This document shows positions 1 to 64,000 of a DNA stretch of 64,000 bases, one piece after another. The DNA is from Flavivirga abyssicola (GTDB lineage Bacteria > Bacteroidota > Bacteroidia > Flavobacteriales > Flavobacteriaceae), in NCBI RefSeq assembly GCF_030540775.2, contig NZ_CP141266.1:2529001-2593000 (forward strand), in the 5' to 3' direction. A program made the translations under genes and the position numbers. Each line of letters opens with the position of its first letter. Position 1 is the first letter of the stretch. Under the pieces are notes generated by a model, which made no database searches, was not told where the DNA came from, and saw nothing but the letters and a program-made list of their open reading frames with translations.

Positions 1-225
1 GGAACAGACCTTTATGCGATTTGTCCTGTATTTCCAAAGAACCAATTGACTGTAAAGAATGTAACATTAAAATCAGGAGCAAAAATTGAGTTGTTGGGTT
101 ACGACAAGGCTTTAAATTGGAAACAGCAAGGAGCAAATGTTATTATAGATGTTCCGGCATTAAGTCCGTCTGAAGCTCCGTGTGAATATGCATGGACATT
201 TAAAATGTCGGGCATAAAAAATTAA
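1..225 (+). CDS. GH29-type alpha-L-fucosidase, C-terminal fragment (cut by window edge)
   Basis: The first 75 codons are open in frame 1 and end at TAA 223-225. The peptide begins GTDLYAICPVFPKNQLTVKN and ends in a short beta-rich stretch. Phrases of the type LYAI-x-x-x-FP followed by a strand on the gene product's 'growth' of ligands are typical of the C-terminal beta-sandwich of GH29 alpha-L-fucosidases, which remove terminal fucose. The catalytic barrel lies upstream, outside the window. A second GH29-like gene and a sulfatase follow on the same strand, which supports a fucose-related role. The family call rests on a short C-terminal piece, so it is moderate. Confidence 0.6.
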   Translation, partial: GTDLYAICPVFPKNQLTVKNVTLKSGAKIELLGYDKALNWKQQGANVIIDVPALSPSEAPCEYAWTFKMSGIKN

Positions 226-324
226 AAGAGGGCATCCTACAATGTTATTAACTCGCTCACTAGAATATTTCAATATTTAATATATTAACGTCACGTCCAA
301 TTGACGATGTATTAAATTCAAAAG

Positions 325-2571
325 ATGATTATGAAGACGAATAGAATGGTTATTTTCTTGACCTTTATGTTGTTTACTTTAGTAGCTTTTGCTCAAGAAG
401 TTAATATTTATGTCTCTAAGAATGGAAATGATAGTAATTCCGGTTCCAAAAATAAACCAGTAGCAACACTAAACGCAGCAAGAGATTTAATTAGAAACTA
501 TAAATCTACAAAAGTATACCCAAGTGAAGGGTTTGTAGTTTGGGTTTCTGCTGGAGAATATTACCAAAATAAGTCGTTTGAACTAAACGAATTAGATTCA
601 GGCATACCGGGCATTCCAATTGTTTATAGAGCCGTTGAAGGCGATCAGGTTTTTTTAACAGGAGGCATTTCTATAGCTGCGAAAAACTTTAAGAAATTAA
701 AATCGAAATCAATTAAACAAAGATTGACACCTAAAGCTGTTAAGAATATTCGTGTTGCGGATTTAAAGGCTTTAGGAATTACAGATTATGGAACACATAA
801 GCAATACGGTCATGCACTTTCAGTTTATCCGGCACCCATAGAACTTTTTTTTAATGATGAACCAATGACAATTGCACGCTATCCAAATGAAGGGTTTGTT
901 CAGATAGAGGAAGTTGTTGAGGAAGGGTCTATCCCTAGAGCAGGAGATTATTCAGAACGTGGAGGGATTATTAAATATAAAGATGAGCGTCACTCTTTAT
1001 GGGCAGGCAATGATGATGTATGGTTTCAAGGAACTTTTAAGAATGGTTATGCAGATGATAAACTTCATGTAGAATATATCGATCCTAAAAAAAAACACAT
1101 CAAATTTTCTAAACCCCATATGTATGGGCTAAGATCAGGAAAAAAATACACACACTATGTGGCATTAAACATTTTAGATGAATTGGACATGCCTGGTGAG
1201 TGGTATGTAGATCGTAAACTAGGAAAGCTTTATTTCTGGCCAACATCCGATATTAACAAAGGCACTGTAAAAATATCAGTTATTGAAGATCCTGTGGTGA
1301 GTATAGAAGGAGCATGTCATATAGTTTTTCGTGATTTTACTGTTGAAAATGGCAGAGGTATTGGTATTTATATGGAGAGAGGTTCTAATAATGTAGTGGC
1401 AGGTTGTACAGTAAGAAATTTTGGGACAACAGGCATTTTTATGGGACAAGGCTCTAAACAAACGGTTCCTTATATTACGCATGACCATTATGAAGGCGTG
1501 CCAATTTCGAGACGAGTAGGTAATTATGCAGGGCATATTTATAAGTATACAACCTGGAATCGTAAAGCAGGAAAAAATAATAAAATACTTAGCTGCGATG
1601 TTTATAATACTGGTACTGGAGGTATTGTGCTAAGTGGAGGAAGCAAACGTAAATTGATTCCCGGAAATAATGTTGTTGAAAATTGTAAAATTCATGACTA
1701 CAACCGCAGAAATAAATTTCGTTGGGGAGGTGTTGTTGTAGATGGTTGTGGAAATAAGGTAAAGCACAATGAAATTTACAATTCCGATTTTCAAGCCATC
1801 TTTACGGTTGGACCAGAACATATTTTTGAGTACAATAATATCCATCATGTAGTTATGCATTCTGATGACGTTTCTGTTTGGTATACGGGGCGTGATCCTA
1901 GTGATAGAGGACAAATTATAAGATATAACTATTTCCATGATTGTGGAAATAAAGAGCGTATGAATATGGGGATTTATTGTGATGATTCTTCTGGTGGAAT
2001 TTCAGTATTTGGTAATGTATTCTATAATATGCATACCGCTCATGGAGTACTTTATAGTAATACAGGTTGGGATATATCGATGAAAAATAATATAGTAATC
2101 AATCCGCATTCTCGAACCGTTGTTTTAAGCCCACATTATTATACATGGTACAAAGGAAAGGGACCAGTTATGTTTGGAAAAGATAAACTTTTTGAACAGC
2201 GATTATTTAAAGACATAAATATACTCGAGCCGCCATACAGTGAACGATACCCCAAATTAGTTAATTATATGGATGTTATTAAAGAAGGAGAAGAATGGGA
2301 AGGGATGCACTCTCGAAGAAATGTACTTACAACAAATGTGATCGTTGGAGGGAAAAAGAACCCTGTAGAAATACGAGGCGGGAAGTATGGTGTTTTTGAA
2401 AATATTAATAATTATCAAACCGATACAGACCCTGGTTTTGTTGATTTTGGGAATGGTAATTTTATGCTACGGAAAGATTCTAAAGTATTTAAGAAGCTGC
2501 TAAATTTTGAACCAATTCCTTTTGATAAAATGGGATTGTATATAGATGAGTTTAGAAAAAAAATCAATTAA
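325..2571 (+). CDS. secreted right-handed beta-helix glycoside hydrolase, GH141-like
   Basis: A 748-residue protein with a signal peptide (cleaved about residue 24, ...VAFAQ). The mature chain opens with IYVSKNGNDSNSGS and then ARDLIR. This opening is shared by GH141 enzymes, whose characterised member is an alpha-L-fucosidase acting on rhamnogalacturonan-II, and by related beta-helix proteins. Asn/Gly-rich beta-helix coils fill residues about 330-600 (for example GGIVLSGGS, NNIHHVVMHSDD). ATG 325 or ATG 331 may be the start; both give the same signal peptide. It lies 99 bases after the GH29 fragment and is probably co-expressed with it. A pectate-lyase-like or other GH activity cannot be excluded. 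Confidence 0.7.
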   Translation: MIMKTNRMVIFLTFMLFTLVAFAQEVNIYVSKNGNDSNSGSKNKPVATLNAARDLIRNYKSTKVYPSEGFVVWVSAGEYYQNKSFELNELDSGIPGIPIVYRAVEGDQVFLTGGISIAAKNFKKLKSKSIKQRLTPKAVKNIRVADLKALGITDYGTHKQYGHALSVYPAPIELFFNDEPMTIARYPNEGFVQIEEVVEEGSIPRAGDYSERGGIIKYKDERHSLWAGNDDVWFQGTFKNGYADDKLHVEYIDPKKKHIKFSKPHMYGLRSGKKYTHYVALNILDELDMPGEWYVDRKLGKLYFWPTSDINKGTVKISVIEDPVVSIEGACHIVFRDFTVENGRGIGIYMERGSNNVVAGCTVRNFGTTGIFMGQGSKQTVPYITHDHYEGVPISRRVGNYAGHIYKYTTWNRKAGKNNKILSCDVYNTGTGGIVLSGGSKRKLIPGNNVVENCKIHDYNRRNKFRWGGVVVDGCGNKVKHNEIYNSDFQAIFTVGPEHIFEYNNIHHVVMHSDDVSVWYTGRDPSDRGQIIRYNYFHDCGNKERMNMGIYCDDSSGGISVFGNVFYNMHTAHGVLYSNTGWDISMKNNIVINPHSRTVVLSPHYYTWYKGKGPVMFGKDKLFEQRLFKDINILEPPYSERYPKLVNYMDVIKEGEEWEGMHSRRNVLTTNVIVGGKKNPVEIRGGKYGVFENINNYQTDTDPGFVDFGNGNFMLRKDSKVFKKLLNFEPIPFDKMGLYIDEFRKKIN

Positions 2572-2852
2572 ATATATAAAATGAAAATACTAAATAAAAC
2601 CTAGGTATTAAATAGTATGATCATTGTTGGAACTATTACTAATATGGAGATGATTGAAAGATTTAAATGAAAGCCTCATGTAAATTTAAGCTATGGCGAA
2701 GAAGGGTTTTTGCCTTCATTTTTTGCAAATATAGGGTTAAAACGGAGGTAATTGTAGTACCATGTAAAGTTAAAAATGAGATAGCTTAAATTATTGATTG
2801 ATTGTTATTAGATAAAAAATAAGCCTTAAATAGAATATTTTAATATAAAGAA

Positions 2853-3995
2853 ATGATGAACAAAATGATAAGTAAAATAATTTCCTCGTGGACTGTAAAA
2901 GCAGTGGTAGGTTGTTTATTGCTAAGTATAACAATACAATGCAAAGAAAAAAATATTGATGAGAGTGAAAAGGACATCGTTGATAGTAAAGAAGTATTGC
3001 TTAATCAACGTTTGTCTAAACAGAAATTAGAAAAGTGGCAAGATTTAAAATATGGAATGTTCATTCATTATGGGATGAGCACATTTATTGGAGAAGAACT
3101 TCCGGAAGGAAATGCTCCGATAGAAACCTATGCCCCAACCAATCTAGATGTAGGGCAGTGGATAAATGTTGCTAAAGAAGCGGGGATGAATTATGCCGTA
3201 TTAACAGCTAAACACGTCGCAGGTCACTGTCTGTGGCCTTCTGAATATACAGGTTACGATGTAAGTAATAATAAAGATTCAACCGATGTAGTTGGTGAGT
3301 TTGTTAATGAATGTAGAAAACAGGGAATAGCACCGGGTATATATTATTGTGCTTGGGATAATCATCATGTTTTTGGAAGCTTTACACCTAATAAAAGTGA
3401 AAATTATAATGGAGCTCTAATTACTCCTACTGAATCTAACCCAGCCGAAGGCGCTCCTTTTACATCTCATTTATACCAGAATTTCATGACTGCCCAAATT
3501 GATGAGCTACTAGAGAAATATAGCCCTTTAACTCAGTTTTGGATTGATATTCCTATCATATTAGGTGATGGTTATCGAAAATTTATTTACGACCACATAT
3601 CGGAAAAATATCCAGATATGTTAGTGATAATGAATCATGGTAAAAAGAAAGCTGGGAATAAATTAGTGTTTTTAGAACATAAAGCCTGGCCTACCGATGT
3701 ATTAACATTAGAACGGTTTTCACCAGAAGAAGAATACAATTCAATATTAAATATTTCTGGAAAAGAGTATTATGTTCCAGCAGAATCAAATATGCCTATA
3801 GGTAATGAATGGTTTTGGGAAGATGATGATGTTGTTAAACCAATGGATGAATTAGTAAATAAGTTTCAAGCATGTCTAGATAATCGAGTTAACTTTCTAC
3901 TAAATGTGCCACCAGACCGAACTGGGCAAATTCCCGAAAAATGGATAACACCATTACAGGAATTAAAAAAGCGAATGGGAAAACAAATAGAGTAA
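2853..3995 (+). CDS. GH29-type alpha-L-fucosidase lipoprotein
   Basis: A 380-residue protein. An N-terminal hydrophobic stretch ends at a Cys (SITIQC, about residue 30), which predicts lipidation. The barrel has family landmarks: W-x-D-x-KYGMFIHYG near residue 65, then LTAKHVAGHCLWPS, and QFWIDIP, where Asp232 occupies the position of the GH29 nucleophile. The protein is shorter than many GH29 enzymes, which carry an extra C-terminal sandwich; it ends soon after the barrel (RVNFLLNVPPDRTGQIP). It probably releases L-fucose from oligosaccharides in the periplasm. Neighbouring beta-helix enzymes and a sulfatase suggest a sulfated fucose-bearing substrate. Confidence 0.85.
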   Translation: MMNKMISKIISSWTVKAVVGCLLLSITIQCKEKNIDESEKDIVDSKEVLLNQRLSKQKLEKWQDLKYGMFIHYGMSTFIGEELPEGNAPIETYAPTNLDVGQWINVAKEAGMNYAVLTAKHVAGHCLWPSEYTGYDVSNNKDSTDVVGEFVNECRKQGIAPGIYYCAWDNHHVFGSFTPNKSENYNGALITPTESNPAEGAPFTSHLYQNFMTAQIDELLEKYSPLTQFWIDIPIILGDGYRKFIYDHISEKYPDMLVIMNHGKKKAGNKLVFLEHKAWPTDVLTLERFSPEEEYNSILNISGKEYYVPAESNMPIGNEWFWEDDDVVKPMDELVNKFQACLDNRVNFLLNVPPDRTGQIPEKWITPLQELKKRMGKQIE

Positions 3996-4471
3996 AATAC
4001 CAAGGTGTTTTTAAAAGTATTCCAATACGAGTTCATCGAATCTTTAAAAATATAATTATGGATAATTTTATACCTACTCCCTGGGGCGTTTTATCTCAAT
4101 GATTTAGCGTCATTCAAAATTTATATATAAACGATCTAAAGTAAATTCTTTATTTCAAATAGCAGAATTGCGAGTTTAAAAAATAATCTTACAGAAGTAA
4201 AGAAATTATAATTTTAAGAGGTTTATACCAAGGTAATATAAAGCTAAGGCTAATAAAATAGTTAGGTTAGAACAATTTGACTTCCTATCGAGACAGATAT
4301 GTCTACATAAAAAAGGAGAATAACAATTAGTTTTGAGATGTATAAAATTATAAAGTTTCAACTATGAATAAAAAAATATTAATGCTCCTATATACAATAT
4401 GGAAGAATTCTATGGGGCAGCCCATAATTAATTCAAAAAATGTTTTAGTAATATTCAATTAAAAAAAACCT
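3996..4471. other. intergenic stretch without a recognisable gene
   Basis: This 476-base AT-rich gap separates the GH29 gene from the next beta-helix gene. Only very short open frames occur, for example a 32-codon frame starting at the ATG at 4364, and none resembles a known protein. I see no strong hairpin or repeat. A promoter for the downstream gene may be here, but no clear TTG / TAnnTTTG pair is visible. Confidence 0.5.
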
Positions 4472-7426
4472 ATGAAAAATGTAAAAAAAATACAATTTAA
4501 GTTTGTGCTATTATGTCTGTTATTTTCTACAGGTCTTAATGCACAAATTTATGTTGCCACGAATGGAAATGACAGTAATGATGGTACAATTGATAAACCT
4601 TTAGCGACTATAATTGGTGCTAGAGATAAGGCCAGAAGCACTGGAGAAAAAACCATATATATTCGTGGTGGACACTATAATTATGATACGACCTGTGATT
4701 TAGGGTCAGAAGATTCCGGACTTGTTATTTCTGGTTATCAAGATGAAAAAGTAATTTTTGATGGAGCCAGATATATTAATCCGGAAGAGTTTCAATTGGT
4801 TACAAATGGAAGCTTATTAGAAAAATTGCATAATAATGCAAGTGGTAAGGTGTATTCGCAAGTTATACAGGATGCAGACTTAAAAGAATTTCTTAATAAA
4901 GCAACCTCACAAATTTCCATTAATGATGAAATGGCTACCGTAGCAAGATACCCTAATGATGGATATGCTCATATAGATAATGCTCACGGGGTAAGTGGCA
5001 ATGAAATTCGAGTAGAAGGAACAGAAGAAGACCCTAAAGGGGCTAAGTTCAAATTAAGAGAACCTATAAACAGTTCAAAATGGAGTGCAGAACTATCTAG
5101 AATTAAAAAAGCTAGAGTTAAAGGGTATTTTTCAGCGGACTTTTATAAAGAAGATCTTCCTGTTAATTCGGTTGCTGACGATGAGATAACGCTTAAAGAT
5201 GGTACTAGGTATGAGATAAGATTGGGGACTCATCCTAATCGTTTATTTGCCTATCACCTTTTATGTGAATTGGATGAACCAGGAGAATGGTATTACGATA
5301 ATACGGATTCACGACTATATATTTGGCCAACAACTCCTATAACGCCAAATACTATAGTAGGTGCTTGGGCAGGACCTCAATGTTTTGAAGTTAGAGATAC
5401 TCAAGATGTACAAATAAAAAAAATAACCATTCAAAACGTTGGGGATGGGACAACTAGTAATGCAGCTATAAATGTAATAGGCAGCTGTGATAATATTTTA
5501 ATAGCTGGAGTTACCTTTAGGTATATTACTGAGTTACCCCCAGTCAATATTTGGCATGACGTGAGAAATAGTCGCATGCTAAGCTGTGATTTTTATGATG
5601 TAACAGGAGGTGTTAGATTGTATGGAGGGGGAGTGACAGCTACCTCGGTACAATATGGTAATAACTCTATGGAGAATTGTCATTCTACACAGGTGTATTC
5701 AAAGGATTTTTATGGTAAGGCATGTGCAATAGCTGGAGCAGGTAATATCTATAAAAACAATTTAGTTCATAATATGAACGGACAACCTATTACGCATAGA
5801 GGAGTAGATCATGTTATCGAGCTTAATGAGGTTTTTAATGTAGGTATTGAAGAAGGAGATGGAGGTGCTTTTTATACGGGTAATGCCATGTGGTCTTTTG
5901 GAAATATAATCCGACACAATTTTGTGCATCATATAATGAGTGTGCCAAAGTTATTAGGACGAGCTTCTTTTTTCTCGGATGATTTAGATGGTGGAGAAGA
6001 AGTATATGAAAATGTAGTGTTTAAAGGTGGTTGGGAAGCTCTTAAAATGAATAAAGGCGGAGGGCATTCTGTATCAAGGAATGTAGTATTAGAGAGTTAT
6101 AGAGGTATTAGAAATGGTAGTAGTTCTACAGAATATAATCGTATGATGAATTATTTAACTACAGATCCAACATCTAGTGATAAAGAGAATTATATAGGTA
6201 GAATGTTAAAAGCTATAGGTGTTTCAGGTTGGGAAACTGGATTAACGGTTGATAATTGGACAGATAGAATAGGTGAATTTTGGTATTTGAGATACCCTAA
6301 ATTAAAAGATCTTTTATCAGCATATAACACTAATAATACGGTAAGACCATACGAGACAGATTATACAGATAATATGTTTTATGGAAATACTCAAAATATT
6401 TTAGGTGGTGGAGGAGAAACCATTTCAGGTAGTCAAGATATAACATTAGGGGTATTTGAAAATCCAGATGCATTGAATTTTAAATTCAAAGCACCAAGAC
6501 CTGGTTATGCACCAGATATTCCATTTGAAAAAATTGGATTATACCTTGATGAATACAGATGTGCTGTACCAGATAAGAATATCTATCGTCAAAATGTAAA
6601 ACAACGATTTGATGGGCAACCAAGCCATGTAGTTAATGCTAATTATGATTACGATAATATTAATGATCAGTTGTATTATAATACCGGAGAGATGGTCTAC
6701 AAATTAGCACCATGTTTAGGCGCTATTGAAGAAGTAGGCGATGACAGTTATACTATTAAGTCAACAGGCGAAACCTGCCCAGATAAGGATAACGGACAAA
6801 TAAAGATTGCAGCCAAAAATACAGGCAACTATATAGCTAACTTTAATGGAGGTGCAGATCTTAATTTTACAGATGAATGGACTATAGAAGATATAGTCCC
6901 TGGAGTTTATGACTTATGTATTACCAATACAGATACCAATGTAGAACAATGTTTTGGTCTGGAAATAGAAGAAGGTGTAATCGTTGCAGGAAAAACAGCA
7001 AGTGTAAAATCAGGTAAAATAGACATAAATATAACAGAAGGAACAGCCCCTTTTGATGTGCTGATAAATGGAGAAGAAGTATTAAGAACCTCATCAAAAT
7101 CATTTTCGGTAGCAGCAAAATATGGAGATTTTATAGAAGTTAAAACAAGTGTGGAATGCGAAGGGACTTTAACTAAAACCATGGATGGTATAGTTACAGC
7201 ATCCCCGAATCCAACTAGCGGTAATTTCGAAATAGAATTATCTATGCCTCTAAAGGATGTAACCGTAGAACTATACAATGTATATTCACAGTTAATTTCA
7301 ACAAAGATCTATAAAGTTAACAATGGAAAAGTTCAACTAGATATAAATAATAAACCATCAGGTATCTACTTTGCAATAGTTCAATTAAACAAGAAGCCTA
7401 AGGTTCTTAAAATAATAAAGAAATAA
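4472..7426 (+). CDS. T9SS-exported right-handed beta-helix glycoside hydrolase, GH141-like
   Basis: A 984-residue multidomain protein. The signal peptide ends near residue 24 (STGLNAQ). The mature start IYVATNGNDSNDGT and ARDKAR parallels the beta-helix gene at 325, and LDEPGEWYYDN matches LDMPGEWYVDR there, so the two are paralogs. Beta-helix coils run to about residue 650. Small immunoglobulin-like segments follow. The last 80 residues (ASPNPTSGNFEIEL ... SGIYFAIVQLNKK) are a type A sorting domain of the type IX secretion system, so the enzyme is probably released or anchored at the cell surface. Its stop overlaps the start of the next lipoprotein gene by one base, so the two are translationally coupled. 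Fucosidase or another exo-activity is inferred. Confidence 0.75.
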   Translation: MKNVKKIQFKFVLLCLLFSTGLNAQIYVATNGNDSNDGTIDKPLATIIGARDKARSTGEKTIYIRGGHYNYDTTCDLGSEDSGLVISGYQDEKVIFDGARYINPEEFQLVTNGSLLEKLHNNASGKVYSQVIQDADLKEFLNKATSQISINDEMATVARYPNDGYAHIDNAHGVSGNEIRVEGTEEDPKGAKFKLREPINSSKWSAELSRIKKARVKGYFSADFYKEDLPVNSVADDEITLKDGTRYEIRLGTHPNRLFAYHLLCELDEPGEWYYDNTDSRLYIWPTTPITPNTIVGAWAGPQCFEVRDTQDVQIKKITIQNVGDGTTSNAAINVIGSCDNILIAGVTFRYITELPPVNIWHDVRNSRMLSCDFYDVTGGVRLYGGGVTATSVQYGNNSMENCHSTQVYSKDFYGKACAIAGAGNIYKNNLVHNMNGQPITHRGVDHVIELNEVFNVGIEEGDGGAFYTGNAMWSFGNIIRHNFVHHIMSVPKLLGRASFFSDDLDGGEEVYENVVFKGGWEALKMNKGGGHSVSRNVVLESYRGIRNGSSSTEYNRMMNYLTTDPTSSDKENYIGRMLKAIGVSGWETGLTVDNWTDRIGEFWYLRYPKLKDLLSAYNTNNTVRPYETDYTDNMFYGNTQNILGGGGETISGSQDITLGVFENPDALNFKFKAPRPGYAPDIPFEKIGLYLDEYRCAVPDKNIYRQNVKQRFDGQPSHVVNANYDYDNINDQLYYNTGEMVYKLAPCLGAIEEVGDDSYTIKSTGETCPDKDNGQIKIAAKNTGNYIANFNGGADLNFTDEWTIEDIVPGVYDLCITNTDTNVEQCFGLEIEEGVIVAGKTASVKSGKIDINITEGTAPFDVLINGEEVLRTSSKSFSVAAKYGDFIEVKTSVECEGTLTKTMDGIVTASPNPTSGNFEIELSMPLKDVTVELYNVYSQLISTKIYKVNNGKVQLDINNKPSGIYFAIVQLNKKPKVLKIIKK

Positions 7427-8139
7427 TGAAAAAATATTTATTAATTATAGCAGTAAGTTTAGGAATTGTATCATGTAGTGATAGCGGTGACGATTCAATC
7501 CCAAATCCCGACCCAAACCCTAGTCCTAGTGGAAGTGCGCCTACAGTACCCAGTTTAACAGAGCCCACAGATAATCTGTTGTGCATAGATAATAATCTTG
7601 CTTTTAACTGGGGAGCATCTACAGATCCGGACGGAGATGCAGTAAAATATACAATGGAAATATCAAAAGATAATCAATTTACACAAGTAACACACCGCTT
7701 TACAAATTTAACATCATTAACAAAAACCGTTTTATTGGATAAAGCAGTGGCCTATTATTGGAGAGTAAAAGCGACAGATAGTAAAAGCCTCTCTAGTGAA
7801 TACTCATCCGTTTTTAAACTTTATACGGAAGGGCAGGGAGAAGAAAACCATTTACCTTTTTCACCAGTTATTATTCAACCCGCTTTAAATTCTTCAATTC
7901 AGGGTAATTCAGTGCTGTTATCGTGGGGAGCCACAGATGTAGATAAAGATGCGTTAAACTTTGATGTCTATTTAGATACTAATAATCCACCGGTATCGAC
8001 TGTTATTACTGGTCATACAGGGAAAAGTTATCAAGCCACTTCTTTAGCCGCAAACACGACTTATTATTGGAAAGTAGTAGTCAAAGATGATAAAGGAGGC
8101 ATTACAATAGGTCAGGTTTGGAGTTTTGAAACAGAGTAA
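7426..8139 (+). CDS. surface lipoprotein with two fibronectin-III-like repeats
   Basis: A 237-residue lipoprotein (SLGIVSC, Cys about 17) followed by a Pro/Asn/Asp linker. Two similar domains of about 90 residues each carry a W-G-A-(S/T)-D-x-D motif (FNWGASTDPDGD and LSWGATDVDKDA) and end in YYW-(R/K)-V-x-(A/V)-x-D, as in fibronectin type III or SusE-like domains. It starts inside the stop codon of the T9SS beta-helix gene (TAATG), which points to a shared transcript and a joint role at the surface, for example glycan binding or enzyme anchoring. No catalytic motif is seen. Confidence 0.7.
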   Translation: MKKYLLIIAVSLGIVSCSDSGDDSIPNPDPNPSPSGSAPTVPSLTEPTDNLLCIDNNLAFNWGASTDPDGDAVKYTMEISKDNQFTQVTHRFTNLTSLTKTVLLDKAVAYYWRVKATDSKSLSSEYSSVFKLYTEGQGEENHLPFSPVIIQPALNSSIQGNSVLLSWGATDVDKDALNFDVYLDTNNPPVSTVITGHTGKSYQATSLAANTTYYWKVVVKDDKGGITIGQVWSFETE

Positions 8140-8226
8140 TTGTAATCAAAAAAGTTTAAATAAAAACCGTTAAAGGCATAATTTCTTATGATGTATTGTC
8201 AATTATTACCTTTTAAAGTATATAAT

Positions 8227-9813
8227 ATGAAGTTTTTTTTTCTTTTACTAACAACATCCGTTTTTTTAGTTTCCTGTAAAGATGATAAAAAAATAAAACC
8301 AAATATCATATATATCATGACCGATGATCATGCGGCAAATGCTACAGGATTATATGGAGGCAGGCTGGCAAGTTTAAATCCAACCCCGCATTTAGATGAA
8401 TTAGCAAGAGAAGGCATGGTATTCGAAAATTGTTTTGTTACCAATTCAATTTGTACACCAAGTCGTGCTTCTATTATTACGGGACAGTATAGCCAAACTA
8501 ATGGCGTCCTTGATTTGTGGGAGGAATTACCTACAACGAAACAATATCTTCCAAAGGAGATGAAGAAGTTGGGGTATGAAACCGCAATGATAGGAAAATG
8601 GCATTTGCATAATGAACCTGTAGCATTTGATTATTATAAAGTACTTCAATCTCAGGGAAAATATTTTGACCCAGAGTTTAGAGTAAAAGGAAAAGGGCAA
8701 TGGCCAGATAATTTTGTTAAATACGAAGGACATAGCTCAGATGTTATTACAGATCAAGTATTAGATTGGATAAGTAATAGAAAAGAAACTGAAAAGCCTT
8801 TTTTTCTTATGTATCATTTCAAAGCGCCGCATGATATGTTTCAATTTAATCCTAAGTATGCAGATTACCTGCAGGATGTTAAAATTCCTGAGCCGGAAAG
8901 TTTGTACAATCAACCAAATTGGGGGTCTGAAGCTACACGTGGACGTAATGATAGCTTGATTAATTCTATAGGATCCTCAATCTCTACGAGGCACCCTAAT
9001 CGTAGCTATGTTGATATTTATAAAACTGGTGATAGACCTACAGAAAAAGAAGCCACTAGTGCAGCATATCAGGAATATTTAAAAAGATATTTACGATGCG
9101 TAAAAGGAGTGGATGATAATTTAGGTAGGTTTTTTAAATACCTAAAAGATAGTGGTTTATGGGAAAATACGATTATTGTATACACATCAGACCAAGGAAT
9201 GATGCTTGGAGAGCATGATTTTGAAGACAAACGATGGATGTATGAAGAGTCTATACACATGCCATTTATAGCACATTATCCTAAGAAAATAAAAGAAGGT
9301 ACGCGTTCAGATATCCTTATAAACAATACGGATTTTGCACCAACTTTAATCGAGTTAGCAGGGGGCAAAACGCCGGAGTATATGCAAGGCAAAAGCATGA
9401 AGAAGGTGCTTGAAGGAGAAGAGCCTAAAGATTGGCGTACGTCGACTTATTATCGTTATTGGATGCATATGATACATCATGATATTCCAGCCCATTTTGG
9501 ATTGCGAAGTAAAGATTACAAGTTAATTTTCTTTTACGGCCGTTACCATAATCTTGAGAAAGAAGGTACACTTTCTATGTATTGGAATGATGAAAAACAT
9601 TCTAACAAAGTTCTTCCCACACCTGTAGCATGGGAGTTTTATGATTTAAAAAATGATCCAGAAGAAATGAATAACCTATATGGTAATGCAGAGTATAAGG
9701 ATATCATTGAAGCTATGAAAAAAGAATTGCAGGAAACCAGAAAAAACTTAAATGAAGAAGATGAGGAATATCCTCATCTACAAGAAATTATTGATAAACA
9801 TTGGAATGACTGA
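8227..9813 (+). CDS. formylglycine-dependent sulfatase lipoprotein (S1 family)
   Basis: The frame is open from 8188, but the ATG at 8227 gives a clean lipoprotein signal (MKFFFLLLTTSVFLVSC), so I prefer it; the product is then 528 residues. Metal-binding Asp33-Asp34 lie in YIMTDDH. The formylglycine motif is Cys76-Thr-Pro-Ser-Arg followed by ASIITG. The second half has TSDQGMMLGEHD, another conserved metal and substrate segment. Type I sulfatases hydrolyse sulfate esters after an anaerobic-type or FGE maturase oxidises the cysteine; no maturase gene is in the window. It lies in a row with fucosidases, consistent with desulfation of an algal polysaccharide in the periplasm. Confidence 0.9.
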   Translation: MKFFFLLLTTSVFLVSCKDDKKIKPNIIYIMTDDHAANATGLYGGRLASLNPTPHLDELAREGMVFENCFVTNSICTPSRASIITGQYSQTNGVLDLWEELPTTKQYLPKEMKKLGYETAMIGKWHLHNEPVAFDYYKVLQSQGKYFDPEFRVKGKGQWPDNFVKYEGHSSDVITDQVLDWISNRKETEKPFFLMYHFKAPHDMFQFNPKYADYLQDVKIPEPESLYNQPNWGSEATRGRNDSLINSIGSSISTRHPNRSYVDIYKTGDRPTEKEATSAAYQEYLKRYLRCVKGVDDNLGRFFKYLKDSGLWENTIIVYTSDQGMMLGEHDFEDKRWMYEESIHMPFIAHYPKKIKEGTRSDILINNTDFAPTLIELAGGKTPEYMQGKSMKKVLEGEEPKDWRTSTYYRYWMHMIHHDIPAHFGLRSKDYKLIFFYGRYHNLEKEGTLSMYWNDEKHSNKVLPTPVAWEFYDLKNDPEEMNNLYGNAEYKDIIEAMKKELQETRKNLNEEDEEYPHLQEIIDKHWND

Positions 9814-9994
9814 TTGATAATCCCGAATTATGTATTAAAATGTCTTTATGAAGATTGAAAATATTATAAGACCTAGTTTTTTTATTTTCAGTATAGAATA
9901 ACTATGCTTTTTTTAATGCATAATACGGGATAATAGAATTTTGAGTTTAATCAATCATATATAAATAAAAAGAAGGACAATAAGAATTAAAGTT

Positions 9995-11392
9995 GTGTCT
10001 AATATGGAGCATACTAAATTTAATTTAAAGTACATTGCTGGAATATCTATGGTTTCTGCCTTAGGCGGACTTTTATTCGGTTACGATTGGGTTGTTATTG
10101 GTGGGGCAAAACCTTTTTACGAACAATTTTATCACATAGCAGATAACCCTTCCATGCAAGGGTGGGCTATGAGTAGTGCTTTAATTGGTTGCGTTTTGGG
10201 AGCAGTACTTTCAGGTTTTATTTCTGATATTTTAGGAAGAAAAAAGTCACTCATTATTGCTTCCATATTATTTACGGTATCTGCTTTAGGAACAGGTTTT
10301 GCTAACGATTTCACCTTATTTATTATATATCGTTTAATTGGAGGTGTAGGCATTGGATTAGCATCTACGATATCTCCAATGTATATAGCCGAAGTGGCTC
10401 CTGCTAAATATAGAGGCCGATTTGTTTCTATAAATCAACTTTCAATTGTCATTGGTATTTTAGCAGCTCAAATTGCTAATTGGATGATTGCAGATCCCAT
10501 GGGGGAGTCTATTTCAGCAGAAGAAATATTAACATCATGGAATGGACAAACCGGATGGAGAATCATGTTTTGGGCAGAGTTAGTACCAGCACTACTATTT
10601 TTTATATGTATGTTTTTAATTCCTAAAAGTCCACGGTTTTTAGTAAAAGTGAATAATGAATTGAAAGCCCTTAATGTTTTACAGAAAATAGGAGGTGTGG
10701 AATATGCTCAGAAAGAACTTCAAAATATTAAAGAAACCTTTCAAAATACATTTAAAGAAAAAATCTCGTTTTCAGAATTTAAAAACCCTAAAGTATTAAG
10801 TGTCCTAACTATAGGTTTTGTTCTAGCCGTTTTTCAGCAATGGTGTGGTATTAATATTATATTTAATTATGCACAAGAGATTTTCACATCTGCAGGTTAC
10901 AGTGTAGGTGATATGCTATTTAATATTGTAATTACTGGAAGTGTTAATCTAATATTCACCCTAGTAGCTATGCGAACGGTTGATAGTTGGGGTCGCCGAA
11001 AATTAATGATTTTTGGAGCTTTAGGATTAGCTATTGTGTATGCTATTTTGGGTGGTGCTTATTATTTTGAATTCCAAGGGTTGCCAGTTTTGGTCTTGGT
11101 CATAATAGCCATAGGTATTTATTCCATGTCATTAGCACCAATAACCTGGGTCGTCTTATCTGAGATTTTTCCAAATAGATTAAGAGGAATTGCCATGTCT
11201 TTGGCAACACTATCATTATGGATAGCTTGTTTCATACTTACCTTTACGTTCCCGCTTTTAAATGAAGCTTTGGGAGCTTACGGAACCTTCTGGGTTTACA
11301 GTGGGATATGTGTTTTAGGATTCTTATTTATATTAAAGAAACTTCCTGAAACAAAAGGAAAAACATTGGAAGAAATAGAGAAGGAAATTTAA
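9995..11392 (+). CDS. MFS sugar:proton symporter (sugar porter family)
   Basis: A 465-residue, twelve-helix inner-membrane protein. Landmarks of the sugar porter family are visible: SDILGRKKS after helix 2, RLIGGVGIGLAST, PMYIAEVAPAKYRGR, NQLSIVIG, PKSPRFLV after helix 6, VDSWGRRKLM, and the terminal PETKGKTLEEIE. The open frame begins at GTG 9995; the ATG at 10004 (MEHTKFN) is an equally good start. It probably imports a monosaccharide freed by the surrounding glycosidases. It belongs to the XylE/GalP type, not to the FucP family, so galactose or xylose is as plausible as fucose. Confidence 0.9.
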   Translation: MSNMEHTKFNLKYIAGISMVSALGGLLFGYDWVVIGGAKPFYEQFYHIADNPSMQGWAMSSALIGCVLGAVLSGFISDILGRKKSLIIASILFTVSALGTGFANDFTLFIIYRLIGGVGIGLASTISPMYIAEVAPAKYRGRFVSINQLSIVIGILAAQIANWMIADPMGESISAEEILTSWNGQTGWRIMFWAELVPALLFFICMFLIPKSPRFLVKVNNELKALNVLQKIGGVEYAQKELQNIKETFQNTFKEKISFSEFKNPKVLSVLTIGFVLAVFQQWCGINIIFNYAQEIFTSAGYSVGDMLFNIVITGSVNLIFTLVAMRTVDSWGRRKLMIFGALGLAIVYAILGGAYYFEFQGLPVLVLVIIAIGIYSMSLAPITWVVLSEIFPNRLRGIAMSLATLSLWIACFILTFTFPLLNEALGAYGTFWVYSGICVLGFLFILKKLPETKGKTLEEIEKEI

Positions 11393-11888
11393 AAGTGTCT
11401 GAAATAAAGAAATTCACTTAAAATTTGCTCTATATTTTGAAGTAGCTGGGAGTTATAGGTTTTCCATTGCGTAAAGCGAGTTAAGGCATTGTGAAATTAT
11501 TATAATGAACTCATCTTGGGTTTTTGTTTTTAGCTTAAAATGAGATAAAATTTGTTCAGAGAAGGCATGTTTTGTTCGGATGTGATAAGTTTGATCCTCT
11601 AATTCTTCTAAATGTTCTTAGGTTAAATTAACGAGAATCTTGGATAAGAAAATTTATGTCAGTTAGAGTGATTTTTGCAAAAAATCGTATCGAAAACCTG
11701 TCTGCCGACAGGCAGGCAAATAAATTTTCGACAAAAAAAGCTTCTCGATACATCCCGAAGCAAGTTCGGGACACTCGAAGTGACATCTTGAACTCTTAAA
11801 CAAGGTTCACGTTAAATTAAAAACGAGATACTATTAATTGCTAAAATTGAACATATAATAAATTCTAAATATTATAAAATTTAATTGA
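11393..11888. repeat. intergenic gap with dispersed palindromic repeat
   Basis: This gap has no intact gene. At 11698-11713 CCTGTC and GACAGG flank a TGCC loop, and near 11754-11770 CCCGAA and TTCGGG flank a short loop. The segment ends with a CACTCGAAGTGACA block whose reverse complement recurs at 46130-46143, so it belongs to a repeat family dispersed in intergenic DNA. Such repeats are common in flavobacterial genomes. A possible gene remnant on the minus strand (11453-11617) is listed separately. Confidence 0.6.
11453..11617 (-). pseudogene. possible decayed gene remnant, unidentified
   Basis: On the minus strand 54 codons without a stop encode a chain beginning EHLEELEDQTYHIRTKHAF, and the frame ends at TAA. 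A stop lies immediately upstream and the only ATG is close to the end, so nothing can be translated from it as it stands. The amino-acid composition looks protein-like, with charged helical stretches, rather than random. I do not recognise the family. It may be the tail of a deleted gene. Confidence 0.25.
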
Positions 11889-13226
11889 ATGAAACTAACG
11901 CCAATAGTACTAGTAGTATGCTTGATCCTGAATTTATTTTTTTCTTGTAACCATAATAAAAATGATGCAACACCTATAGAAACTATTACTAAAAGTGATC
12001 GCATTGTTCCAAACACATCTAAAGCCTATTTAGATTCTTTAAATAATGAAGTAAAGCAAGCATTTGCGAAATTAAGACCACAATCCATTCGTCCTGCAGA
12101 AGGTTTTATAAAGTACGATTATTTAATTCCAGCCGGATTTTATAAACAAATGTGGGATTGGGATGGCTTTTATATCGGTACACATTTAATGAGTATTGGA
12201 CAACCAAAATATTTAAAATATTGGGTTTTAAATTTTGCGGTAGCAGCAGATGAAGATGGTTACGTACCGGGATGTGTTACAACTAAAGGGCCAAGACCAT
12301 TATTTGGAAAATTTGCAATGAAACCTTTTATAGGACAAGGAACTTATTTAGCATCAGAAAAATTAAATGATTATACTTGGATAACCCCAAAAGTTTACAA
12401 ACAGATAAAAAGCATTATTACCTATCGCGAAAAAATAAGTTTAGATGAAAAATATGGGTTGTTTTATTGGGATGATGCCATGTCTAGTGGAGGAGATAAC
12501 AATGTGGTGCTAACCAATGATAAAAACCAACCAGGAGCTATTTTAGCAGTAGACTTATCTGCTTTTATGTATCGTGAATATTTGGCAATGAAAAATGTAG
12601 CGGCTAAATTAGGGAGAACAGAAGATGCCAGTAGCTATACTGAAAAAGCAAAAACATTAAAAGCTAATATTACAAAATACCTTTGGGATGATGATGCAAA
12701 AAGTTTTTGGAATATGTATAGAACGGGCAGGCCATACAAGCGAGTAAGCTACTCTAACTTTATAGTCCTAATGCATACGGATTTGGTAAGTCAGGAGAAT
12801 GGACGTGAAATGATAAAACGTTACCTTTGGAATGAAGATCATCTATTAGCACTTTATGGATTACGTTCGTTATCTAAACAAGACCCGGATTATAATAACG
12901 AAAACATCATCGTACCTTATTCCAATTGGCAAGGACCAGTTTGGCCAGTAGGAAACTATATGTATTACGTGGCTCTTAAAAATTATGGCTTTACGGAAGA
13001 ATGTAAACAGTTAGCATCCACATTAGGAGCACTAGTACTAAAAGATATAGCTGCGTGTGGTTCTATGCACGAGAATTATCATGCAGACACAGGAGCACCT
13101 TTGGCACCAACAGCAGAACAGTCTAAAAACGGTATTTTTACTGGTTTTGTTGGTTGGAACCTATTAGTACAAAACATGCTAATGGGAGCAGCCGAAGACG
13201 ATTTTTTACTATTTGAAGTTAATTAA
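11889..13226 (+). CDS. (alpha/alpha)6-barrel glycoside hydrolase lipoprotein, GH37/GH63-like
   Basis: A 445-residue lipoprotein (ILNLFFSC, Cys about 20). The body resembles trehalase/GH63/MGH1-like hydrolases: QMWDWDGFYIG near residue 95, SGGDNNVVL about residue 200, WQGPVWPVGNYMYY about residue 345, and HENYHADTGAP near the C-terminus. In this clan the catalytic acids are an Asp in the W-D-x-D region and a late Glu; the HEN glutamate is a candidate. The specific substrate is unknown; trehalose is unlikely given the neighbouring fucosidases and galactosidase. The next gene starts ten bases after it ends, so the two are probably co-transcribed. Confidence 0.7.
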   Translation: MKLTPIVLVVCLILNLFFSCNHNKNDATPIETITKSDRIVPNTSKAYLDSLNNEVKQAFAKLRPQSIRPAEGFIKYDYLIPAGFYKQMWDWDGFYIGTHLMSIGQPKYLKYWVLNFAVAADEDGYVPGCVTTKGPRPLFGKFAMKPFIGQGTYLASEKLNDYTWITPKVYKQIKSIITYREKISLDEKYGLFYWDDAMSSGGDNNVVLTNDKNQPGAILAVDLSAFMYREYLAMKNVAAKLGRTEDASSYTEKAKTLKANITKYLWDDDAKSFWNMYRTGRPYKRVSYSNFIVLMHTDLVSQENGREMIKRYLWNEDHLLALYGLRSLSKQDPDYNNENIIVPYSNWQGPVWPVGNYMYYVALKNYGFTEECKQLASTLGALVLKDIAACGSMHENYHADTGAPLAPTAEQSKNGIFTGFVGWNLLVQNMLMGAAEDDFLLFEVN

Positions 13227-13236
13227 TACATAACAA

Positions 13237-15105
13237 GTGAAATACACTGCATTTCAAAAAATAGCAAATTTATTAATATTAACTCTAGTGTTTTATTCTT
13301 GTAATAAAACCGAAAAGTTAAATTATACGTTAGCTGAAATTGAAACAGTTCAGCCTTTGGAAATTATTAAGGATAGCATAAAAGTTGAAGGTGATTTAGG
13401 TAATTTTAAAATAGATAAAGTGATTACAACTGAAGCTAAAGGTGTGCAGTTAATAACTTTTAAATTTTCGGCAGACACACCTTCAGAATTACAACCAGTT
13501 ACTATAAAATTTAGTTTTCCATCATTAGCCATTAATGGGTATTGGAACCCTAAAATTGCTATCGATAAAGTTAATTACTATTACAGTGGTTTTTCAGCCA
13601 AAGCATCAAGAAACGCACCAGTATTAGCTTTTTATGACCATGCATTGAATAATCGTATAACTATGGCATTGTCGGATGCTTTGAATAAGTCAGAATTTGT
13701 AAGCTACCTAAAAGAAGAAGACGTCCATTTTTATCCAAAAATAAAACTCTTTGGAGAAAAGATGCCGAAAACAAAAACGTACGAAATTCAATTACGAATA
13801 GACACGCGGGGCATACCATACTACAAATCAATAGACGATGTAGCGAGTTGGTGGGCTAATAACCCAATGTATAAGCCTATGCAAGTACCGGATGATGCTA
13901 AAAAACCAATGTATTCTACCTGGTATAGTTACCACCAGAGTATAACTGCTGAAGACATTATTGCAGAGTGTAAAATAGCAAAAACCTTAGGATGTAGAGC
14001 TGTTATTGTAGATGATGGCTGGCAAACACAAGATGGTAGTAGAGGTTATGCATATACTGGCGATTGGAACCCAGACCGAATTCCAAACATGAAAGGATTC
14101 GTGGAGGCTGTTCATAAAGAAGACATGAAATTTCTATTATGGTATTCTTTGCCATTTATGGGAGAAAAAGCAAAAAACTATCCAAAATTTAGAGGAAAAT
14201 ATTTACGCTATTGGGAAGGTCAAGGCACTTATGTTTTAGATCCAAGATATCCAGAAGTACGGGAATATATGATTAATACTTATGTTAAAGCTATGCAAGA
14301 ATGGAGACTAGATGGCTTTAAACTTGATTTTATAGGTTGGTTCACTGCTACAAAAGAGACCGAATTAACAAAAGCAGACGGTCGGGATTTCGCCAGTGTC
14401 AATACTGCAACGGATGCGTTAATGACTGAGATTACAAAAAAATTAACAGCACTAAAGCCAGATATCTTAATTGAGTTTAGACAGCCGTATATAGGTCCAT
14501 TAATGCGTAAGTACGGTAATATGTTTAGAGGCGTTGATGCGCCAAATAATGCCGTAGCAAATAAAGTTGAAGTAACCAATTTGCGTATAATGGCTCAAAA
14601 TACAGCAGTGCATAGTGATATGTTTATTTGGAGACCCGAAGAAACCGTAGAGCAAGCGGCACTTCAGATTTTAAATATTTTATATAGCGTACCTCAGTTA
14701 TCCGTAAAGTTACAAGACATTCCAAAAGAGCATTTGAATATGATTCGTTATTGGTTTAACTATTGGAATACTAACCGGAATATATTAATAGATGGTGAAT
14801 TTATCCCTTCAAATCCAGGGGCAAATTATCCGTTATTAACAGCTATAAATAATAAACATCAAATCACAACGGCTTATGAAGATATTGTTGTTACTGCTAA
14901 TGATGATCTTGAACGATTAGATATTATAAATGCAAAAGCAACAACAAGTATAACGTTTCAATTACAAACAAATTTTAAAGGAACCTTAAACGTTTTGAAT
15001 TGTAAAGGGGAAAGTATATTTGAAAAAGAAATCACACTAAATAAAGGCACGCATACATCAAAAGTTCCACAATCTGGAATGCTAATTTTAGACCTAAGTA
15101 AATAG
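13237..15105 (+). CDS. GH36-type alpha-galactosidase lipoprotein
   Basis: A 622-residue protein from a GTG start; the signal ends at LVFYSC (about residue 22). An N-terminal beta-sandwich (to about residue 210) precedes a barrel with clan GH-D signatures: STWYSYHQ, AVIVDDGWQ, GDWNPD, FLLWYSLPF and DGFKLDFIGW. Asp364 in KLDF matches the GH27/GH36 nucleophile. Asp434 in FRGVDAP is a candidate acid/base. GH36 enzymes release terminal alpha-galactose; some relatives act on other sugars. The gene follows the (alpha/alpha)6 hydrolase by ten bases and closes the + strand cluster. It indicates galactose in the substrate. Confidence 0.8.
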   Translation: MKYTAFQKIANLLILTLVFYSCNKTEKLNYTLAEIETVQPLEIIKDSIKVEGDLGNFKIDKVITTEAKGVQLITFKFSADTPSELQPVTIKFSFPSLAINGYWNPKIAIDKVNYYYSGFSAKASRNAPVLAFYDHALNNRITMALSDALNKSEFVSYLKEEDVHFYPKIKLFGEKMPKTKTYEIQLRIDTRGIPYYKSIDDVASWWANNPMYKPMQVPDDAKKPMYSTWYSYHQSITAEDIIAECKIAKTLGCRAVIVDDGWQTQDGSRGYAYTGDWNPDRIPNMKGFVEAVHKEDMKFLLWYSLPFMGEKAKNYPKFRGKYLRYWEGQGTYVLDPRYPEVREYMINTYVKAMQEWRLDGFKLDFIGWFTATKETELTKADGRDFASVNTATDALMTEITKKLTALKPDILIEFRQPYIGPLMRKYGNMFRGVDAPNNAVANKVEVTNLRIMAQNTAVHSDMFIWRPEETVEQAALQILNILYSVPQLSVKLQDIPKEHLNMIRYWFNYWNTNRNILIDGEFIPSNPGANYPLLTAINNKHQITTAYEDIVVTANDDLERLDIINAKATTSITFQLQTNFKGTLNVLNCKGESIFEKEITLNKGTHTSKVPQSGMLILDLSK

Positions 15106-15182
15106 TTGCTAAGGTAAATATACTCTAAAGTTAAGAAGTATCGTCACTGTACCATCCGATCAATGTAATTAAGTTAAGATTG

Positions 15183-15240
15183 AAATGTCAGTCTGCAGTC
15201 GAAGACATTATTGAACTATAATTTTTAATAGTACTTCGTT
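15183..15240. repeat. dispersed intergenic repeat, copy 1
   Basis: The block AAATGTCAGTCTG, then CAGTCGAAGACATTATT, then TTTTTAATAGT and TTCG recurs in the same order at 54545-54612. The second copy has four extra bases (AGCG) after GTCTG. Both lie outside genes. The GTCTTCGACTG core also appears at 41818-41835. The repeat sits between the convergent GH36 and M20 genes and might act as a 3' structural element. Confidence 0.6.
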
Positions 15241-15301
15241 AAGCTTCTTTACATCATAATTGTTTGTCTGAGCACAATAGAAAGATGCAATAACATCTAA
15301 A

Positions 15302-16690
15302 TTATTTAGATAGTTCGGTAAAATATTTATAGAATAAAGGAATGGTTTCAATGCCTTTAAAATAATTGAAAATTCCAAAATGTTCGTTTGGTGAATGAAT
15401 AGCGTCACTATCTAGACCAAAGCCCATGAGTATGGTTTTGCTTTTTAGTTCTTGCTCAAAAAGAGACACAATAGGAATACTACCACCACTACGTTGTGGG
15501 ATAGGAGTTTTACCAAAAGTATCTTGATACGCTTTGCTTGCTGCTTGATAACCAATACTGTTTATTGGAGTAACATAACCTTGGCCACCATGGTGTGGTG
15601 TTACTTTTACAGTAACCCCTTCTGGAGCGATACTTTCAAAATGATTTTTAAATAATTGTGTGATTTCTTCCCAATCCTGATGAGGTACTAAACGCATAGA
15701 GATTTTTGCAAAGGCTTTGCTTGCAATAACTGTCTTAGCACCTTCGCCAGTGTAGCCTCCCCAAATACCATTAACATCTAAAGTAGGACGTATAGAATTA
15801 CGTTCGTTGGTAGTATATCCAGTTTCTCCGTAAACAGCATTTATGTCTAAAGCTTTTTTATAACTATCTAAATTAAAAGGTGCTTTAGCCATTTCTGCAC
15901 GTTCCTCCTTAGATAGCTCTTCTACCTTGTCATAAAACCCTGGAATAGTAATATGGTTGTTCTCATCATGAAGCGACGCAATCATTTTAGTTAAAACGTT
16001 TATAGGGTTAGCGACTGCACCTCCATAAAGTCCAGAGTGTAAATCACGGTTCGGTCCTGTAACTTCAACCTCAACATAGCTCAATCCGCGTAAACCAGTC
16101 GTAATAGAAGGAACATCTTGAGCAATCATACCAGTATCTGAAATAAGAATAACGTCGTTCTTTAGTTTCTCCTGATTATTTTTCACAAAAACAGCAAGGT
16201 TAGAGCTCCCTATTTCCTCTTCGCCTTCAATCATAAATTTTACATTGCACGGTAATTGGTCTGTAGAAGTCATAAATTCCAAAGCTTTTACATGCATATA
16301 CATTTGCCCTTTATCGTCGCACGCGCCACGAGCAAAAATAGCACCTTCTGGATGTAAAGCTGTTTTTTTAATTACAGGCTCAAAAGGAGGTGAATTCCAA
16401 AGATTTAAAGGATCTGGTGGCTGTACATCATAATGTCCATAAACCAATACCGTTGGAAGATTCTTATTAATAATTTTTTCACCATAAACAATAGGGTATC
16501 CAGCTGTCTTGCAAATTTCAACCATGTCGCACCCAGCTTTTTTTAAATTAGCTTTTATGACTTCAGCCGTTTTTAAAACATCATTTTTATAAGCAGAATC
16601 GGCACTTATAGATGGTATTTTAAGAAGTTCTATTAATTCATTTAGAAACCGATCTTTGTTTTCTTTTATATAAGATTGAATGTTATTCAT
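15302..16690 (-). CDS. M20 family dipeptidase / metallopeptidase
   Basis: A 462-residue cytoplasmic protein with no signal peptide. Zinc-ligand segments of the M20 family are present: VYGHYDVQPPD near residue 87, RGACDDKGQ near 120, and EGEEEIGS near 152, which holds the catalytic Glu and a metal Glu. Later segments SDTGMIA and RSGGSIPIV match the C-terminal part of the fold. A dimerisation domain occupies about residues 200-330. It is a two-zinc exopeptidase acting on dipeptides. It is convergent with the GH36 gene and not part of the polysaccharide cluster. Confidence 0.9.
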   Translation of the reverse strand: MNNIQSYIKENKDRFLNELIELLKIPSISADSAYKNDVLKTAEVIKANLKKAGCDMVEICKTAGYPIVYGEKIINKNLPTVLVYGHYDVQPPDPLNLWNSPPFEPVIKKTALHPEGAIFARGACDDKGQMYMHVKALEFMTSTDQLPCNVKFMIEGEEEIGSSNLAVFVKNNQEKLKNDVILISDTGMIAQDVPSITTGLRGLSYVEVEVTGPNRDLHSGLYGGAVANPINVLTKMIASLHDENNHITIPGFYDKVEELSKEERAEMAKAPFNLDSYKKALDINAVYGETGYTTNERNSIRPTLDVNGIWGGYTGEGAKTVIASKAFAKISMRLVPHQDWEEITQLFKNHFESIAPEGVTVKVTPHHGGQGYVTPINSIGYQAASKAYQDTFGKTPIPQRSGGSIPIVSLFEQELKSKTILMGFGLDSDAIHSPNEHFGIFNYFKGIETIPLFYKYFTELSK

Positions 16691-16818
16691 GAAGTCAAGT
16701 GATTGTATAATTCATTCAAAAATATAAAAAAAGAATGTTTTAAATGGTTAATACTAATTTGATTAAAAAAGAATGCAAATAAATAAATTTATTTTTAATT
16801 AAATTTAGGATATGGAGT

Positions 16819-16847
16819 TTGCAATTTAAAAATCTTGTTTATATTTG
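16819..16847 (+). promoter_or_regulatory. Bacteroidota-type promoter of tRNA-Leu
   Basis: TTG at 16819-16821 and TATATTTG at 16840-16847 are separated by 18 bases. This matches the TTG / TAnnTTTG (-33/-7) promoter pattern of Bacteroidota. The tRNA begins 13 bases after the -7 box. Confidence 0.75.
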
Positions 16848-16859
16848 CAGTCCTTAATT

Positions 16860-16941
16860 GCGGGCGTGGTGGAATTGGTAGACACGCTAGACTTAGGATC
16901 TAGTGCCGCGAGGTGTGAGAGTTCGAGTCTCTCCGCCCGCA
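16860..16941 (+). tRNA. tRNA-Leu (anticodon UAG)
   Basis: An 82-nucleotide gene. The acceptor arms GCGGGCG and CGCCCGC pair fully and are followed by discriminator A. The anticodon stem CTAGA/TCTAG holds the loop CTTAGGA with anticodon TAG, reading leucine codon CUA. A variable arm of class II length and the T loop GTTCGAGTC follow. CCA is not encoded. The 3' half was used as an integration site: a diverged copy lies at 29440. Confidence 0.97.
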
Positions 16942-17002
16942 CAAAAAATAAGACAAGACGTTTCTTCGAATGGAGGAACGTTTTTTTATGCTATAAGTTT
17001 GT
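16891..17002 (+). repeat. left attachment-type direct repeat (3' half of tRNA-Leu plus terminator)
   Basis: From the anticodon loop of the tRNA to about 17002 the sequence recurs at 29440-29551 with only a few substitutions, including G to A in the acceptor stem. The arrangement (intact tRNA on this side, partial copy on the other) is the signature left by an element that inserts into a tRNA 3' end and restores it. Confidence 0.75.
16958..16987 (+). terminator. Rho-independent terminator after tRNA-Leu
   Basis: ACGTTTCTTC and GGAGGAACGT pair over ten positions (two G-U pairs), with a GAAT loop and then seven T. It ends the tRNA transcript. The same hairpin is kept in the repeat copy at 29507-29535. 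Confidence 0.85.
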
Positions 17003-17067
17003 GAATGGGACGTTTTCAATTTGGTAGCCTTTGACAACAACAGCAAGGATAAGAGAAAATGAACCAA

Positions 17068-17103
17068 AAAAAGGTGTTTTCATATCGAAAACACCTTTTT
17101 ATT
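17068..17103 (-). terminator. intrinsic terminator of the 17117-19247 transcript
   Basis: AAAAAGGTGTTTTC and GAAAACACCTTTTT form a perfect 14-base stem with the loop ATATC. A/T tracts on both sides let it work in either direction. It lies 14 bases beyond the stop of the minus-strand gene at 17117. Confidence 0.85.
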
Positions 17104-17116
17104 TAAATAGAAACGA

Positions 17117-17617
17117 CTATTTCCATTTTTGACTAAACCTTAAGTCATCCAAAAGAGCATAAAGCCTTATCAACCGATCCGTACCTTTCATCCCATAATC
17201 ATAGATGGAGCGCACATTTTCGTTTTGAAAAGTCACTTTTAATTCACCTACTGAAGCATGAAGATTATTTTCCAAATAAGTTTTTTTATCGAATTCCTCC
17301 TCCAATGAAAGAACCAAATTTGAAATTTCCTTAAAGACTTTCTTAGATAATTCAGACATGAACAACCCTTTTATTTCAGGTTCAGGTAAACCGCGACCTT
17401 TTTTATCTTTCCTTAAAGGTAATGTTTCCCCATTATGGGGGAATTTATAATTATCGCTTAGAGCATTATATATGGCAATGTTGTTGTCATATATAATTAT
17501 TGCATAGTCCGCTGAATATGCATATCCATCGGTGGTAAATTCAATTTTATCGATTTGACAGTGACTTTGTAAACTGGTCGCCAACAAAACCACTATTAAG
17601 GACATAACGTTTTTCAT
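17117..17617 (-). CDS. hypothetical secreted protein, 166 aa
   Basis: A signal peptide (MKNVMSLIVVLLATSLQSHC) precedes a mature domain of about 145 residues that I do not recognise. It ends a short two-gene unit: its start lies 13 bases after the stop of the metalloprotease-like pseudogene, and a strong terminator follows. Cys20 near the end of the signal is followed by Gln, so lipidation is possible but the motif is not typical. It sits inside the tRNA-bounded island. The function is unknown. Confidence 0.6.
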   Translation of the reverse strand: MKNVMSLIVVLLATSLQSHCQIDKIEFTTDGYAYSADYAIIIYDNNIAIYNALSDNYKFPHNGETLPLRKDKKGRGLPEPEIKGLFMSELSKKVFKEISNLVLSLEEEFDKKTYLENNLHASVGELKVTFQNENVRSIYDYGMKGTDRLIRLYALLDDLRFSQKWK

Positions 17618-17630
17618 AAGCTATATTAGT

Positions 17631-19247
17631 TTAATTACAGGGTTCACCCGTATTGGGAGCTGTTCCTTTTGGAACAAACTCATAAATCGTGCCATTGGGG
17701 TGCGGGTATTGGGTTGTTGTATTATTCTGCTCTGCCTCAATACTCATAACAATCTTTATCCATTCAGGGTTGCGGTTTGCTGGATTATTGACGGCATCAT
17801 TAGGGTCGATGTACTCAGGATATAAGGTTTGGAAAGAAGGTGAGTTTTTAATAGCACCTGACCAACAAAGGCCGGTATAGTAACTTCGAGGAAGTCTGTA
17901 TCCCTGAGCTTTTCCATAAGCCATTAATGATACAGCCATGTCATCTACAAAATCCGCCATAAGGTCATGATGCGCTTTTCCAACATTAGCAGGCTTTCCA
18001 CTAAGATGAGCTATATAGGCGTCTAATAACTCTTGAAAGCCGTCCAATGCCGAACCATCAGGGTTTTGCAATAAGCCCTCTTCCCTCATAAAAGCAAAAA
18101 CGGCGTGCAGACTTTCGTGTATAGCTGTTCTGGCAATAGATAGGTCAGTTGCAGTTTCCAAATATGATTCATCAAAGGTAATCGTTATGTCGCAGGTATG
18201 GGTTGTTGCGTTATAATTGGAAAGACCAGATGTGACAGCATTGTTGCCATCCAATTGTGCTGTTGTAACGATTAGGTTCACACCATCGTTTGCCTCAAAA
18301 ATATCAAGCACCAGTTGGGTGAGTGGAGAACAAATTCCCATTGCCTCTGAAATCACTATTTGTTGGCATCTATGATTGGCAAAGCCAGGGAACACAATGT
18401 TGTCGGTTTGGGCTTCGCCAGCCGTGCCGCTACCATCTTGATTCAGGGGATCTGGAATCGTTGTAATTGTGCCGCCGTCATTCCCACCGCCAGAGGAGCC
18501 ACCAGAACCAGAGCCCCCTGTATTTGTTGGGTCGTAACCTGCATGGCTTGGAGCAGAAACGCTAAATGAACCGCTACTACCACCGCCACTGCCACAAGAA
18601 GCCGGTCTAAGATTGATGATTAAGGTGCTACCTCCTGCAGTACATGTATCCGGTGCATGGTCATTACCCGCATTGCACTCCCATTCAATTTCAACCCTCC
18701 AGCATAACCCACCTCTCGCTGTGGATACACCTTTACCTTGGAAACTTAAAATATCTTCTTGTGTGAATATATCATTGTTTATGACCCTGGCTTCCCCACT
18801 AAATGGTTGGGTTTTATCCAAAAGCCATTCAGCGGATGGTAAATATTCGATAATATGTGATTTTGTCATATTACCATTGTTATCTACATCTACAACCAAA
18901 TTGTAAAATTTGACTCCAGCTCCATTGGTCTCCAATTGAAATGTATAGGATGCCCCGACAACTTTTTCAATTCTCGTAACATGGTCGGTCAATATCAAAT
19001 TTTTGCTTGCTTTTGATAAGGAAGTACTTTTGTATTTAATCGCATTTCTATCAAAATATTTGCTTAGTACAGCAAAATTTTGATTTTTGACAATTTCATT
19101 TTGAAATTCATTGAAGGAGATGACCTTAACTTTTTTTGCATTGTAAACTTCATCTGAATCTGAGATTTCCTACTTTTGGCAGTTGATTAGAAATAGCATT
19201 GCTGTTAGTGCAAATACCATTTTGCCAAGTCCATAATGTTTTTTCAT
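17631..19247 (-). pseudogene. zinc-metalloprotease-like lipoprotein gene interrupted by an amber codon
   Basis: The frame begins at ATG 19247 with a lipoprotein signal ending LFLINC (Cys23), then Gln-Lys and an in-frame TAG at 19170-19172. After the stop the same frame runs unbroken to 17631, so the original protein had about 537 residues. A shorter product could only start at a poor internal codon such as TTG 18998 and would lack a signal. A Gly/Ser-rich linker lies mid-chain. HESLH (HExxH zinc-binding pattern) sits near residue 377, with H-H-D-L-M-A-D further on as a possible third-ligand region. The rest is unrecognised. The base composition looks richer in G and C than the neighbours. Readthrough cannot be excluded. 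Confidence 0.7.
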
Positions 19248-20105
19248 TGTATTTGTGCTTAAGAATTAATAAAATTTGACATAGAACTGTAATTAAGTAT
19301 AAAGCTATATTTTACATAAGAATATATATCAATTATGAACGATTTAAAACGTATTTCATCGAAAAGACAATATTTCTGCTGTGGTTAACCCGTAATTGAC
19401 TACTAAATTGCAATTAAATGATTTTTAAGCCTTGGCATTTTCTTTACGAAGTTAAAGATTCGATTTGGCAAGACTATTTAGTTAAATTACTTCTTATTTT
19501 TAGACCAAATTTTAATTGATGCTAGCTCTTTTATTAGCACATTAATTATTTCCTTCAGGTTCTTGACAATTTCTACAAATAATGCTTTCATAATCTATTT
19601 TAAATAATTGGTTATCCCTTGAAGAATAGACAGCGTAACAGCTCTACAGTTATTTGGTCTTATCAAATAATCCGATTCATCCGTGTTAGTGACAAAACCC
19701 ACCGTGTCCAACATCGATTAAAATAGTTTTTTTTTGACACTTCACTTTGACCAAAAATGATACACATTTTTAGCATCAAAATCATAAAACTGACGTTTTT
19801 GAGCTTCTTGCACTTTCTTGGTTTTATCTTAGAATACGTTAATTATTATTCAAAAGCACTAGGTAATACATCATTCGTAATAATGTCTGCACGATTTATA
19901 GCATTCTTATCAAGAAACCTTAACTATTTTTACATGTATTTCTAAGGGGTAACTTAGTAGGTAAAAGCATTAATCATTTCTGGTCAGGAAAATGACTACT
20001 ACTTTTTGTTAACTTAGATAGAAAACAGATAATTCTTTATAGTAAGCTTTGGGTCATTGTAGTTTTAAAAATAGTCTTTTTACTGAAGATGCTAGATACA
20101 GAAAA
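19248..20105. other. long intergenic stretch within the island
   Basis: This gap of about 860 bases separates the divergent metalloprotease-like pseudogene from the truncated propeller gene. Apart from one small minus-strand frame (19487-19591) I find no convincing coding region. A 62-codon + strand frame at 19757 has an odd composition and no recognisable features. Several T/A tracts occur, but no clear promoter. It may be eroded sequence left by deletions. Confidence 0.45.
19487..19591 (-). CDS. possible small amphipathic peptide, 34 aa
   Basis: ATG 19591 opens a 34-codon frame starting MKALFVEIVKNLKEII and ending ...WSKNKK. Leu/Ile/Val alternate with Lys and Glu in a pattern that would give an amphipathic helix with a basic tail. 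The gap around it has no other candidate gene. No ribosome-binding site or homolog is evident, so it may be chance. Confidence 0.2.
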   Translation of the reverse strand: MKALFVEIVKNLKEIINVLIKELASIKIWSKNKK

Positions 20106-20576
20106 ATGAAGTGTTGTGTTTTAGCATGCAGTTTTTTTGTTATTAATACTTTGTTTTCGCAAGATGTGTTTTCTAAATATGATTTTATTGAAATCAAGGA
20201 AAGTATTTCTAAAGCAGCAATTTCCTCTATAACTCAAGATCATAATGGTTTTATTTGGTTTGGAAGTAGCGGTGCTGGATTGTTTCGTTACGATGGGATA
20301 GACTATAAGTATTATAAACATGATTTAAATGATTCTACATCAATAAGCAGCAATGTTGTTACAGGTACATATATAGATCATAACAATAGAATGTGGGTAG
20401 GAACAGATGATGGCTTAAATCTGTATAATAAGGACATGGACCAATTTAAACGGGTTCCAATTTTAAAGCACTCGCAGTATAGGCCTTCCATACTTAGCCT
20501 ACAAGGTGATAATGAAGGTAATCTTTTCGTAGGAACTATAGCAAACGGTCTTTTTAAATTATTTACAAACCCTTAA
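20106..20576 (+). pseudogene. truncated two-component regulator propeller protein (HTCS-like N-terminus)
   Basis: From ATG 20106 a signal peptide (ACSFFVINTLFSQ) precedes repeats of the sensor beta-propeller: ISSITQDHNGFIWFGSSGAGLFRYDG and IDHNNRMWVGTDDGLNLYN. In intact genes this propeller has about 14 such units and continues into a Y_Y_Y domain, a histidine kinase and often a DNA-binding regulator, more than 1,300 residues in all. Here the chain stops after about 156 residues, where it runs 18 bases into the 3' end of the convergent gene. It is therefore a 5' remnant that lost the signalling part by deletion or rearrangement. Such sensors usually control polysaccharide loci. Confidence 0.8.
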
Positions 20577-21602
20577 GCTTCTTGAAGCCAAAGACACACT
20601 AGTTAATGATCCAACATTTTTTGAATTTAATAAAGGTTTAATAGCATCATTAAATAAACGTTGAGTTTCACCAGAATTGAACAATCTATTTACTTCGGTT
20701 CTTAATCCAGCCATTATATCACGAGTTAGGTTAGGTACAAAATCTCCAAAACCGCTCGCTCCTAATTTCCCTAACATTTCAACTTTTGCTACTTGAAATG
20801 AAATAGATCTTTGGTAGATAATTGGTTTAAGAAATATTCTTAATATTTGGGGCGAACCCCAGTTAACGTCCGGTGCTCGACTATCTCTTGACGGTTTTAT
20901 ACAACCATAACACATTCCTTTCAATTCATAACCTTTATCCTCAAATTTTATATCTAAAACAATTGCATTTTTTTTTGAGTCATAAAAAAAGTTACAGCCC
21001 GATCTCCTAACGTTGTCAAAAAAATAAGTCCAGGTTTTTGATATTGGACTAATCTTAATATCTGGAAGTGCCAAATTCTGTCTCTGCCTGTTGACAGCTA
21101 AAAAACCATCAGATCTATCTAATTTCATATCTAAACTTGGTTTTATCTCTCTATTCAAATAATCTACAACACTTTTTGTGCTTATATCAACGCAAGGCTC
21201 TGAAGTGGTATTTACATTTGAACTCGTTACATTATTAGTACGTTTAGACCATCTGTTACCTCCAAATCCTGAACCACTAATTTTGGTAATTGTATTACCA
21301 CTTTTGCGTAATTTTAAAGTGCCTTTTCCATAAGTTTTTCCCTTAGGTACATCTACCCAATCTAGAACTATTGAATTACCAGATATGGTACCATTGGCTA
21401 CATTTGAAAAAATGGTAGTTGAACCTGTTTTTTTTTCACCAAACCACATAACTTTATTTTTTATCTGCCTTATATAATAGCTGCCCCCATCATCGCATTT
21501 CCAAATTCCAGTAATTCCATCTGGATTATTTTGAGAAAATAAGTTTAAAACACCTCCTATAATTAATAGGAATGCTAATTGATGTTTTTTTAATTTTTTC
21601 AT
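20559..21602 (-). CDS. hypothetical secreted protein, 347 aa
   Basis: The signal peptide ends near LNLFSQ (residue 24). Residues about 28-120 form a small beta-rich domain (ITGIWKCDDGGSYYIRQI ... NRWSKR) resembling lipocalin/avidin-like modules that begin with GxW. Residues about 135-347 form a second domain I do not recognise, with cysteines in RRSGCNFFY and MCYGC. It is the last gene of an eight-gene minus-strand series of exported proteins and overlaps the truncated propeller gene by 18 bases. No enzyme motif is seen. Confidence 0.6.
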   Translation of the reverse strand: MKKLKKHQLAFLLIIGGVLNLFSQNNPDGITGIWKCDDGGSYYIRQIKNKVMWFGEKKTGSTTIFSNVANGTISGNSIVLDWVDVPKGKTYGKGTLKLRKSGNTITKISGSGFGGNRWSKRTNNVTSSNVNTTSEPCVDISTKSVVDYLNREIKPSLDMKLDRSDGFLAVNRQRQNLALPDIKISPISKTWTYFFDNVRRSGCNFFYDSKKNAIVLDIKFEDKGYELKGMCYGCIKPSRDSRAPDVNWGSPQILRIFLKPIIYQRSISFQVAKVEMLGKLGASGFGDFVPNLTRDIMAGLRTEVNRLFNSGETQRLFNDAIKPLLNSKNVGSLTSVSLASRSLRVCK

Positions 21603-21615
21603 ATTTTTTTAAGTT

Positions 21616-22173
21616 TTAAATTAGCTTACCCATATCTTTTAATGCAATGGTGACATAAGTGGTTTTTGTTCCGTTTTCACTTTTGTAATTGCCGGTAATA
21701 AAATAGACCTTGTTATTCTTTTTTACCTCTACATTCTTTAGCTCAACGCGATCGTTGTTCCATGTCTTAAATTTAATCCATACCTGCATCTCACTTGCTA
21801 TTTCATAAAGTGTAATTTCTTCTACGGTTTTCTTTCCTTGAAAATGGTCTCTGCTACTAAAAGAAGTTTTAATACCGCTTATTTTTATAGAATTCCCTGA
21901 AGTTTTATCAACTACTAGGGAAAAACCATAGGTAGCAAACCAGTCATCTTTACCACCTCTTTTTTTTTCACTTATAGTAGTAACCATATTATTGAAGTAA
22001 TGACCATCTTTCATTTTATTTAAAATCTCTTTAACCACATAACGGTCACCATCTATTGATGGCACAGACTTACTAAAAGGGCTATTACTTTCTTCTGCTG
22101 ATAATGTAGCTGTACAGCTTAATAGCAATGCTATTAATAAATAATTTACTTTTTTAATGATTGAATTTCTCAT
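21616..22173 (-). CDS. hypothetical exported protein, 185 aa
   Basis: The signal peptide contains LLIALLLSCTATLSA; cleavage after TLSA or lipidation at Cys20 are both possible. The mature region is beta-rich and charged, and I do not recognise it. It lies 13 bases upstream of the 347-residue secreted protein and 48 bases downstream of the next gene, so it is probably part of one operon. Confidence 0.6.
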   Translation of the reverse strand: MRNSIIKKVNYLLIALLLSCTATLSAEESNSPFSKSVPSIDGDRYVVKEILNKMKDGHYFNNMVTTISEKKRGGKDDWFATYGFSLVVDKTSGNSIKISGIKTSFSSRDHFQGKKTVEEITLYEIASEMQVWIKFKTWNNDRVELKNVEVKKNNKVYFITGNYKSENGTKTTYVTIALKDMGKLI

Positions 22174-22221
22174 GACTTTTATAGTTTATAGTTGTTTATA
22201 ACCGCTTATAGTCTGCCGTGA

Positions 22222-22905
22222 CTATTTTAAAATTTTCTTTTGCAAACTTTGTACATCTCCAAGTCGTAATTTTTTCTCTTCTGCCTCTTTTTTAGTTACT
22301 CTAATTTGCAATGGTAACCCAGAATACATGGCTTCCAATGAATCATCATTAACAGCATTGCTTCTTCCTAAAATATAACCAAAGAATAGAGGGCCAGCAT
22401 TTTCAGCAAATGAGCCTTCAGCACCAATAACTCCTTCTTTTAAGTCTTTCGCTACCCAAACTTCACTAATTAAATTATCGCTAGTCATTTTAAATAATTC
22501 ACAGTCATAGTCCAATAGGTTTCCATATCCAATAGCTTTATATACTCTGGTATCTTCCCAACGATTATTCTCTTTTACTAGATCTTTTAAACTAAATGGT
22601 GTTGAAGTCATTATTTTATTATCATTTTTTCCCATATAAGTGTACATTCTATTATGATGGTTATCATAAACAATCATGATTCCACCTGCTGATACTGAGC
22701 AGAAATACCCTCCGCTTGAAGGTAAATAATAATCAATTACTGTTTTTCTACTTCTTGGTGTTTCAATTTCCATTTTGTAGATATAATCAAAGGTGTAAAC
22801 ATCCTCTTGCGCACCTATTTTTGTGCTAAACAATAGTAATAGTATAAGTAGCGGTATTATTAAACCTTTGGTTTGACGTTTTATATTTTTATTTATAGCT
22901 TTAAT
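22222..22905 (-). CDS. hypothetical exported protein with no canonical start codon
   Basis: The conserved-looking frame extends upstream of TTG 22833: in-frame codons encode IKAINKNIKRQTKGLIIPLL and then a Leu-rich core ending FSTKIGAQ, which is a good signal peptide. No ATG or GTG lies between this and the upstream stop codons; the first plausible initiator is ATT at 22905. Starting at TTG 22833 would remove most of the signal. Either ATT or another unusual codon is used, or the start codon was lost by mutation. The mature part (about 190 residues) is beta-rich and unrecognised. It is in the middle of the exported-protein operon. Confidence 0.5.
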   Translation of the reverse strand: MKAINKNIKRQTKGLIIPLLILLLLFSTKIGAQEDVYTFDYIYKMEIETPRSRKTVIDYYLPSSGGYFCSVSAGGIMIVYDNHHNRMYTYMGKNDNKIMTSTPFSLKDLVKENNRWEDTRVYKAIGYGNLLDYDCELFKMTSDNLISEVWVAKDLKEGVIGAEGSFAENAGPLFFGYILGRSNAVNDDSLEAMYSGLPLQIRVTKKEAEEKKLRLGDVQSLQKKILK

Positions 22906-22952
22906 AGTTTTTTATTATTAATGCTATTAACACTTTGTAGAAAGATTAATTC

Positions 22953-24044
22953 TTATAGGTTGGTCTTTACAAGTTTTACTTTACCCTCATTATGATTGTA
23001 TGTATTTAACCAAAAGCTTGAGCTATCAAAGGCAACACCATGTATTTCGTGATTTGGTAATTTGTAACTTTCAATGGCTTTAAAACCTCCAATAGTTTGG
23101 CATTTATGTATTCTTTCTCTATCGCTTACATATAAATAACCATCTTGATAATCTAGACCTAGAGGTTTGAAATCTAAAGGAATTTCATGTACTACCTCAC
23201 CAGGTGTTAAGGATCCGTTAGATTTATATAGGTATAGTTTACTTTCGCTTTGACTAGCTACCCATAGATAACCAGGTTCAACAGATGCTAAGCCTATAAT
23301 CCAACGACCTAAATCAATAGATTCATAAAACATTGTATTAGATGAATATATATATGATAGAAAAACTTTACGACCACCGTCACTTTGAAAAAGTTGTTTT
23401 AGAGAAGCGTCTGATTTTTCAATTTCAACAGATGAAGCAGCATGTATGGTGGGTATAATACCTTCAATATTAAAATTAGTTGGATTTACCTTAAATATTT
23501 TGCGATCATTAACATCCCCACCCAGAATATAAGTGCCATCATAAGCAATATCTATATCTCTAGTATCAGACCAGGGAGCTGCCCCTTCTTCTAAAATTGA
23601 TAGCTCTTTCACCCAATTTGTTACATCTGGCGGACTGACAGCCCTACTGAGCACAATAGCCCCTGCCGTTGGAGGTTGCAATGTGAGTATATCATCTTTA
23701 AAAGTATATTTTACAATAAAAGGACCCTCAAGGGTAATCGTGATTTGGTCATCAGTCAGAGAAACTTTAGTGGACACTTCGCCTTTAAAACCCAATTCAT
23801 CTTCCGTTAAGATATTAATAGTATTATCATTATTAATATATATGTATTTTGTACCGGATGTTAAAAGGTTGCCACTATCTACCTGCCATTTACCTATGAC
23901 CAAATCTTTGTTTGTAGCAACTTTGTCATCATCGTTATTACAACCTAACATTATTATGCCTAGTACTAATAGTATTGCTTTAAATATTACATTATTTGTA
24001 ATACTTAAGTTTTCATATCTTTTATTATTTTTTAAAGTTTTCAT
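22953..24044 (-). CDS. lipoprotein with lipocalin-like and beta-propeller-like domains
   Basis: A 363-residue lipoprotein (IIMLGC, Cys about 35, followed by NNDDD). Residues about 45-135 start with LVIGKWQVDSG, the pattern of small lipocalin-like domains common in Bacteroidota lipoproteins. Residues about 145-363 hold repeated strands (DIDIAYDGTYILGG, PLGLDYQDGYLYVSDRERI, IHGVAFDSSSFWL) like NHL or six-bladed propeller proteins. No catalytic residues can be assigned. It is the fifth of eight exported genes in the minus-strand series. Confidence 0.6.
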   Translation of the reverse strand: MKTLKNNKRYENLSITNNVIFKAILLVLGIIMLGCNNDDDKVATNKDLVIGKWQVDSGNLLTSGTKYIYINNDNTINILTEDELGFKGEVSTKVSLTDDQITITLEGPFIVKYTFKDDILTLQPPTAGAIVLSRAVSPPDVTNWVKELSILEEGAAPWSDTRDIDIAYDGTYILGGDVNDRKIFKVNPTNFNIEGIIPTIHAASSVEIEKSDASLKQLFQSDGGRKVFLSYIYSSNTMFYESIDLGRWIIGLASVEPGYLWVASQSESKLYLYKSNGSLTPGEVVHEIPLDFKPLGLDYQDGYLYVSDRERIHKCQTIGGFKAIESYKLPNHEIHGVAFDSSSFWLNTYNHNEGKVKLVKTNL

Positions 24045-24060
24045 AATGTCTTTGTTTTAA

Positions 24061-24948
24061 CTAATAAGTTTCGTAAGTCCATTTATAATAAGTTGTAGAA
24101 CTTTCGCCAGTCGTATTAATAGACGCTAATTCTGCTGAAATCGGATAATCGTTTTTATCATAGACATAACTATATTCTCTTGAACTGCTACTACCATTTG
24201 AGTGCACACTCTGTGAAGAAAGTAAATTGTTTTTGTTGTAATAAAATAATATTCCAGATACTTCTATTGATCTTCCAGAATAGGCAATCCTTATAAAAGT
24301 AAGAGCATCCGTAATTCCTGTTTTTGATAATAAATTATAATTTGGGTTTTTTTTATTATCAAAAACAAAGTTGTAAGTTGACTTTTTGGAATAATTAACT
24401 CCATCTCCGCTACCGCTTTCAAAAACACGTTGTACAATATTTTCTTTTTCGTCATAAACAAATTTGTTTCTATAATAACCGGTAACTGGAGGGCCTTTAA
24501 GTACTGTTTCTATCAATTTATCATTACTATCATATTCAAAACTTGTATGGAAAATATGGATACCAGTATCTTGTACCATGGTTGCAATCAACCCTTTATT
24601 GTTATAGACAATTGTTATATTATTAGTTGAGCTTGAAATTTTCGAGATTTCCCCTTGACTATTATAAGTATAGCTCTCTGTACCATTCTGTATTATTTGC
24701 CCGTCCTCATTATATATGATTGAATGGTTTCCAGATGGAGTACTAAAATTTGTGATTTTTCCTAAATCATTATAAATAAAGTCATATTCGTACTCATTAA
24801 TAGCATACGTTTTTAAACGAATGTTTTGTTCGGGTTGCATACTGTCGTCATCCTTGTTACAATTAAACAGTGTAATTGTAAGCAGTGTCAATAAAATTGT
24901 TTTAAATATTGTACTATACATATTGTTTTTTTTCTTTAAAATTTTCAT
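24061..24948 (-). CDS. lipoprotein with YD-like repeats
   Basis: A 295-residue lipoprotein (LFNCNKDDD, Cys about 30). The body is built from short repeats with Y-N-x-x-G-x-I/L and Y-x-Y-(N/D) motifs (YNDLGKITNF, YNEDGQIIQNG, YNSQGEISKIS, YNNKGLIATM), as in RHS/YD beta-strand arrays. Here they are few, and there is no RHS core or toxin tail. It follows a 139-residue lipocalin-like lipoprotein by 12 bases. It is likely a surface or periplasmic structural protein. Confidence 0.6.
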   Translation of the reverse strand: MKILKKKNNMYSTIFKTILLTLLTITLFNCNKDDDSMQPEQNIRLKTYAINEYEYDFIYNDLGKITNFSTPSGNHSIIYNEDGQIIQNGTESYTYNSQGEISKISSSTNNITIVYNNKGLIATMVQDTGIHIFHTSFEYDSNDKLIETVLKGPPVTGYYRNKFVYDEKENIVQRVFESGSGDGVNYSKKSTYNFVFDNKKNPNYNLLSKTGITDALTFIRIAYSGRSIEVSGILFYYNKNNLLSSQSVHSNGSSSSREYSYVYDKNDYPISAELASINTTGESSTTYYKWTYETY

Positions 24949-24960
24949 CGCGTTTTGGTT

Positions 24961-25380
24961 TTAAATAGATTTTTTAAGTATTAAAATGAAGTGTCCATCA
25001 AGAAATTGTTGGGTTAGCACAAGTTTTGTTTCAGAAATTGAAACAATACTATAGGTGCCTCCTGATCCTCCGCCCACTATGGTAAAATTTAATTCTTCAT
25101 TATTAGTTATTGTGTAGGTATAAGATGTTTGCTCTTCGATAGAACAATCGCCTGATTCATCAGAAAAAAATTCATTGCTCATGTTTTGATCATCGAGAAA
25201 GTTCAATGATGATTTTTTGTCACAATTTGACAATCCTGCAGATGATATATCAAAATACCATTTGCCAATAAGGAATTCTTGAACCGTTGGAGGTAAAATA
25301 ATAGCATCGTCATCATTACTGCAATTAAATAGTGGTGCTGTCATTAGCAAGAGGATTGTTACTTTAAATATCGTTTTCAT
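24961..25380 (-). CDS. small lipocalin-like lipoprotein, 139 aa
   Basis: The lipobox LFNCSNDDD (Cys about 20) is followed by FLIGKWYFDISS, the GxW start of a lipocalin-like fold, and a final strand-rich segment ETKLVLTQQF. These small domains occur in many Bacteroidota surface lipoproteins, and their ligands are mostly unknown. Spacing to both neighbours is 11-12 bases, so co-transcription is very likely. Confidence 0.6.
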   Translation of the reverse strand: MKTIFKVTILLLMTAPLFNCSNDDDAIILPPTVQEFLIGKWYFDISSAGLSNCDKKSSLNFLDDQNMSNEFFSDESGDCSIEEQTSYTYTITNNEELNFTIVGGGSGGTYSIVSISETKLVLTQQFLDGHFILILKKSI

Positions 25381-25391
25381 ATATTTTATTT

Positions 25392-25973
25392 TTAAAATTC
25401 AACTATTTCAGTATTGTGATTTCCTATATGAATATTTAGATCCTTAAACATAGTATTTCCATTACCTGATTCACCTCCAAAATCTTGCATACTTAAACTG
25501 ATACTCATTGAAACGGTATCATTTTGATCTCCTCTAGTTATAAAAGTTCCTGTAAGAATATTTCCTGTAATGGGATTATTTACGTTTCCTTGCCAAGTAA
25601 TGGCTCTGCTAAAACCATTATTACTATCTGTCCAAGTATTGGGTGTATTAGTCTGAAATTCAAGATAATCAATTGCAAAAAGCATTTGCATATATTTTAA
25701 TCCACCTTCATCTCCAGCTGTAAAGACAAAATCATAAGTTTCGTTTTCTTTTAAATTTAATTGGAAACTATCAAAAATATCATCTTGATTGAAAGCATGG
25801 TCAAAACCATCACCTGATATTTTAAAATCAAATTCAGGAGGTGTTGTATCTGTCTCAGGAATATCAGTTTCACAACTTAGGCTAACAAAAAATATAGCTA
25901 TTAAAAATATTTTGCCAACTACCTTGATATAAATAAGTTCATGTTTTTCTATTGATTTATTATTCATCATCAT
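25392..25973 (-). CDS. hypothetical lipoprotein, 193 aa
   Basis: The signal core IFLIAIFFVSLSC (Cys about 34) is followed by an acidic ETDIPETD stretch. The mature region of about 155 residues is beta-rich (FDFKISGDGFDHAF, FQLNLKENETYDF) and may be an Ig-like fold; I do not recognise it. There are 17 bases between the upstream kelch-like gene and its ATG. The ATG triplet run (MMM) leaves the exact start ambiguous by one or two codons. Confidence 0.55.
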   Translation of the reverse strand: MMMNNKSIEKHELIYIKVVGKIFLIAIFFVSLSCETDIPETDTTPPEFDFKISGDGFDHAFNQDDIFDSFQLNLKENETYDFVFTAGDEGGLKYMQMLFAIDYLEFQTNTPNTWTDSNNGFSRAITWQGNVNNPITGNILTGTFITRGDQNDTVSMSISLSMQDFGGESGNGNTMFKDLNIHIGNHNTEIVEF

Positions 25974-25990
25974 TATTTTAAAGGTTTTTA

Positions 25991-27031
25991 TTAATTCTCT
26001 TTTAGACTTACAATTTGACCGGTAATTCCATTTTTGTTATAACCACCGAATATCCATATAGCATCTTTATAATTTAGAGCAGTATGATGATGTAGGTTAT
26101 CATCATCAACATATAAGCCTGAATGTTTTTCCCAATCTTTCATATTGCTTGAATACCAAATATCATTACCAAAACCGTTAATAGTTCTGCCTCCTAACAC
26201 CCATACCTTGCCATTATAAGCAGTAGCTGTATGATGATTTCTTTCAGAAAAAATAGGAGCGTTGGTTGCAACCTGAGACCATATACTGCCATTGGTACTT
26301 TGCCAAATTTCATTGAGTTTGTTATTGGCTGTTTTTTCACCCCCAATGACATATATGGTATTATTATGTACTACTGCCTTGTGAGTTATCCTACCAGGAA
26401 AAGCATTTGCTGTTTCTTCTACCCAATTCAATCCATCTTGTGTAGACCACACTTCCATATAGCCGGTTGTTGTATTGACAGCAACTACATACATTTTACC
26501 ATTAAATACTATTGTATCATGATGCGCCACTTTACCAAATGGAGCAGTTGAGAATACATTTGTCCAATTCATTCCATCTGTTGAAGACCATATATCTCCT
26601 AACCAATCACCAGCATTGTTTTCTCCACCAATAAGCCATAATTTGTTTTGAAATGTTGTTAGTGTGTGCCCTATGCGTTCATCACCTATATCATTTTGTG
26701 TTGTAGGTTCCCAATTCGCACCATTTAGACTAAACCATGAAATATTATGGAGAAATATTCCACCTCCTAAATCGTTATCTCCTCCTATTGACCAAACCTT
26801 GCCATCGTGCAACGCCATCGCATTGCGGGCAAACCTACCTATTTGATCTCCTTCTTTAGGAACCTCAACAGTAATAGTAAGATTTACATTAGGCTTTAAT
26901 GGATTAATACTATCATCACAAGATGAAAAAGTAATCAGTAGAGTTGATAAGAGTATTTTAATCAACCATAATTTACTAACAAAAAACATTGGGGTTCTTA
27001 ATTGTTCGTTGTTTTTCACTAAATATTTCAT
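25991..27031 (-). CDS. kelch-repeat lipoprotein, 346 aa
   Basis: The signal ends at ITFSSC (Cys about 38). At least five kelch-type blades follow, each with a run such as MALHDGKVWSIGGDNDLGG, LTTFQNKLWLIGGENNAGD, AVVHNNTIYVIGGEK and ATAYNGKVWVLGGRT, with W-S-(S/T)-x-(D/N)-G between blades. Kelch propellers serve as binding scaffolds, and some are glycan- or sialate-modifying. No enzyme residues are evident. It is the first gene of the eight-gene exported-protein series. An AraC regulator lies 204 bases upstream on the same strand. Confidence 0.75.
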   Translation of the reverse strand: MKYLVKNNEQLRTPMFFVSKLWLIKILLSTLLITFSSCDDSINPLKPNVNLTITVEVPKEGDQIGRFARNAMALHDGKVWSIGGDNDLGGGIFLHNISWFSLNGANWEPTTQNDIGDERIGHTLTTFQNKLWLIGGENNAGDWLGDIWSSTDGMNWTNVFSTAPFGKVAHHDTIVFNGKMYVVAVNTTTGYMEVWSTQDGLNWVEETANAFPGRITHKAVVHNNTIYVIGGEKTANNKLNEIWQSTNGSIWSQVATNAPIFSERNHHTATAYNGKVWVLGGRTINGFGNDIWYSSNMKDWEKHSGLYVDDDNLHHHTALNYKDAIWIFGGYNKNGITGQIVSLKEN

Positions 27032-27235
27032 AGCTTTACTTGTTATTGATTTTTCTTTTATTGATGAGCCTATAACTTTACAAACTCAATACGTCTACTA
27101 TTGGTTTACGCAATAGATATTGCCAAAACCAAAGGTCTTTTTTTGTTATACTACTAAATAATTTGAGAAAGGGAGGGAGAGAGAATTAAATCAAAACTAT
27201 AAGAAAACAATATATTTAAGGGGGTAAAAAAACGA

Positions 27236-28075
27236 CTAAACCGTAATCTTATTCAAAAAAGATGTTGCCGCTTTGTTCTGAACATCTAAATAGGAAGCAA
27301 GAGAAGTATTCGTTATTTTTCTAAACTGTTTGCGAAAGTGAGCCTTATCATGATAATTATAATCATATACCAGGTCAATTAACCTTACATCTGATTTGTT
27401 GAAATCATTTACCAAGTTGTTAATTCTAACAATATTTGCATACTTATATGGCTGCAAGCCAATACGTTCTTTAAAAGACCGTTGTAGGTGTCGTTCACTT
27501 ACTTTTAAAGTTTTTGCCAAAATGTTTGTAGAGATAATTCCTCTATTTTTAATAATCTCTTCTACTACCCAATCGGTAAAAACGGCATCTCGTTTTGCAC
27601 ATCCAATTTTTGTAGTAAACCATTGTTCAAATAGTTTTATTCGGCTATCTAAGGTAACATTTGCCATTTTATCATGAAGCTCTCTAAGGTCTTTGGATAA
27701 ATGGTAATCTGCTTCAATTGCTGAATTTCTCAATTCATAAATTGGTATGTTGGTCAACCAGCTTGCTGTAGCAGGGTGTAAAACAACACCAAACAAATTG
27801 GTGTTTTGGGGTAATTCCATAGTGTACAAGCTATTTTGCTGACCAGTAAAATATATAGGGTAATCTATAAGCAATGCACTTTGGTTACAGCTTTTAATCT
27901 CTATGGCATTCGAGAAATTGAACCCAAGAAATATGCAACCAGAAGGTAAGGTAGTTTGTTTGTATAGCAGCGGATTATCTTGTTTATTCCCTGATATTTT
28001 TTGCTGAAAATAAAAAGAAATATAAGATTCAAAAATCTTAGAAGGTGATCGTGTAAGAAATTGGTTGAAAGACAT
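27236..28075 (-). CDS. AraC-family transcriptional regulator
   Basis: A 279-residue protein. The last 100 residues form a two-HTH AraC domain: STNILAKTLKVSERHLQRSFKERIGLQPYKY and the second helix pair LVYDYNYHDKAHFRKQFRKITNTS. The N-terminal 150 residues are a ligand or effector domain of the type often found in Bacteroidota AraC proteins (LFGVVLHPATASWL). It is a paralog of the gene at 28166. It precedes the exported-protein operon on the same strand and may control it. Confidence 0.85.
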   Translation of the reverse strand: MSFNQFLTRSPSKIFESYISFYFQQKISGNKQDNPLLYKQTTLPSGCIFLGFNFSNAIEIKSCNQSALLIDYPIYFTGQQNSLYTMELPQNTNLFGVVLHPATASWLTNIPIYELRNSAIEADYHLSKDLRELHDKMANVTLDSRIKLFEQWFTTKIGCAKRDAVFTDWVVEEIIKNRGIISTNILAKTLKVSERHLQRSFKERIGLQPYKYANIVRINNLVNDFNKSDVRLIDLVYDYNYHDKAHFRKQFRKITNTSLASYLDVQNKAATSFLNKITV

Positions 28076-28165
28076 GTTTTATAGTGCTTTTTATAAAAAT
28101 AATTTAAAAAAATGACAAGCTGATGTAAAAACCCGCCCTTTTTACCTATAAGTAGACTTTATTCT

Positions 28166-29011
28166 TTAATAAGCAAAAGGTCTATTATCAATCCATGCTT
28201 CTTTTAAAAATTTGAAACGCTCTACATGAAATTTTGAAGGGCTCATACCACAGTATCTTTTAAAGTCTTTAGAAAAGTGTGCGAAATCATAATAATTAAA
28301 TAATGCACTCAAAGTTTTGTAATTTTGCTCTCCTTCAGAACTCATTTCTGCAAATAAACAATTAAAACGAACAATTCTACTGTATATAGATGGTGATATC
28401 CCTACCATCTGCTTAAATTTTTTCTGAAAATATCGTTCACTTACATTTAATTTGTTGGTAATGTCTTTTATTAAACTGCACCCCTTTGTTTGTTGAATTA
28501 GTTCAACAGCTTCATCAATAATTGTGAGTTTTGGCTTCGCCATATTTAATTGATTCAATAATAAGTTCTCAACATAATTAATCCTGTCACGTGGAAGTTC
28601 TGTTGATAGATAAGATTGTTTGAAGGCATCAAATGAATCATCTAGAATCGTTTGTGTATCTACTGGGTTATTAACTAATTCCGTCATATTTAAACCAAAA
28701 AGATGATATAAGCCTGTTGGAGTAAATGCAGCTCCGGTAAGTTCTATAACTTCGTTGGCAGAGTACATAGTATATGTATCAGTTTGTTGCCCAATAGTAT
28801 AAAATTGCTGTGGTTTTATTTCTTCGCCATCAATACTGCTTTCAAATTTTCCTTTAAATCTTCCTTTATATTGAAAAACCATAAAACATGTTCCACTTGG
28901 CAATGCCTTTTCTTCAATCCTAACTTTATAATTAGTCTTCTCCCATTTTATGGTATATAGAAATGCAACGTATGAGGCTAATTTTTCTGAAACATGGTAG
29001 GCAGTAAGCAT
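28166..29011 (-). CDS. AraC-family transcriptional regulator (paralog)
   Basis: A 281-residue protein. The C-terminal DNA-binding domain has LIKDITNKLNVSERYFQKKFKQMVGISPSIYSR and FNYYDFAHFSKDFKRYCGMSP. The N-terminal half shares its layout with the neighbouring AraC protein (YTMYSANEVIELTGAAFTPTGLYHLFG compared with YTMELPQNTNLFGVVLHPATASWL). The two genes are 90 bases apart on the same strand, suggesting tandem duplication. It lies just inside the right border of the tRNA-bounded island. Confidence 0.85.
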   Translation of the reverse strand: MLTAYHVSEKLASYVAFLYTIKWEKTNYKVRIEEKALPSGTCFMVFQYKGRFKGKFESSIDGEEIKPQQFYTIGQQTDTYTMYSANEVIELTGAAFTPTGLYHLFGLNMTELVNNPVDTQTILDDSFDAFKQSYLSTELPRDRINYVENLLLNQLNMAKPKLTIIDEAVELIQQTKGCSLIKDITNKLNVSERYFQKKFKQMVGISPSIYSRIVRFNCLFAEMSSEGEQNYKTLSALFNYYDFAHFSKDFKRYCGMSPSKFHVERFKFLKEAWIDNRPFAY

Positions 29012-29091
29012 TTATAAATATTAAGGATATTTTAGGTCAATTAAAATGGTTGGAATATATGATTAATTTTAGGAGTGAATTAATACTAAAT

Positions 29092-29292
29092 CTAGATGAA
29101 AGTAAAGAAAGAATAGGTAGTAGATATCATTAAAAACTGTTCACCTTGAGAATCCCAATATTTTGGGTTAATTTCTTTACTTAAATAATAATAGCTGCGC
29201 TTTCTGTTTACGGTTAGTCTAATAGCAAGACGATATCTCTTGTTTTTATTTTTATCCATTTTGGAATGTAAAAGAGTTTTTAAAGTTGCCAT
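29092..29292 (-). pseudogene. truncated tyrosine integrase (N-terminal arm-binding domain only)
   Basis: The first about 53 of 66 residues (KNKRYRLAIRLTVNRKRSYY ... INPKYWDSQ) match the N-terminal domain of Bacteroidota phage-type or conjugative-element integrases: paired basic beta-strands followed by a PxxWD signature. Intact proteins have 350-430 residues with a core-binding and a catalytic domain carrying R-H-R-Y. Here the frame leaves the family after SQGEQF and stops. The catalytic part is missing, so the element cannot move by itself. It lies 150 bases from the right direct repeat, the expected place for an integrase. Confidence 0.75.
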
Positions 29293-29439
29293 AACAATTA
29301 TCTTTTATGTAAAAATACAAAATTCGGGTAACACATTTTATGGTTTAAATTGATTTCATATGATATTGTAAAAAATATAAACTGCTGATAGTTAGTATTT
29401 TTATATAAATTCATTGTCGTTTGATTTCCTTAAAAAATA

Positions 29440-29551
29440 ACTTAGGATCTAGTGCCGCGAGGTGTGAGAGTTCGAGTCTCTCCACCCGCATAAAAAATAA
29501 GATAAGACGTTTCTTCGAATGGAGGAACGTTTTTTATGTTAATAAGTTTGT
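29440..29551 (+). repeat. right attachment-type repeat: remnant of tRNA-Leu 3' half
   Basis: It matches 16891-17002 from the anticodon loop through the terminator to the run ATAAGTTTGT, with substitutions at G to A in the acceptor arm and C to T twice just after the tRNA. The 5' half of a tRNA is absent, so no functional tRNA is encoded. It is best read as the displaced 3' end of the original tRNA gene after insertion of the 12.5 kb island. Confidence 0.75.
29507..29535 (+). terminator. terminator hairpin in the displaced tRNA end
   Basis: The same stem as the tRNA-Leu terminator, ACGTTTCTTC / GGAGGAACGT with loop GAAT, is followed by a run of T. It is fully conserved in the otherwise diverging repeat copy. 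Confidence 0.7.
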
Positions 29552-29661
29552 TACTTCCCATACTATAACTGTATCAAAAGAGAAGTATGGGTTCTCGAAC
29601 CTAATACCATGTTATAAAAAAGAAAAGGGGGCTGACTTACCTTGATAGCTTACATTGATTT

Positions 29662-30249
29662 TTAACCATGTTTTCCCGGGTTCCAACCTTTAGAACCAAT
29701 TAATTCTTGAGCAACTTCTTTAGGATAATCTTCTAGATCTGTAGCCATAGTGTCATTCCAACGATTCAAATAACCAAAGAGCGCAAGTGAAGCAACAATT
29801 TCTACAATTTCACTCTCGCTAAAATGCTTTTTTAATTCATCAAAATCTTCTGTAGCAGCCATATTGGGAATTAAAGCACCTTTAAAAGCGACATTTAATG
29901 CAGCCCTTTCTGCTTCAGAAAATAAAGGAGATGTTTGAAATTCCCAAACAGATTCTATTTTTTCTTTAGAGGCCTTATAAATTCTGGAAAGATTTGCCAT
30001 ATGTGCCTGACAATAACGACAACCACTGGCTTGACTGGAAATAAGACTGATAAGCATTTTTAGTTCCTCTGAAACGGTGCCTTCATACAATATAACCTGA
30101 TTTAATTGCATGAATGCTTTCGATATTTCTGGTCGTCGTTGCATGGTTAAAATACTATTAGGAATAAAACCTCTGGTTTTTTGGTAATGATCGAACTTGG
30201 GTTCTAATTCTGAATGCAAACTTTTTGAAAGTGGTTCTAGGTGTGCCAT
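29662..30249 (-). CDS. AhpD-like / carboxymuconolactone-decarboxylase-family protein
   Basis: A 195-residue cytoplasmic protein. The motif SGCRYCQAHMANLSR at about residues 76-90 gives the CxxC followed by His seen in AhpD-like alkylhydroperoxidase-related proteins. The helical segments around it (LKMLISLISSQ, IVEIVASLALFGYLNRWND) fit the peroxidase-related family. The likely role is thiol-dependent peroxide or quinone handling. It ends the minus-strand aromatic cluster, 176 bases after the TonB receptor and after a probable terminator, so it may have its own promoter. Confidence 0.8.
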   Translation of the reverse strand: MAHLEPLSKSLHSELEPKFDHYQKTRGFIPNSILTMQRRPEISKAFMQLNQVILYEGTVSEELKMLISLISSQASGCRYCQAHMANLSRIYKASKEKIESVWEFQTSPLFSEAERAALNVAFKGALIPNMAATEDFDELKKHFSESEIVEIVASLALFGYLNRWNDTMATDLEDYPKEVAQELIGSKGWNPGKHG

Positions 30250-30355
30250 AATGTTATTTTTATTTTAATGAATACCTGATTCCTATTAGTGTGTTTATAA
30301 AAAACACTAAAAATTAGAGGTTCACAAATATTATTTATTAATCGGAATTAGGTTG

Positions 30356-30399
30356 AAAAGTTAGAAGTCTCATACCATTACAGTAATGAAACCTCTAAC
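30356..30399 (-). terminator. probable terminator after the TonB receptor gene
   Basis: Read on the minus strand, GTTAGAGGTTTCAT and ATGAGACTTCTAAC pair over 14 positions (two G-U) around a 12-base loop, followed by CTTTT. It lies 27 bases beyond the receptor stop codon. Confidence 0.55.
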
Positions 30400-30425
30400 C
30401 CAATCAAACTACTTGAATAAATTAT

Positions 30426-33017
30426 TTAAAAGAATTTATAACTTAATCCTAAATTAAATTCTGCTGGTCTTGCGTAAGTACCATAAATAATACCTACTCC
30501 TGGGTTATTATAACCTCCAACAAGATAAGTTTCGTCTGTAATGTTACTACCCCCTATAGTCACTTTCCAATCTCTATTAGGGCCTTCTAACGATAAAGAT
30601 GTATTAAGTAACGTTAATCCTGGTTGTCTAAGAATTGCTGTGTTTTCTACATCATTATAAACTTCACTTTTATTAACCATATCTATATGGAACAACAATC
30701 TGGCTTTATCTTCTCCTAAAGGAAAAGTGATATCTGCTGCCACCGAACTGGAAAAATCAGGCGTATTTATAAAACTGAAATCTTCAGAAATCACTGCATT
30801 TGGATCTGTAATAGATTTATACGATGCATCAATATATCCAAAGTTTCCTGATAATAATATATTTTGGGAAGCACGCCATTGTGCATCTACTTCTACACCT
30901 TTAATTTCTGCTTGAGCAGCATTTTCAACAAAAGGAGTAATGCCTCTTTGAACTGTAATCTGTAAATCTTGATAATCGGTATAAAAAGCTGATATGTTAA
31001 ATCGGAAAGTGTTATTTGCTAAATCCGTTTTCAATCCTACCTCATAGGTATTTGCTTTTTCGGGAGCAAATTCTGGTGCTTCAAGTACTGGTGTTGTTAC
31101 TCTGGTTGTCCAACCACCAGATTTAAATCCTTGAGCAAAAAAGCCATAAGCAAATACACTTTCAGAAAATTTATACTCCGTACCTAATCTAAAGGTAGGC
31201 TCACTAAATGTTTGTTTGTTCACTCCTGGAGGATAGTATAATGTAAGATCTGATGTTGGAAAATCTTCAGGTGCTACTACACCAGTTTTTAATGCAAAAC
31301 TGTTTAAATCTCGTTGTCTGCCATCTAATTCCTTTTCCTCATAGGTAAAACGCGCACCTCCCGTAACACTCCATTTGTCGGTTAATTTTAGTGTCGCTTG
31401 AGCAAATCCCGCGTAACTTTTGTTTTTAACAAAATTCTGTCCATAAATCTGTACTAAACCTCTACCTAAAACAACTTGATCGGTAACTGAACCGTCTTCA
31501 TTAAAATAGTAAAGACCAGCGATCCATTTAAGCTTATCGTCATTTCCAACCAATTGGAATTCTTGAGTAAACTGTTTTTGTGGCATAATAAATCCGGCAG
31601 TTCCGAAATCTATAGGAGAAAAATCTTGATCTTCGGCAAATTGAGATTTTAAATTTCTATATGACGAAATGGATTTAAAATCTATGTTGTCGCTAAGTTC
31701 CCATTCTAATGTAAGTGCAGTTCCCCAGGTATCTATTTTTGTTCCTGCATCTGCAGTAGCATAATTGCTAAAAGGGTCATCTGTAATAAAACGCTCATCG
31801 TAAGGTGTCGCTCCTATCAATTCTAATCCAGGAGCGTTAGTAATAGCATTACATAATTCCGGAGGTAATAATCCAGCAGCACAGGCATTATATGCACCAA
31901 CAATAGTAGGAGCACCGCCTACATCATTAAACATGGCTAAAATTTTACTCGCATTTTGATTTTCTCTTACACGTTCGTAATCGGCACTAAAAGTAGCTGT
32001 AAATTTATCTGAAGCTAACCACTTAAGTTTTGCTCTCCAGGTATCGTTGTTTTGATTTCCTTGATCTCCATCGTTATTTACATCTGAGAAAACACCTAAA
32101 CGTGGGTTTGCAAGATCTGCATTTGCCGCTCCATTATAAGGGAGTCTTTCTACATGACCGTCTCTGTTAATTGAAGATACAGATACACTAGATAATAATT
32201 TGTCATCAATCAAAGGGATATCTACCGATACTTTGGTGTCTAATCTGTTATAACTACCAGTCGTTATTTGTCCATTAGCAGAAAACGTTCTGGAAGGATC
32301 CTTTGTTGTAATGTTTATAGCTCCGCCAATAGTATTTCTACCAAAAAGTGTACCTTGAGGACCTTTAAGCGCTTCAACTCTTGCAACGTCTAGTAAGTCG
32401 ATAACAGAACCTACAGTACGTCCAAAATAAACACCGTCTACATATAATCCAACAGCAGGTTCGTAAGTAATAGCAAAATCTACTTGACCAATACCTCTAA
32501 TATATGGCGATAAAATAGATTGACTACCACTAAAAGGTGCAGTAACATCTATTTCTACATTTGGAATATAATCACCAATTTGAGATACGTTACTAATACC
32601 TTTTGTTTCTAAAGCTTTTGCTGAAAAAGCAGCAACCGAAATAGGCACTTCTTGTACATTTTCTGATTGTTTTCTTGATGTTACGACAACAGTTTCTAAA
32701 CCGTAACCGCCTTCTTCAAGAATAACGTTAATGACGGTTTGACCAGCAACTGAAACGTCTTTGGTTTTATATCCAATAAATGAAAATACTAATATGTCAT
32801 CGCTATTTAAAGTAATAGAATATTTTCCATTAAAATCTGTTGTAGCTCCATTAGATTGATTTTTCACAATGATGTTTACACCTGGTAAAGGGCTATTGTT
32901 AGCATCTGTAACAATTCCATTAACTGTTATTTCTTGTGCAAAAGCAGATAGCGAAAAAAACATAAGAAGACACGCTATACAGACTTTAAGTTGGTGTTGA
33001 ATTACATACTTTTTCAT
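30426..33017 (-). CDS. TonB-dependent outer-membrane receptor
   Basis: An 863-residue protein. The signal peptide ends at LSAFAQ. Residues about 28-115 are a carboxypeptidase-regulatory-like domain (VNGIVTDANNSPLPGVNIIV ... FNGKYSI). The plug follows (VTSRKQSENVQEVPISVAAF, IRGIGQVDF, RVEALKGPQGTLFGRNTIGG), then a 22-strand barrel ending in aromatic YKFF. No SusD partner is adjacent, so it is not a typical glycan receptor. It follows the aldoxime dehydratase gene by 39 bases on the same strand, which suggests uptake of the compound used by the cluster; that role is an inference. Confidence 0.9.
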   Translation of the reverse strand: MKKYVIQHQLKVCIACLLMFFSLSAFAQEITVNGIVTDANNSPLPGVNIIVKNQSNGATTDFNGKYSITLNSDDILVFSFIGYKTKDVSVAGQTVINVILEEGGYGLETVVVTSRKQSENVQEVPISVAAFSAKALETKGISNVSQIGDYIPNVEIDVTAPFSGSQSILSPYIRGIGQVDFAITYEPAVGLYVDGVYFGRTVGSVIDLLDVARVEALKGPQGTLFGRNTIGGAINITTKDPSRTFSANGQITTGSYNRLDTKVSVDIPLIDDKLLSSVSVSSINRDGHVERLPYNGAANADLANPRLGVFSDVNNDGDQGNQNNDTWRAKLKWLASDKFTATFSADYERVRENQNASKILAMFNDVGGAPTIVGAYNACAAGLLPPELCNAITNAPGLELIGATPYDERFITDDPFSNYATADAGTKIDTWGTALTLEWELSDNIDFKSISSYRNLKSQFAEDQDFSPIDFGTAGFIMPQKQFTQEFQLVGNDDKLKWIAGLYYFNEDGSVTDQVVLGRGLVQIYGQNFVKNKSYAGFAQATLKLTDKWSVTGGARFTYEEKELDGRQRDLNSFALKTGVVAPEDFPTSDLTLYYPPGVNKQTFSEPTFRLGTEYKFSESVFAYGFFAQGFKSGGWTTRVTTPVLEAPEFAPEKANTYEVGLKTDLANNTFRFNISAFYTDYQDLQITVQRGITPFVENAAQAEIKGVEVDAQWRASQNILLSGNFGYIDASYKSITDPNAVISEDFSFINTPDFSSSVAADITFPLGEDKARLLFHIDMVNKSEVYNDVENTAILRQPGLTLLNTSLSLEGPNRDWKVTIGGSNITDETYLVGGYNNPGVGIIYGTYARPAEFNLGLSYKFF

Positions 33018-33056
33018 TGTTTTGAGTTTTAAGATTAGTTATATTTAGTTGAGTAT

Positions 33057-34073
33057 TTATCTAAACCAAGGAAGAAGCCCTGACTTTGGATGGCAGTTTA
33101 TATATTCAAATACTTGACCTTCGGGTAAAACCGATACTTCATGCCATAGTTTTATATCTATTTGTCCTCCTAAGGATTGTACCATGTTTAAAAAACTATT
33201 AAATATGGCTAAATGCGTAGGGTGTGTTCTAGACCATGTTTCTAAATGTTCCAGTGTTAAGAAATAGGCAAAACCAAATGTTTTCTTTGTTTTTTCACCT
33301 GATATAGTAAGCTCATCAGAAAACCTGGAACTACAGCATCCTGTTTCTTCTGGATGGGTTGAAATAAAATCCATACCTTTTATTAGATTGGGATATACTT
33401 CAGCTTGATAATACGCTTTTTCATGATCTTTACTTTCGGTTAAATTTTGAGCAGATCTAATAATAGCAAGGTTTTTAGGTGTTTTTAGATGCACTCGTTT
33501 TCCTAAAGTTTCAATATGTGATTGCTGTGTTAAGTTTTCTGTATTTCCTTCTAGTAAATTAACCTCAGAAATTTCTAAACGATCTCGCATACCACCCCAA
33601 TAATTATGCTCTTTAATAGGACCTTTAAAATCGTTAAACATCGTTGCAGCTCCCGCTTTATCTTCCGATGAGAAAAGGGTTTCAAAGCGTTCCAAAGGAA
33701 TAATCATAGGTTCTGCCCAATAGCCAAAATCGTCATTTACGCGGTCGTCAGAATTCCACCAATTAGTAAACAAATGAGCTGCTCTCCATGCGTCATAACT
33801 TGCTTTAGAATTCCAATAAGAAATATAAAAACCGTTTCTATAATTTTCATTATCGATAACATGACCTCTTTCTGTATGAATTGGTGCATGGTCAGCTTTT
33901 AGTAAGCTTGAATACCAATTATGAAATTCATTAGGTGTTTTATTAGAATCGTTTTGGATTTGATACCCAAAATAGCCAATAACAATTTCGGTACAGCCTG
34001 ATTCTATTTTAGCACTCCAGGCAGGAACCGGTGGTTCCCAGCCTTTAGGCATGTTTTTTTTATATTTTCTCAT
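33057..34073 (-). CDS. oxd: heme-containing aldoxime dehydratase (phenylacetaldoxime dehydratase type)
   Basis: A 338-residue cytoplasmic protein close to the usual length (about 350) of Oxd enzymes, which dehydrate aldoximes to nitriles. The family fingerprint is visible: N-terminal PxGWxPPVPAW, the segment YWGGMRDR (conserved Arg), the Cys/Ser run ETGCCSSRF (conserved Ser region), and SRTHPTHLAIFNSF, with His284/His287 as candidate heme ligands plus His311 in LWHEVSV. Its start overlaps the nitrilase stop by four bases (ATGA), so the nitrile produced is handed to the next enzyme of the same operon. Substrates of known enzymes are aryl- and alkyl-aldoximes; arylacetaldoxime is inferred here from the homogentisate genes. 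Confidence 0.88.
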   Translation of the reverse strand: MRKYKKNMPKGWEPPVPAWSAKIESGCTEIVIGYFGYQIQNDSNKTPNEFHNWYSSLLKADHAPIHTERGHVIDNENYRNGFYISYWNSKASYDAWRAAHLFTNWWNSDDRVNDDFGYWAEPMIIPLERFETLFSSEDKAGAATMFNDFKGPIKEHNYWGGMRDRLEISEVNLLEGNTENLTQQSHIETLGKRVHLKTPKNLAIIRSAQNLTESKDHEKAYYQAEVYPNLIKGMDFISTHPEETGCCSSRFSDELTISGEKTKKTFGFAYFLTLEHLETWSRTHPTHLAIFNSFLNMVQSLGGQIDIKLWHEVSVLPEGQVFEYINCHPKSGLLPWFR

Positions 34074-35089
34074 GATTGCTCGGTTATTTCTTCTTTTAAA
34101 ACCTCCTCAGTCTTTGCTTCTTTTCCTGCATTGTATGCTTCTCTTAATACTACTGGTCGTTGAGGTTTTGGATTGAAAAGTAGCTGGGTAACATCTGGTC
34201 TTGCATAATGACCTGCAGGGTCTGCAGCTGCTTTGGCTACTGCTATGGCTCCTAAGTCTATATCGGCATATAAAATACCTTCTTGATCATGCGGAATAGG
34301 TTCTGCCAATTCAGATCCATCTGGTCCATATATTCTGGCGTAACCACCACCTAATGGCAGGAAGTCCTTTTTCAGATCAGTATCGCATAGCATATCATGA
34401 ATTTCCTGAGTTATTAAAGGTGTTGGTGCAACAACATAACACGACCCTTCTACGGCATAAATTCGACTTGCGGCTGTGTTTACTTGATAGCCTAAGGCAA
34501 AAGCCTTTCCTTCATATAAAGAAAATCCGGGCCATGCAGCAAAGTGTACTTGTTCATTTTGTGAGTACATGGCATATTTACTCAACGGTTGTAAATGTTC
34601 CCAACACGCTAAAGCTCCTAGTTTTCCTATTCTGGTATCATGGACTTTAAGATCGCTGCCGTCACCATTACCAAATACAGTACGTTCCACATGTGTAGGT
34701 TTTAATTTTCGTCTTGCAGATATGGTTTCTCCTTCATCGTCAATAAGTAGTTGTGCAATATATAATGATCCGCCATCGCGTTCACTAAAGCCCATACCTA
34801 CATAAATATTATTTCGTCTTGCAGCTTCACAGAGTCGCATGTGTTGTTCGCTCCCAATTTCCATTGAGTTTTCAAAATAGGGCTGTACATGTTGCATGCC
34901 CATAGCAGGTGCATCAAGCCATATCCACCAAGGATACCCTGGTAACCAACATTCTCCGAAAGTGACAAGTTTTGCTCCATTATTTGAGGCTTCTTCAATT
35001 AATTTTATTGCTTTATCGATTGAGGCATTTAAGTTTAAAAAAACTGGTGCAGCTTGTACAGCGGCAACTTTGTAGCTTGAATTTTCCAT
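34070..35089 (-). CDS. nit: nitrilase (branch 1, likely arylacetonitrilase)
   Basis: A 339-residue enzyme hydrolysing nitriles directly to acids and ammonia. The catalytic triad is intact: Glu46 in FGECWLPGYPWW, Lys128 in RRKLKPTHVERTVFG, and Cys162 in GALACWEHLQPL. These contexts are those of true nitrilases rather than amidases or N-carbamoylases. The length fits the family. It forms a two-gene unit with aldoxime dehydratase, as in soil actinobacteria and pseudomonads. Direct repeats 22 bases apart upstream of its start could be AraC sites. Confidence 0.92.
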   Translation of the reverse strand: MENSSYKVAAVQAAPVFLNLNASIDKAIKLIEEASNNGAKLVTFGECWLPGYPWWIWLDAPAMGMQHVQPYFENSMEIGSEQHMRLCEAARRNNIYVGMGFSERDGGSLYIAQLLIDDEGETISARRKLKPTHVERTVFGNGDGSDLKVHDTRIGKLGALACWEHLQPLSKYAMYSQNEQVHFAAWPGFSLYEGKAFALGYQVNTAASRIYAVEGSCYVVAPTPLITQEIHDMLCDTDLKKDFLPLGGGYARIYGPDGSELAEPIPHDQEGILYADIDLGAIAVAKAAADPAGHYARPDVTQLLFNPKPQRPVVLREAYNAGKEAKTEEVLKEEITEQS

Positions 35090-35157
35090 AATAAATTGAC
35101 TTTTTTTGTTTAACTGGTATCAAGTAACAACTAATAAATGCGGATGAATTGTTCAAT

Positions 35158-35185
35158 AGTGCACAAAGTGTTGTCAATTAGTGCA
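35158..35185. promoter_or_regulatory. candidate AraC-type operator (direct repeats)
   Basis: AGTGCA occurs at 35158-35163 and again at 35180-35185, exactly 22 bases apart, each preceded by TCAAT or TCAATT. Two half-sites about two helical turns apart in direct orientation are typical for AraC proteins. They lie 69-96 bases upstream of the nitrilase start and next to the araC gene. Binding is an inference. Confidence 0.4.
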
Positions 35186-35188
35186 ATA

Positions 35189-35217
35189 CAAAAAAAAGGC
35201 TCCTTAAAAGGAGCTTT
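35189..35217 (-). terminator. intrinsic terminator of the araC gene
   Basis: On the minus strand GCAAAGCTCCTT and AAGGAGCCTTT form a stem with a short TT loop and one bulged base, followed by a run of T. It lies 32 bases after the araC stop and before the nitrilase promoter region, so the nitrilase/aldoxime unit is probably transcribed separately. Confidence 0.75.
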
Positions 35218-35248
35218 GCATGTATATTTTTATGGAATGGTTGGTCGA

Positions 35249-36241
35249 TTAAGAAATAAGTTGAATCCTGTTTAGTTTTAAGGATTGTCCACAGATTGTT
35301 CTATATTCTCCTGGTGGAATACCAAATTTCTGTTTAAAACATTTTGTAAAGTTACTAATGTTATTGAATCCATTTTTATAACCTATCTCAGAAATACTTA
35401 GTTTTGATAAGCCTAAGTTTTCAATATCTTTTTTACATTTCTCTAATCTAGAATTACGGATGTAATTATTTATAGTACAATTTTCGTCATTAAAAAGTTT
35501 ATGTAATTGTCGCTTAGAGCATTTAAATGTGCGGGCAATTTGCTGAATGGATAATTGCGGATTAGTAATTTGCTCTTCAACAAAAGATTTAATGCCCAAC
35601 AACATGGTTTCTTTAGAGGGCGATGCATTTTTTTGCGAAGTGAACTTTAAATTTAAATAATCGTTTAACAGTTGAAGTAAATTATTAGCTAAATACTTTC
35701 TGGTAAATACATCAACTACTTTTAATTCAAGACTCAAACTATAAATAAAGTTTTTTAAAATTTTCCCTAAACCTGAATCATCTAATAATTGTGCCGTATT
35801 TGCAGTCACGTATGATGTTCCGTAAGTTAATAAACGGCGAGGAATTTTTAAAACCAACTGTTCAAATGCGCCTTTAAAATTTAATTCGTAAGGTCTGGTA
35901 CTATCTGTAAAACTCCAATCATTTGGTTTAAGAACAACGGTTCTGCCATCTTGTTTTAGAATAGATTGTCCGCTTAATTGAAAATTAATTAAAAAATAAT
36001 CTTCTGAAGATTTAGCAATAAGGCTTTTACTTCTTCTAACACCGCTTCCTTGAGATGTTATTTTGCAAACATGAATGGTATCTAATTGATGGCCTACAAG
36101 CGACCCGAAAAAAGAGGATTGTCCACCATTATGAAAAACATCCAATTCAATGAGGGTTTGGCATACATAATCATTCCAATAAGATAAAGCATCTTTAGGA
36201 GCTACTTTTTGAGTACTTATGTAATAGTCAGCTGCTTGCAT
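35249..36241 (-). CDS. AraC-family activator with AraC_binding_2-like N-terminus
   Basis: A 330-residue protein. The N-terminal part (about residues 20-200) contains YFLINFQLSGQSILKQDGR and FTDSTRPYELNF, the beta-rich sensor seen in FeaR- and NphR-type regulators. The C-terminal HTH pair has LSIQQIARTFKCSKRQLHKLF and ISEIGYKNGFNNISNFTKCFKQKFGIPPGEYR. NphR-type proteins activate nitrilase or aldoxime operons in actinobacteria. The position directly upstream of nit-oxd makes a role in sensing aldoxime, nitrile or amine plausible. Confidence 0.85.
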   Translation of the reverse strand: MQAADYYISTQKVAPKDALSYWNDYVCQTLIELDVFHNGGQSSFFGSLVGHQLDTIHVCKITSQGSGVRRSKSLIAKSSEDYFLINFQLSGQSILKQDGRTVVLKPNDWSFTDSTRPYELNFKGAFEQLVLKIPRRLLTYGTSYVTANTAQLLDDSGLGKILKNFIYSLSLELKVVDVFTRKYLANNLLQLLNDYLNLKFTSQKNASPSKETMLLGIKSFVEEQITNPQLSIQQIARTFKCSKRQLHKLFNDENCTINNYIRNSRLEKCKKDIENLGLSKLSISEIGYKNGFNNISNFTKCFKQKFGIPPGEYRTICGQSLKLNRIQLIS

Positions 36242-36266
36242 GAGTTTTAGAGATTTATAAATATAA

Positions 36267-37343
36267 TCATTTTTTTAATCTTTTCTTAATTGGCCAAAAG
36301 CTAAAGAAACCTGTAAGGACTAGAATTAATGGAAAAGAAATCCCTAACATAATATCTGCAATCCATAAATCTAACCGGTAGCTCCCTGTTTTTCCTGCTG
36401 CTAAATCTTCGCCCGTGATGTATGGCGATAAGTTATAGTATATAGCATACATAAGTAATCCCATGGAAGTAGCAACAATTATTTTATATAATCCTTTAAG
36501 GGGCTGTGAGGTTTTTTCAAAAAGTAAAAATTGCGTCATGTTATTTACTAAAAACACACCAAAAACCATACATATAGGCACTAAAACCATATATACCATG
36601 ATGTCCATTTTAATAACTTCTACAAAAAATGATTGAAAAGCAAAAGTAATAACGAGTACCAGCAGGGTATTTATTATGGTTTTAACAGGTTGTTTTCCAC
36701 CTGTCCATCTATCTAAAATCCAGCTATCAAATAATGCCAGATATAATATAATTGGGCAGCAGCTAATTATAAAGACTATGGCATTTACAAAATTAAAAGC
36801 ACCTTTTGGGTCTAAAATGTCAAGATACCACGGTGCTAAACCAGCAACGCTTTCATAATTAAAAAACAACACCCAAATTAAATAGGCTAGGGTATAAGCA
36901 AGTATTAAAGTTAAAATACCAACACCGACGATGTTCTTTACTCTTCCTATAAATGGCCAAAAGTTTACAACTACAGCTAACCAAATCGTAGTAATAATAA
37001 CAATAATCATGTAATGTGATAACTGTGGAGAAAGTATCCAATTCCCTTTTGCAAGAGTTAGTATGGTTAAACTGCCAATTACTAATCCGGAAAGTGCCGA
37101 GATTAACGTAAGTATGATACCTTTATAAGGCTGAGGTTTTTGATCTAAACCTTTAATAAACGGAAGGTTATTTTGCCATAAAATACCAATTATTATTTGT
37201 GTAGGAGTAGCAGCCATAAAGAAAAAAACGATCCATTGGTAATTCATGGCATTAGGTATTGCTGCTATGGAAAACGCCATGGCCATAACAAGTAGTAAGG
37301 CTAAAATACCATGTGTTAGAATTTGTTTTATTGAAGGTACCAT
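36267..37343 (-). CDS. polytopic inner-membrane protein, 358 aa
   Basis: About ten hydrophobic segments span the protein (for example ILALLLVMAMAFSIAAI, WIVFFFMAATPTQIIIGILW, YMIIVIITTIWLAVVVNFWPF). No MFS, ABC or BCCT signature is visible and I do not recognise the family. It is ten bases downstream of the FAD monooxygenase and 25 bases upstream of araC on the same strand, so it is part of the aromatic operon. Transport of the substrate or of an acid intermediate is a reasonable guess, nothing more. Confidence 0.6.
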   Translation of the reverse strand: MVPSIKQILTHGILALLLVMAMAFSIAAIPNAMNYQWIVFFFMAATPTQIIIGILWQNNLPFIKGLDQKPQPYKGIILTLISALSGLVIGSLTILTLAKGNWILSPQLSHYMIIVIITTIWLAVVVNFWPFIGRVKNIVGVGILTLILAYTLAYLIWVLFFNYESVAGLAPWYLDILDPKGAFNFVNAIVFIISCCPIILYLALFDSWILDRWTGGKQPVKTIINTLLVLVITFAFQSFFVEVIKMDIMVYMVLVPICMVFGVFLVNNMTQFLLFEKTSQPLKGLYKIIVATSMGLLMYAIYYNLSPYITGEDLAAGKTGSYRLDLWIADIMLGISFPLILVLTGFFSFWPIKKRLKK

Positions 37344-37353
37344 AGTCTTAATT

Positions 37354-39237
37354 TTAAGATTTTATTAATACATTATGTGCTTTAATAGCTTTAGCCGAAT
37401 TTATAAGGTCATTCCATTCATTAATATCTTCGGTTTTGTCCATGAGTAGCAAAATTAATTTGGCATTTAACTTATGACTTTCTTCTTCTGTTAACCCTTC
37501 ATGTGATTCTATTAAGGCTTTGTACATGTCATCTTTTAGGTGTTGTGGATTCATATCTTTTATATTAGATTTTGAATGGTCTTCAGAATTATTTGTAGCT
37601 TTTAAAATGGCATTTTTTATGCGTTTGTTGTCTAACACCTTTCCTCTTGAAGCTATGTAATGGTCTGGTCTTAACAAATACCAACTCCCTTTTTGTGCAT
37701 CGTATCTGTTTTTAAAATAATTATTATTATCAACTAAACCGTTATGATTTTGTGCATCCGAAATAACAATTACTTTTACGTTAAACATATCTGTTAAATC
37801 TGTAATGCCTTCGGGCTTTTCTCCGTATACTATTAAAGTAAAATCATGCCCTAGTTCGTCAATAAGGTATGTTGTTTTATCATGTTTTTTTAGTTCAACA
37901 TCATTAAACGAATATCCGGGTTGTAGGCTGGCTTGCCAATCATCAGAAGGATTGTCTGTAGATGTTAACGAAGAATCTAAATATTTAAAGGCATTTGAAA
38001 GTCTACCACTATTTACTAATTTTTGAGCAAACACATGGTCTTTTGCTAAATCTAGGGTTTGGTTTCTAAATATCGTACTTATTTTAGATTTAGGCGATAT
38101 AAAATCGGTAGCATTAGAAGAGTGATATATATTTTCGTCTGCTGCTGGACTTCGTTCTTCCTGATAGGTATCGAGGAGCGATTTTGGAGCTAATCCTTTT
38201 ATGACATAGGCCAATTTCCAAGATAAATTATCAGAATCCTGAACACCGCCATTAGCACCCCGAGCCCCAAATGGAGATACTTGATGTGCACTATCTCCGG
38301 CAAAAATAACTCTATCGTGAATCAAGTTATCCATACGCATGCATCTAAAATTATAAATACTGGTCCATTCTAATTCAAACTTGCAGTCGTCTCCTAGCAT
38401 TTTGCGTAAACGCTCTTTAATACGTTCTTGGTCTAATTCTTTAGTCTTGTCAATACCATCTCTGCCTAATTGTAAATCGATACGCCATACACCATCTGGT
38501 TCTTTGTGTAATAATGCTGAATACCCTTTATTAAATGGCGGATCGAACCAAAACCAACGTTCTGTTGGAAAATCATTTTCCATAGTAATGTCTGCAATAA
38601 GGAAATTTTCCTCAAATAATTCTCCTTTAAAAGGAAGATTCATAGCATTTCGGGTAGGGCTATGCACGCCGTCGCAAGCCAATAGATACTCAGATTCTAT
38701 AGTGTAGTTTCCTGTTTCGGTTTCAATTTTAAGAGTTACTTTGTCATCATCCTGAGCTATAAAATGGGCTTTACTTTGCCAGCGCAAATCAATTAAAGGG
38801 TTCTTATGTGCTTCATCGGCTAAGTATTCTTCAAAATAATATTGCTGTAGATTTATAAATGCAGGTATTTTATGTCCTTCCTCAGGTAGTAAGTTGAATT
38901 TATATACTTCTTCATTTTTATAAAATACTTTACCTAAGTTCCAGGTAATGCCTTTATTAATCATTCTAGATACAGCATCCGGGTTTATTCTATGCACTAT
39001 TTCCAGGCATTTTTTTGAAAAACACAATGCCCTACTACCAATACTTACCGAGTTTTCCTTACTAAAAACAACGCTAGATATACCTCGGTTAGCTAAGTCT
39101 AATGCTGTCGTTAAACCAACTGGACCAGCACCAATAATAGCAACCTGGTGTTTTGTTGGCGTATTAGAATTCATATCTGAAACCTTTTTAAGAGGATAGA
39201 TAGGATTCGTGTACGTTTTTGGTATAACCCATTTCAT
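37354..39237 (-). CDS. MhpA-like FAD-dependent aromatic monooxygenase with fused C-terminal small domain
   Basis: A 627-residue class A flavoprotein hydroxylase. The FAD-binding GAGPVGLTTALDLA is near residue 36; LLACDGVHSPTRNAM marks the DG motif; GDSAHQVSPFGARGANGGVQD is the second FAD motif. A thioredoxin-like region follows at about 440-545. Residues about 561-627 (DDMYKALIESHEGLTEEESH, LNAKLILLLMD) look like the small DUF2783-type protein that is usually encoded separately beside such hydroxylases. The long start is kept because homologous proteins also have a short PxxP-like lead before the FAD motif. It probably makes homogentisate from a hydroxyphenylacetate; the exact substrate is inferred. 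Confidence 0.82.
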   Translation of the reverse strand: MKWVIPKTYTNPIYPLKKVSDMNSNTPTKHQVAIIGAGPVGLTTALDLANRGISSVVFSKENSVSIGSRALCFSKKCLEIVHRINPDAVSRMINKGITWNLGKVFYKNEEVYKFNLLPEEGHKIPAFINLQQYYFEEYLADEAHKNPLIDLRWQSKAHFIAQDDDKVTLKIETETGNYTIESEYLLACDGVHSPTRNAMNLPFKGELFEENFLIADITMENDFPTERWFWFDPPFNKGYSALLHKEPDGVWRIDLQLGRDGIDKTKELDQERIKERLRKMLGDDCKFELEWTSIYNFRCMRMDNLIHDRVIFAGDSAHQVSPFGARGANGGVQDSDNLSWKLAYVIKGLAPKSLLDTYQEERSPAADENIYHSSNATDFISPKSKISTIFRNQTLDLAKDHVFAQKLVNSGRLSNAFKYLDSSLTSTDNPSDDWQASLQPGYSFNDVELKKHDKTTYLIDELGHDFTLIVYGEKPEGITDLTDMFNVKVIVISDAQNHNGLVDNNNYFKNRYDAQKGSWYLLRPDHYIASRGKVLDNKRIKNAILKATNNSEDHSKSNIKDMNPQHLKDDMYKALIESHEGLTEEESHKLNAKLILLLMDKTEDINEWNDLINSAKAIKAHNVLIKS

Positions 39238-39281
39238 AATATTAGCAGTTTTAATGATTATAATTGTAGCTCATTCATGTA

Positions 39282-40232
39282 TTATGAGTTTAACTCATTC
39301 CACATCTCTATGTCTCTTTCGTCAGTCCAAATTCTTGGATGAGAAATACCACTAGCTTCATCGTAAGCTCGTGTTACGTTAAAAGGCATGCAGTGTTCAA
39401 AAATCACCCATTTGCCAAAACGGGGTGTCATATTAGTCATTAAGGCGTCATAGCATTGTTTTAAAGTTTCGCCTCTGGTAACACTCAATAATGCTTCTTG
39501 ATATAGCATGGTTACAAATTCTGAAGTCATTTGAATCGCTTCTTGACATTCTACTTCATTTTTTAATGCTTCACCACGCCCTGGAACTAATGCTTTTGGT
39601 TTAAAATCACTTAATTTTTGAAGTGTTAGTGGCCAGTTTTTAAGTTGTGCGTCACCACAATATGGTGTTGCTCCATACTCTACTAAATCGCCAGCGAACA
39701 TCACTTTTTCATCTGGAACCCAAACGATACTATCACCTCGTGTATGCCCTTCGCCTACATGCATAATTTCTACTTTTTTATTACCAAGGTCTACAGTAAG
39801 TTTATCTTCAAAAATCATAGTAGGATGCGTAAGCCCAGGGATACTTTCATATCCTCTGAATAATCGTGGAAAGCGTTCAAATTCACTTTGCCAATCTTGA
39901 GCCCCACGCTCTTCAACCATTTCATTGGTTTTTTGAGACATGATAATTTCGTCTACACCATACTCGCTTGCTCCCAATACTCTTACTGCATGGTAATGTG
40001 TAAGTGCTAAATATTTTATAGGCTTATCTGTGACGCTACGTATTTTAGCAATAACGTCTTTTGCCATACGCGGTGTAGCCTGTGCTTCGACAACCATAAC
40101 ATAGTCATCTCCAATTATAACACCGCTATTAGGATCACCTTCAGCAGTGTATCCGTAACAGCCTTTTCCTAGTTCTACAAAAGAGATTTCTTTTTCTCCT
40201 AAATCAGCTTTTGATGCAAATTCTTTTGCCAT
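39282..40232 (-). CDS. divergent metallo-beta-lactamase-fold protein
   Basis: A 316-residue protein with the MBL fold order. The motif 2 position reads THYHAVRVLG instead of T-H-x-H-x-D-H-x-x-G: the two first histidines remain, but the Asp and third His are Val and Arg. Motif 3 (GEGHTRGDS) and motif 4 (FAGDLVE) are normal. The C-terminal His motif is PGRGE. One metal site is therefore probably altered or single-metal. It sits between the FAD hydroxylase and the CoA-transferase genes. The function is unknown; hydrolase, lactonase or isomerase activity on a ring-cleavage intermediate is possible. Confidence 0.8.
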   Translation of the reverse strand: MAKEFASKADLGEKEISFVELGKGCYGYTAEGDPNSGVIIGDDYVMVVEAQATPRMAKDVIAKIRSVTDKPIKYLALTHYHAVRVLGASEYGVDEIIMSQKTNEMVEERGAQDWQSEFERFPRLFRGYESIPGLTHPTMIFEDKLTVDLGNKKVEIMHVGEGHTRGDSIVWVPDEKVMFAGDLVEYGATPYCGDAQLKNWPLTLQKLSDFKPKALVPGRGEALKNEVECQEAIQMTSEFVTMLYQEALLSVTRGETLKQCYDALMTNMTPRFGKWVIFEHCMPFNVTRAYDEASGISHPRIWTDERDIEMWNELNS

Positions 40233-40304
40233 GGTTTTAATTTTTTATGTTCAATTATTATATATTTATTTCTGATATCTTGAATGCTCGTGTTGTTTTT
40301 TGTA

Positions 40305-40958
40305 CTACAAACACATTTCAAGTATTTCTCCTTCAATAATTAGATGGCCTTCTGTGGCCTCTTTTATAGTTTCTACTGAAACACCTGGTGCGCGTTCTAG
40401 TAGTTTAAATCCGTTTTTTGTTATTTCTAATACGGCTAGGTTGGTCACAATCTTTTTTACACATCCCACACCGGTTAATGGTAAAGAGCATCTTTTTAAT
40501 AGTTTGGATTCACCTCGTTTGTTGGTATGCATCATGGCTACGATAATGTTCTCTGCACTAGCCACCAAATCCATAGCACCCCCCATACCTTTTACCATTT
40601 TTTTCGGAATCTTCCAATTGGCGATATCACCGTTTTCTGCGACTTCCATAGCGCCTAATATGGTAAGGTCTACATGTTGTCCTCGGATCATTGAAAAACT
40701 CATTGACGAATCAAAAAAGCTCGCTCCTGCTAATGTGGTGATGGTTTGTTTTCCTGCATTAATGACATCGGCATCTTCTTCCCCTTCAAATGGGAAAGGC
40801 CCCATACCTAATACCCCATTTTCACTTTGAAACTCTACTTCGATATCGTTTCGTACATAGTTGGCTACTAGAGTAGGAATACCTATCCCTAGATTAACAT
40901 AATAGCCATCTTGTACTTCTTTTGCGATTCGTTTTGCTATGCCTGTTTTGTCTAACAT
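40305..40958 (-). CDS. scoB: 3-oxoacid CoA-transferase subunit B
   Basis: A 217-residue subunit. GIGIPTLVANYV near residue 25 and the catalytic Glu46 in FQSENGVLGMGP are diagnostic. With subunit A it moves CoA from succinyl-CoA to acetoacetate, the end product of homogentisate breakdown. It is separated from scoA by a 121-base gap filled by a palindromic repeat, which is longer than usual for this pair. Confidence 0.93.
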   Translation of the reverse strand: MLDKTGIAKRIAKEVQDGYYVNLGIGIPTLVANYVRNDIEVEFQSENGVLGMGPFPFEGEEDADVINAGKQTITTLAGASFFDSSMSFSMIRGQHVDLTILGAMEVAENGDIANWKIPKKMVKGMGGAMDLVASAENIIVAMMHTNKRGESKLLKRCSLPLTGVGCVKKIVTNLAVLEITKNGFKLLERAPGVSVETIKEATEGHLIIEGEILEMCL

Positions 40959-40975
40959 CTGTTTTTCCTTTTTGT

Positions 40976-41068
40976 CATTCCTGCGAAGGCAGGAATCTTT
41001 CCAATTGAAACTTAATTTTTAAAAGTGGATTCCTGCCTTACTGAAACAAGTTCAGCACAAGTTGCAGG
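40976..41068. repeat. palindromic intergenic repeat between scoA and scoB
   Basis: ATTCCTGC-GAAG-GCAGGAAT forms a hairpin at 40979-40998, and further copies of the core (GATTCCTGCC at 41030, GCAGGAATGA at 41063) follow. The same hairpin recurs at 52404-52423 and inverted at 52513-52532. It is a dispersed repeat that has inserted between two subunit genes of one enzyme. Confidence 0.65.
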
Positions 41069-41079
41069 AATGAAACCCT

Positions 41080-41796
41080 TTATTGTCTTAGTCTTACGGT
41101 TCTCTGTTCAATACGTTTTTCATAAGTATCTCCTTGAAAAATACGTTGTACAAATATCCCTGGAATATGAATTTGGTTAGGGTCTAATGTGCCCAGTGGC
41201 ACTAATTCTTCAACTTCAGCCACCGTTATTTTAGCTGCCCCACACATATTCGGGTTAAAGTTTCTGGCAGTTCCTTTAAATATTAGGTTTCCTGCTGCAT
41301 CGCCTTTCCATGCTTTTACAAAAGCGAAATCGGCTTTAAAGGCATGTTCCAGTACATACATTTTACCATCAAACTCACGGGTTTCTTTGCCTTCAGCTAC
41401 TTCGGTGCCATAGCCTGCCGGGGTGTACACTGCTGGAAATCCAGCTTGGGCAGCACGACAACGTTCTGCTAACGTGCCTTGTGGTATGAGTTCTACATCT
41501 AATTCTCCTGATAACATCTGGCGCTCAAACTCATCATTTTCTCCCACATAAGACGATACCATTTTTTTAATTTGTTTTTGCTGAAGTAATAACCCTAACC
41601 CAAAATTATCTACACCGGCATTGTTTGAGATACAAGTGAGTCCTGATACGCCTAATTTTACCAATTTTGCAATCGCATTTTCGGGAATACCGCTCAATCC
41701 GAAGCCGCCTAACATTAAGGTCATGCCATCTTTTACGCCTGATAAAGCTTCTGAAATGTTATTTACTTTTTTGTTAATCATTTTTAATGAGTTCAT
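41080..41796 (-). CDS. scoA: 3-oxoacid CoA-transferase subunit A
   Basis: A 238-residue subunit. [13 protein letters not shown] near residue 32, [12 protein letters not shown], and [18 protein letters not shown] are characteristic of the alpha subunit. ATG 41796 gives a five-residue lead before MINKKVNN; the ATG at 41781 is an alternative. With subunit B it activates acetoacetate to acetoacetyl-CoA, linking the homogentisate route to thiolysis. Confidence 0.93.
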
Positions 41797-41874
41797 TTTT
41801 TTTAGATTAAATAAACCTTTCGACTGCGCTCAAGGAGACAACTGGTGTAGCATTTAATACAATATTTTATTCCA

Positions 41875-42768
41875 TTAATTCATACAGAACAATACTTCTA
41901 GAGCTGTTTCTGTTTCATTATTATTTATAAAGCCCTGCGCGTATTTATGCAATTCGTTTTGCCTTACTGCGCTATCTTCAATTTGAAAAATACGTTGAAT
42001 GTCTTCTGAATTTTTATGCTTTTCTATTTGAGATACAGTTGGTATGTGCTCTAAGTTTCCTAATCGCCCTAAGTTGTTCCCTGAAAGGATATTACTTTTA
42101 AATACATGTGCTGGCAAATTATCTACACCTATCCCTTTATTAAAAATGGGTTTTGGTATTTCGAATAAGGCATCGCCACTTGCTCTACAGTACCAACTTT
42201 CTCCCATACGAGCTACTAAGTCTAATTTTTGTGTGTCTAAGCTACCTTTACCATTCAAATATTGTTCTTGAATATGAATGCATTCTATTTTAGAGATCAC
42301 CAAATTTCCTGCACCACCTTCTTGTCCTAATTCTATAACTTTTTGAACGGTACATTCAAAGGATACTGGTGATTCTACTACCCTTGGGGGTTTTACAATT
42401 TCTGATGGGATTTCTGTAAGACCTGCTTTTTTAAATTCGTTAACTCCTTTAGTATATTCGGTACTAGACAATGAGGTTTGCTCAACAATGCTATGGTTTA
42501 CAATGTTTATAACCACTTCATTTACCACTTTTACATTTTCATAGGTGTGTTTAACCGTATTGTCTCTTCCACGTCTTGCTGGTGAAAAAATTAAAATAGG
42601 TGGATTGGCACTAAAAACATTGAAAAAACTAAACGGACTTAAATTTACATGACCATTAGCGTCAATTGTACTGGCTAAAGCAATAGGTCGAGGCGCAACT
42701 GCAGAAAGCAAAATTTGATGCAATTCTGAAGTTTTAATCGTTTTTGGATCTATCGTTTTAGTAGCCAT
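41875..42768 (-). CDS. flavin-reductase-like (DIM6/NTAB family) protein
   Basis: A 297-residue protein. The first 200 residues match FMN-binding flavin reductase-like proteins: SAVAPRPIALASTID, NLSPFSFFNVFSANPP, ESPVSFECTV. A C-terminal extension of about 90 residues (from about IPTVSQIEKHK) is helical. It is two bases from fumarylacetoacetase on the same strand. Such proteins recur beside hmgA and fah genes in Bacteroidota, but the biochemical role is not settled; supplying reduced flavin, or an isomerase-like role, are options. Confidence 0.8.
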   Translation of the reverse strand: MATKTIDPKTIKTSELHQILLSAVAPRPIALASTIDANGHVNLSPFSFFNVFSANPPILIFSPARRGRDNTVKHTYENVKVVNEVVINIVNHSIVEQTSLSSTEYTKGVNEFKKAGLTEIPSEIVKPPRVVESPVSFECTVQKVIELGQEGGAGNLVISKIECIHIQEQYLNGKGSLDTQKLDLVARMGESWYCRASGDALFEIPKPIFNKGIGVDNLPAHVFKSNILSGNNLGRLGNLEHIPTVSQIEKHKNSEDIQRIFQIEDSAVRQNELHKYAQGFINNNETETALEVLFCMN

Positions 42769-42770
42769 TA

Positions 42771-44027
42771 TTAATTGTTTTTTGCTGGTAATAGCTTTGT
42801 TCTTACTTCTCCAAACCCGACACGCATTGTTTCATTTTCACAATAACCACGCATAATAACTGTATCGTTATCATTAATGAATTTGCGTTCCGACCCATCG
42901 TTAAGTTTTATTGGTTTTTGTCCTGCCCAAGCTAATTCTAACATAGAGCCGTAACTATCTGGAGATTTTCCGCTTATTGTCCCTGATCCCATCATATCTC
43001 CAACAGTCAGATTACAGCCATTCATGGTATGATGTGCTAATTGTTGTGCCATATTCCAATACATATATTTAAAGTTGGAGTTGCTTATGGTGGTTTCCGC
43101 TTTGTTTTCGGGTTGTAAAGCCACTTCTAATTTAATATCGTAATTCTTTTTACCTGAATATTTTAAATAGGACAACACATCTGGTTCTTGTTCTGGTCCC
43201 TGAACTCTAAAAGGCTCTAGGGCTTCCATTGTTACTACCCAGGGAGAAATTGAAGAGGCAAAGTTTTTTGCTAAAAAGGGTCCTAATGGAATGTATTCCC
43301 ATTTTTGTACATCTCTGGCCGACCAGTCGTTAAAAACAACTTTCCCAAAAATATAGTCTTCGGCAATATTTGTATTTAGGGTTTCACCTAAGTTGGTGCT
43401 TTTCCCTATAATGTATGCCATTTCCAATTCGAAATCTATGCGTTTCGATGTAGTGTAAATAGGTTTATCTTCTCCTATTGGAAGAATTTGTCCCATTGGT
43501 CTGTGTACATCTTCACCACTACTTATTATGGAAGATGCTCTACCATGATAGCCTACAGGAATATGTTTCCAGTTAGGTAACAAAGCGTTTTCCGGATCTC
43601 TAAACATTTTGCCAACATTGGTGGCATGTTCTATACTAGAATAAAAATCAGTGTAATCCCGTATAAAAACGGGAAGATGCATATTAGCATCGCTTTGTAA
43701 AACAAAGGCTTTTGTATTTCCTTTTAAAACAGAATTGTCGTTGATTAATTCTTTTTGAATGGTTAGCCTAACGTCGTTAGTTATTGTTTTTCCTAAATCA
43801 ATAAACGGATTTAAAAATTCATTTTTAAAAACAACATCTTCTATACTTAAATGATCGAAAACCCCTAGATGATTGGCTACACTTAAATCTAAAATATACT
43901 CACCAATGGCTACACCTATACGTTTGGTATCATCTGAATTAGAAAAAATTCCAAACGGGATATTATGAATTGAAAAATCTGAATTTTCGGGTATAGTAAC
44001 CCAACTTGAGCTATTTGTTATCATCAT
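42771..44027 (-). CDS. fahA: fumarylacetoacetase
   Basis: A 418-residue enzyme, the usual length. An N-terminal SH3-like domain is followed by the catalytic domain with RASSIISSGEDVHRP, FELEMAYIIG (metal-binding acids), VVFNDWSARDVQKWEYIPLG, LAKNFASSISPWV and MGSGTISGKSPDSYGS. It splits fumarylacetoacetate into fumarate and acetoacetate. Ten bases separate it from homogentisate dioxygenase upstream, so the genes are co-transcribed. Confidence 0.95.
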   Translation of the reverse strand: MMITNSSSWVTIPENSDFSIHNIPFGIFSNSDDTKRIGVAIGEYILDLSVANHLGVFDHLSIEDVVFKNEFLNPFIDLGKTITNDVRLTIQKELINDNSVLKGNTKAFVLQSDANMHLPVFIRDYTDFYSSIEHATNVGKMFRDPENALLPNWKHIPVGYHGRASSIISSGEDVHRPMGQILPIGEDKPIYTTSKRIDFELEMAYIIGKSTNLGETLNTNIAEDYIFGKVVFNDWSARDVQKWEYIPLGPFLAKNFASSISPWVVTMEALEPFRVQGPEQEPDVLSYLKYSGKKNYDIKLEVALQPENKAETTISNSNFKYMYWNMAQQLAHHTMNGCNLTVGDMMGSGTISGKSPDSYGSMLELAWAGQKPIKLNDGSERKFINDNDTVIMRGYCENETMRVGFGEVRTKLLPAKNN

Positions 44028-44036
44028 TTATATTAT

Positions 44037-45218
44037 TTAATCTAACCAAGATGTATGATACGTTTCATCTGCTATTTTCATGGCTTCTTCTGTTACTTTT
44101 AAAGGTTTAAAAGTGTCTACCATGACGGCAAGTTCTTCTGTTTTTGTTTCTCCAATACTTCGTTCGGCTGCTCCTGGGTGTGGACCGTGAGGAATACCTG
44201 CTGGATGCAATGAAATATGTCCTGCATCAACATCATTTCTACTCATAAAATCACCATCAACATAATACAAAACTTCATCACTATCTATATTGCTGTGGTT
44301 ATAAGGCGCAGGAATACTATCTGGGTGGTAATCGTATAATCTTGGTACAAAACTGCAGATTACAAAAGCATTGGTTTCAAAGGTTTGGTGTACTGGTGGC
44401 GGCTGATGAATTCTACCTGTTATAGGTTCGAAATCATGAATTGAAAAGGCATATGGATAATTAAATCCGTCATAACCTACCACATCAAAAGGATGTGTTG
44501 CGTAAACAACTTCAATAATATCATTCTGCTTTTTAATTTTCATTAGAAACTCGCCCTTTTCATCATGAGTTTCTAACTCTGATGGACGACGAATATCACG
44601 CTCGCAAAATGGTGAGTGTTCAAGTAATTGACCAAACCAGTTTCTATAACGTTTTGGCGTATAAACCGGACTATAAGATTCTACTATAAATAAGCGATTG
44701 TCTTCTGTATTGAAATCTATTTGATAAATCATACCTCTTGGGATTACTAAATAATCACCATAACTAAAGGTTAGATTTCCCATATGCGTACGCAATGTTC
44801 CTGTTCCTTTATGGATAAAAAGCACTTCATCTGCATCGGTATTTTTATAAAAATAATCTCGTAATGATTTTTTGGGTGCTGCCAGAATAATATTGCAATC
44901 ATTATTAGTTAGTATAATCTTTCTACTATCTAAATAGTCACCCTCTGCAGGAACATCGAAACCTGTAAATTTATAAGACTTTAAATTATTTGCCTTAGCA
45001 ACTTTAGGTGCTATACTATATTGCTTTACTATTTTTTTAACCTGAGTTGGTCTGTGCTCGTGATATAAGTTTGATGACATGCCGTCAAAACCTATGGTTC
45101 CAAATAATTGTTCGTAATATAAATCACCATTTGGCTTTCTAAAAATGGTGTGTCTCTTCTTTGGAATGTCTCCTAATTTATGATAAAAAGGCATGATTAT
45201 AAATTTTTGTTGATACAA
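44037..45218 (-). CDS. hmgA: homogentisate 1,2-dioxygenase
   Basis: A 393-residue cupin-type iron dioxygenase that opens the homogentisate ring to maleylacetoacetate. The metal region has PYNHSNIDSDEVLYYVDGDF (His308, Glu315 candidates) and LHPAGIPHGPHPG (His338, His344). PPPVHQTFETNAFVICSFVPR is also typical. The ATG at 45218 is followed by a short lead; MPFYHKLGDIPKKRH (ATG 45194) is a possible inner start and matches the usual N-terminus better. It heads the minus-strand cluster, divergent from a TetR gene. Confidence 0.95.
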   Translation of the reverse strand: MYQQKFIIMPFYHKLGDIPKKRHTIFRKPNGDLYYEQLFGTIGFDGMSSNLYHEHRPTQVKKIVKQYSIAPKVAKANNLKSYKFTGFDVPAEGDYLDSRKIILTNNDCNIILAAPKKSLRDYFYKNTDADEVLFIHKGTGTLRTHMGNLTFSYGDYLVIPRGMIYQIDFNTEDNRLFIVESYSPVYTPKRYRNWFGQLLEHSPFCERDIRRPSELETHDEKGEFLMKIKKQNDIIEVVYATHPFDVVGYDGFNYPYAFSIHDFEPITGRIHQPPPVHQTFETNAFVICSFVPRLYDYHPDSIPAPYNHSNIDSDEVLYYVDGDFMSRNDVDAGHISLHPAGIPHGPHPGAAERSIGETKTEELAVMVDTFKPLKVTEEAMKIADETYHTSWLD

Positions 45219-45246
45219 ACATAAACAATTGTTGATTAAAATACAA
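45207..45246 (-). promoter_or_regulatory. hmgA promoter with overlapping palindromic operator
   Basis: On the minus strand TATGTTTG (45216-45223) fits the -7 box and TTG (45244-45246) the -33 box, 20 bases apart. Between them lies the perfect palindrome AACAATTGTT (45224-45233). TTGTTGAT also occurs twice, 22 bases apart (45207, 45229). A repressor bound to the palindrome would block the promoter. The adjacent TetR protein is the obvious candidate. Confidence 0.5.
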
Positions 45247-45344
45247 CATTTTTTTATTTAAAGTGATTTTATTGTTATCTTGCACCACATAATTATATGG
45301 TAATATTAATGCGGTAAGTATTACTGAACATAGAAAAATCTACA

Positions 45345-45923
45345 ATGAAAACTATTTCTAAAAAAGAAGAATTTTTACAAGAATCATTAAAATTAATTCA
45401 TGAAAAAGGCTTTAAAGCCACTACTATGAGGGATATAGCAGAGCGTTTAAATTTTGATGTATCAAATAGTTACAACTACATAAAATCTAAGCAAGAAATA
45501 TTAGAAAGCTTTTTATTTAGAACGTCTAATGAATTTCATAATTCTATAGATAATGTGATAGCATCTAACTATGGAGTAGAAGATAAATTGAAATTATTAA
45601 TCTCGTCTCATATACAAATTGCATCCCAAAAACCTTATGAAGTTGCATTATTAGTTAATGAATGGCGCAATTTAAAAGAGCCTAAGTATACCGAGTTTGT
45701 GACCTTACGAAGTGGTTATGAGAAAAAAGTAAGTGATTTAATAAAAGAAGGGATTAAATCAAAAATATTTAAAGATATGGATATTAAGATTGCTACTTCG
45801 GTGGTTTTGGCTTCGCTTCGCTGGTTTTACGATGAATATACAACCAAAGATGGGGTCTCTTTGAACCCAATCGAATTTGAACGCCAAATTGTTGGATATA
45901 TACTAAGTGGGATAATGGTTTAG
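45345..45923 (+). CDS. TetR-family transcriptional regulator
   Basis: A 192-residue protein. The N-terminal HTH reads GFKATTMRDIAERLNFDVSNSYNYIKSKQEIL (residues about 20-50). A helical ligand domain follows. It is divergent from hmgA, with 126 bases between the starts. Local control of the homogentisate genes by an aromatic or CoA-ester ligand is likely but not shown. PaaR-type proteins have a similar look, so it could respond to a phenylacetate-type metabolite. Confidence 0.88.
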   Translation: MKTISKKEEFLQESLKLIHEKGFKATTMRDIAERLNFDVSNSYNYIKSKQEILESFLFRTSNEFHNSIDNVIASNYGVEDKLKLLISSHIQIASQKPYEVALLVNEWRNLKEPKYTEFVTLRSGYEKKVSDLIKEGIKSKIFKDMDIKIATSVVLASLRWFYDEYTTKDGVSLNPIEFERQIVGYILSGIMV

Positions 45924-46497
45924 AAGCATCCGTATTGAACTTACCTTTATTTGATTGGAATTTCAGGAATATTTAAATAAAACAAAAGGCATATAAAAAA
46001 TGTTGAAGAAAACGGTTTGAAAACCATGAAGTGCGTTCTGTTTTTTATAGAATGGCTTGGGTGAAACTAAAATAAGAGAAACAATTATAGTTACCCGTTG
46101 TGCATTTTGATAAATTCAATCGAATTAAGTGTCACTTCGAGTGAAATTCTGAAAGAATTTTGTGTCGAGAACAGGTTTTGAAACAAAAATTTAATTCTCG
46201 ATATTAATTTCACTCATAAAAATGAGTAAAATTCACTCGAATTGACAAATTTTTATCAAAATGCGCAACGGGTTATAGATGTAATAAAAATGTTAACAGT
46301 TGTTATTAAAATATTTGAATTTTAATAATACCTAACGGGTTAAAGATTATATATTTGCAAAATATATTTTTCTACATTATTTAGAGGGTAGTTTACTAGT
46401 AAAATTTTAGTTAATTGTCTTGATTTGATTCAGAAAAATGTATTTAAAATAATTCAAAGATTAGTTAAAGCTATTAAACATTAACCATAATTTTAAA
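45924..46497. other. gap between tetR and tkt
   Basis: No gene is seen. The gap holds a 180-base palindromic element (46093-46273) and, near 46350, the -7-like box TATATTTG about 140 bases upstream of transketolase. No matching TTG at the usual distance is found, so the promoter assignment is weak. Confidence 0.45.
46093..46273. repeat. MITE-like element with 22-base inverted ends
   Basis: ACCCGTTGTGCATTTTGATAAA-type sequence at 46093-46114 is mirrored at 46252-46273 with one mismatch. Nested shorter inverted repeats fill the interior (TCACTTCGAGTGAAATT, later ATTTCACTC and AATTCACTCGAATT). The CACTTCGAGTG core is shared with 11780-11793. No transposase is encoded, so it would be non-autonomous. 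Confidence 0.6.
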
Positions 46498-48549
46498 ATG
46501 AATAAAAAAATCGATCAACAGGCAGCAGATAATATCAGAGCATTAGCTGTAGCCATGGTAGAAAAAGCGAATTCAGGACATCCAGGTGGGCCAATGGGAG
46601 GCGCAGATTTTATGCACATCTTATACTCGGAATTCTTTAATTACGATCCATCGGATATGACTTGGCCATTTAGAGATCGATTTTTTATGGATGCGGGGCA
46701 TTTATCTACACTAATGTATGCGCAGTATTACCTTTTAGGGAATTATGAGAAAAAAGATGTTGAAAATTTCAGACAATGGGGCTCTATTACACCAGGTCAC
46801 CCAGAAGTTGATGTCGCAAGAGGTATAGAAAATACATCTGGACCTTTAGGACAAGGACACACTATGGGTGTGGGAGCAGCTATTGCAGCTAAGTTTTTAC
46901 AAGCCAGATTTGGAGATTGGATGAATCATAAAATATATGGTTTCATTTCAGATGGAGGTATTCAAGAAGAGATCTCTCAAGGTGCTGGTAGAATTGCGGG
47001 TCACTTAGGGTTGAGCAACTTTATTATGTTTTTCGATTCTAACGATATTCAGTTATCTACATCAACAGATGAAGTAACTACTGAAGATACAGCCATGAAG
47101 TATGAAGCTTGGGGATGGAAAGTTGTAACTATAGATGGTCATAACCACGATGAGATAAGAAAGGCATTAACAGATGCAAATAATGAAACAGAAAAACCAA
47201 CTTTAATAATAGGTAAAACTATTATGGGTAAAGGTTGTGTAGCCGCAGACGGAAGTATGTTTGAAGGGCATTGTGAATTACACGGGCAACCTATCGGTCA
47301 CACAGGAGCAGATTACACAAAAACCTTATTAAATTTAGGTGCAAATCCAGAAAGTCCTTTTGATAAGTATGAAGATGTAAGTGCGTTTTACGAAACACTA
47401 TTAAAAGAAAAAACAGCTAAGGCAGCAGAAAAGAAAGCCGTTATTGCAGCTTGGAGACAAGATAATAAAGCGCTTTCAGATAAATTAGATCACTTCTTGT
47501 CAGGAGAACTTCCAGATTTAGATTTTGAATCCATAGAACATAAAGCAGGATTGGCTACAAGAGCAGCATCTTCTAATGTACTTGGGTATTTAGCTGAGCA
47601 TGTAGAGAACATGATTGTATCGTCGGCAGATTTATCTAACAGTGATAAAACAGATGGGTTCTTAAAGAAAACCCAAGCCTTGCAAAAAGGAGACTTTAGC
47701 GGATCATTTTTACAAGCTGGTGTTGCAGAGTTAACAATGGCATGTATTGCAAACGGTATTGCGCTTCATGGTGGTATTATTCCAGTAGTTGCAACATTCT
47801 TTGTGTTTTCAGATTATATGAAACCAGCAATTCGTTTAAGTGGTATTCAAGAATTAGGTGTAAAATATGTTTGGACACACGATGCTTTTAGAGTTGGGGA
47901 AGATGGACCAACACACCAGCCAATTGAGCAAGAAGCACAAATAAGATTATTAGAAAAACTTAAAAACCATAGTGGTAAAAATAGTTTCTTAGCATTACGT
48001 CCTGCCGATTCAGCAGAAACAGCTGTAGCATGGAAAATGGCTTTAGAAAATAGCAATACACCATCAGGTTTGATACTCTCTAGACAAGGGATTAAAGATA
48101 TTCCAGCTAATGGATCATCTAGATATCAAGAAGCTTTAGCAGCAGAAAAAGGTGGGTATTTAGTAAAAGAAGTTGAAAACCCAGATGTTGTTTTAGTGGC
48201 TAATGGATCAGAAGTTTCAACTTTAATTGAAGCAGCAAAATTACTCGAAGAAAAAGAAAATATTAAAGTAAATATTGCTTCAATAATTTCTGAAGGTGTA
48301 TTTAGACTTCAATCTAAAGACTACCAGGAAAGTGTTATTCCAAAAAACAAACCTTTATATGGCTTAACAGCAGGTTTACCAGTAAACTTAGAAGGACTTG
48401 TAGGTGAAAATGGTAAGGTTTTCGGAGTAGATCATTTTGGTTATTCAGCTCCAGCAGGTGTGTTAGATGAGAAATTTGGTTTTACAGGAGAAAAAGTATG
48501 CCAAAATGTAATCGAATATTTAAATGAAACATCTATGGCTAAAATTTAA
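46498..48549 (+). CDS. tkt: transketolase
   Basis: A 683-residue full-length enzyme of the pentose phosphate pathway. Thiamine-diphosphate motifs are present: NSGHPGGPMGGADF, GPLGQGHTMGVG, GFISDGGIQEE, IMFFDSNDIQL, and in the second half THDAFRVGEDGPTHQPIEQEAQIR. ThDP and Mg bind at GDG-type segment ISDGGIQ...DSND. A transaldolase gene follows 54 bases later, and the two are probably one transcript ending at a strong terminator. Confidence 0.97.
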   Translation: MNKKIDQQAADNIRALAVAMVEKANSGHPGGPMGGADFMHILYSEFFNYDPSDMTWPFRDRFFMDAGHLSTLMYAQYYLLGNYEKKDVENFRQWGSITPGHPEVDVARGIENTSGPLGQGHTMGVGAAIAAKFLQARFGDWMNHKIYGFISDGGIQEEISQGAGRIAGHLGLSNFIMFFDSNDIQLSTSTDEVTTEDTAMKYEAWGWKVVTIDGHNHDEIRKALTDANNETEKPTLIIGKTIMGKGCVAADGSMFEGHCELHGQPIGHTGADYTKTLLNLGANPESPFDKYEDVSAFYETLLKEKTAKAAEKKAVIAAWRQDNKALSDKLDHFLSGELPDLDFESIEHKAGLATRAASSNVLGYLAEHVENMIVSSADLSNSDKTDGFLKKTQALQKGDFSGSFLQAGVAELTMACIANGIALHGGIIPVVATFFVFSDYMKPAIRLSGIQELGVKYVWTHDAFRVGEDGPTHQPIEQEAQIRLLEKLKNHSGKNSFLALRPADSAETAVAWKMALENSNTPSGLILSRQGIKDIPANGSSRYQEALAAEKGGYLVKEVENPDVVLVANGSEVSTLIEAAKLLEEKENIKVNIASIISEGVFRLQSKDYQESVIPKNKPLYGLTAGLPVNLEGLVGENGKVFGVDHFGYSAPAGVLDEKFGFTGEKVCQNVIEYLNETSMAKI

Positions 48550-48603
48550 TCATTAGCCTTTACACAAATAGATACAAACAGATAAAACAATAAATACAAG
48601 CAA

Positions 48604-49260
48604 ATGAAATTTTTTATAGATACAGCTAACCTTGACGATATTGCAGAAGCACAAGCTTTAGGTGTTTTAGATGGTGTTACAACAAACCCATCATTAATGG
48701 CAAAAGAAGGTATAACAGGAGCTGAAAATATTTTAGCACATTACCAGAAAATTTGTGATTTAGTTGATGGAGATGTAAGTGCAGAAGTGATTTCTACCGA
48801 CTTTGAAGGTATGGTAGAAGAAGGAGAAAAATTAGCAGCTTTACACCCACAAATAGTTGTAAAATTACCATTAATAGCAGATGGTATAAAAGCCTGTAAA
48901 TATTTTTCAGATAAAGGAATAAGAACAAATGTAACCTTAGTTTTTTCTGCAGGACAAGCATTATTAGCAGCAAAAGCTGGAGCTACCTATGTATCTCCTT
49001 TTATTGGTAGATTAGACGATATTTCTACAGATGGCTTGAATTTAATAGCTGAAATTAGACAAATTTATGACAACTATGCTTTCGATACTCAAATCTTAGC
49101 AGCGTCTGTACGTCATACCATGCATGTTATAGATTGTGCGAAATTAGGATCTGATGTTATGACAGGGCCATTATCTTCAATTAAAGGATTGCTTAAGCAC
49201 CCATTAACTGACATTGGTTTAGCTAAATTTTTAGAAGACTATAAAAAAGGAAATCAATAA
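48604..49260 (+). CDS. tal: transaldolase (short TalC/MipB type)
   Basis: A 218-residue class I aldolase of the small transaldolase / fructose-6-phosphate aldolase family. [27 protein letters not shown] and the Schiff-base lysine in [11 protein letters not shown] are clear. The SPFIGRLDD segment has Phe where fructose-6-phosphate aldolases have Tyr, which favours transaldolase activity. It follows transketolase and completes the non-oxidative pentose phosphate pair. Confidence 0.93.
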
Positions 49261-49282
49261 TTTTCTTTTATTCTTATAATTT

Positions 49283-49320
49283 AAAAAGCGTCTCAAAATT
49301 TTTTGAGACGCTTTTTGTTT
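49283..49320 (+). terminator. intrinsic terminator after tkt-tal
   Basis: AAAAAGCGTCTCAAAA and TTTTGAGACGCTTTTT form a perfect 16-base stem with a TT loop, then further T. It lies 22 bases after the transaldolase stop and could also serve the convergent membrane gene. Confidence 0.92.
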
Positions 49321-49342
49321 TAATTAATGTTTATATATGCTG

Positions 49343-49765
49343 TTATCCTTCTACGGTAGATTTTCCATAAATCAGACTTGCAAGAATACCCATTACTGCA
49401 TAGTGAACAATATAAATAGCAGCATTTATAATAGTCCCGCTTAAATCTAAAAGATTAGATGTTGAGTAATCAATCAATCCACTTCCTAGGCCTATTAAAA
49501 TACCAATCCAGATACCAAATTGAGCGCCTTGGGAAATCCCATGAGAACCTCTAGCCCATTTCGAATACATAGTTGAAAAAGCAAAGCCAACAACAAGACA
49601 ACCAATAAATAGTAAAGCCATATCGGGTGCTTCTTTCATCAGACCAGAAGAAAAAGTATGGTCTGCTAGCATAGGATCACCTATAATTCCCCAAAGTAGC
49701 CATCCCCCAAGAAACCCCCAAATAGTGGTAATAATTGTCGAAATTAAATTTGTTTTTGAAAACAT
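49343..49765 (-). CDS. small membrane protein, 140 aa
   Basis: Four hydrophobic segments (IITTIWGFLGGWLLWGI, MALLFIGCLVVGFAFS, FGIWIGILIGLGSGLI, AAIYIVHYAVMGILASLIYG) indicate an inner-membrane protein. I do not recognise the family or any charged catalytic residue. It is a single gene convergent with tkt-tal and divergent from the GAF gene. Its start is supported by the hydrophobic N-terminus. Confidence 0.6.
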   Translation of the reverse strand: MFSKTNLISTIITTIWGFLGGWLLWGIIGDPMLADHTFSSGLMKEAPDMALLFIGCLVVGFAFSTMYSKWARGSHGISQGAQFGIWIGILIGLGSGLIDYSTSNLLDLSGTIINAAIYIVHYAVMGILASLIYGKSTVEG

Positions 49766-50030
49766 AATATTAGTTTTAATTGGTTAATATTCAGATAAAT
49801 GTATGTAAAAAATGGCATATTAAATAAAAAACAAGAACCTAAATAGGGTTAATGAAGTCTAATCTATGTATATATTATATCCGGTTTGTTTATAGATAAA
49901 AGGCTTTTAAATAGATAAAATCAATAATAAATTTAACGTTTTAACTTGTAACATTTTTGAGGTTATCAAGTCTATTTTATATCGAATAAACCAATAATTT
50001 GTAACTTTGTATTCTAATAGATCTAATATT

Positions 50031-52403
50031 ATGGATATTAACGATAACATCGAATCACCTTTAAATTTAAAAGTGAGTTTTAATGTCATGCTTAAACATT
50101 ATAAAGCTTTGGCTAAAAATGATGATGAATTTGTTGCGGCCAGAGCGAAGCGTATTTTAGATATGGCTCGTGCATATCCAGAGTTAGAAGAAGGTTTTAG
50201 TGATGTTTCCTTATTAAAAGAAAGAGAAAAGGAAATAGCAATTATTCTTGAAGATTCATTTAGTCCCGTTTTAACTAAAAATGAAATAAAAACAGCGTCA
50301 GTTCCTTTTCATAATTTAATATTTAATTCATCAGAACGATTTAAAAGTATTATTAAAACGGCGGGTGATAATTTTGAACTTCAAATAAAAAATATGCCAG
50401 AGGATGATAGATATATCATAGCATGTACTATCATTTTAAATTTTTGTTATGGTTATAATTTAAATTTCAAAAGACCATTTTATTACGAAATACCTGATGC
50501 TAATGGAATAATTCGTTATTATAAAATACTATATAATGCAGATTTTTGTGAAATCGTTCCAACAAAAGCTGCTAAAAAAATCACCCAGGAAGACTATAAT
50601 GAGTTACTGGATAATTTTGAAAACATAGACCTTTGGAAAGAGAAATTTCCTCCTAATAGTTATATCTTCAGAGGATTTGTAATATCGAATATTTTTGACG
50701 TTACAGACGATCAATCCATATCCAATATAAAGTCTAACCTTATAGGTGAAGACAAGCGAAAAGACGAAGGTTTTATTGAAGAGTTCCATGAAGTTTTTAG
50801 ATCGCTTTTAGGAATAAACGATCTAAAAGTTGGGTTTTCAATCTATAATGAAGAAGAAGAAACATTTGAACGTGTTTATGGTGTTGGAATGAACAGTTTT
50901 TTACTGAACAAATCAGAAAAAATTTGTTGTGAAGGCGCTTTATGTGGCTGGTCACATAATAGGTTGTTAAATGAAAATAAATATTTTTCTGTTTCAGATG
51001 TAGATAAAGTATTTAAACTGTCTAAAGGTAAAACACCACATATTGCTTCATTACATGAACAAGGTATAAAAAGTGCCATTTTCGCACCTATAGCTAATGA
51101 TAAAGGCTTAATGGGGATATTAGAAATAGTGTCTAATAAACCACAAGTGCTAAATAGTATAAACGCCAACAAATTAATAGATGTTATGCCGTTTATTGTA
51201 TCGGCAGTTGAGCGATCCAAAAGTGATGAAGAGAATTTAATAGAAGCGATTATACAAAAAGAATGTACCTCAATTCATCCAAGTGTACATTGGCGATTTG
51301 AAAGAGAAGCAAAGAATTTTATTAAATCTGAAATGAATGGTGAACAAGCTGTCTTTAAAAAGATCGCTTTTGAGAATATCTATCCGCTTTACGGTCAGAT
51401 TGATATTAAAGGATCTTCGGAGGCGCGAAATAAAGCCACGCAACAAGATTTAACGTTGCAATTATCGGCGATTAAAAGGATATTAGAAAAAGCTTCAGAA
51501 ATAGAAAGTTTACCAATTTATGATCAATTTATATACCAGACAGATAATTATTTGAAAGGGTTAAGTGTTCATTTTCAAGTAGACAGCGAACAACAAATAT
51601 CTGATTTTTTTAGGAAAGAGATAGAACCGATTCTTAAGCACTTATATACAATCGATGAGTTAAAAGAACAAATTAATGCCTATTTTGAGAGTATTGATGA
51701 TAAGGTAAATATGCTTTACAGACATAGAAAAGACTATGATGATACTATTGCATTAATTAATAAAGAAATGGCAGCCCTTTTAGACGCAAAACAAGTTGAA
51801 GCACAGCAAATGTATCCGCATTATTTTGAGCGTTTTAAAACAGATGGAGTAGAGCATAATATGTATATCGGTGAATCCATTACCAGAGAAGATAGTTTTA
51901 ATCTTATCTATTTATACAATTTACGTTTGTGGCAATTGCAGGTTATGTGTGAGATGGAAAATTCATATTACCAAATGCAATCAGATTTTCCAGTGTCTTT
52001 AGATGTAGCATCTATGATATTAGTGTTTAATCAGCCGTTATCTATAAGTTTCAGAATGGATGAAAAACAATTTGATGTTGATGGAACATATAATGCCCGT
52101 TACGAAATTGTAAAAAAACGAGTAGATAAAGCCTATATAAAAGGAACCACAGAGCGTGTTACTCAAAAAGGTAAAATAAGCATCGTATACTCTCAGAAAC
52201 AAGATGAAAAAGAGTATTTAAGATATATTAAATTTTTACAGTCTAGACACTATTTAGATACGGATGTTGAAATAGTGGAACTTCAAGATTTACAAGCTGT
52301 TACAGGGCTTAAGGCGATTCGAGTAAGTGTGCTGTATCATAAAGATGAAAACGACAAAGCGTTTTATACTTATGATGACTTAATGAAGGAAATCAGGGCC
52401 TAA
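50031..52403 (+). CDS. GAF-domain protein, 790 aa
   Basis: A cytoplasmic protein. ATG 50031 (MDINDNIESPLN) is preferred over an upstream TTG at 50007, because TAACTTTG at 50002-50009 looks like the -7 promoter box. A GAF-like domain covers about residues 270-400 (FRSLLGINDLKVGFSI, GIKSAIFAPIANDKGLMGILEIVSN). The rest is helical and unrecognised, with no kinase, cyclase or HTH motif. It is probably a ligand-sensing regulatory protein; the output is unknown. Confidence 0.7.
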   Translation: MDINDNIESPLNLKVSFNVMLKHYKALAKNDDEFVAARAKRILDMARAYPELEEGFSDVSLLKEREKEIAIILEDSFSPVLTKNEIKTASVPFHNLIFNSSERFKSIIKTAGDNFELQIKNMPEDDRYIIACTIILNFCYGYNLNFKRPFYYEIPDANGIIRYYKILYNADFCEIVPTKAAKKITQEDYNELLDNFENIDLWKEKFPPNSYIFRGFVISNIFDVTDDQSISNIKSNLIGEDKRKDEGFIEEFHEVFRSLLGINDLKVGFSIYNEEEETFERVYGVGMNSFLLNKSEKICCEGALCGWSHNRLLNENKYFSVSDVDKVFKLSKGKTPHIASLHEQGIKSAIFAPIANDKGLMGILEIVSNKPQVLNSINANKLIDVMPFIVSAVERSKSDEENLIEAIIQKECTSIHPSVHWRFEREAKNFIKSEMNGEQAVFKKIAFENIYPLYGQIDIKGSSEARNKATQQDLTLQLSAIKRILEKASEIESLPIYDQFIYQTDNYLKGLSVHFQVDSEQQISDFFRKEIEPILKHLYTIDELKEQINAYFESIDDKVNMLYRHRKDYDDTIALINKEMAALLDAKQVEAQQMYPHYFERFKTDGVEHNMYIGESITREDSFNLIYLYNLRLWQLQVMCEMENSYYQMQSDFPVSLDVASMILVFNQPLSISFRMDEKQFDVDGTYNARYEIVKKRVDKAYIKGTTERVTQKGKISIVYSQKQDEKEYLRYIKFLQSRHYLDTDVEIVELQDLQAVTGLKAIRVSVLYHKDENDKAFYTYDDLMKEIRA

Positions 52404-52533
52404 ATTCCTGCGAAGGCAGGAATCTCTAGTTAACAAAAGACTTTACATTAAACAGGCTAATTATAGAATAGCACCCTTAATCGATTTAATACTTAAAATA
52501 TTATTCAAGCAGATTCCCGCCTTCGCAGGAATT
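52403..52533. repeat. MITE-like element with 23-base inverted ends
   Basis: AATTCCTGCGAAGGCAGG... at 52403-52425 is mirrored at 52511-52533 with one mismatch. Each end is itself a small hairpin (ATTCCTGC-GAAG-GCAGGAAT). About 85 unrelated bases lie between. It starts at the stop codon of the GAF gene and ends next to the stop of the convergent pentapeptide gene, so it may double as a terminator for both. Confidence 0.65.
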
Positions 52534-53095
52534 AAGTTATTTTAATCTGATACTTCCCAAGTAACCCAGCAACATTCTCTTTTGAAAATTTAGCATGTTT
52601 TATTTTATTATTTTCAGGATCTATAGATAGGTTATATGCCGTTCTAAAGTCAACATGTTCCAGGAACGTATTTTGAAAAAGGACATGCTTTAAATTGCAA
52701 TTTTGAAAAATACTGCGAGATAAATCAGTTTCGGTAAAATCTACACTCGTTAAATTACAGTCTTTAAAAAGTGTCTTTTTTAAAGTTAGGTTATAAAATA
52801 CAGATAGTTCCATGTTGCAATTATCAAAAGAAACAGATAAAAATAAATCATCACAATTATTAAAATGAATACCTAATAATTTACAATTAGCAAAAGAGAC
52901 ATCATTAAGCACCGTGTGATTTATGTTAGTTAAGCTAAAATGACAATCGATAAATTGGCAATCGGTAAGTGATATATTTGATAAATCAGCATTCACAAAA
53001 TTACAGTTAGTAAATCTACAGTCTTCATATTCCCCTTTATCTAAAGGTGTTTCAGAATAATTTAGATTATCAAAGCCTTTATTCTCAATCATCAA
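52532..53095 (-). CDS. pentapeptide-repeat protein, Qnr/McbG-like
   Basis: A 187-residue protein built almost wholly of A(D/N)LxX-type repeats (FTNCNFVNADLSNISLTDCQ, DCNLTSVDFTETDLSRSIFQ). These fold as a quadrilateral beta-helix. The C-terminus (YNLSIDPENNKIKHAKFSKE ... LLGKYQI) resembles the dimerisation tail of Qnr-like proteins that mimic DNA and protect gyrase. Quinolone protection is only one option. It lies 14 bases downstream of the HD-Pycsar-type gene, so the two may be co-transcribed. Confidence 0.8.
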   Translation of the reverse strand: MMIENKGFDNLNYSETPLDKGEYEDCRFTNCNFVNADLSNISLTDCQFIDCHFSLTNINHTVLNDVSFANCKLLGIHFNNCDDLFLSVSFDNCNMELSVFYNLTLKKTLFKDCNLTSVDFTETDLSRSIFQNCNLKHVLFQNTFLEHVDFRTAYNLSIDPENNKIKHAKFSKENVAGLLGKYQIKIT

Positions 53096-53109
53096 TTTAT
53101 TTCAGAATT

Positions 53110-54324
53110 TTATAATGAAATAGAAGAAGCACCAGAAAAAAACTGAAATGCAATAGCAAAAGAAAGAACACTCACTATAATACCTATCATAAATACGCTA
53201 TAAGTTAAACGAAGTATTTTATATTTTTTGTCTAAAACTAATCCAAGAAAATATAAGTCTTTTTTCATAGAAGAATAAAGATAGTCCCTATCCTGCATCA
53301 TTTCTCCCATGGCCCATTCAAAATCTTTAAGGCTCATTTTATGAAAATTACCAAAAAATAATAAATTAACCTTTTTATTAGCAACATCTTCTTTGGTAAA
53401 CTTGCCACTTGTAACATTTGGGCGCGTAGCTAAAATAGATAATACTATAGATACAACTGTAAACAACACAAAAATAATCGTAGGAACAATTAAATATTGA
53501 TTTGAAGCATTGTCTAGTTTTGAAACTAAATTAGAAAGGACTAAGGAGACAATTATAGCATTAACCGATAATAAAATATTAGCCTTAGTGTCGGCAATAT
53601 TACTTAAAGTAATGTGGTTTTTAAGAGTTACCCTAAACATGGTTTCAATACCACGCTCTGGTAGCGCCACTTTATTCTTTTTAAAATGTAATTCCTCTTT
53701 TTTATGTTTGAGTTTTGTACTGTCTTGTTTTAATTTGTTTTGAGCTTTCAATAATTGTGAGAGGTTTTTACTCTTCATTTTGTCCCAATTTGCAGAAGCT
53801 TCATTAGTGTAAAACCTATGCTCATTAGATAAAAAATCAATGTTCATGCTTAGCCATTCTTCTTCACTAAGTGTTTTATTACAGGCAATTTCCCATTCTT
53901 TTCTAAGCAACTCAGTAATGTCAATAAATCTTTTGCTTCCTATATGAGCGCAATCGGCATCCCTTATTATCTTTTCTAGCTGATTTTTAGGCACGTATTT
54001 CATTTTAGTAGCTAAAATCAAATCAGAAATAGTTTTTATGTCATTTTCAGATACGTTGTGCTCCTTAAGAAAAACTTCAGCTATTTTTACACTTTCGGCT
54101 TCATGATTATCTATGCTTTTAGTATAACCAGTATCATGAAACCAAGCACTTAATAATAAAAGAGATTTGCCAGTTTCTTTTAAATTTGACAGCTCAGCCA
54201 ATTCATTCGCTTTTTTTACTACACTTTGCGTATGCGATAAATTATGATAAATAAATTTGTTATCAAGATTATCGTTTAAATATTGAATAACATATTTTTC
54301 TGCTTCAGCAATAAGATTGTCCAT
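53110..54324 (-). CDS. HD phosphohydrolase fused to a Pycsar-type membrane effector domain
   Basis: A 404-residue protein. Residues 1-190 are an HD domain: His31 in HNLSHTQSV, His63-Asp64 in WFHDTGY, and Asp122/Asp124 in RDADCAHIG. A basic linker (about 190-225) leads to ETMFRVTLKNHITLSNIADT and KANILLSVNAIIVSLVLSN, the start of the DUF5706/PycTM domain, with transmembrane segments near 250-270, 275-300 and 375-400. In Pycsar defence, PycTM responds to cyclic UMP or CMP and damages the membrane. No pyrimidine cyclase is next to it. The HD part could instead degrade the signal. A pentapeptide-repeat gene follows. Confidence 0.85.
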   Translation of the reverse strand: MDNLIAEAEKYVIQYLNDNLDNKFIYHNLSHTQSVVKKANELAELSNLKETGKSLLLLSAWFHDTGYTKSIDNHEAESVKIAEVFLKEHNVSENDIKTISDLILATKMKYVPKNQLEKIIRDADCAHIGSKRFIDITELLRKEWEIACNKTLSEEEWLSMNIDFLSNEHRFYTNEASANWDKMKSKNLSQLLKAQNKLKQDSTKLKHKKEELHFKKNKVALPERGIETMFRVTLKNHITLSNIADTKANILLSVNAIIVSLVLSNLVSKLDNASNQYLIVPTIIFVLFTVVSIVLSILATRPNVTSGKFTKEDVANKKVNLLFFGNFHKMSLKDFEWAMGEMMQDRDYLYSSMKKDLYFLGLVLDKKYKILRLTYSVFMIGIIVSVLSFAIAFQFFSGASSISL

Positions 54325-54763
54325 AGAAAAGAAATGATTTTTAGTAAAAATACTAAACTTTAATCAAAAAGAATTCCTCGAAGCTCTGCGTAGGGATTTC
54401 CGTTGAAATTGTCATTCCCGCAAAATCGTAAGATTCATGAATTCATTATTTAATGTAAAGTAAACGCTATATTTTGTCGTATATTTCAATAATACTTTAC
54501 ATGGATATTTAGCTACAAGAACCCAATGTCATTGAGTTAAGGGCTAAATGTCAGTCTGAGCGCAGTCGAAGACATTATTAAACCTCGGTTTTTAATAGTT
54601 TTTCGACTGTGTTCCTTGTGACAAAACAGAATTTTATTAGCTTAATGGCATTGTACGAGACATTGTAAGGAATTAAACTTAATTTAGACTAGTATTAAGA
54701 TAAAAAGCATATTAATACTGGACTCATTTCGAGTGCTTAATTAAAAAAGAAAGGAACATTACT
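54325..54763. repeat. gap with dispersed repeat, copy 2
   Basis: No gene is seen in these 439 bases. At 54545-54612 the AAATGTCAGTCTG ... CAGTCGAAGACATTATT ... TTTTTAATAGT repeat matches 15183-15240. Remnants of the GTCATTCCCGC repeat type occur near 54413. The msrB ribosome-binding site (AAAGGAAC) lies just before 54764. Confidence 0.6.
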
Positions 54764-55225
54764 ATGCTAACTTGGAAAGACGTAATCAATTTTTCTGTAA
54801 AAGGAAACCCTGTTCCAGACAGGCGTGTCGAAAAAAAAGATGCTGAATGGCGTGTGCAATTAACTCCGGAGCAATTTAGAATTACCAGACAAAAAGGAAC
54901 AGAACGTCCACATAGTGGTGCGTTGTGTAGTACACATGAGGCAGGTAAGTATAACTGTGTCTGTTGTGGTACACCTTTGTTCGATTCTACTATTAAATTT
55001 AGTTCAGGAACAGGTTGGCCCAGCTTTACACAGCCCATTAAAGAAAATGCTATTAAGTATGAAAAAGATACCGCATTTGGGATGGTACGTGTAGAGGTGA
55101 TGTGTAATACGTGTGATGCTCATTTGGGACATGTGTTCCCCGATGGACCAGAGCCTAGCGGTTTGCGTTATTGTATCAATTCTGAATCTATGCAATTAGA
55201 AAAGGAAGCTATCAATGACAAATAA
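54764..55225 (+). CDS. msrB: peptide-methionine (R)-S-oxide reductase MsrB
   Basis: A 153-residue cytoplasmic enzyme. The structural zinc is bound by Cys65/Cys68 (CVCCG) and Cys114/Cys117 ([10 protein letters not shown]); the catalytic residue is Cys137 in [17 protein letters not shown] is also diagnostic. It reduces the R-epimer of methionine sulfoxide. Its end overlaps msrA by 11 bases, so both epimers are repaired by one operon. Confidence 0.96.
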
Positions 55226-55754
55226 AAATATACAATTAGCCACATTTGGAGGCGGTTGTTTTTGGTGTACAGAAGCTGTATTTCTAGAAGTTAGAGGGGT
55301 TGAAAAAGTGGTATCTGGATATTCGGGAGGAGATGTCCCTGGACATCCAACTTATCGTGAGATTTGCTCGGGTTTGACAGGACATGCTGAAGTCGTTCAA
55401 GTAACATTTGATGCTCATGTGATTTCTTATGAGGAGATATTAGTTATTTTTATGACAACCCACGATCCCACAACTTTGAACAGGCAAGGGGCAGATAAAG
55501 GCACACAATACCGATCGGTGATTTATTATCATAATGACAAGCAAAAAGATATTGCAAAGGTTGTTTTAAAAGAAGTAGCGCCTTATTATGAAAATTCTAT
55601 AGTTACAGAACTTAGCCCTTTAGATGTGTTTTATGAAGCAGAAGACTATCATCAAGACTACTATAGAAATAATCAGGAACAAGGGTATTGTAGCTTTGTA
55701 ATTACGCCAAAATTGGCAAAACTGCGTAAACTTCACGCAGACAAATTAAAATAA
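55215..55754 (+). CDS. msrA: peptide-methionine (S)-S-oxide reductase MsrA
   Basis: A 179-residue enzyme. Catalytic Cys15 is in GGCFWC, followed by [21 protein letters not shown], and later [18 protein letters not shown] and YHQDYYRNN. It reduces the S-epimer of methionine sulfoxide, using thioredoxin or glutaredoxin. Translational coupling to msrB (11-base overlap) is clear. Thiol-redox genes follow on the same strand. Confidence 0.96.
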
Positions 55755-55777
55755 TTTAAAAAGAAAGGACCATTTTA

Positions 55778-56269
55778 ATGTCAAATCACACAGAGCAAGA
55801 ACAGGTGTTTAGTGCTCCGGAATTCCATATTAATGATTGGATTGATGCTAATGGGAATAAAACAGAAGCCATAAAACTTTCAGATTTTAAGGGCAAGTTT
55901 AAAATAGTATACTGTTTTCAAAGTTGGTGTCCAGGGTGTCATAGTAAAGGGTTGCCGGATCTTAAAAAAATGGTAGACGCTTTAAAAGAACATTCAAATA
56001 TCTCATTTTTAGCCATACAAACTGTTTTTGAAGGGTATCATGATAATACCTACCAAAAGATAGTAGAAACTCAAAAAAAATATGGATTAAAAATACCGTT
56101 TGGGCATGATGCTGGAAATGATGGCAAGTCACGATCAAATATTATGACCAATTATCAAACAGGAGGAACCCCTTGGTTTATTTTTATTGACAAACATGAT
56201 CATGTCGTATTCTCAGATTTTCATTTAAATCCAGATGCAGCAATCCGTTTTTTAAAAACAATTGATTAA
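55778..56269 (+). CDS. thioredoxin-fold (TlpA/redoxin-like) protein
   Basis: A 163-residue protein without a signal peptide. FKIVYCFQSWCPGCHSKGLP contains the CxxC pair Cys51/Cys54 of a thioredoxin fold, and GTPWFIFIDKHDHVVFSD holds the cis-Pro side. It is probably a reductant in the sulfoxide-repair operon, or a peroxiredoxin-like thiol protein. A good Shine-Dalgarno-like AAAGGACC precedes it. Its stop is directly followed by the glutaredoxin ATG. Confidence 0.82.
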   Translation: MSNHTEQEQVFSAPEFHINDWIDANGNKTEAIKLSDFKGKFKIVYCFQSWCPGCHSKGLPDLKKMVDALKEHSNISFLAIQTVFEGYHDNTYQKIVETQKKYGLKIPFGHDAGNDGKSRSNIMTNYQTGGTPWFIFIDKHDHVVFSDFHLNPDAAIRFLKTID

Positions 56270-56510
56270 ATGAAAGAAGCCATTAAGCTTTATGGTGCAG
56301 ATAGGTGCCATAAAACGCAACATTATAAGGCATTTTTTGAAACACGTAATTTAGATTACGTGTTTCTGGATGTTGAAACTAATGGTGCTTTTGCTGAAGA
56401 ACTAAGAGGTTTATATGAAAATAGGAAACTCAATTTTCCAACTAAGAAACCCATCAGATAAAGAGTTGAATAAGCGTATTGCAAATTTAGATGAACAGCA
56501 AACTAGATAA
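56270..56510 (+). pseudogene. glutaredoxin-like gene, broken by a deletion frameshift
   Basis: The first frame (ATG 56270) encodes KLYGADRCHKTQHYKAFF and ENRKLNFPT, a glutaredoxin-like protein with a C-x-x-T active site, then stops at 56461. From about 56440 the family sequence resumes in the +1 frame as LRNPSDKELNKRIANLDEQQ and ends at TAA 56508-56510. About six residues expected between FPT and LRNP are missing, so roughly 20 bases were lost, possibly between two short AACT repeats. The C-terminus overlaps the next gene by 20 bases. A sequencing error is less likely, since codons are missing as well. Confidence 0.7.
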
Positions 56511-57018
56511 AATAGCCTTAGGAGGTGGTTGCCATTGGTGTACAGAAGCCATATTTCAGTCGTTAATAGGCGTTGTAGAAGTTGAGCAAGGCTATGTCGC
56601 TTCAGTCGATGAAAACAGCAATTTTTCAGAAGCCATTATTGTGCATTTTAATATGGACGAAATGTCATTAAAGACACTTATTGAAATGTACTTACATACA
56701 CATAAAAGTACAAGTAATTACTCTATGCGAAGTAAATACAGGTCTGCTGTTTATACATTTTCAGAAGAACAAAAAAAAGAATCAGAATACATTATTGAAA
56801 ATTTTCAGAAAGATTTTGAATATAGGTTAATCACTAAAGTATATCCTTTTCAGTCTTTCGAAGCCTCAAGAGAAGCTATTCAAAATTATTATCAAAAAAA
56901 TCCAGAAAAGCCTTTTTGTAAAACATTTATCGATCCCAAACTAAAATACGTAATGCAAAAATTTTCTTGTCAAATTAACCAAAGTAAAGTAGCACATATC
57001 GCTACGACTACAGTATAA
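56491..57018 (+). CDS. second MsrA-family protein (GCHWC variant)
   Basis: A 175-residue MsrA homolog. The active-site motif is GGCHWC (Cys14), with His replacing the usual Phe. HTHKSTSNYSMRSKYRSAVYTF parallels the substrate-binding region of MsrA, and the C-terminal NYYQKNPEKPFC matches a resolving-cysteine tail. The usual DPT...G-x-DxGxQYRS part is reduced. It is clearly diverged from the MsrA upstream and may prefer free methionine sulfoxide or another substrate. Confidence 0.85.
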   Translation: MNSKLDKIALGGGCHWCTEAIFQSLIGVVEVEQGYVASVDENSNFSEAIIVHFNMDEMSLKTLIEMYLHTHKSTSNYSMRSKYRSAVYTFSEEQKKESEYIIENFQKDFEYRLITKVYPFQSFEASREAIQNYYQKNPEKPFCKTFIDPKLKYVMQKFSCQINQSKVAHIATTTV

Positions 57019-57029
57019 AGATTTTATAA

Positions 57030-58253
57030 ATGAAAAGTTCAAAACTAAATATTCAAAATAACAAAGGCTTAAAACTTCAGGCGTATTTAGAATTGCCAGC
57101 AAATCAAAAACCGAATTACTTTGCCATTTTTGCACACTGTTTTACATGCACCAGTTCATTGAGTGCCGTAAAAAATATTAGTCGCGCATTAACAAATTAT
57201 GGTTTTGGAGTTGTAAGATTCGATTTTACAGGCTTGGGCAGAAGTGAAGGCGAGTTTGCAGAAAGTCATTTTTCTGCTAACGTTGATGACTTAATAGCTG
57301 TAAGTAATTATATGGGCACTCATTATGAAGCACCATCACTATTAGTGGGGCATTCGTTAGGTGGAGCGGCAGTTTTGTCGGCGGCTTCCCAATTAGAGAG
57401 TATAAAAGCCATAGCAACCATTGGAGCACCTGCAACAGTAGGTCATGTAACACATTTATTTTCTCATGGTATTGATGAAGTTAAAGCGAAGGGTGAGGTT
57501 GAAGTTAATATAGGAGGCCGTCCTTTTAAAATTAATAAAGACTTTGTAGAAGATTTTGATAAAACGGATTTGCCTGCCATTGTAAAGACATTACGGAAGC
57601 CATTATTAATTCTGCATGCGCCCACAGACACCGTTGTGGGTATTAAAAATGCAGAACAATTATATCATCAGGCACATCATCCCAAAAGTTTTGTAACGCT
57701 TGATGATGCAGATCATTTATTATCTAACCCAAATGATAGTAAATATGCAGGTAATGTAATTGGTACTTGGGTTCAACGGTATTTTGAACCCAAAGAAAAT
57801 AAAATGCTGGAAACTAAAGGCGAGCAATTAGTAGGACATTTAAATTTAGTTGAAGACAATTTTACAACCTCTATTCAAACTAAAAAACATACCATGATTG
57901 CAGATGAACCTAGTACGGTTGGAGGTGATGATTTTGGACCTTCTCCTTATGAATACCTTAATGCTGGTTTGGTAGCTTGTACTGCTATGACCTTAAAAAT
58001 GTATGCGCAACGTAAACAATGGGATTTACAAGAAGTATTTGTATATGTAACACATTCCAGAAAACATAGTGACGATTTAGGCCTAGAAATAGAAACTCCG
58101 ACTTACTTGGATCATATTAGTAAAAAGCTGAAATTTGTTGGCAATTTGGATGAAAAACAAAAAGAGCGCCTAAAAGAAATAGCTTCAAGATGTCCAGTGC
58201 ATAAGACCATTGCCAGCGAAGTCGTTTTTAATACAACAATCGTAAATGATTAA
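57030..58253 (+). CDS. alpha/beta hydrolase - OsmC fusion
   Basis: A 407-residue protein. Residues 1-250 are an alpha/beta hydrolase with [10 protein letters not shown], the nucleophile elbow [19 protein letters not shown] (acid) and DDADHLLSN (His). Residues about 270-407 are an OsmC-like peroxidase with [19 protein letters not shown] and SRCPVHKT carrying the two cysteines. This fusion is known in bacteria; the roles are likely peroxide reduction and ester hydrolysis. It closes the thiol-repair series and abuts the next gene. Confidence 0.92.
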
Positions 58254-58298
58254 ATGGTATTTAAATTATTACCTTTAATGCTTCATAAAACCCTCATT

Positions 58299-61200
58299 AT
58301 GGATACTAAATATAGAATAGTCCTAACTTTAGTCATCATGTTTATATTCAGCGCTTGTGCTACATATAAACCACAATTTAATACTGCGAATACAAACCCT
58401 TCTTTTCCGGATAAGGACATTATGCATTCGTTTTATTTAATTGGAGATGCTGGTAATTCATCTTTAGGAACATCCTCGAAAGCACTACAATCATTTAAAG
58501 AAGCTTTAAGTAAAGCTTCAAAAAACAGCACAGCACTTTTTTTAGGAGATAATATCTATCCAAAAGGGTTACCAAAAAAAGAAGATGAAGGGAGAGCGTT
58601 TGCTGAACATCAACTAAATATTCAAACAGCAGCAGTAGAAGGTTTTAAAGGAGAAACAGTTTTCATCCCAGGAAACCATGATTGGTACAACAACGGATTA
58701 AAAGGGCTTAAAAGACAAGAGAAATATGTTGAAAAAAAACTAGGTAAGCATACATTTCTGCCAGAAAATGGATGCCCTATTGAAAAAGTAAAGATATCTG
58801 ATGATATCGTTATGATTTTGGTCGATTCTGAATGGTATTTAACCGACTGGAATAAACATCCGACAATAAATGACGATTGCGAAATAAAAACCCGAACCAA
58901 GTTTTTTGATGAATTTGAAAGTGAAATAAAGAAAGCAAGAGGAAAAACAACCATTGTTGCTTTACACCACCCTATGTTTACTAATGGCTCTCATGGTGGA
59001 CAGTATTCTTTTAAAAGCCATATGAAACCTATTCCTGTTTTAGGAACCCTTAAAAATTTAATCCGTAAAACAGGAGGAGTAACGATTGTAGATGTGCAAA
59101 ATAAGATGTATAATGAATTTAGAAAACGCATCATAACATTATCTCAGGAAAATGATAAAGTTGTTTTTGTATCTGGACACGATCACAACTTACAGTACAT
59201 CGTTCAAGATAATTTACCTCAAATAGTAAGCGGATCTGGCTCTAAAGAAATGGCAGTTCGCAATGTTGGAAATGGTCAATTTTCCTATAGTACCCAAGGG
59301 TATGCAAGACTAGATGTGTTTAAAGATGGCTCATCCCATGTTCGCTTTTATTCTGCAGAAGATAATACTGTTGTGTTTCAAACACAGGTTTTAGAAGCAG
59401 AGGAAATAAAAACAATTAAAGATTACAAGGATAATACTGAAAAAGAAGTAATGGCCTCTGTTTATTCTGAAGAAGAAACAACCAAAGGAGGTGCTTATAA
59501 AATGTTTTGGGGTAAACGCTATCGTGATGAATTTAGTACAAAAGTTAAAGCGCCTACAGTAAGGCTCGATACACTTTTTGGCGGGTTAACCCCAGTTAGA
59601 AAAGGAGGCGGACATCAATCAAAATCTTTACGATTGAAAGATGCCAAAGGGAGGGAGTATGTTATGAGAGCACTTCGTAAAAATGCCATTCAATATATAC
59701 AATCGGTGGGATTTAAAGATCAGTATATAGAAGGTCAGTTTAATGATTCCTATACCGAAGGGCTTCTACTAGATATTTTTACAGGATCACATCCTTATGC
59801 GCCTTTTACAATAGGAACGCTCTCTGATGCCGTTGGTGTTTATCATACAAATCCAGTGCTTTATTATGTGCCGAAGCAATCAACCTTAGGTCAATTTAAT
59901 AATGAGTTTGGAAACGAACTTTATATGATTGAAGAGCGCGCAAGTTCTGGTCATGGTGATAAAGCTAGTTTTGGTTTTTCAGACGAACTCATAAGCACAG
60001 ACGATTTACTAAAGGAATTAAAAGAAGATGAAGACCATGTTTTAGATGAAGCTGCTTACATAAGAGCACGCTTATTCGATATGCTGATTGGTGATTGGGA
60101 CAGACACGAAGATCAATGGCGTTGGGCAGAATTTAAAGAAAAAGGTAAAAAAATATATCGTCCGGTTCCAAGAGACCGTGATCAGGCGTTTTCTATTATG
60201 GCAGATGGGACTTTACTCGGTTTAGCAACGACCATAGTACCTTCGTTACGTTTATTACATAGTTACGAAGAAGAATTAAAAAGCCCAAAATGGTTCAATT
60301 TAGAACCTTACCCTTTAGATATGACTTTAATTAATCAATCCGATAAAAGTGTTTGGGATGCTCAAGTAAAGTATATTGTAGAGAATCTAACAGATGCTAT
60401 AATTGACAAAGCATTTTTAAATTTCCCACCCGAAGTTAGCAAGGAAAACATAAAAGACATTAAGCGTAAACTTAAAGGGAGACGTTCTAACCTGCAAACG
60501 ATTTCTGATACCTATTATGACCATATAAGTAAGTTCGCCGTTATTAAAGGAACAGATAAAGACGATTGGTTTGAAATAGAACGTATGCCTCAGGGAAATA
60601 CTAAAGTAACAGCTTATAGAATTAAAGATGGGAAAAAAGCAGATGTATTTCATCAAAGGACTTATACCTGTGTTAATACGCAAGAAATATGGATTTATGG
60701 TTTGGATGATGATGATACATTTGAAATTTTTGGAGGAGGTAATAAGCTTATAAAAATACGATTAATAGGAGGCCAGAATAATGATACTTATAATATTAAA
60801 AACGGTAAGCGTGTCAATATTTATGATTACAAATCCAAAGCGAACACATTCACTACAAATAAAGGGCGAAAACAACTTACAGACGATTACGAAACAAATG
60901 TTTATGATTATAAAAAGCTGAAAAATAGTAGCAATCAATTAATGCCGACTTTAGGGTCTAATCCAGATGATGGACTTAAAATAGGGTTTTCTAATACCTT
61001 AACTAATTACGGTTTTATGCGTAATCCTTTTACATCCAAACACATTGTTTCCGGAGCCTATTATTTTGCAACACAAGGATTCGATTTTGGATATAATGGG
61101 GAATTTGCAAAAGTTGTTGGGAATATGAATTTAAATTTACAGGCTCAATTCACAAGTCCTAATTATGCTATTAACTTCTTTGGATTTGGTAACAACACAC

Positions 61201-62003
61201 CAAACCCGGAAGCAGACGAAAATGATGGTCTAGATGTAGGTTTAGATTATAATCGTGTGAAATTGCAAACCCTAAAATTTTCACCATCATTAGTTTGGAG
61301 AGGTCGTTTAGGCGCTAGTTTTAAAATTGGATTATTATATGAATCTTATGAGGTAGAAGAAACAGAAGGACGGTTTATAAACGATCAATTTATTGGAGAT
61401 AATACAGAAATTGATAATGATTATTATGGTATTGATGCTAAATATCATTATGAGAATTACGATAATGAAGCATTTCCAACATTAGGTATGATGATAGCAC
61501 TTCAAACAGGATATAAAAATAATCTGGAGGAATCAAAAGGTTTTGCATATCTAATTCCAGAAATAGCCTTCGATTATAAGTTAATACCTAGCGGACAATT
61601 AGTATTAGCAACAAAGTTGAAAGGGCATATTAATTTTGGGGATGAATTTGAGTTTTATCAAGGTGCTAATATTGGAGCTAATAATGGTTTAAGAGGGTAT
61701 AGAAATGAACGATTTACAGGTAAAAGCTCTTTTGTTCAAAGTACAGATATCCGATTAAATTTACGCAAAGTAAAAACAGGATTATTGCCTTTAAATATTG
61801 GGTTTTATGGAGGCGTGGATTATGGACGCATTTGGGTTGATAATGATTTCTTGTTAAACCCAAATGATCATTCAGATGATTGGAACACGTCTATTGGTGG
61901 TGGTATTTTTGCTAATGCAGCAGATATGGTTACCTTAAATCTATCGGTATTTAATAGTGATGATGGTCTGCGTTTAGCTTTTAAAATGGGCTTTGGGTTT
62001 TAA
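58299..62003 (+). CDS. metallophosphoesterase / kinase-like / beta-barrel lipoprotein
   Basis: The frame opens at 58254, but ATG 58299 gives a lipoprotein signal (IMFIFSAC), so the product is about 1,234 residues. Residues about 40-345 are a metallophosphoesterase: LIGDAGNSS, FLGDNIYPKG, IPGNHDWYNNG, ALHHPMF, SGHDHN. Residues about 400-700 hold GREYVMRALRK, LFDMLIGDWDRHEDQW and RPVPRDRDQAF, which look like the nucleotide-binding Lys, catalytic Asp601 and metal Asp626/Asp628 of atypical kinases of the CotH/Fam20/HipA type. From about 850 a BamA-like beta-barrel ends in GFGF. The phosphoesterase and barrel are sure; the kinase-like part is an inference. Confidence 0.82.
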   Translation: MDTKYRIVLTLVIMFIFSACATYKPQFNTANTNPSFPDKDIMHSFYLIGDAGNSSLGTSSKALQSFKEALSKASKNSTALFLGDNIYPKGLPKKEDEGRAFAEHQLNIQTAAVEGFKGETVFIPGNHDWYNNGLKGLKRQEKYVEKKLGKHTFLPENGCPIEKVKISDDIVMILVDSEWYLTDWNKHPTINDDCEIKTRTKFFDEFESEIKKARGKTTIVALHHPMFTNGSHGGQYSFKSHMKPIPVLGTLKNLIRKTGGVTIVDVQNKMYNEFRKRIITLSQENDKVVFVSGHDHNLQYIVQDNLPQIVSGSGSKEMAVRNVGNGQFSYSTQGYARLDVFKDGSSHVRFYSAEDNTVVFQTQVLEAEEIKTIKDYKDNTEKEVMASVYSEEETTKGGAYKMFWGKRYRDEFSTKVKAPTVRLDTLFGGLTPVRKGGGHQSKSLRLKDAKGREYVMRALRKNAIQYIQSVGFKDQYIEGQFNDSYTEGLLLDIFTGSHPYAPFTIGTLSDAVGVYHTNPVLYYVPKQSTLGQFNNEFGNELYMIEERASSGHGDKASFGFSDELISTDDLLKELKEDEDHVLDEAAYIRARLFDMLIGDWDRHEDQWRWAEFKEKGKKIYRPVPRDRDQAFSIMADGTLLGLATTIVPSLRLLHSYEEELKSPKWFNLEPYPLDMTLINQSDKSVWDAQVKYIVENLTDAIIDKAFLNFPPEVSKENIKDIKRKLKGRRSNLQTISDTYYDHISKFAVIKGTDKDDWFEIERMPQGNTKVTAYRIKDGKKADVFHQRTYTCVNTQEIWIYGLDDDDTFEIFGGGNKLIKIRLIGGQNNDTYNIKNGKRVNIYDYKSKANTFTTNKGRKQLTDDYETNVYDYKKLKNSSNQLMPTLGSNPDDGLKIGFSNTLTNYGFMRNPFTSKHIVSGAYYFATQGFDFGYNGEFAKVVGNMNLNLQAQFTSPNYAINFFGFGNNTPNPEADENDGLDVGLDYNRVKLQTLKFSPSLVWRGRLGASFKIGLLYESYEVEETEGRFINDQFIGDNTEIDNDYYGIDAKYHYENYDNEAFPTLGMMIALQTGYKNNLEESKGFAYLIPEIAFDYKLIPSGQLVLATKLKGHINFGDEFEFYQGANIGANNGLRGYRNERFTGKSSFVQSTDIRLNLRKVKTGLLPLNIGFYGGVDYGRIWVDNDFLLNPNDHSDDWNTSIGGGIFANAADMVTLNLSVFNSDDGLRLAFKMGFGF

Positions 62004-62551
62004 CGTCGCCTTGAAAAGTACCTTTACTTAAAAAATAAATATATCCTACCGTCTGTCTCCTCGTATGGTATGCCCGCAAATATTGCCTAGACAGTAATAT
62101 AAATAATATTAAATAAAAGCTGTATCGTGATTATATGTTAATAGTATCTACCAGATAGAAGCCCCACACTTACAGAGAAAAGTCATTTAGGAACTCCTTT
62201 TGAAATAGGTCGTTCTTTCCTAAATAGATGATTATAAGGTTAAAAAAGAGTCTAAGGTGATCGTTAAGAAGTGACCATCAGGCAAGCCCCGACCCTTCGT
62301 AAGAATAAAGCACAAAAGCTTCGAAATCCAGGAGCATAGATTGGATGGCGCATTGGCGCGACGTCGAAGTTTTGTGCTTGGTTCTTCTTAGGCATAAGCC
62401 AAGAGAAGAAATTCCTATCGAAGGGGCGTCTTTTCTTTTGTTACTTTTCTTTGGACGCGCAAAGAAAAGTAAATAATTGTTCTTTTTTAAAAGATGTGGG
62501 TGCACAGTAGTTGCCTCCTCGCAGTCGAGGTTCAACCTAACATAGCTTTAA
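62004..62551. repeat. gap with flavobacterial dispersed repeat
   Basis: No real gene is seen in these 548 bases. The part from about 62230 to 62530 contains stretches (AAAGCACAAAAGCTTCG, GGATGGCGCATTGGCG, TTTCTTTGGACGCGCAAAGAAAAG) that I associate with common intergenic repeats of flavobacterial genomes. An 85-codon minus frame (62278-62535) is the usual spurious ORF from this repeat. TTTTCTTTTGTTACTTTTCTTTGG gives a poly-pyrimidine tract. Confidence 0.5.
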
Positions 62552-63394
62552 CTATTTCAACCTAAACTCATACAGGTTCCCACCATCTCCATGTGCTTTT
62601 TCATCAGTAATATAAACGGTGTTTTTATCTTTAAAACAAATACTTTCCTTTTGAGATATATTCTTAAAGTCATAAGTTTTAAGCGTACCGTTAAAGAAAT
62701 CATCAGACTTGAAATCGGTAAAAATCAAAAATGATTTTTGAGTTAATAAAACCATTTGTTTGCCATCATCACTTATATCTGCTGAGGTCACCCAACAATG
62801 TAAATCGTCACAGAAGCTAAACGTGCTAACTAACTCAGCTACATGATTACCTTTTTTAGCAGGGATTTTATACAAATGAGTTTTACCAAAATCGTTTTTT
62901 ACACGACTTTTAGTAAATAAATAAAGACTGTCGTTATAATGGAAGAATGCTTCACAATCGAAATATAGTTTTTTCTTTTTTGGAGGAAACTTTTTCTGGT
63001 TTGAATATGTAAAAGAGATCCGTTCCACGTCAATTTTTTTAGAACTTTTTAAAGCGTTTGCATTCACCTTTAAAATACTCAGGTTTTTACGGTCGTTAAC
63101 ATTGTTTCCAAAATCACCTATATAAAGATTGCCAGCTTTATCTGCTGTTAAATCTTCCCAATCATGGTTTTTTGCATCAATTTTTAATGTTTTTATAATA
63201 GCTCCTTTTCTATTTAAACCATAAATTTTAGAAGCATTTCCACCATCATTTAACATCCAAATGACATCTGAATTTGGTACTGTTTCTGTTCCGGAAACTT
63301 CATGCAATGCTTTAGGTAGATCAGCAATCACATTTTTACTTTCTGGGTTACACGATGCTGTTAATAGTATTACTGATAAAAGAAATTTATTCAT
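62552..63394 (-). CDS. propeller-like lipoprotein, 280 aa
   Basis: The signal ends ILLTASC (Cys about 15). The mature chain has repeated strands of the six-bladed propeller type (PNSDVIWMLNDGGNASKIYGL, GNLYIGDFGNNVNDRKNLSIL, GKTHLYKIP, KDKNTVYITDEKAHGDGGNLYE). The closing motif resembles the opening one, as in SdiA-regulated or NHL-like proteins. It is divergent from the flavoprotein at 63443, with 48 bases between starts. A calcium-dependent phosphoesterase or strictosidine-synthase-like role is possible but not shown. Confidence 0.65.
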   Translation of the reverse strand: MNKFLLSVILLTASCNPESKNVIADLPKALHEVSGTETVPNSDVIWMLNDGGNASKIYGLNRKGAIIKTLKIDAKNHDWEDLTADKAGNLYIGDFGNNVNDRKNLSILKVNANALKSSKKIDVERISFTYSNQKKFPPKKKKLYFDCEAFFHYNDSLYLFTKSRVKNDFGKTHLYKIPAKKGNHVAELVSTFSFCDDLHCWVTSADISDDGKQMVLLTQKSFLIFTDFKSDDFFNGTLKTYDFKNISQKESICFKDKNTVYITDEKAHGDGGNLYEFRLK

Positions 63395-63442
63395 TTAGGC
63401 TGTCATCATTTATAATGCTAAATTTACGCAGTAATTTTTGAT

Positions 63443-64000
63443 ATGAGAACATACGACGTTATTATTGTTGGAGGAGGCGCAGCAGGTTTTTTTGCAGCCA
63501 TTACTATTGCTGAGTTAAACCCGAGTTTAAAAGTAGCGATTTTAGAACGAGGAAAAGAGGGGCTACAAAAGGTCAAAATATCTGGAGGTGGCCGATGTAA
63601 TGTAACGCATGCAGAGTTTATACCTTCAGAATTAGTACAAAACTATCCAAGAGGTGAAAAAGAATTATTAGGCCCTTTTCATCAGTTTATGACAGGTGAT
63701 ACCATGGAGTGGTTCGAAAAACGTGGCGTCCCGTTAAAAATTGAAGACGACGGACGGATGTTCCCAGAATCAAATTCATCACAAACCATTATTGATTGTT
63801 TTTTGAAGGAGGCGCAAGAGAATGGTGTAGGAGTCTTATACAATCATTCGGTAAAGTTTATTAAAAAGAAACAAGACCTATGGGAGTTAGAAACAACAGA
63901 AGGTCAATTTACTTCAAAAAAAGTACTAATAACAACAGGTAGCAATCCAAAAATATGGAATCTTTTGGAGGACTTGGGACATTCTATTTCACAGCCCGTA
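63443..64000 (+). CDS. HI0933-like NAD(P)/FAD-dependent oxidoreductase, N-terminal part (cut by window edge)
   Basis: 186 codons are open to the window end. MRTYDVIIVGGGAAGFFAA is a Rossmann FAD-binding start, and KVKISGGGRCNVTHAEF is the signature of the HI0933/BaiN/YhiN flavoprotein family. EDDGRMFPESNSS also matches. Members are about 400 residues, so the last half is missing. Known relatives include bile-acid reductase BaiN; most have unknown function. The start at ATG 63443 gives the usual N-terminus directly before the FAD motif. Confidence 0.93.
   Translation, partial: MRTYDVIIVGGGAAGFFAAITIAELNPSLKVAILERGKEGLQKVKISGGGRCNVTHAEFIPSELVQNYPRGEKELLGPFHQFMTGDTMEWFEKRGVPLKIEDDGRMFPESNSSQTIIDCFLKEAQENGVGVLYNHSVKFIKKKQDLWELETTEGQFTSKKVLITTGSNPKIWNLLEDLGHSISQPV

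Follow-up and report, generated by a model that had tools for sequence, protein, structure and literature searches.

Do the aldoxime dehydratase and nitrilase genes of Flavivirga abyssicola, which lie beside genes for homogentisate degradation, belong with them to a single catabolic route? The locus lies in a stretch of 64,000 nucleotides (contig NZ_CP141266.1, positions 2,529,001 to 2,593,000; the whole stretch is hereafter called the window and numbered from its first letter). We consider it fairly likely that these genes form a cassette dedicated to the catabolism of a ring-hydroxylated arylacetaldoxime.

Gene content and borders of the cassette

The ORF coordinates confirm the unbroken row of 13 minus-strand genes, from an ahpD-like gene (29662-30249) through hmgA (44037-45218), that had been noticed in the initial annotation. 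The end coordinate 45923 includes a divergent tetR-type regulator gene, named from its sequence (45345-45923, plus strand), which closes the unit. The unit comprises 14 genes, including mbl, ahpD and tetR, at intergenic distances of -4 to 176 bp. All 14 were also found in unchanged order in Flavivirga aquatica (70-97% identity), where tetR is the last common gene (71% identity) and an extra gene lies between the araC and nit positions. The remaining 36 of the 50 tested window ORFs gave no match on the 50-kb F. aquatica contig, and we therefore regard the unit as a discrete cassette.

The AhpD-like protein (CMD family by Pfam, 195 aa, with a C-x-x-C motif) is 95% identical to its counterpart in F. 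aquatica and 60-61% identical to those of two Erythrobacter clusters. Next to it, a TonB-dependent receptor (30426-33017, minus strand, 863 aa), identified by its sequence and by similarity, shares 35-36% identity with the receptors of four sphingomonad clusters and likely mediates uptake.

The product of oxd (33057-34073, minus strand, 338 aa) matched Dehydratase_hem (PF13816) over its whole length (residues 33-333, 282 bits versus a cut-off of 25). Its R165, S207, H287 and H311 align with R178, S219, H299 and H320 of 3a15, which we take to be the catalytic Arg and Ser and the proximal and distal His of OxdRE, assuming a 20-residue numbering offset. The protein is, as first annotated, a predicted heme aldoxime dehydratase, and its catalytic residues are kept. 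It did not reach the NCBIfam equivalog for aliphatic OxdA (261.7 bits versus a cut-off of 600), which places it outside that subfamily. The nitrilase ORF (34070-35089, minus strand, 339 aa) overlaps oxd by 4 bp, and its CN_hydrolase domain (PF00795) carries E46, K128 and C162, presumably the catalytic triad. Since these motifs aligned with those of solved nitrilases, the call of a true nitrilase with Glu-Lys-Cys holds as well. A score of 252 bits against TIGR04048 (Nit6803 type, cut-off 502.6) gives a negative hint on the substrate class.

Upstream of nit, across a gap of 159 bp, an AraC-family regulator gene (35249-36241, minus strand; AraC_binding_2) occupies a NitR-like position; its best NCBIfam model was FeaR, with a score below the cut-off. 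The neighboring gene (36267-37343, minus strand) encodes a membrane protein with about nine hydrophobic segments by hydropathy, possibly a transporter. It had no match in Pfam, NCBIfam or PDB sequences; three weak matches (about 28%) are Klebsiella hypothetical proteins encoded on plasmids. The structure of the membrane protein, predicted from the single sequence, reached a mean pLDDT of 46.

The hydroxylase and the homogentisate genes

The flavoprotein hydroxylase (37354-39237, minus strand, 627 aa) had been described as MhpA-like, which does not hold strictly. Its Pfam domains are PF01494 (FAD_binding_3) and PF10932 (DUF2783), and the protein consists of a PRK08132 part (residues 9-550; 710 bits, cut-off 416) and a C-terminal DUF2783 part (558-605), whereas the best MhpA-type model gave 184 bits (cut-off 390). 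Because PRK08132 far outscores the MhpA models and DUF2783 is fused, we ruled out the MhpA label. The part of PMC3053370 available to us describes 3-hydroxyphenylacetate 6-hydroxylase, with MhaA of 566 aa and MhaB of 60 aa, for P. putida U and for P. xenovorans LB400, where BxeA2727/2726 adjoin hmgA1B1C1. Domain make-up and these reported sizes make an MhaA-MhaB fusion the best reading of the cassette protein. Its DUF2783 part would correspond to MhaB by size and position, and the protein is predicted to make homogentisate from hydroxyphenylacetate. On the fusion reading, the acid should carry a ring hydroxyl beforehand (3-hydroxyphenylacetate, possibly 4-hydroxyphenylacetate), and phenylacetate itself is unlikely to be used directly.

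The position of this hydroxyl separates our reading from a variant that we regard as rather doubtful, in which tyrosine-derived 4-hydroxyphenylacetaldoxime would give 4-hydroxyphenylacetate (4-HPA) as the nitrilase product, and the cassette hydroxylase, working as a 4-HPA 1-hydroxylase, would produce homogentisate with migration of the acetate chain. Such a homogentisate-forming activity is known, and a Flavobacterium sp. is named with other organisms in a passage of PMC9338888 on this route. However, a passage of PMC10983741 states that 4-HPA is not recognised by P. putida MhaAB, and that a P. xenovorans control strain expresses MhaA at a very low level on 4-HPA relative to 3-HPA.

Gene neighborhoods in Pseudomonadota link the hydroxylase family to homogentisate genes. 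We drew 48 loci from 51 hydroxylase places at E <= 1e-100; three did not serve as centres, namely G004 (identical to L008) and also G1453:C92 and G1261, which are weaker, second places. Genes were counted by tblastn bit scores >45 within 8 kb of the hydroxylase, and contig ends truncate four of these stretches. hmgA, fah or one of the possible stand-ins FAH2 and VOC occurred in 41/48 loci, hmgA itself in 31/48 and a further mhaB match in 41/48, while neither oxd nor nit was found within 8 kb of mhaA in any of the 48 sampled loci. A metallo-beta-lactamase-fold (MBL) gene accompanies mhaA in 43/48; the cassette MBL partner (39282-40232, minus strand) has an altered metal site, HYHAVR. A search for fused MhaA-MhaB among the 48 loci, empty with an overly narrow motif, listed two with a second one: L156, a convincing case, and L147, whose 12 residues are at chance level.

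Pfam domains back the initial calls of hmgA (HgmA_N/HgmA_C), fah (FAA_hydrolase; 42771-44027, minus strand) and the 3-oxoacid CoA-transferase subunit genes scoB and scoA (CoA_trans; 40305-40958 and 41080-41796, minus strand). The homogentisate 1,2-dioxygenase HmgA is of a divergent type: it scored 51 bits with HgmA_N (cut-off 20.2), barely passed HgmA_C (21.7 bits, cut-off 21) and reached 74.7 bits against the TIGR01015 equivalog (cut-off 510.75). The His, Glu and His of its PYNH, DEV and PHGP motifs align with those of 1ey2, which we take to be iron ligands, and another copy, 81% identical, lies beside hppD near 1.44 Mb of the same genome. As TIGR01015 failed but the paralogue and the ligands spoke for the gene, we filed hmgA by neighborhood and domain. 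Its listed start is TTG, but translation may actually begin at an ATG at 45194. Since another copy sits with hppD, we ruled out that the cassette gene is the genome's ordinary tyrosine gene. Fah scored 564.5 bits against TIGR01266 (cut-off 375.3), and the genome has another copy near 4.40 Mb. Both hmgA and fah of the cassette are thus second copies and probably serve this unit alone.

Neither the window's genome nor F. aquatica yielded a GST-type maleylacetoacetate isomerase (TIGR01262, E <= 1e-5), which leaves one step without an assigned enzyme and counts against the dedicated route. Both Erythrobacter genomes carry a TIGR01262 gene outside their cluster. Within clusters, AhpD and maiA looked mutually exclusive; nevertheless, the idea that the AhpD-like protein replaces MaiA is weakened by these TIGR01262 genes and by further AhpD-like genes in the flavobacterial genome and in one Erythrobacter genome (G006). 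The cassette also encodes a flavin-reductase-like protein (41875-42768, minus strand, 297 aa; Flavin_Reduct).

Distribution and the sphingomonad parallel

In the sampled family, taken as Flavobacteriaceae because Flavivirga is among its members, oxd was present in 2/397 genomes and the hydroxylase in 2/388, and these were the same two genomes. Their cassettes are closely alike and thus count as one case. Four sphingomonad loci carry oxd, nit and araC beside genes for a TonB receptor, MBL, mhaA, mhaB and VOC, with a FAH-like gene in three of the four and maiA-scoAB in one; the gene order differs from that of the cassette. A model of the sphingomonad VOC protein (mean pLDDT 81) matched methylmalonyl-CoA epimerase (Z 12.6), human HPPD (Z 11.0) and 2,6-dichlorohydroquinone dioxygenase (Z 9.5); these matches are of the general VOC-fold kind, so no function follows from them.

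mhaA was present in 4/39 oxd loci, several of them cut by contig ends, which came from a contig scan that picks up relatives solely by short peptide patterns. Within the stretches examined, three of which (L066, L072 and L073) stop at contig ends, oxd-nit-araC stood without mha in 5/7 sphingomonad oxd places. Together with the 0/48 count for Pseudomonadota hydroxylase loci, these numbers indicate that the two modules mostly occur apart. An oxd locus on an Erwinia plasmid carries nit-oxd-transporter without mha. The analysis also covered six plasmid loci chosen by hand from 59 records.

The cassette could also be two independent modules that merely adjoin, nit-oxd-tbdr-ahpD serving unrelated aldoximes (detoxification or nitrogen scavenging) and mhaAB-hmgA serving free hydroxyphenylacetate. 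Separate regulators (AraC and TetR), the araC-nit gap that holds an extra gene in F. aquatica, the five sphingomonad places and the presence of mha without oxd in 48/48 sampled loci are in line with this. However, the pairing recurs in sphingomonads in another order and with an MhaA of another branch, the cassette is common to F. aquatica as one piece in a different setting, and the hmgA and fah copies lie inside it, and we regard independence as unlikely. A biosynthetic cluster, for example for pyomelanin precursors or an auxin-like acid, is highly improbable: while homogentisate is a pyomelanin precursor (PMC9338888, in the part available), hmgA, fah and scoAB would use it up toward central metabolites, and no biosynthetic gene was seen among the 14.

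On the MhaA tree, the sphingomonad cluster members stand apart from the flavobacterial pair, and an AU test spoke against a common origin (p = 0.0028). Going by MhaA, we reject with reserve that the oxd-mha linkage arose only once, the tree being a quick one. As MhaA lies elsewhere on the tree, the joining probably happened twice, with the sphingomonads assembling it on their own. The flavobacterial pair has a long branch (1.03) and an unusual letter make-up, which weakens the two-origin claim, and loss with replacement is a possible alternative.

Proposed pathway and comparison with known systems

In the dedicated route that we favor, the aldoxime (or nitrile) would enter via the TonB receptor, Oxd would dehydrate the aldoxime to the nitrile, and the nitrilase would convert the nitrile to a hydroxyphenylacetate, of which 3-hydroxyphenylacetate is the likeliest candidate. 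The fused MhaAB would then form homogentisate, the second HmgA would cleave its ring, and after isomerisation the second FAH would yield fumarate and acetoacetate, the latter being activated to acetoacetyl-CoA by ScoAB. AraC would probably act over nit-oxd and TetR over the hmgA side. From its gene content, the cell could probably feed on an aromatic aldoxime completely. The chain from aldoxime via homogentisate to central metabolism suggested in the initial annotation fits the genes and is backed by the sphingomonad parallels, except that the acid should already carry the ring hydroxyl. Our literature search yielded no paper joining an aldoxime with 3-hydroxyphenylacetonitrile, which we count against this explanation.

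The modules are known singly and, as far as our searches reached, their combination is undescribed. The earlier statement that no such cluster was known in Bacteroidota agrees with the literature searched, but similar clusters exist in Sphingomonadales. The aldoxime-nitrile pathway appears tied to ring degradation in flavobacteria and sphingomonads, which predicts a natural substrate testable by growth. A bolder proposal, to which we give little credence, is that two phyla assembled at least twice a dedicated mineralisation of hydroxyphenylacetaldoxime via homogentisate, with a small VOC-fold protein replacing the cupin HmgA in its dioxygenase role in sphingomonads and the AhpD-like or flavin-reductase-like protein acting as an isomerase without glutathione in flavobacteria. 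If true, hydroxyphenylacetaldoximes would recur as a source of carbon and nitrogen, one overlooked until now, in the habitats concerned. The enzyme questions raised are the MBL partner, VOC in the place of HmgA and a glutathione-free isomerase.

Reinterpreted from MhpA-like to fused MhaAB, the cassette hydroxylase becomes a candidate gene for an activity reported in 1991. Going by their title, van Berkel and van den Tweel reportedly dealt with a 3-hydroxyphenylacetate 6-hydroxylase that depends on FAD and comes from a Flavobacterium species; the reaction is the same as proposed here, and the strain may lie outside today's Flavobacteriaceae. The MhaAB systems of P. putida U and LB400 resemble the cassette in having an FAD hydroxylase of about 560 aa and a partner of about 60 aa by homogentisate genes, whereas the cassette has one fused 627-aa protein joined to oxd-nit, a divergent hmgA type, and no GST-type maleylacetoacetate isomerase was found. 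Like the cassette, the aldoxime-nitrile clusters of Bacillus sp. OxB-1 and Bradyrhizobium sp. LTSPM299 combine AraC/NitR, nitrilase and Oxd genes, and the accessible part of PMC8955678 describes them as comprising these three only. In contrast, the cassette adds a hydroxylase, a homogentisate route, a TonB receptor and an AhpD-like protein, and its host belongs to the Bacteroidota.

Layout of the cassette and probable identity of its hydroxylase

The window covers bases 2529001-2593000 of a single-contig 4.68-Mb genome. Its cassette (29662-45923) runs from the AhpD-like gene to hmgA as 13 minus-strand ORFs, with tetR divergent behind hmgA. Domain scans backed the aldoxime dehydratase (Oxd), nitrilase, AraC, metallo-beta-lactamase (MBL)-fold, CoA-transferase pair, flavin-reductase-like, FAH and HmgA assignments and gave no family match for the membrane protein; ORFs and scans together confirm the Oxd, nitrilase and homogentisate gene set of the initial annotation. 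With 159 bp separating araC from nit and 176 bp ahead of ahpD, the spacing suggests about two transcription units, one from hmgA through araC and the other from nit through ahpD. Just beyond the cassette, on the same strand, are two more regulators (28166-29011 and 27236-28075) whose AraC-type label comes from sequence alone.

The hydroxylase scored 710 bits against NCBIfam PRK08132 (cut-off 416), and a domain scan identified its C-terminus as DUF2783. In all six plasmid loci compared, hand-picked out of 59 records, an FAD-dependent oxidoreductase adjoins a small gene (DUF2783 in five, hypothetical in one); hmgA and fahA are each annotated nearby in 5/6, and the Sphaerotilus locus carries a VOC gene and fahA without hmgA. 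As far as the accessible text of PMC3053370 describes, the 3-hydroxyphenylacetate (3-HPA) 6-hydroxylase of P. putida U consists of MhaA (566 aa) and MhaB (60 aa), and an MhaA/MhaB pair adjoins hmgA1B1C1 of P. xenovorans. The window hydroxylase is about as long as the two P. putida U proteins summed. Because its PRK08132 and DUF2783 parts, the plasmid neighbours and its size fit MhaA plus MhaB, we read it as an MhaA-MhaB fusion, a predicted 3-HPA 6-hydroxylase. Such a fusion was also clear in one of 48 sampled hydroxylase homologues (locus L156). The route proposed initially, from an aldoxime through homogentisate, stands in outline. Its MhpA-like hydroxylase gives way to the putative fusion, the best MhpA-type model reaching only 184 bits (cut-off 390), and its hmgA and fah are second copies.

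Second copies, rarity and possible loss

The other hmgA of this genome (81% identical to the cluster copy) adjoins hppD near 1.44 Mb, and the other fah (59% identical) lies near 4.40 Mb. Flavivirga aquatica likewise has two of each. Across the species pair, identity is 96% for hmgA and 90% for fah in the cluster, and 93% and 88% for the respective copies outside it. A GST-type maleylacetoacetate isomerase had no match in either genome, though each has two hmgA and two fah genes.

Of the 50 window ORFs of at least 100 aa, 14 matched a 50-kb F. aquatica contig (E <= 1e-8), ahpD to tetR in the same order. F. aquatica has an extra gene between araC and nit (L005 6915-8279; 454 aa, DUF7482 match) that is absent there in the window. 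Its flavin-reductase-like gene (L074 ~14933-15824) may be frameshifted, since the match splits into two pieces overlapping by a few bases.

PF13816 was found in 2/397 sampled genomes of the family and, across the phylum, in 2/395, the window's own and one weak partial match. The hydroxylase (E <= 1e-60) occurred in 2/388 family genomes, the same two as oxd; evolutionarily, the two flavobacterial copies are a single case. The available text of Radisch et al. also reports few Oxds in Bacteroidetes (PMC8955678). An Aquimarina MAG contig of just 5.4 kb carries nit-oxd without other cluster genes. A same-genus genome, G256, retains a broken AhpD gene (G256:C1:4937237-4937684; L173 10230-10679) with 86% DNA identity over 450 bp to window 29658-30106. 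No other window genes surrounded it in the 35 kb examined, and oxd and the hydroxylase had no match anywhere in G256 at the thresholds used. This pattern suggests that the cassette was lost in G256.

mhaA neighbourhoods and parallel sphingomonad clusters

The hydroxylase is present in 48/378 sampled Pseudomonadota genomes (E <= 1e-100). Neighbourhoods were counted at 48 of 51 places, 8 kb each side where the contig allowed: MBL was near mhaA in 43/48, a further mhaB match in 41/48, hmgA in 31/48, fah in 26/48 and FAH2 in 10/48. VOC genes occurred in 11/48, eight without hmgA nearby and three with it. At least one of hmgA, fah, FAH2 and VOC was found in 41/48 loci, and no homogentisate gene within this reach in 7/48; oxd, nit and ahpD were found within it in 0/48.

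When the MBL companion (window 39282-40232) is aligned with its counterparts at 48 related loci, all 49/49 proteins have an invariant HYHAVR and an Arg at the expected last His. The usual MBL motif is HxHxDH, so these replacements point to a changed metal site. A close solved structure is 8d2z (E 9e-119). The VOC-fold protein (~185 aa; L008 1966-2514 in Novosphingobium, L010 1299-1883 in Erythrobacter, L056 11911-12468, and others) is close to the solved structure 9u42 (E 8e-76). It is a candidate homogentisate dioxygenase replacement, given the eight loci with VOC and without hmgA nearby and three VOC-bearing sphingomonad genomes (G004-G006) in which hmgA (TIGR01015) had no match. A search of these three genomes for fah (TIGR01266) likewise gave no match.

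In the family of Novosphingobium, oxd occurred in 6/397 sampled genomes at seven places (E <= 1e-20), all with nit and araC and two also with mhaA and mbl. A scan of oxd contigs found mhaA in 4/39 loci (L005, L008, L009, L010), adding two Erythrobacter loci, both with AhpD, to the parallel set. Common to all four sphingomonad loci are oxd-nit, araC, tbdr, mbl, mhaA, mhaB and VOC. A FAH-like gene follows in three of the four; L009 shows just a FAH-like end, and L073 stops soon after VOC. In Novosphingobium (L075), maiA (TIGR01262, above cut-off) and scoAB come next. The MhaA tree placed the flavobacterial pair apart from the sphingomonad four, and their joint grouping was rejected (AU P = 0.0028), a result tempered by the long branch and unusual make-up of the flavobacterial pair. 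For Oxd, the tree grouped the six proteins from mha-linked loci with seven others in a single 13-row branch (SH-aLRT 100), but this is a place where long branches meet.

Substrate and comparison with known systems

The acid entering the predicted MhaAB step should already be ring-hydroxylated, since MhaA-type enzymes hydroxylate phenols. The same follows from P. putida MhaAB, which uses 3-HPA and not 4-hydroxyphenylacetate (4-HPA), as stated in the accessible text of PMC10983741. The aldoxime could be either 3-hydroxy or 4-hydroxy. A title cited within PMC6043778 names a 3-HPA 6-hydroxylase from a Flavobacterium, and one cited within PMC9338888 concerns a Flavobacterium that degrades phenylacetate and 4-HPA through homogentisate. 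A cluster joining aldoxime dehydratase/nitrilase to homogentisate genes was undescribed in the literature searched, which covered few subscription journals and included the available text of PMC8955678 and PMC11568032; the word homogentisate is absent from the main text of PMC8955678. Known modules have here been brought into a new combination, one that apparently arose more than once.
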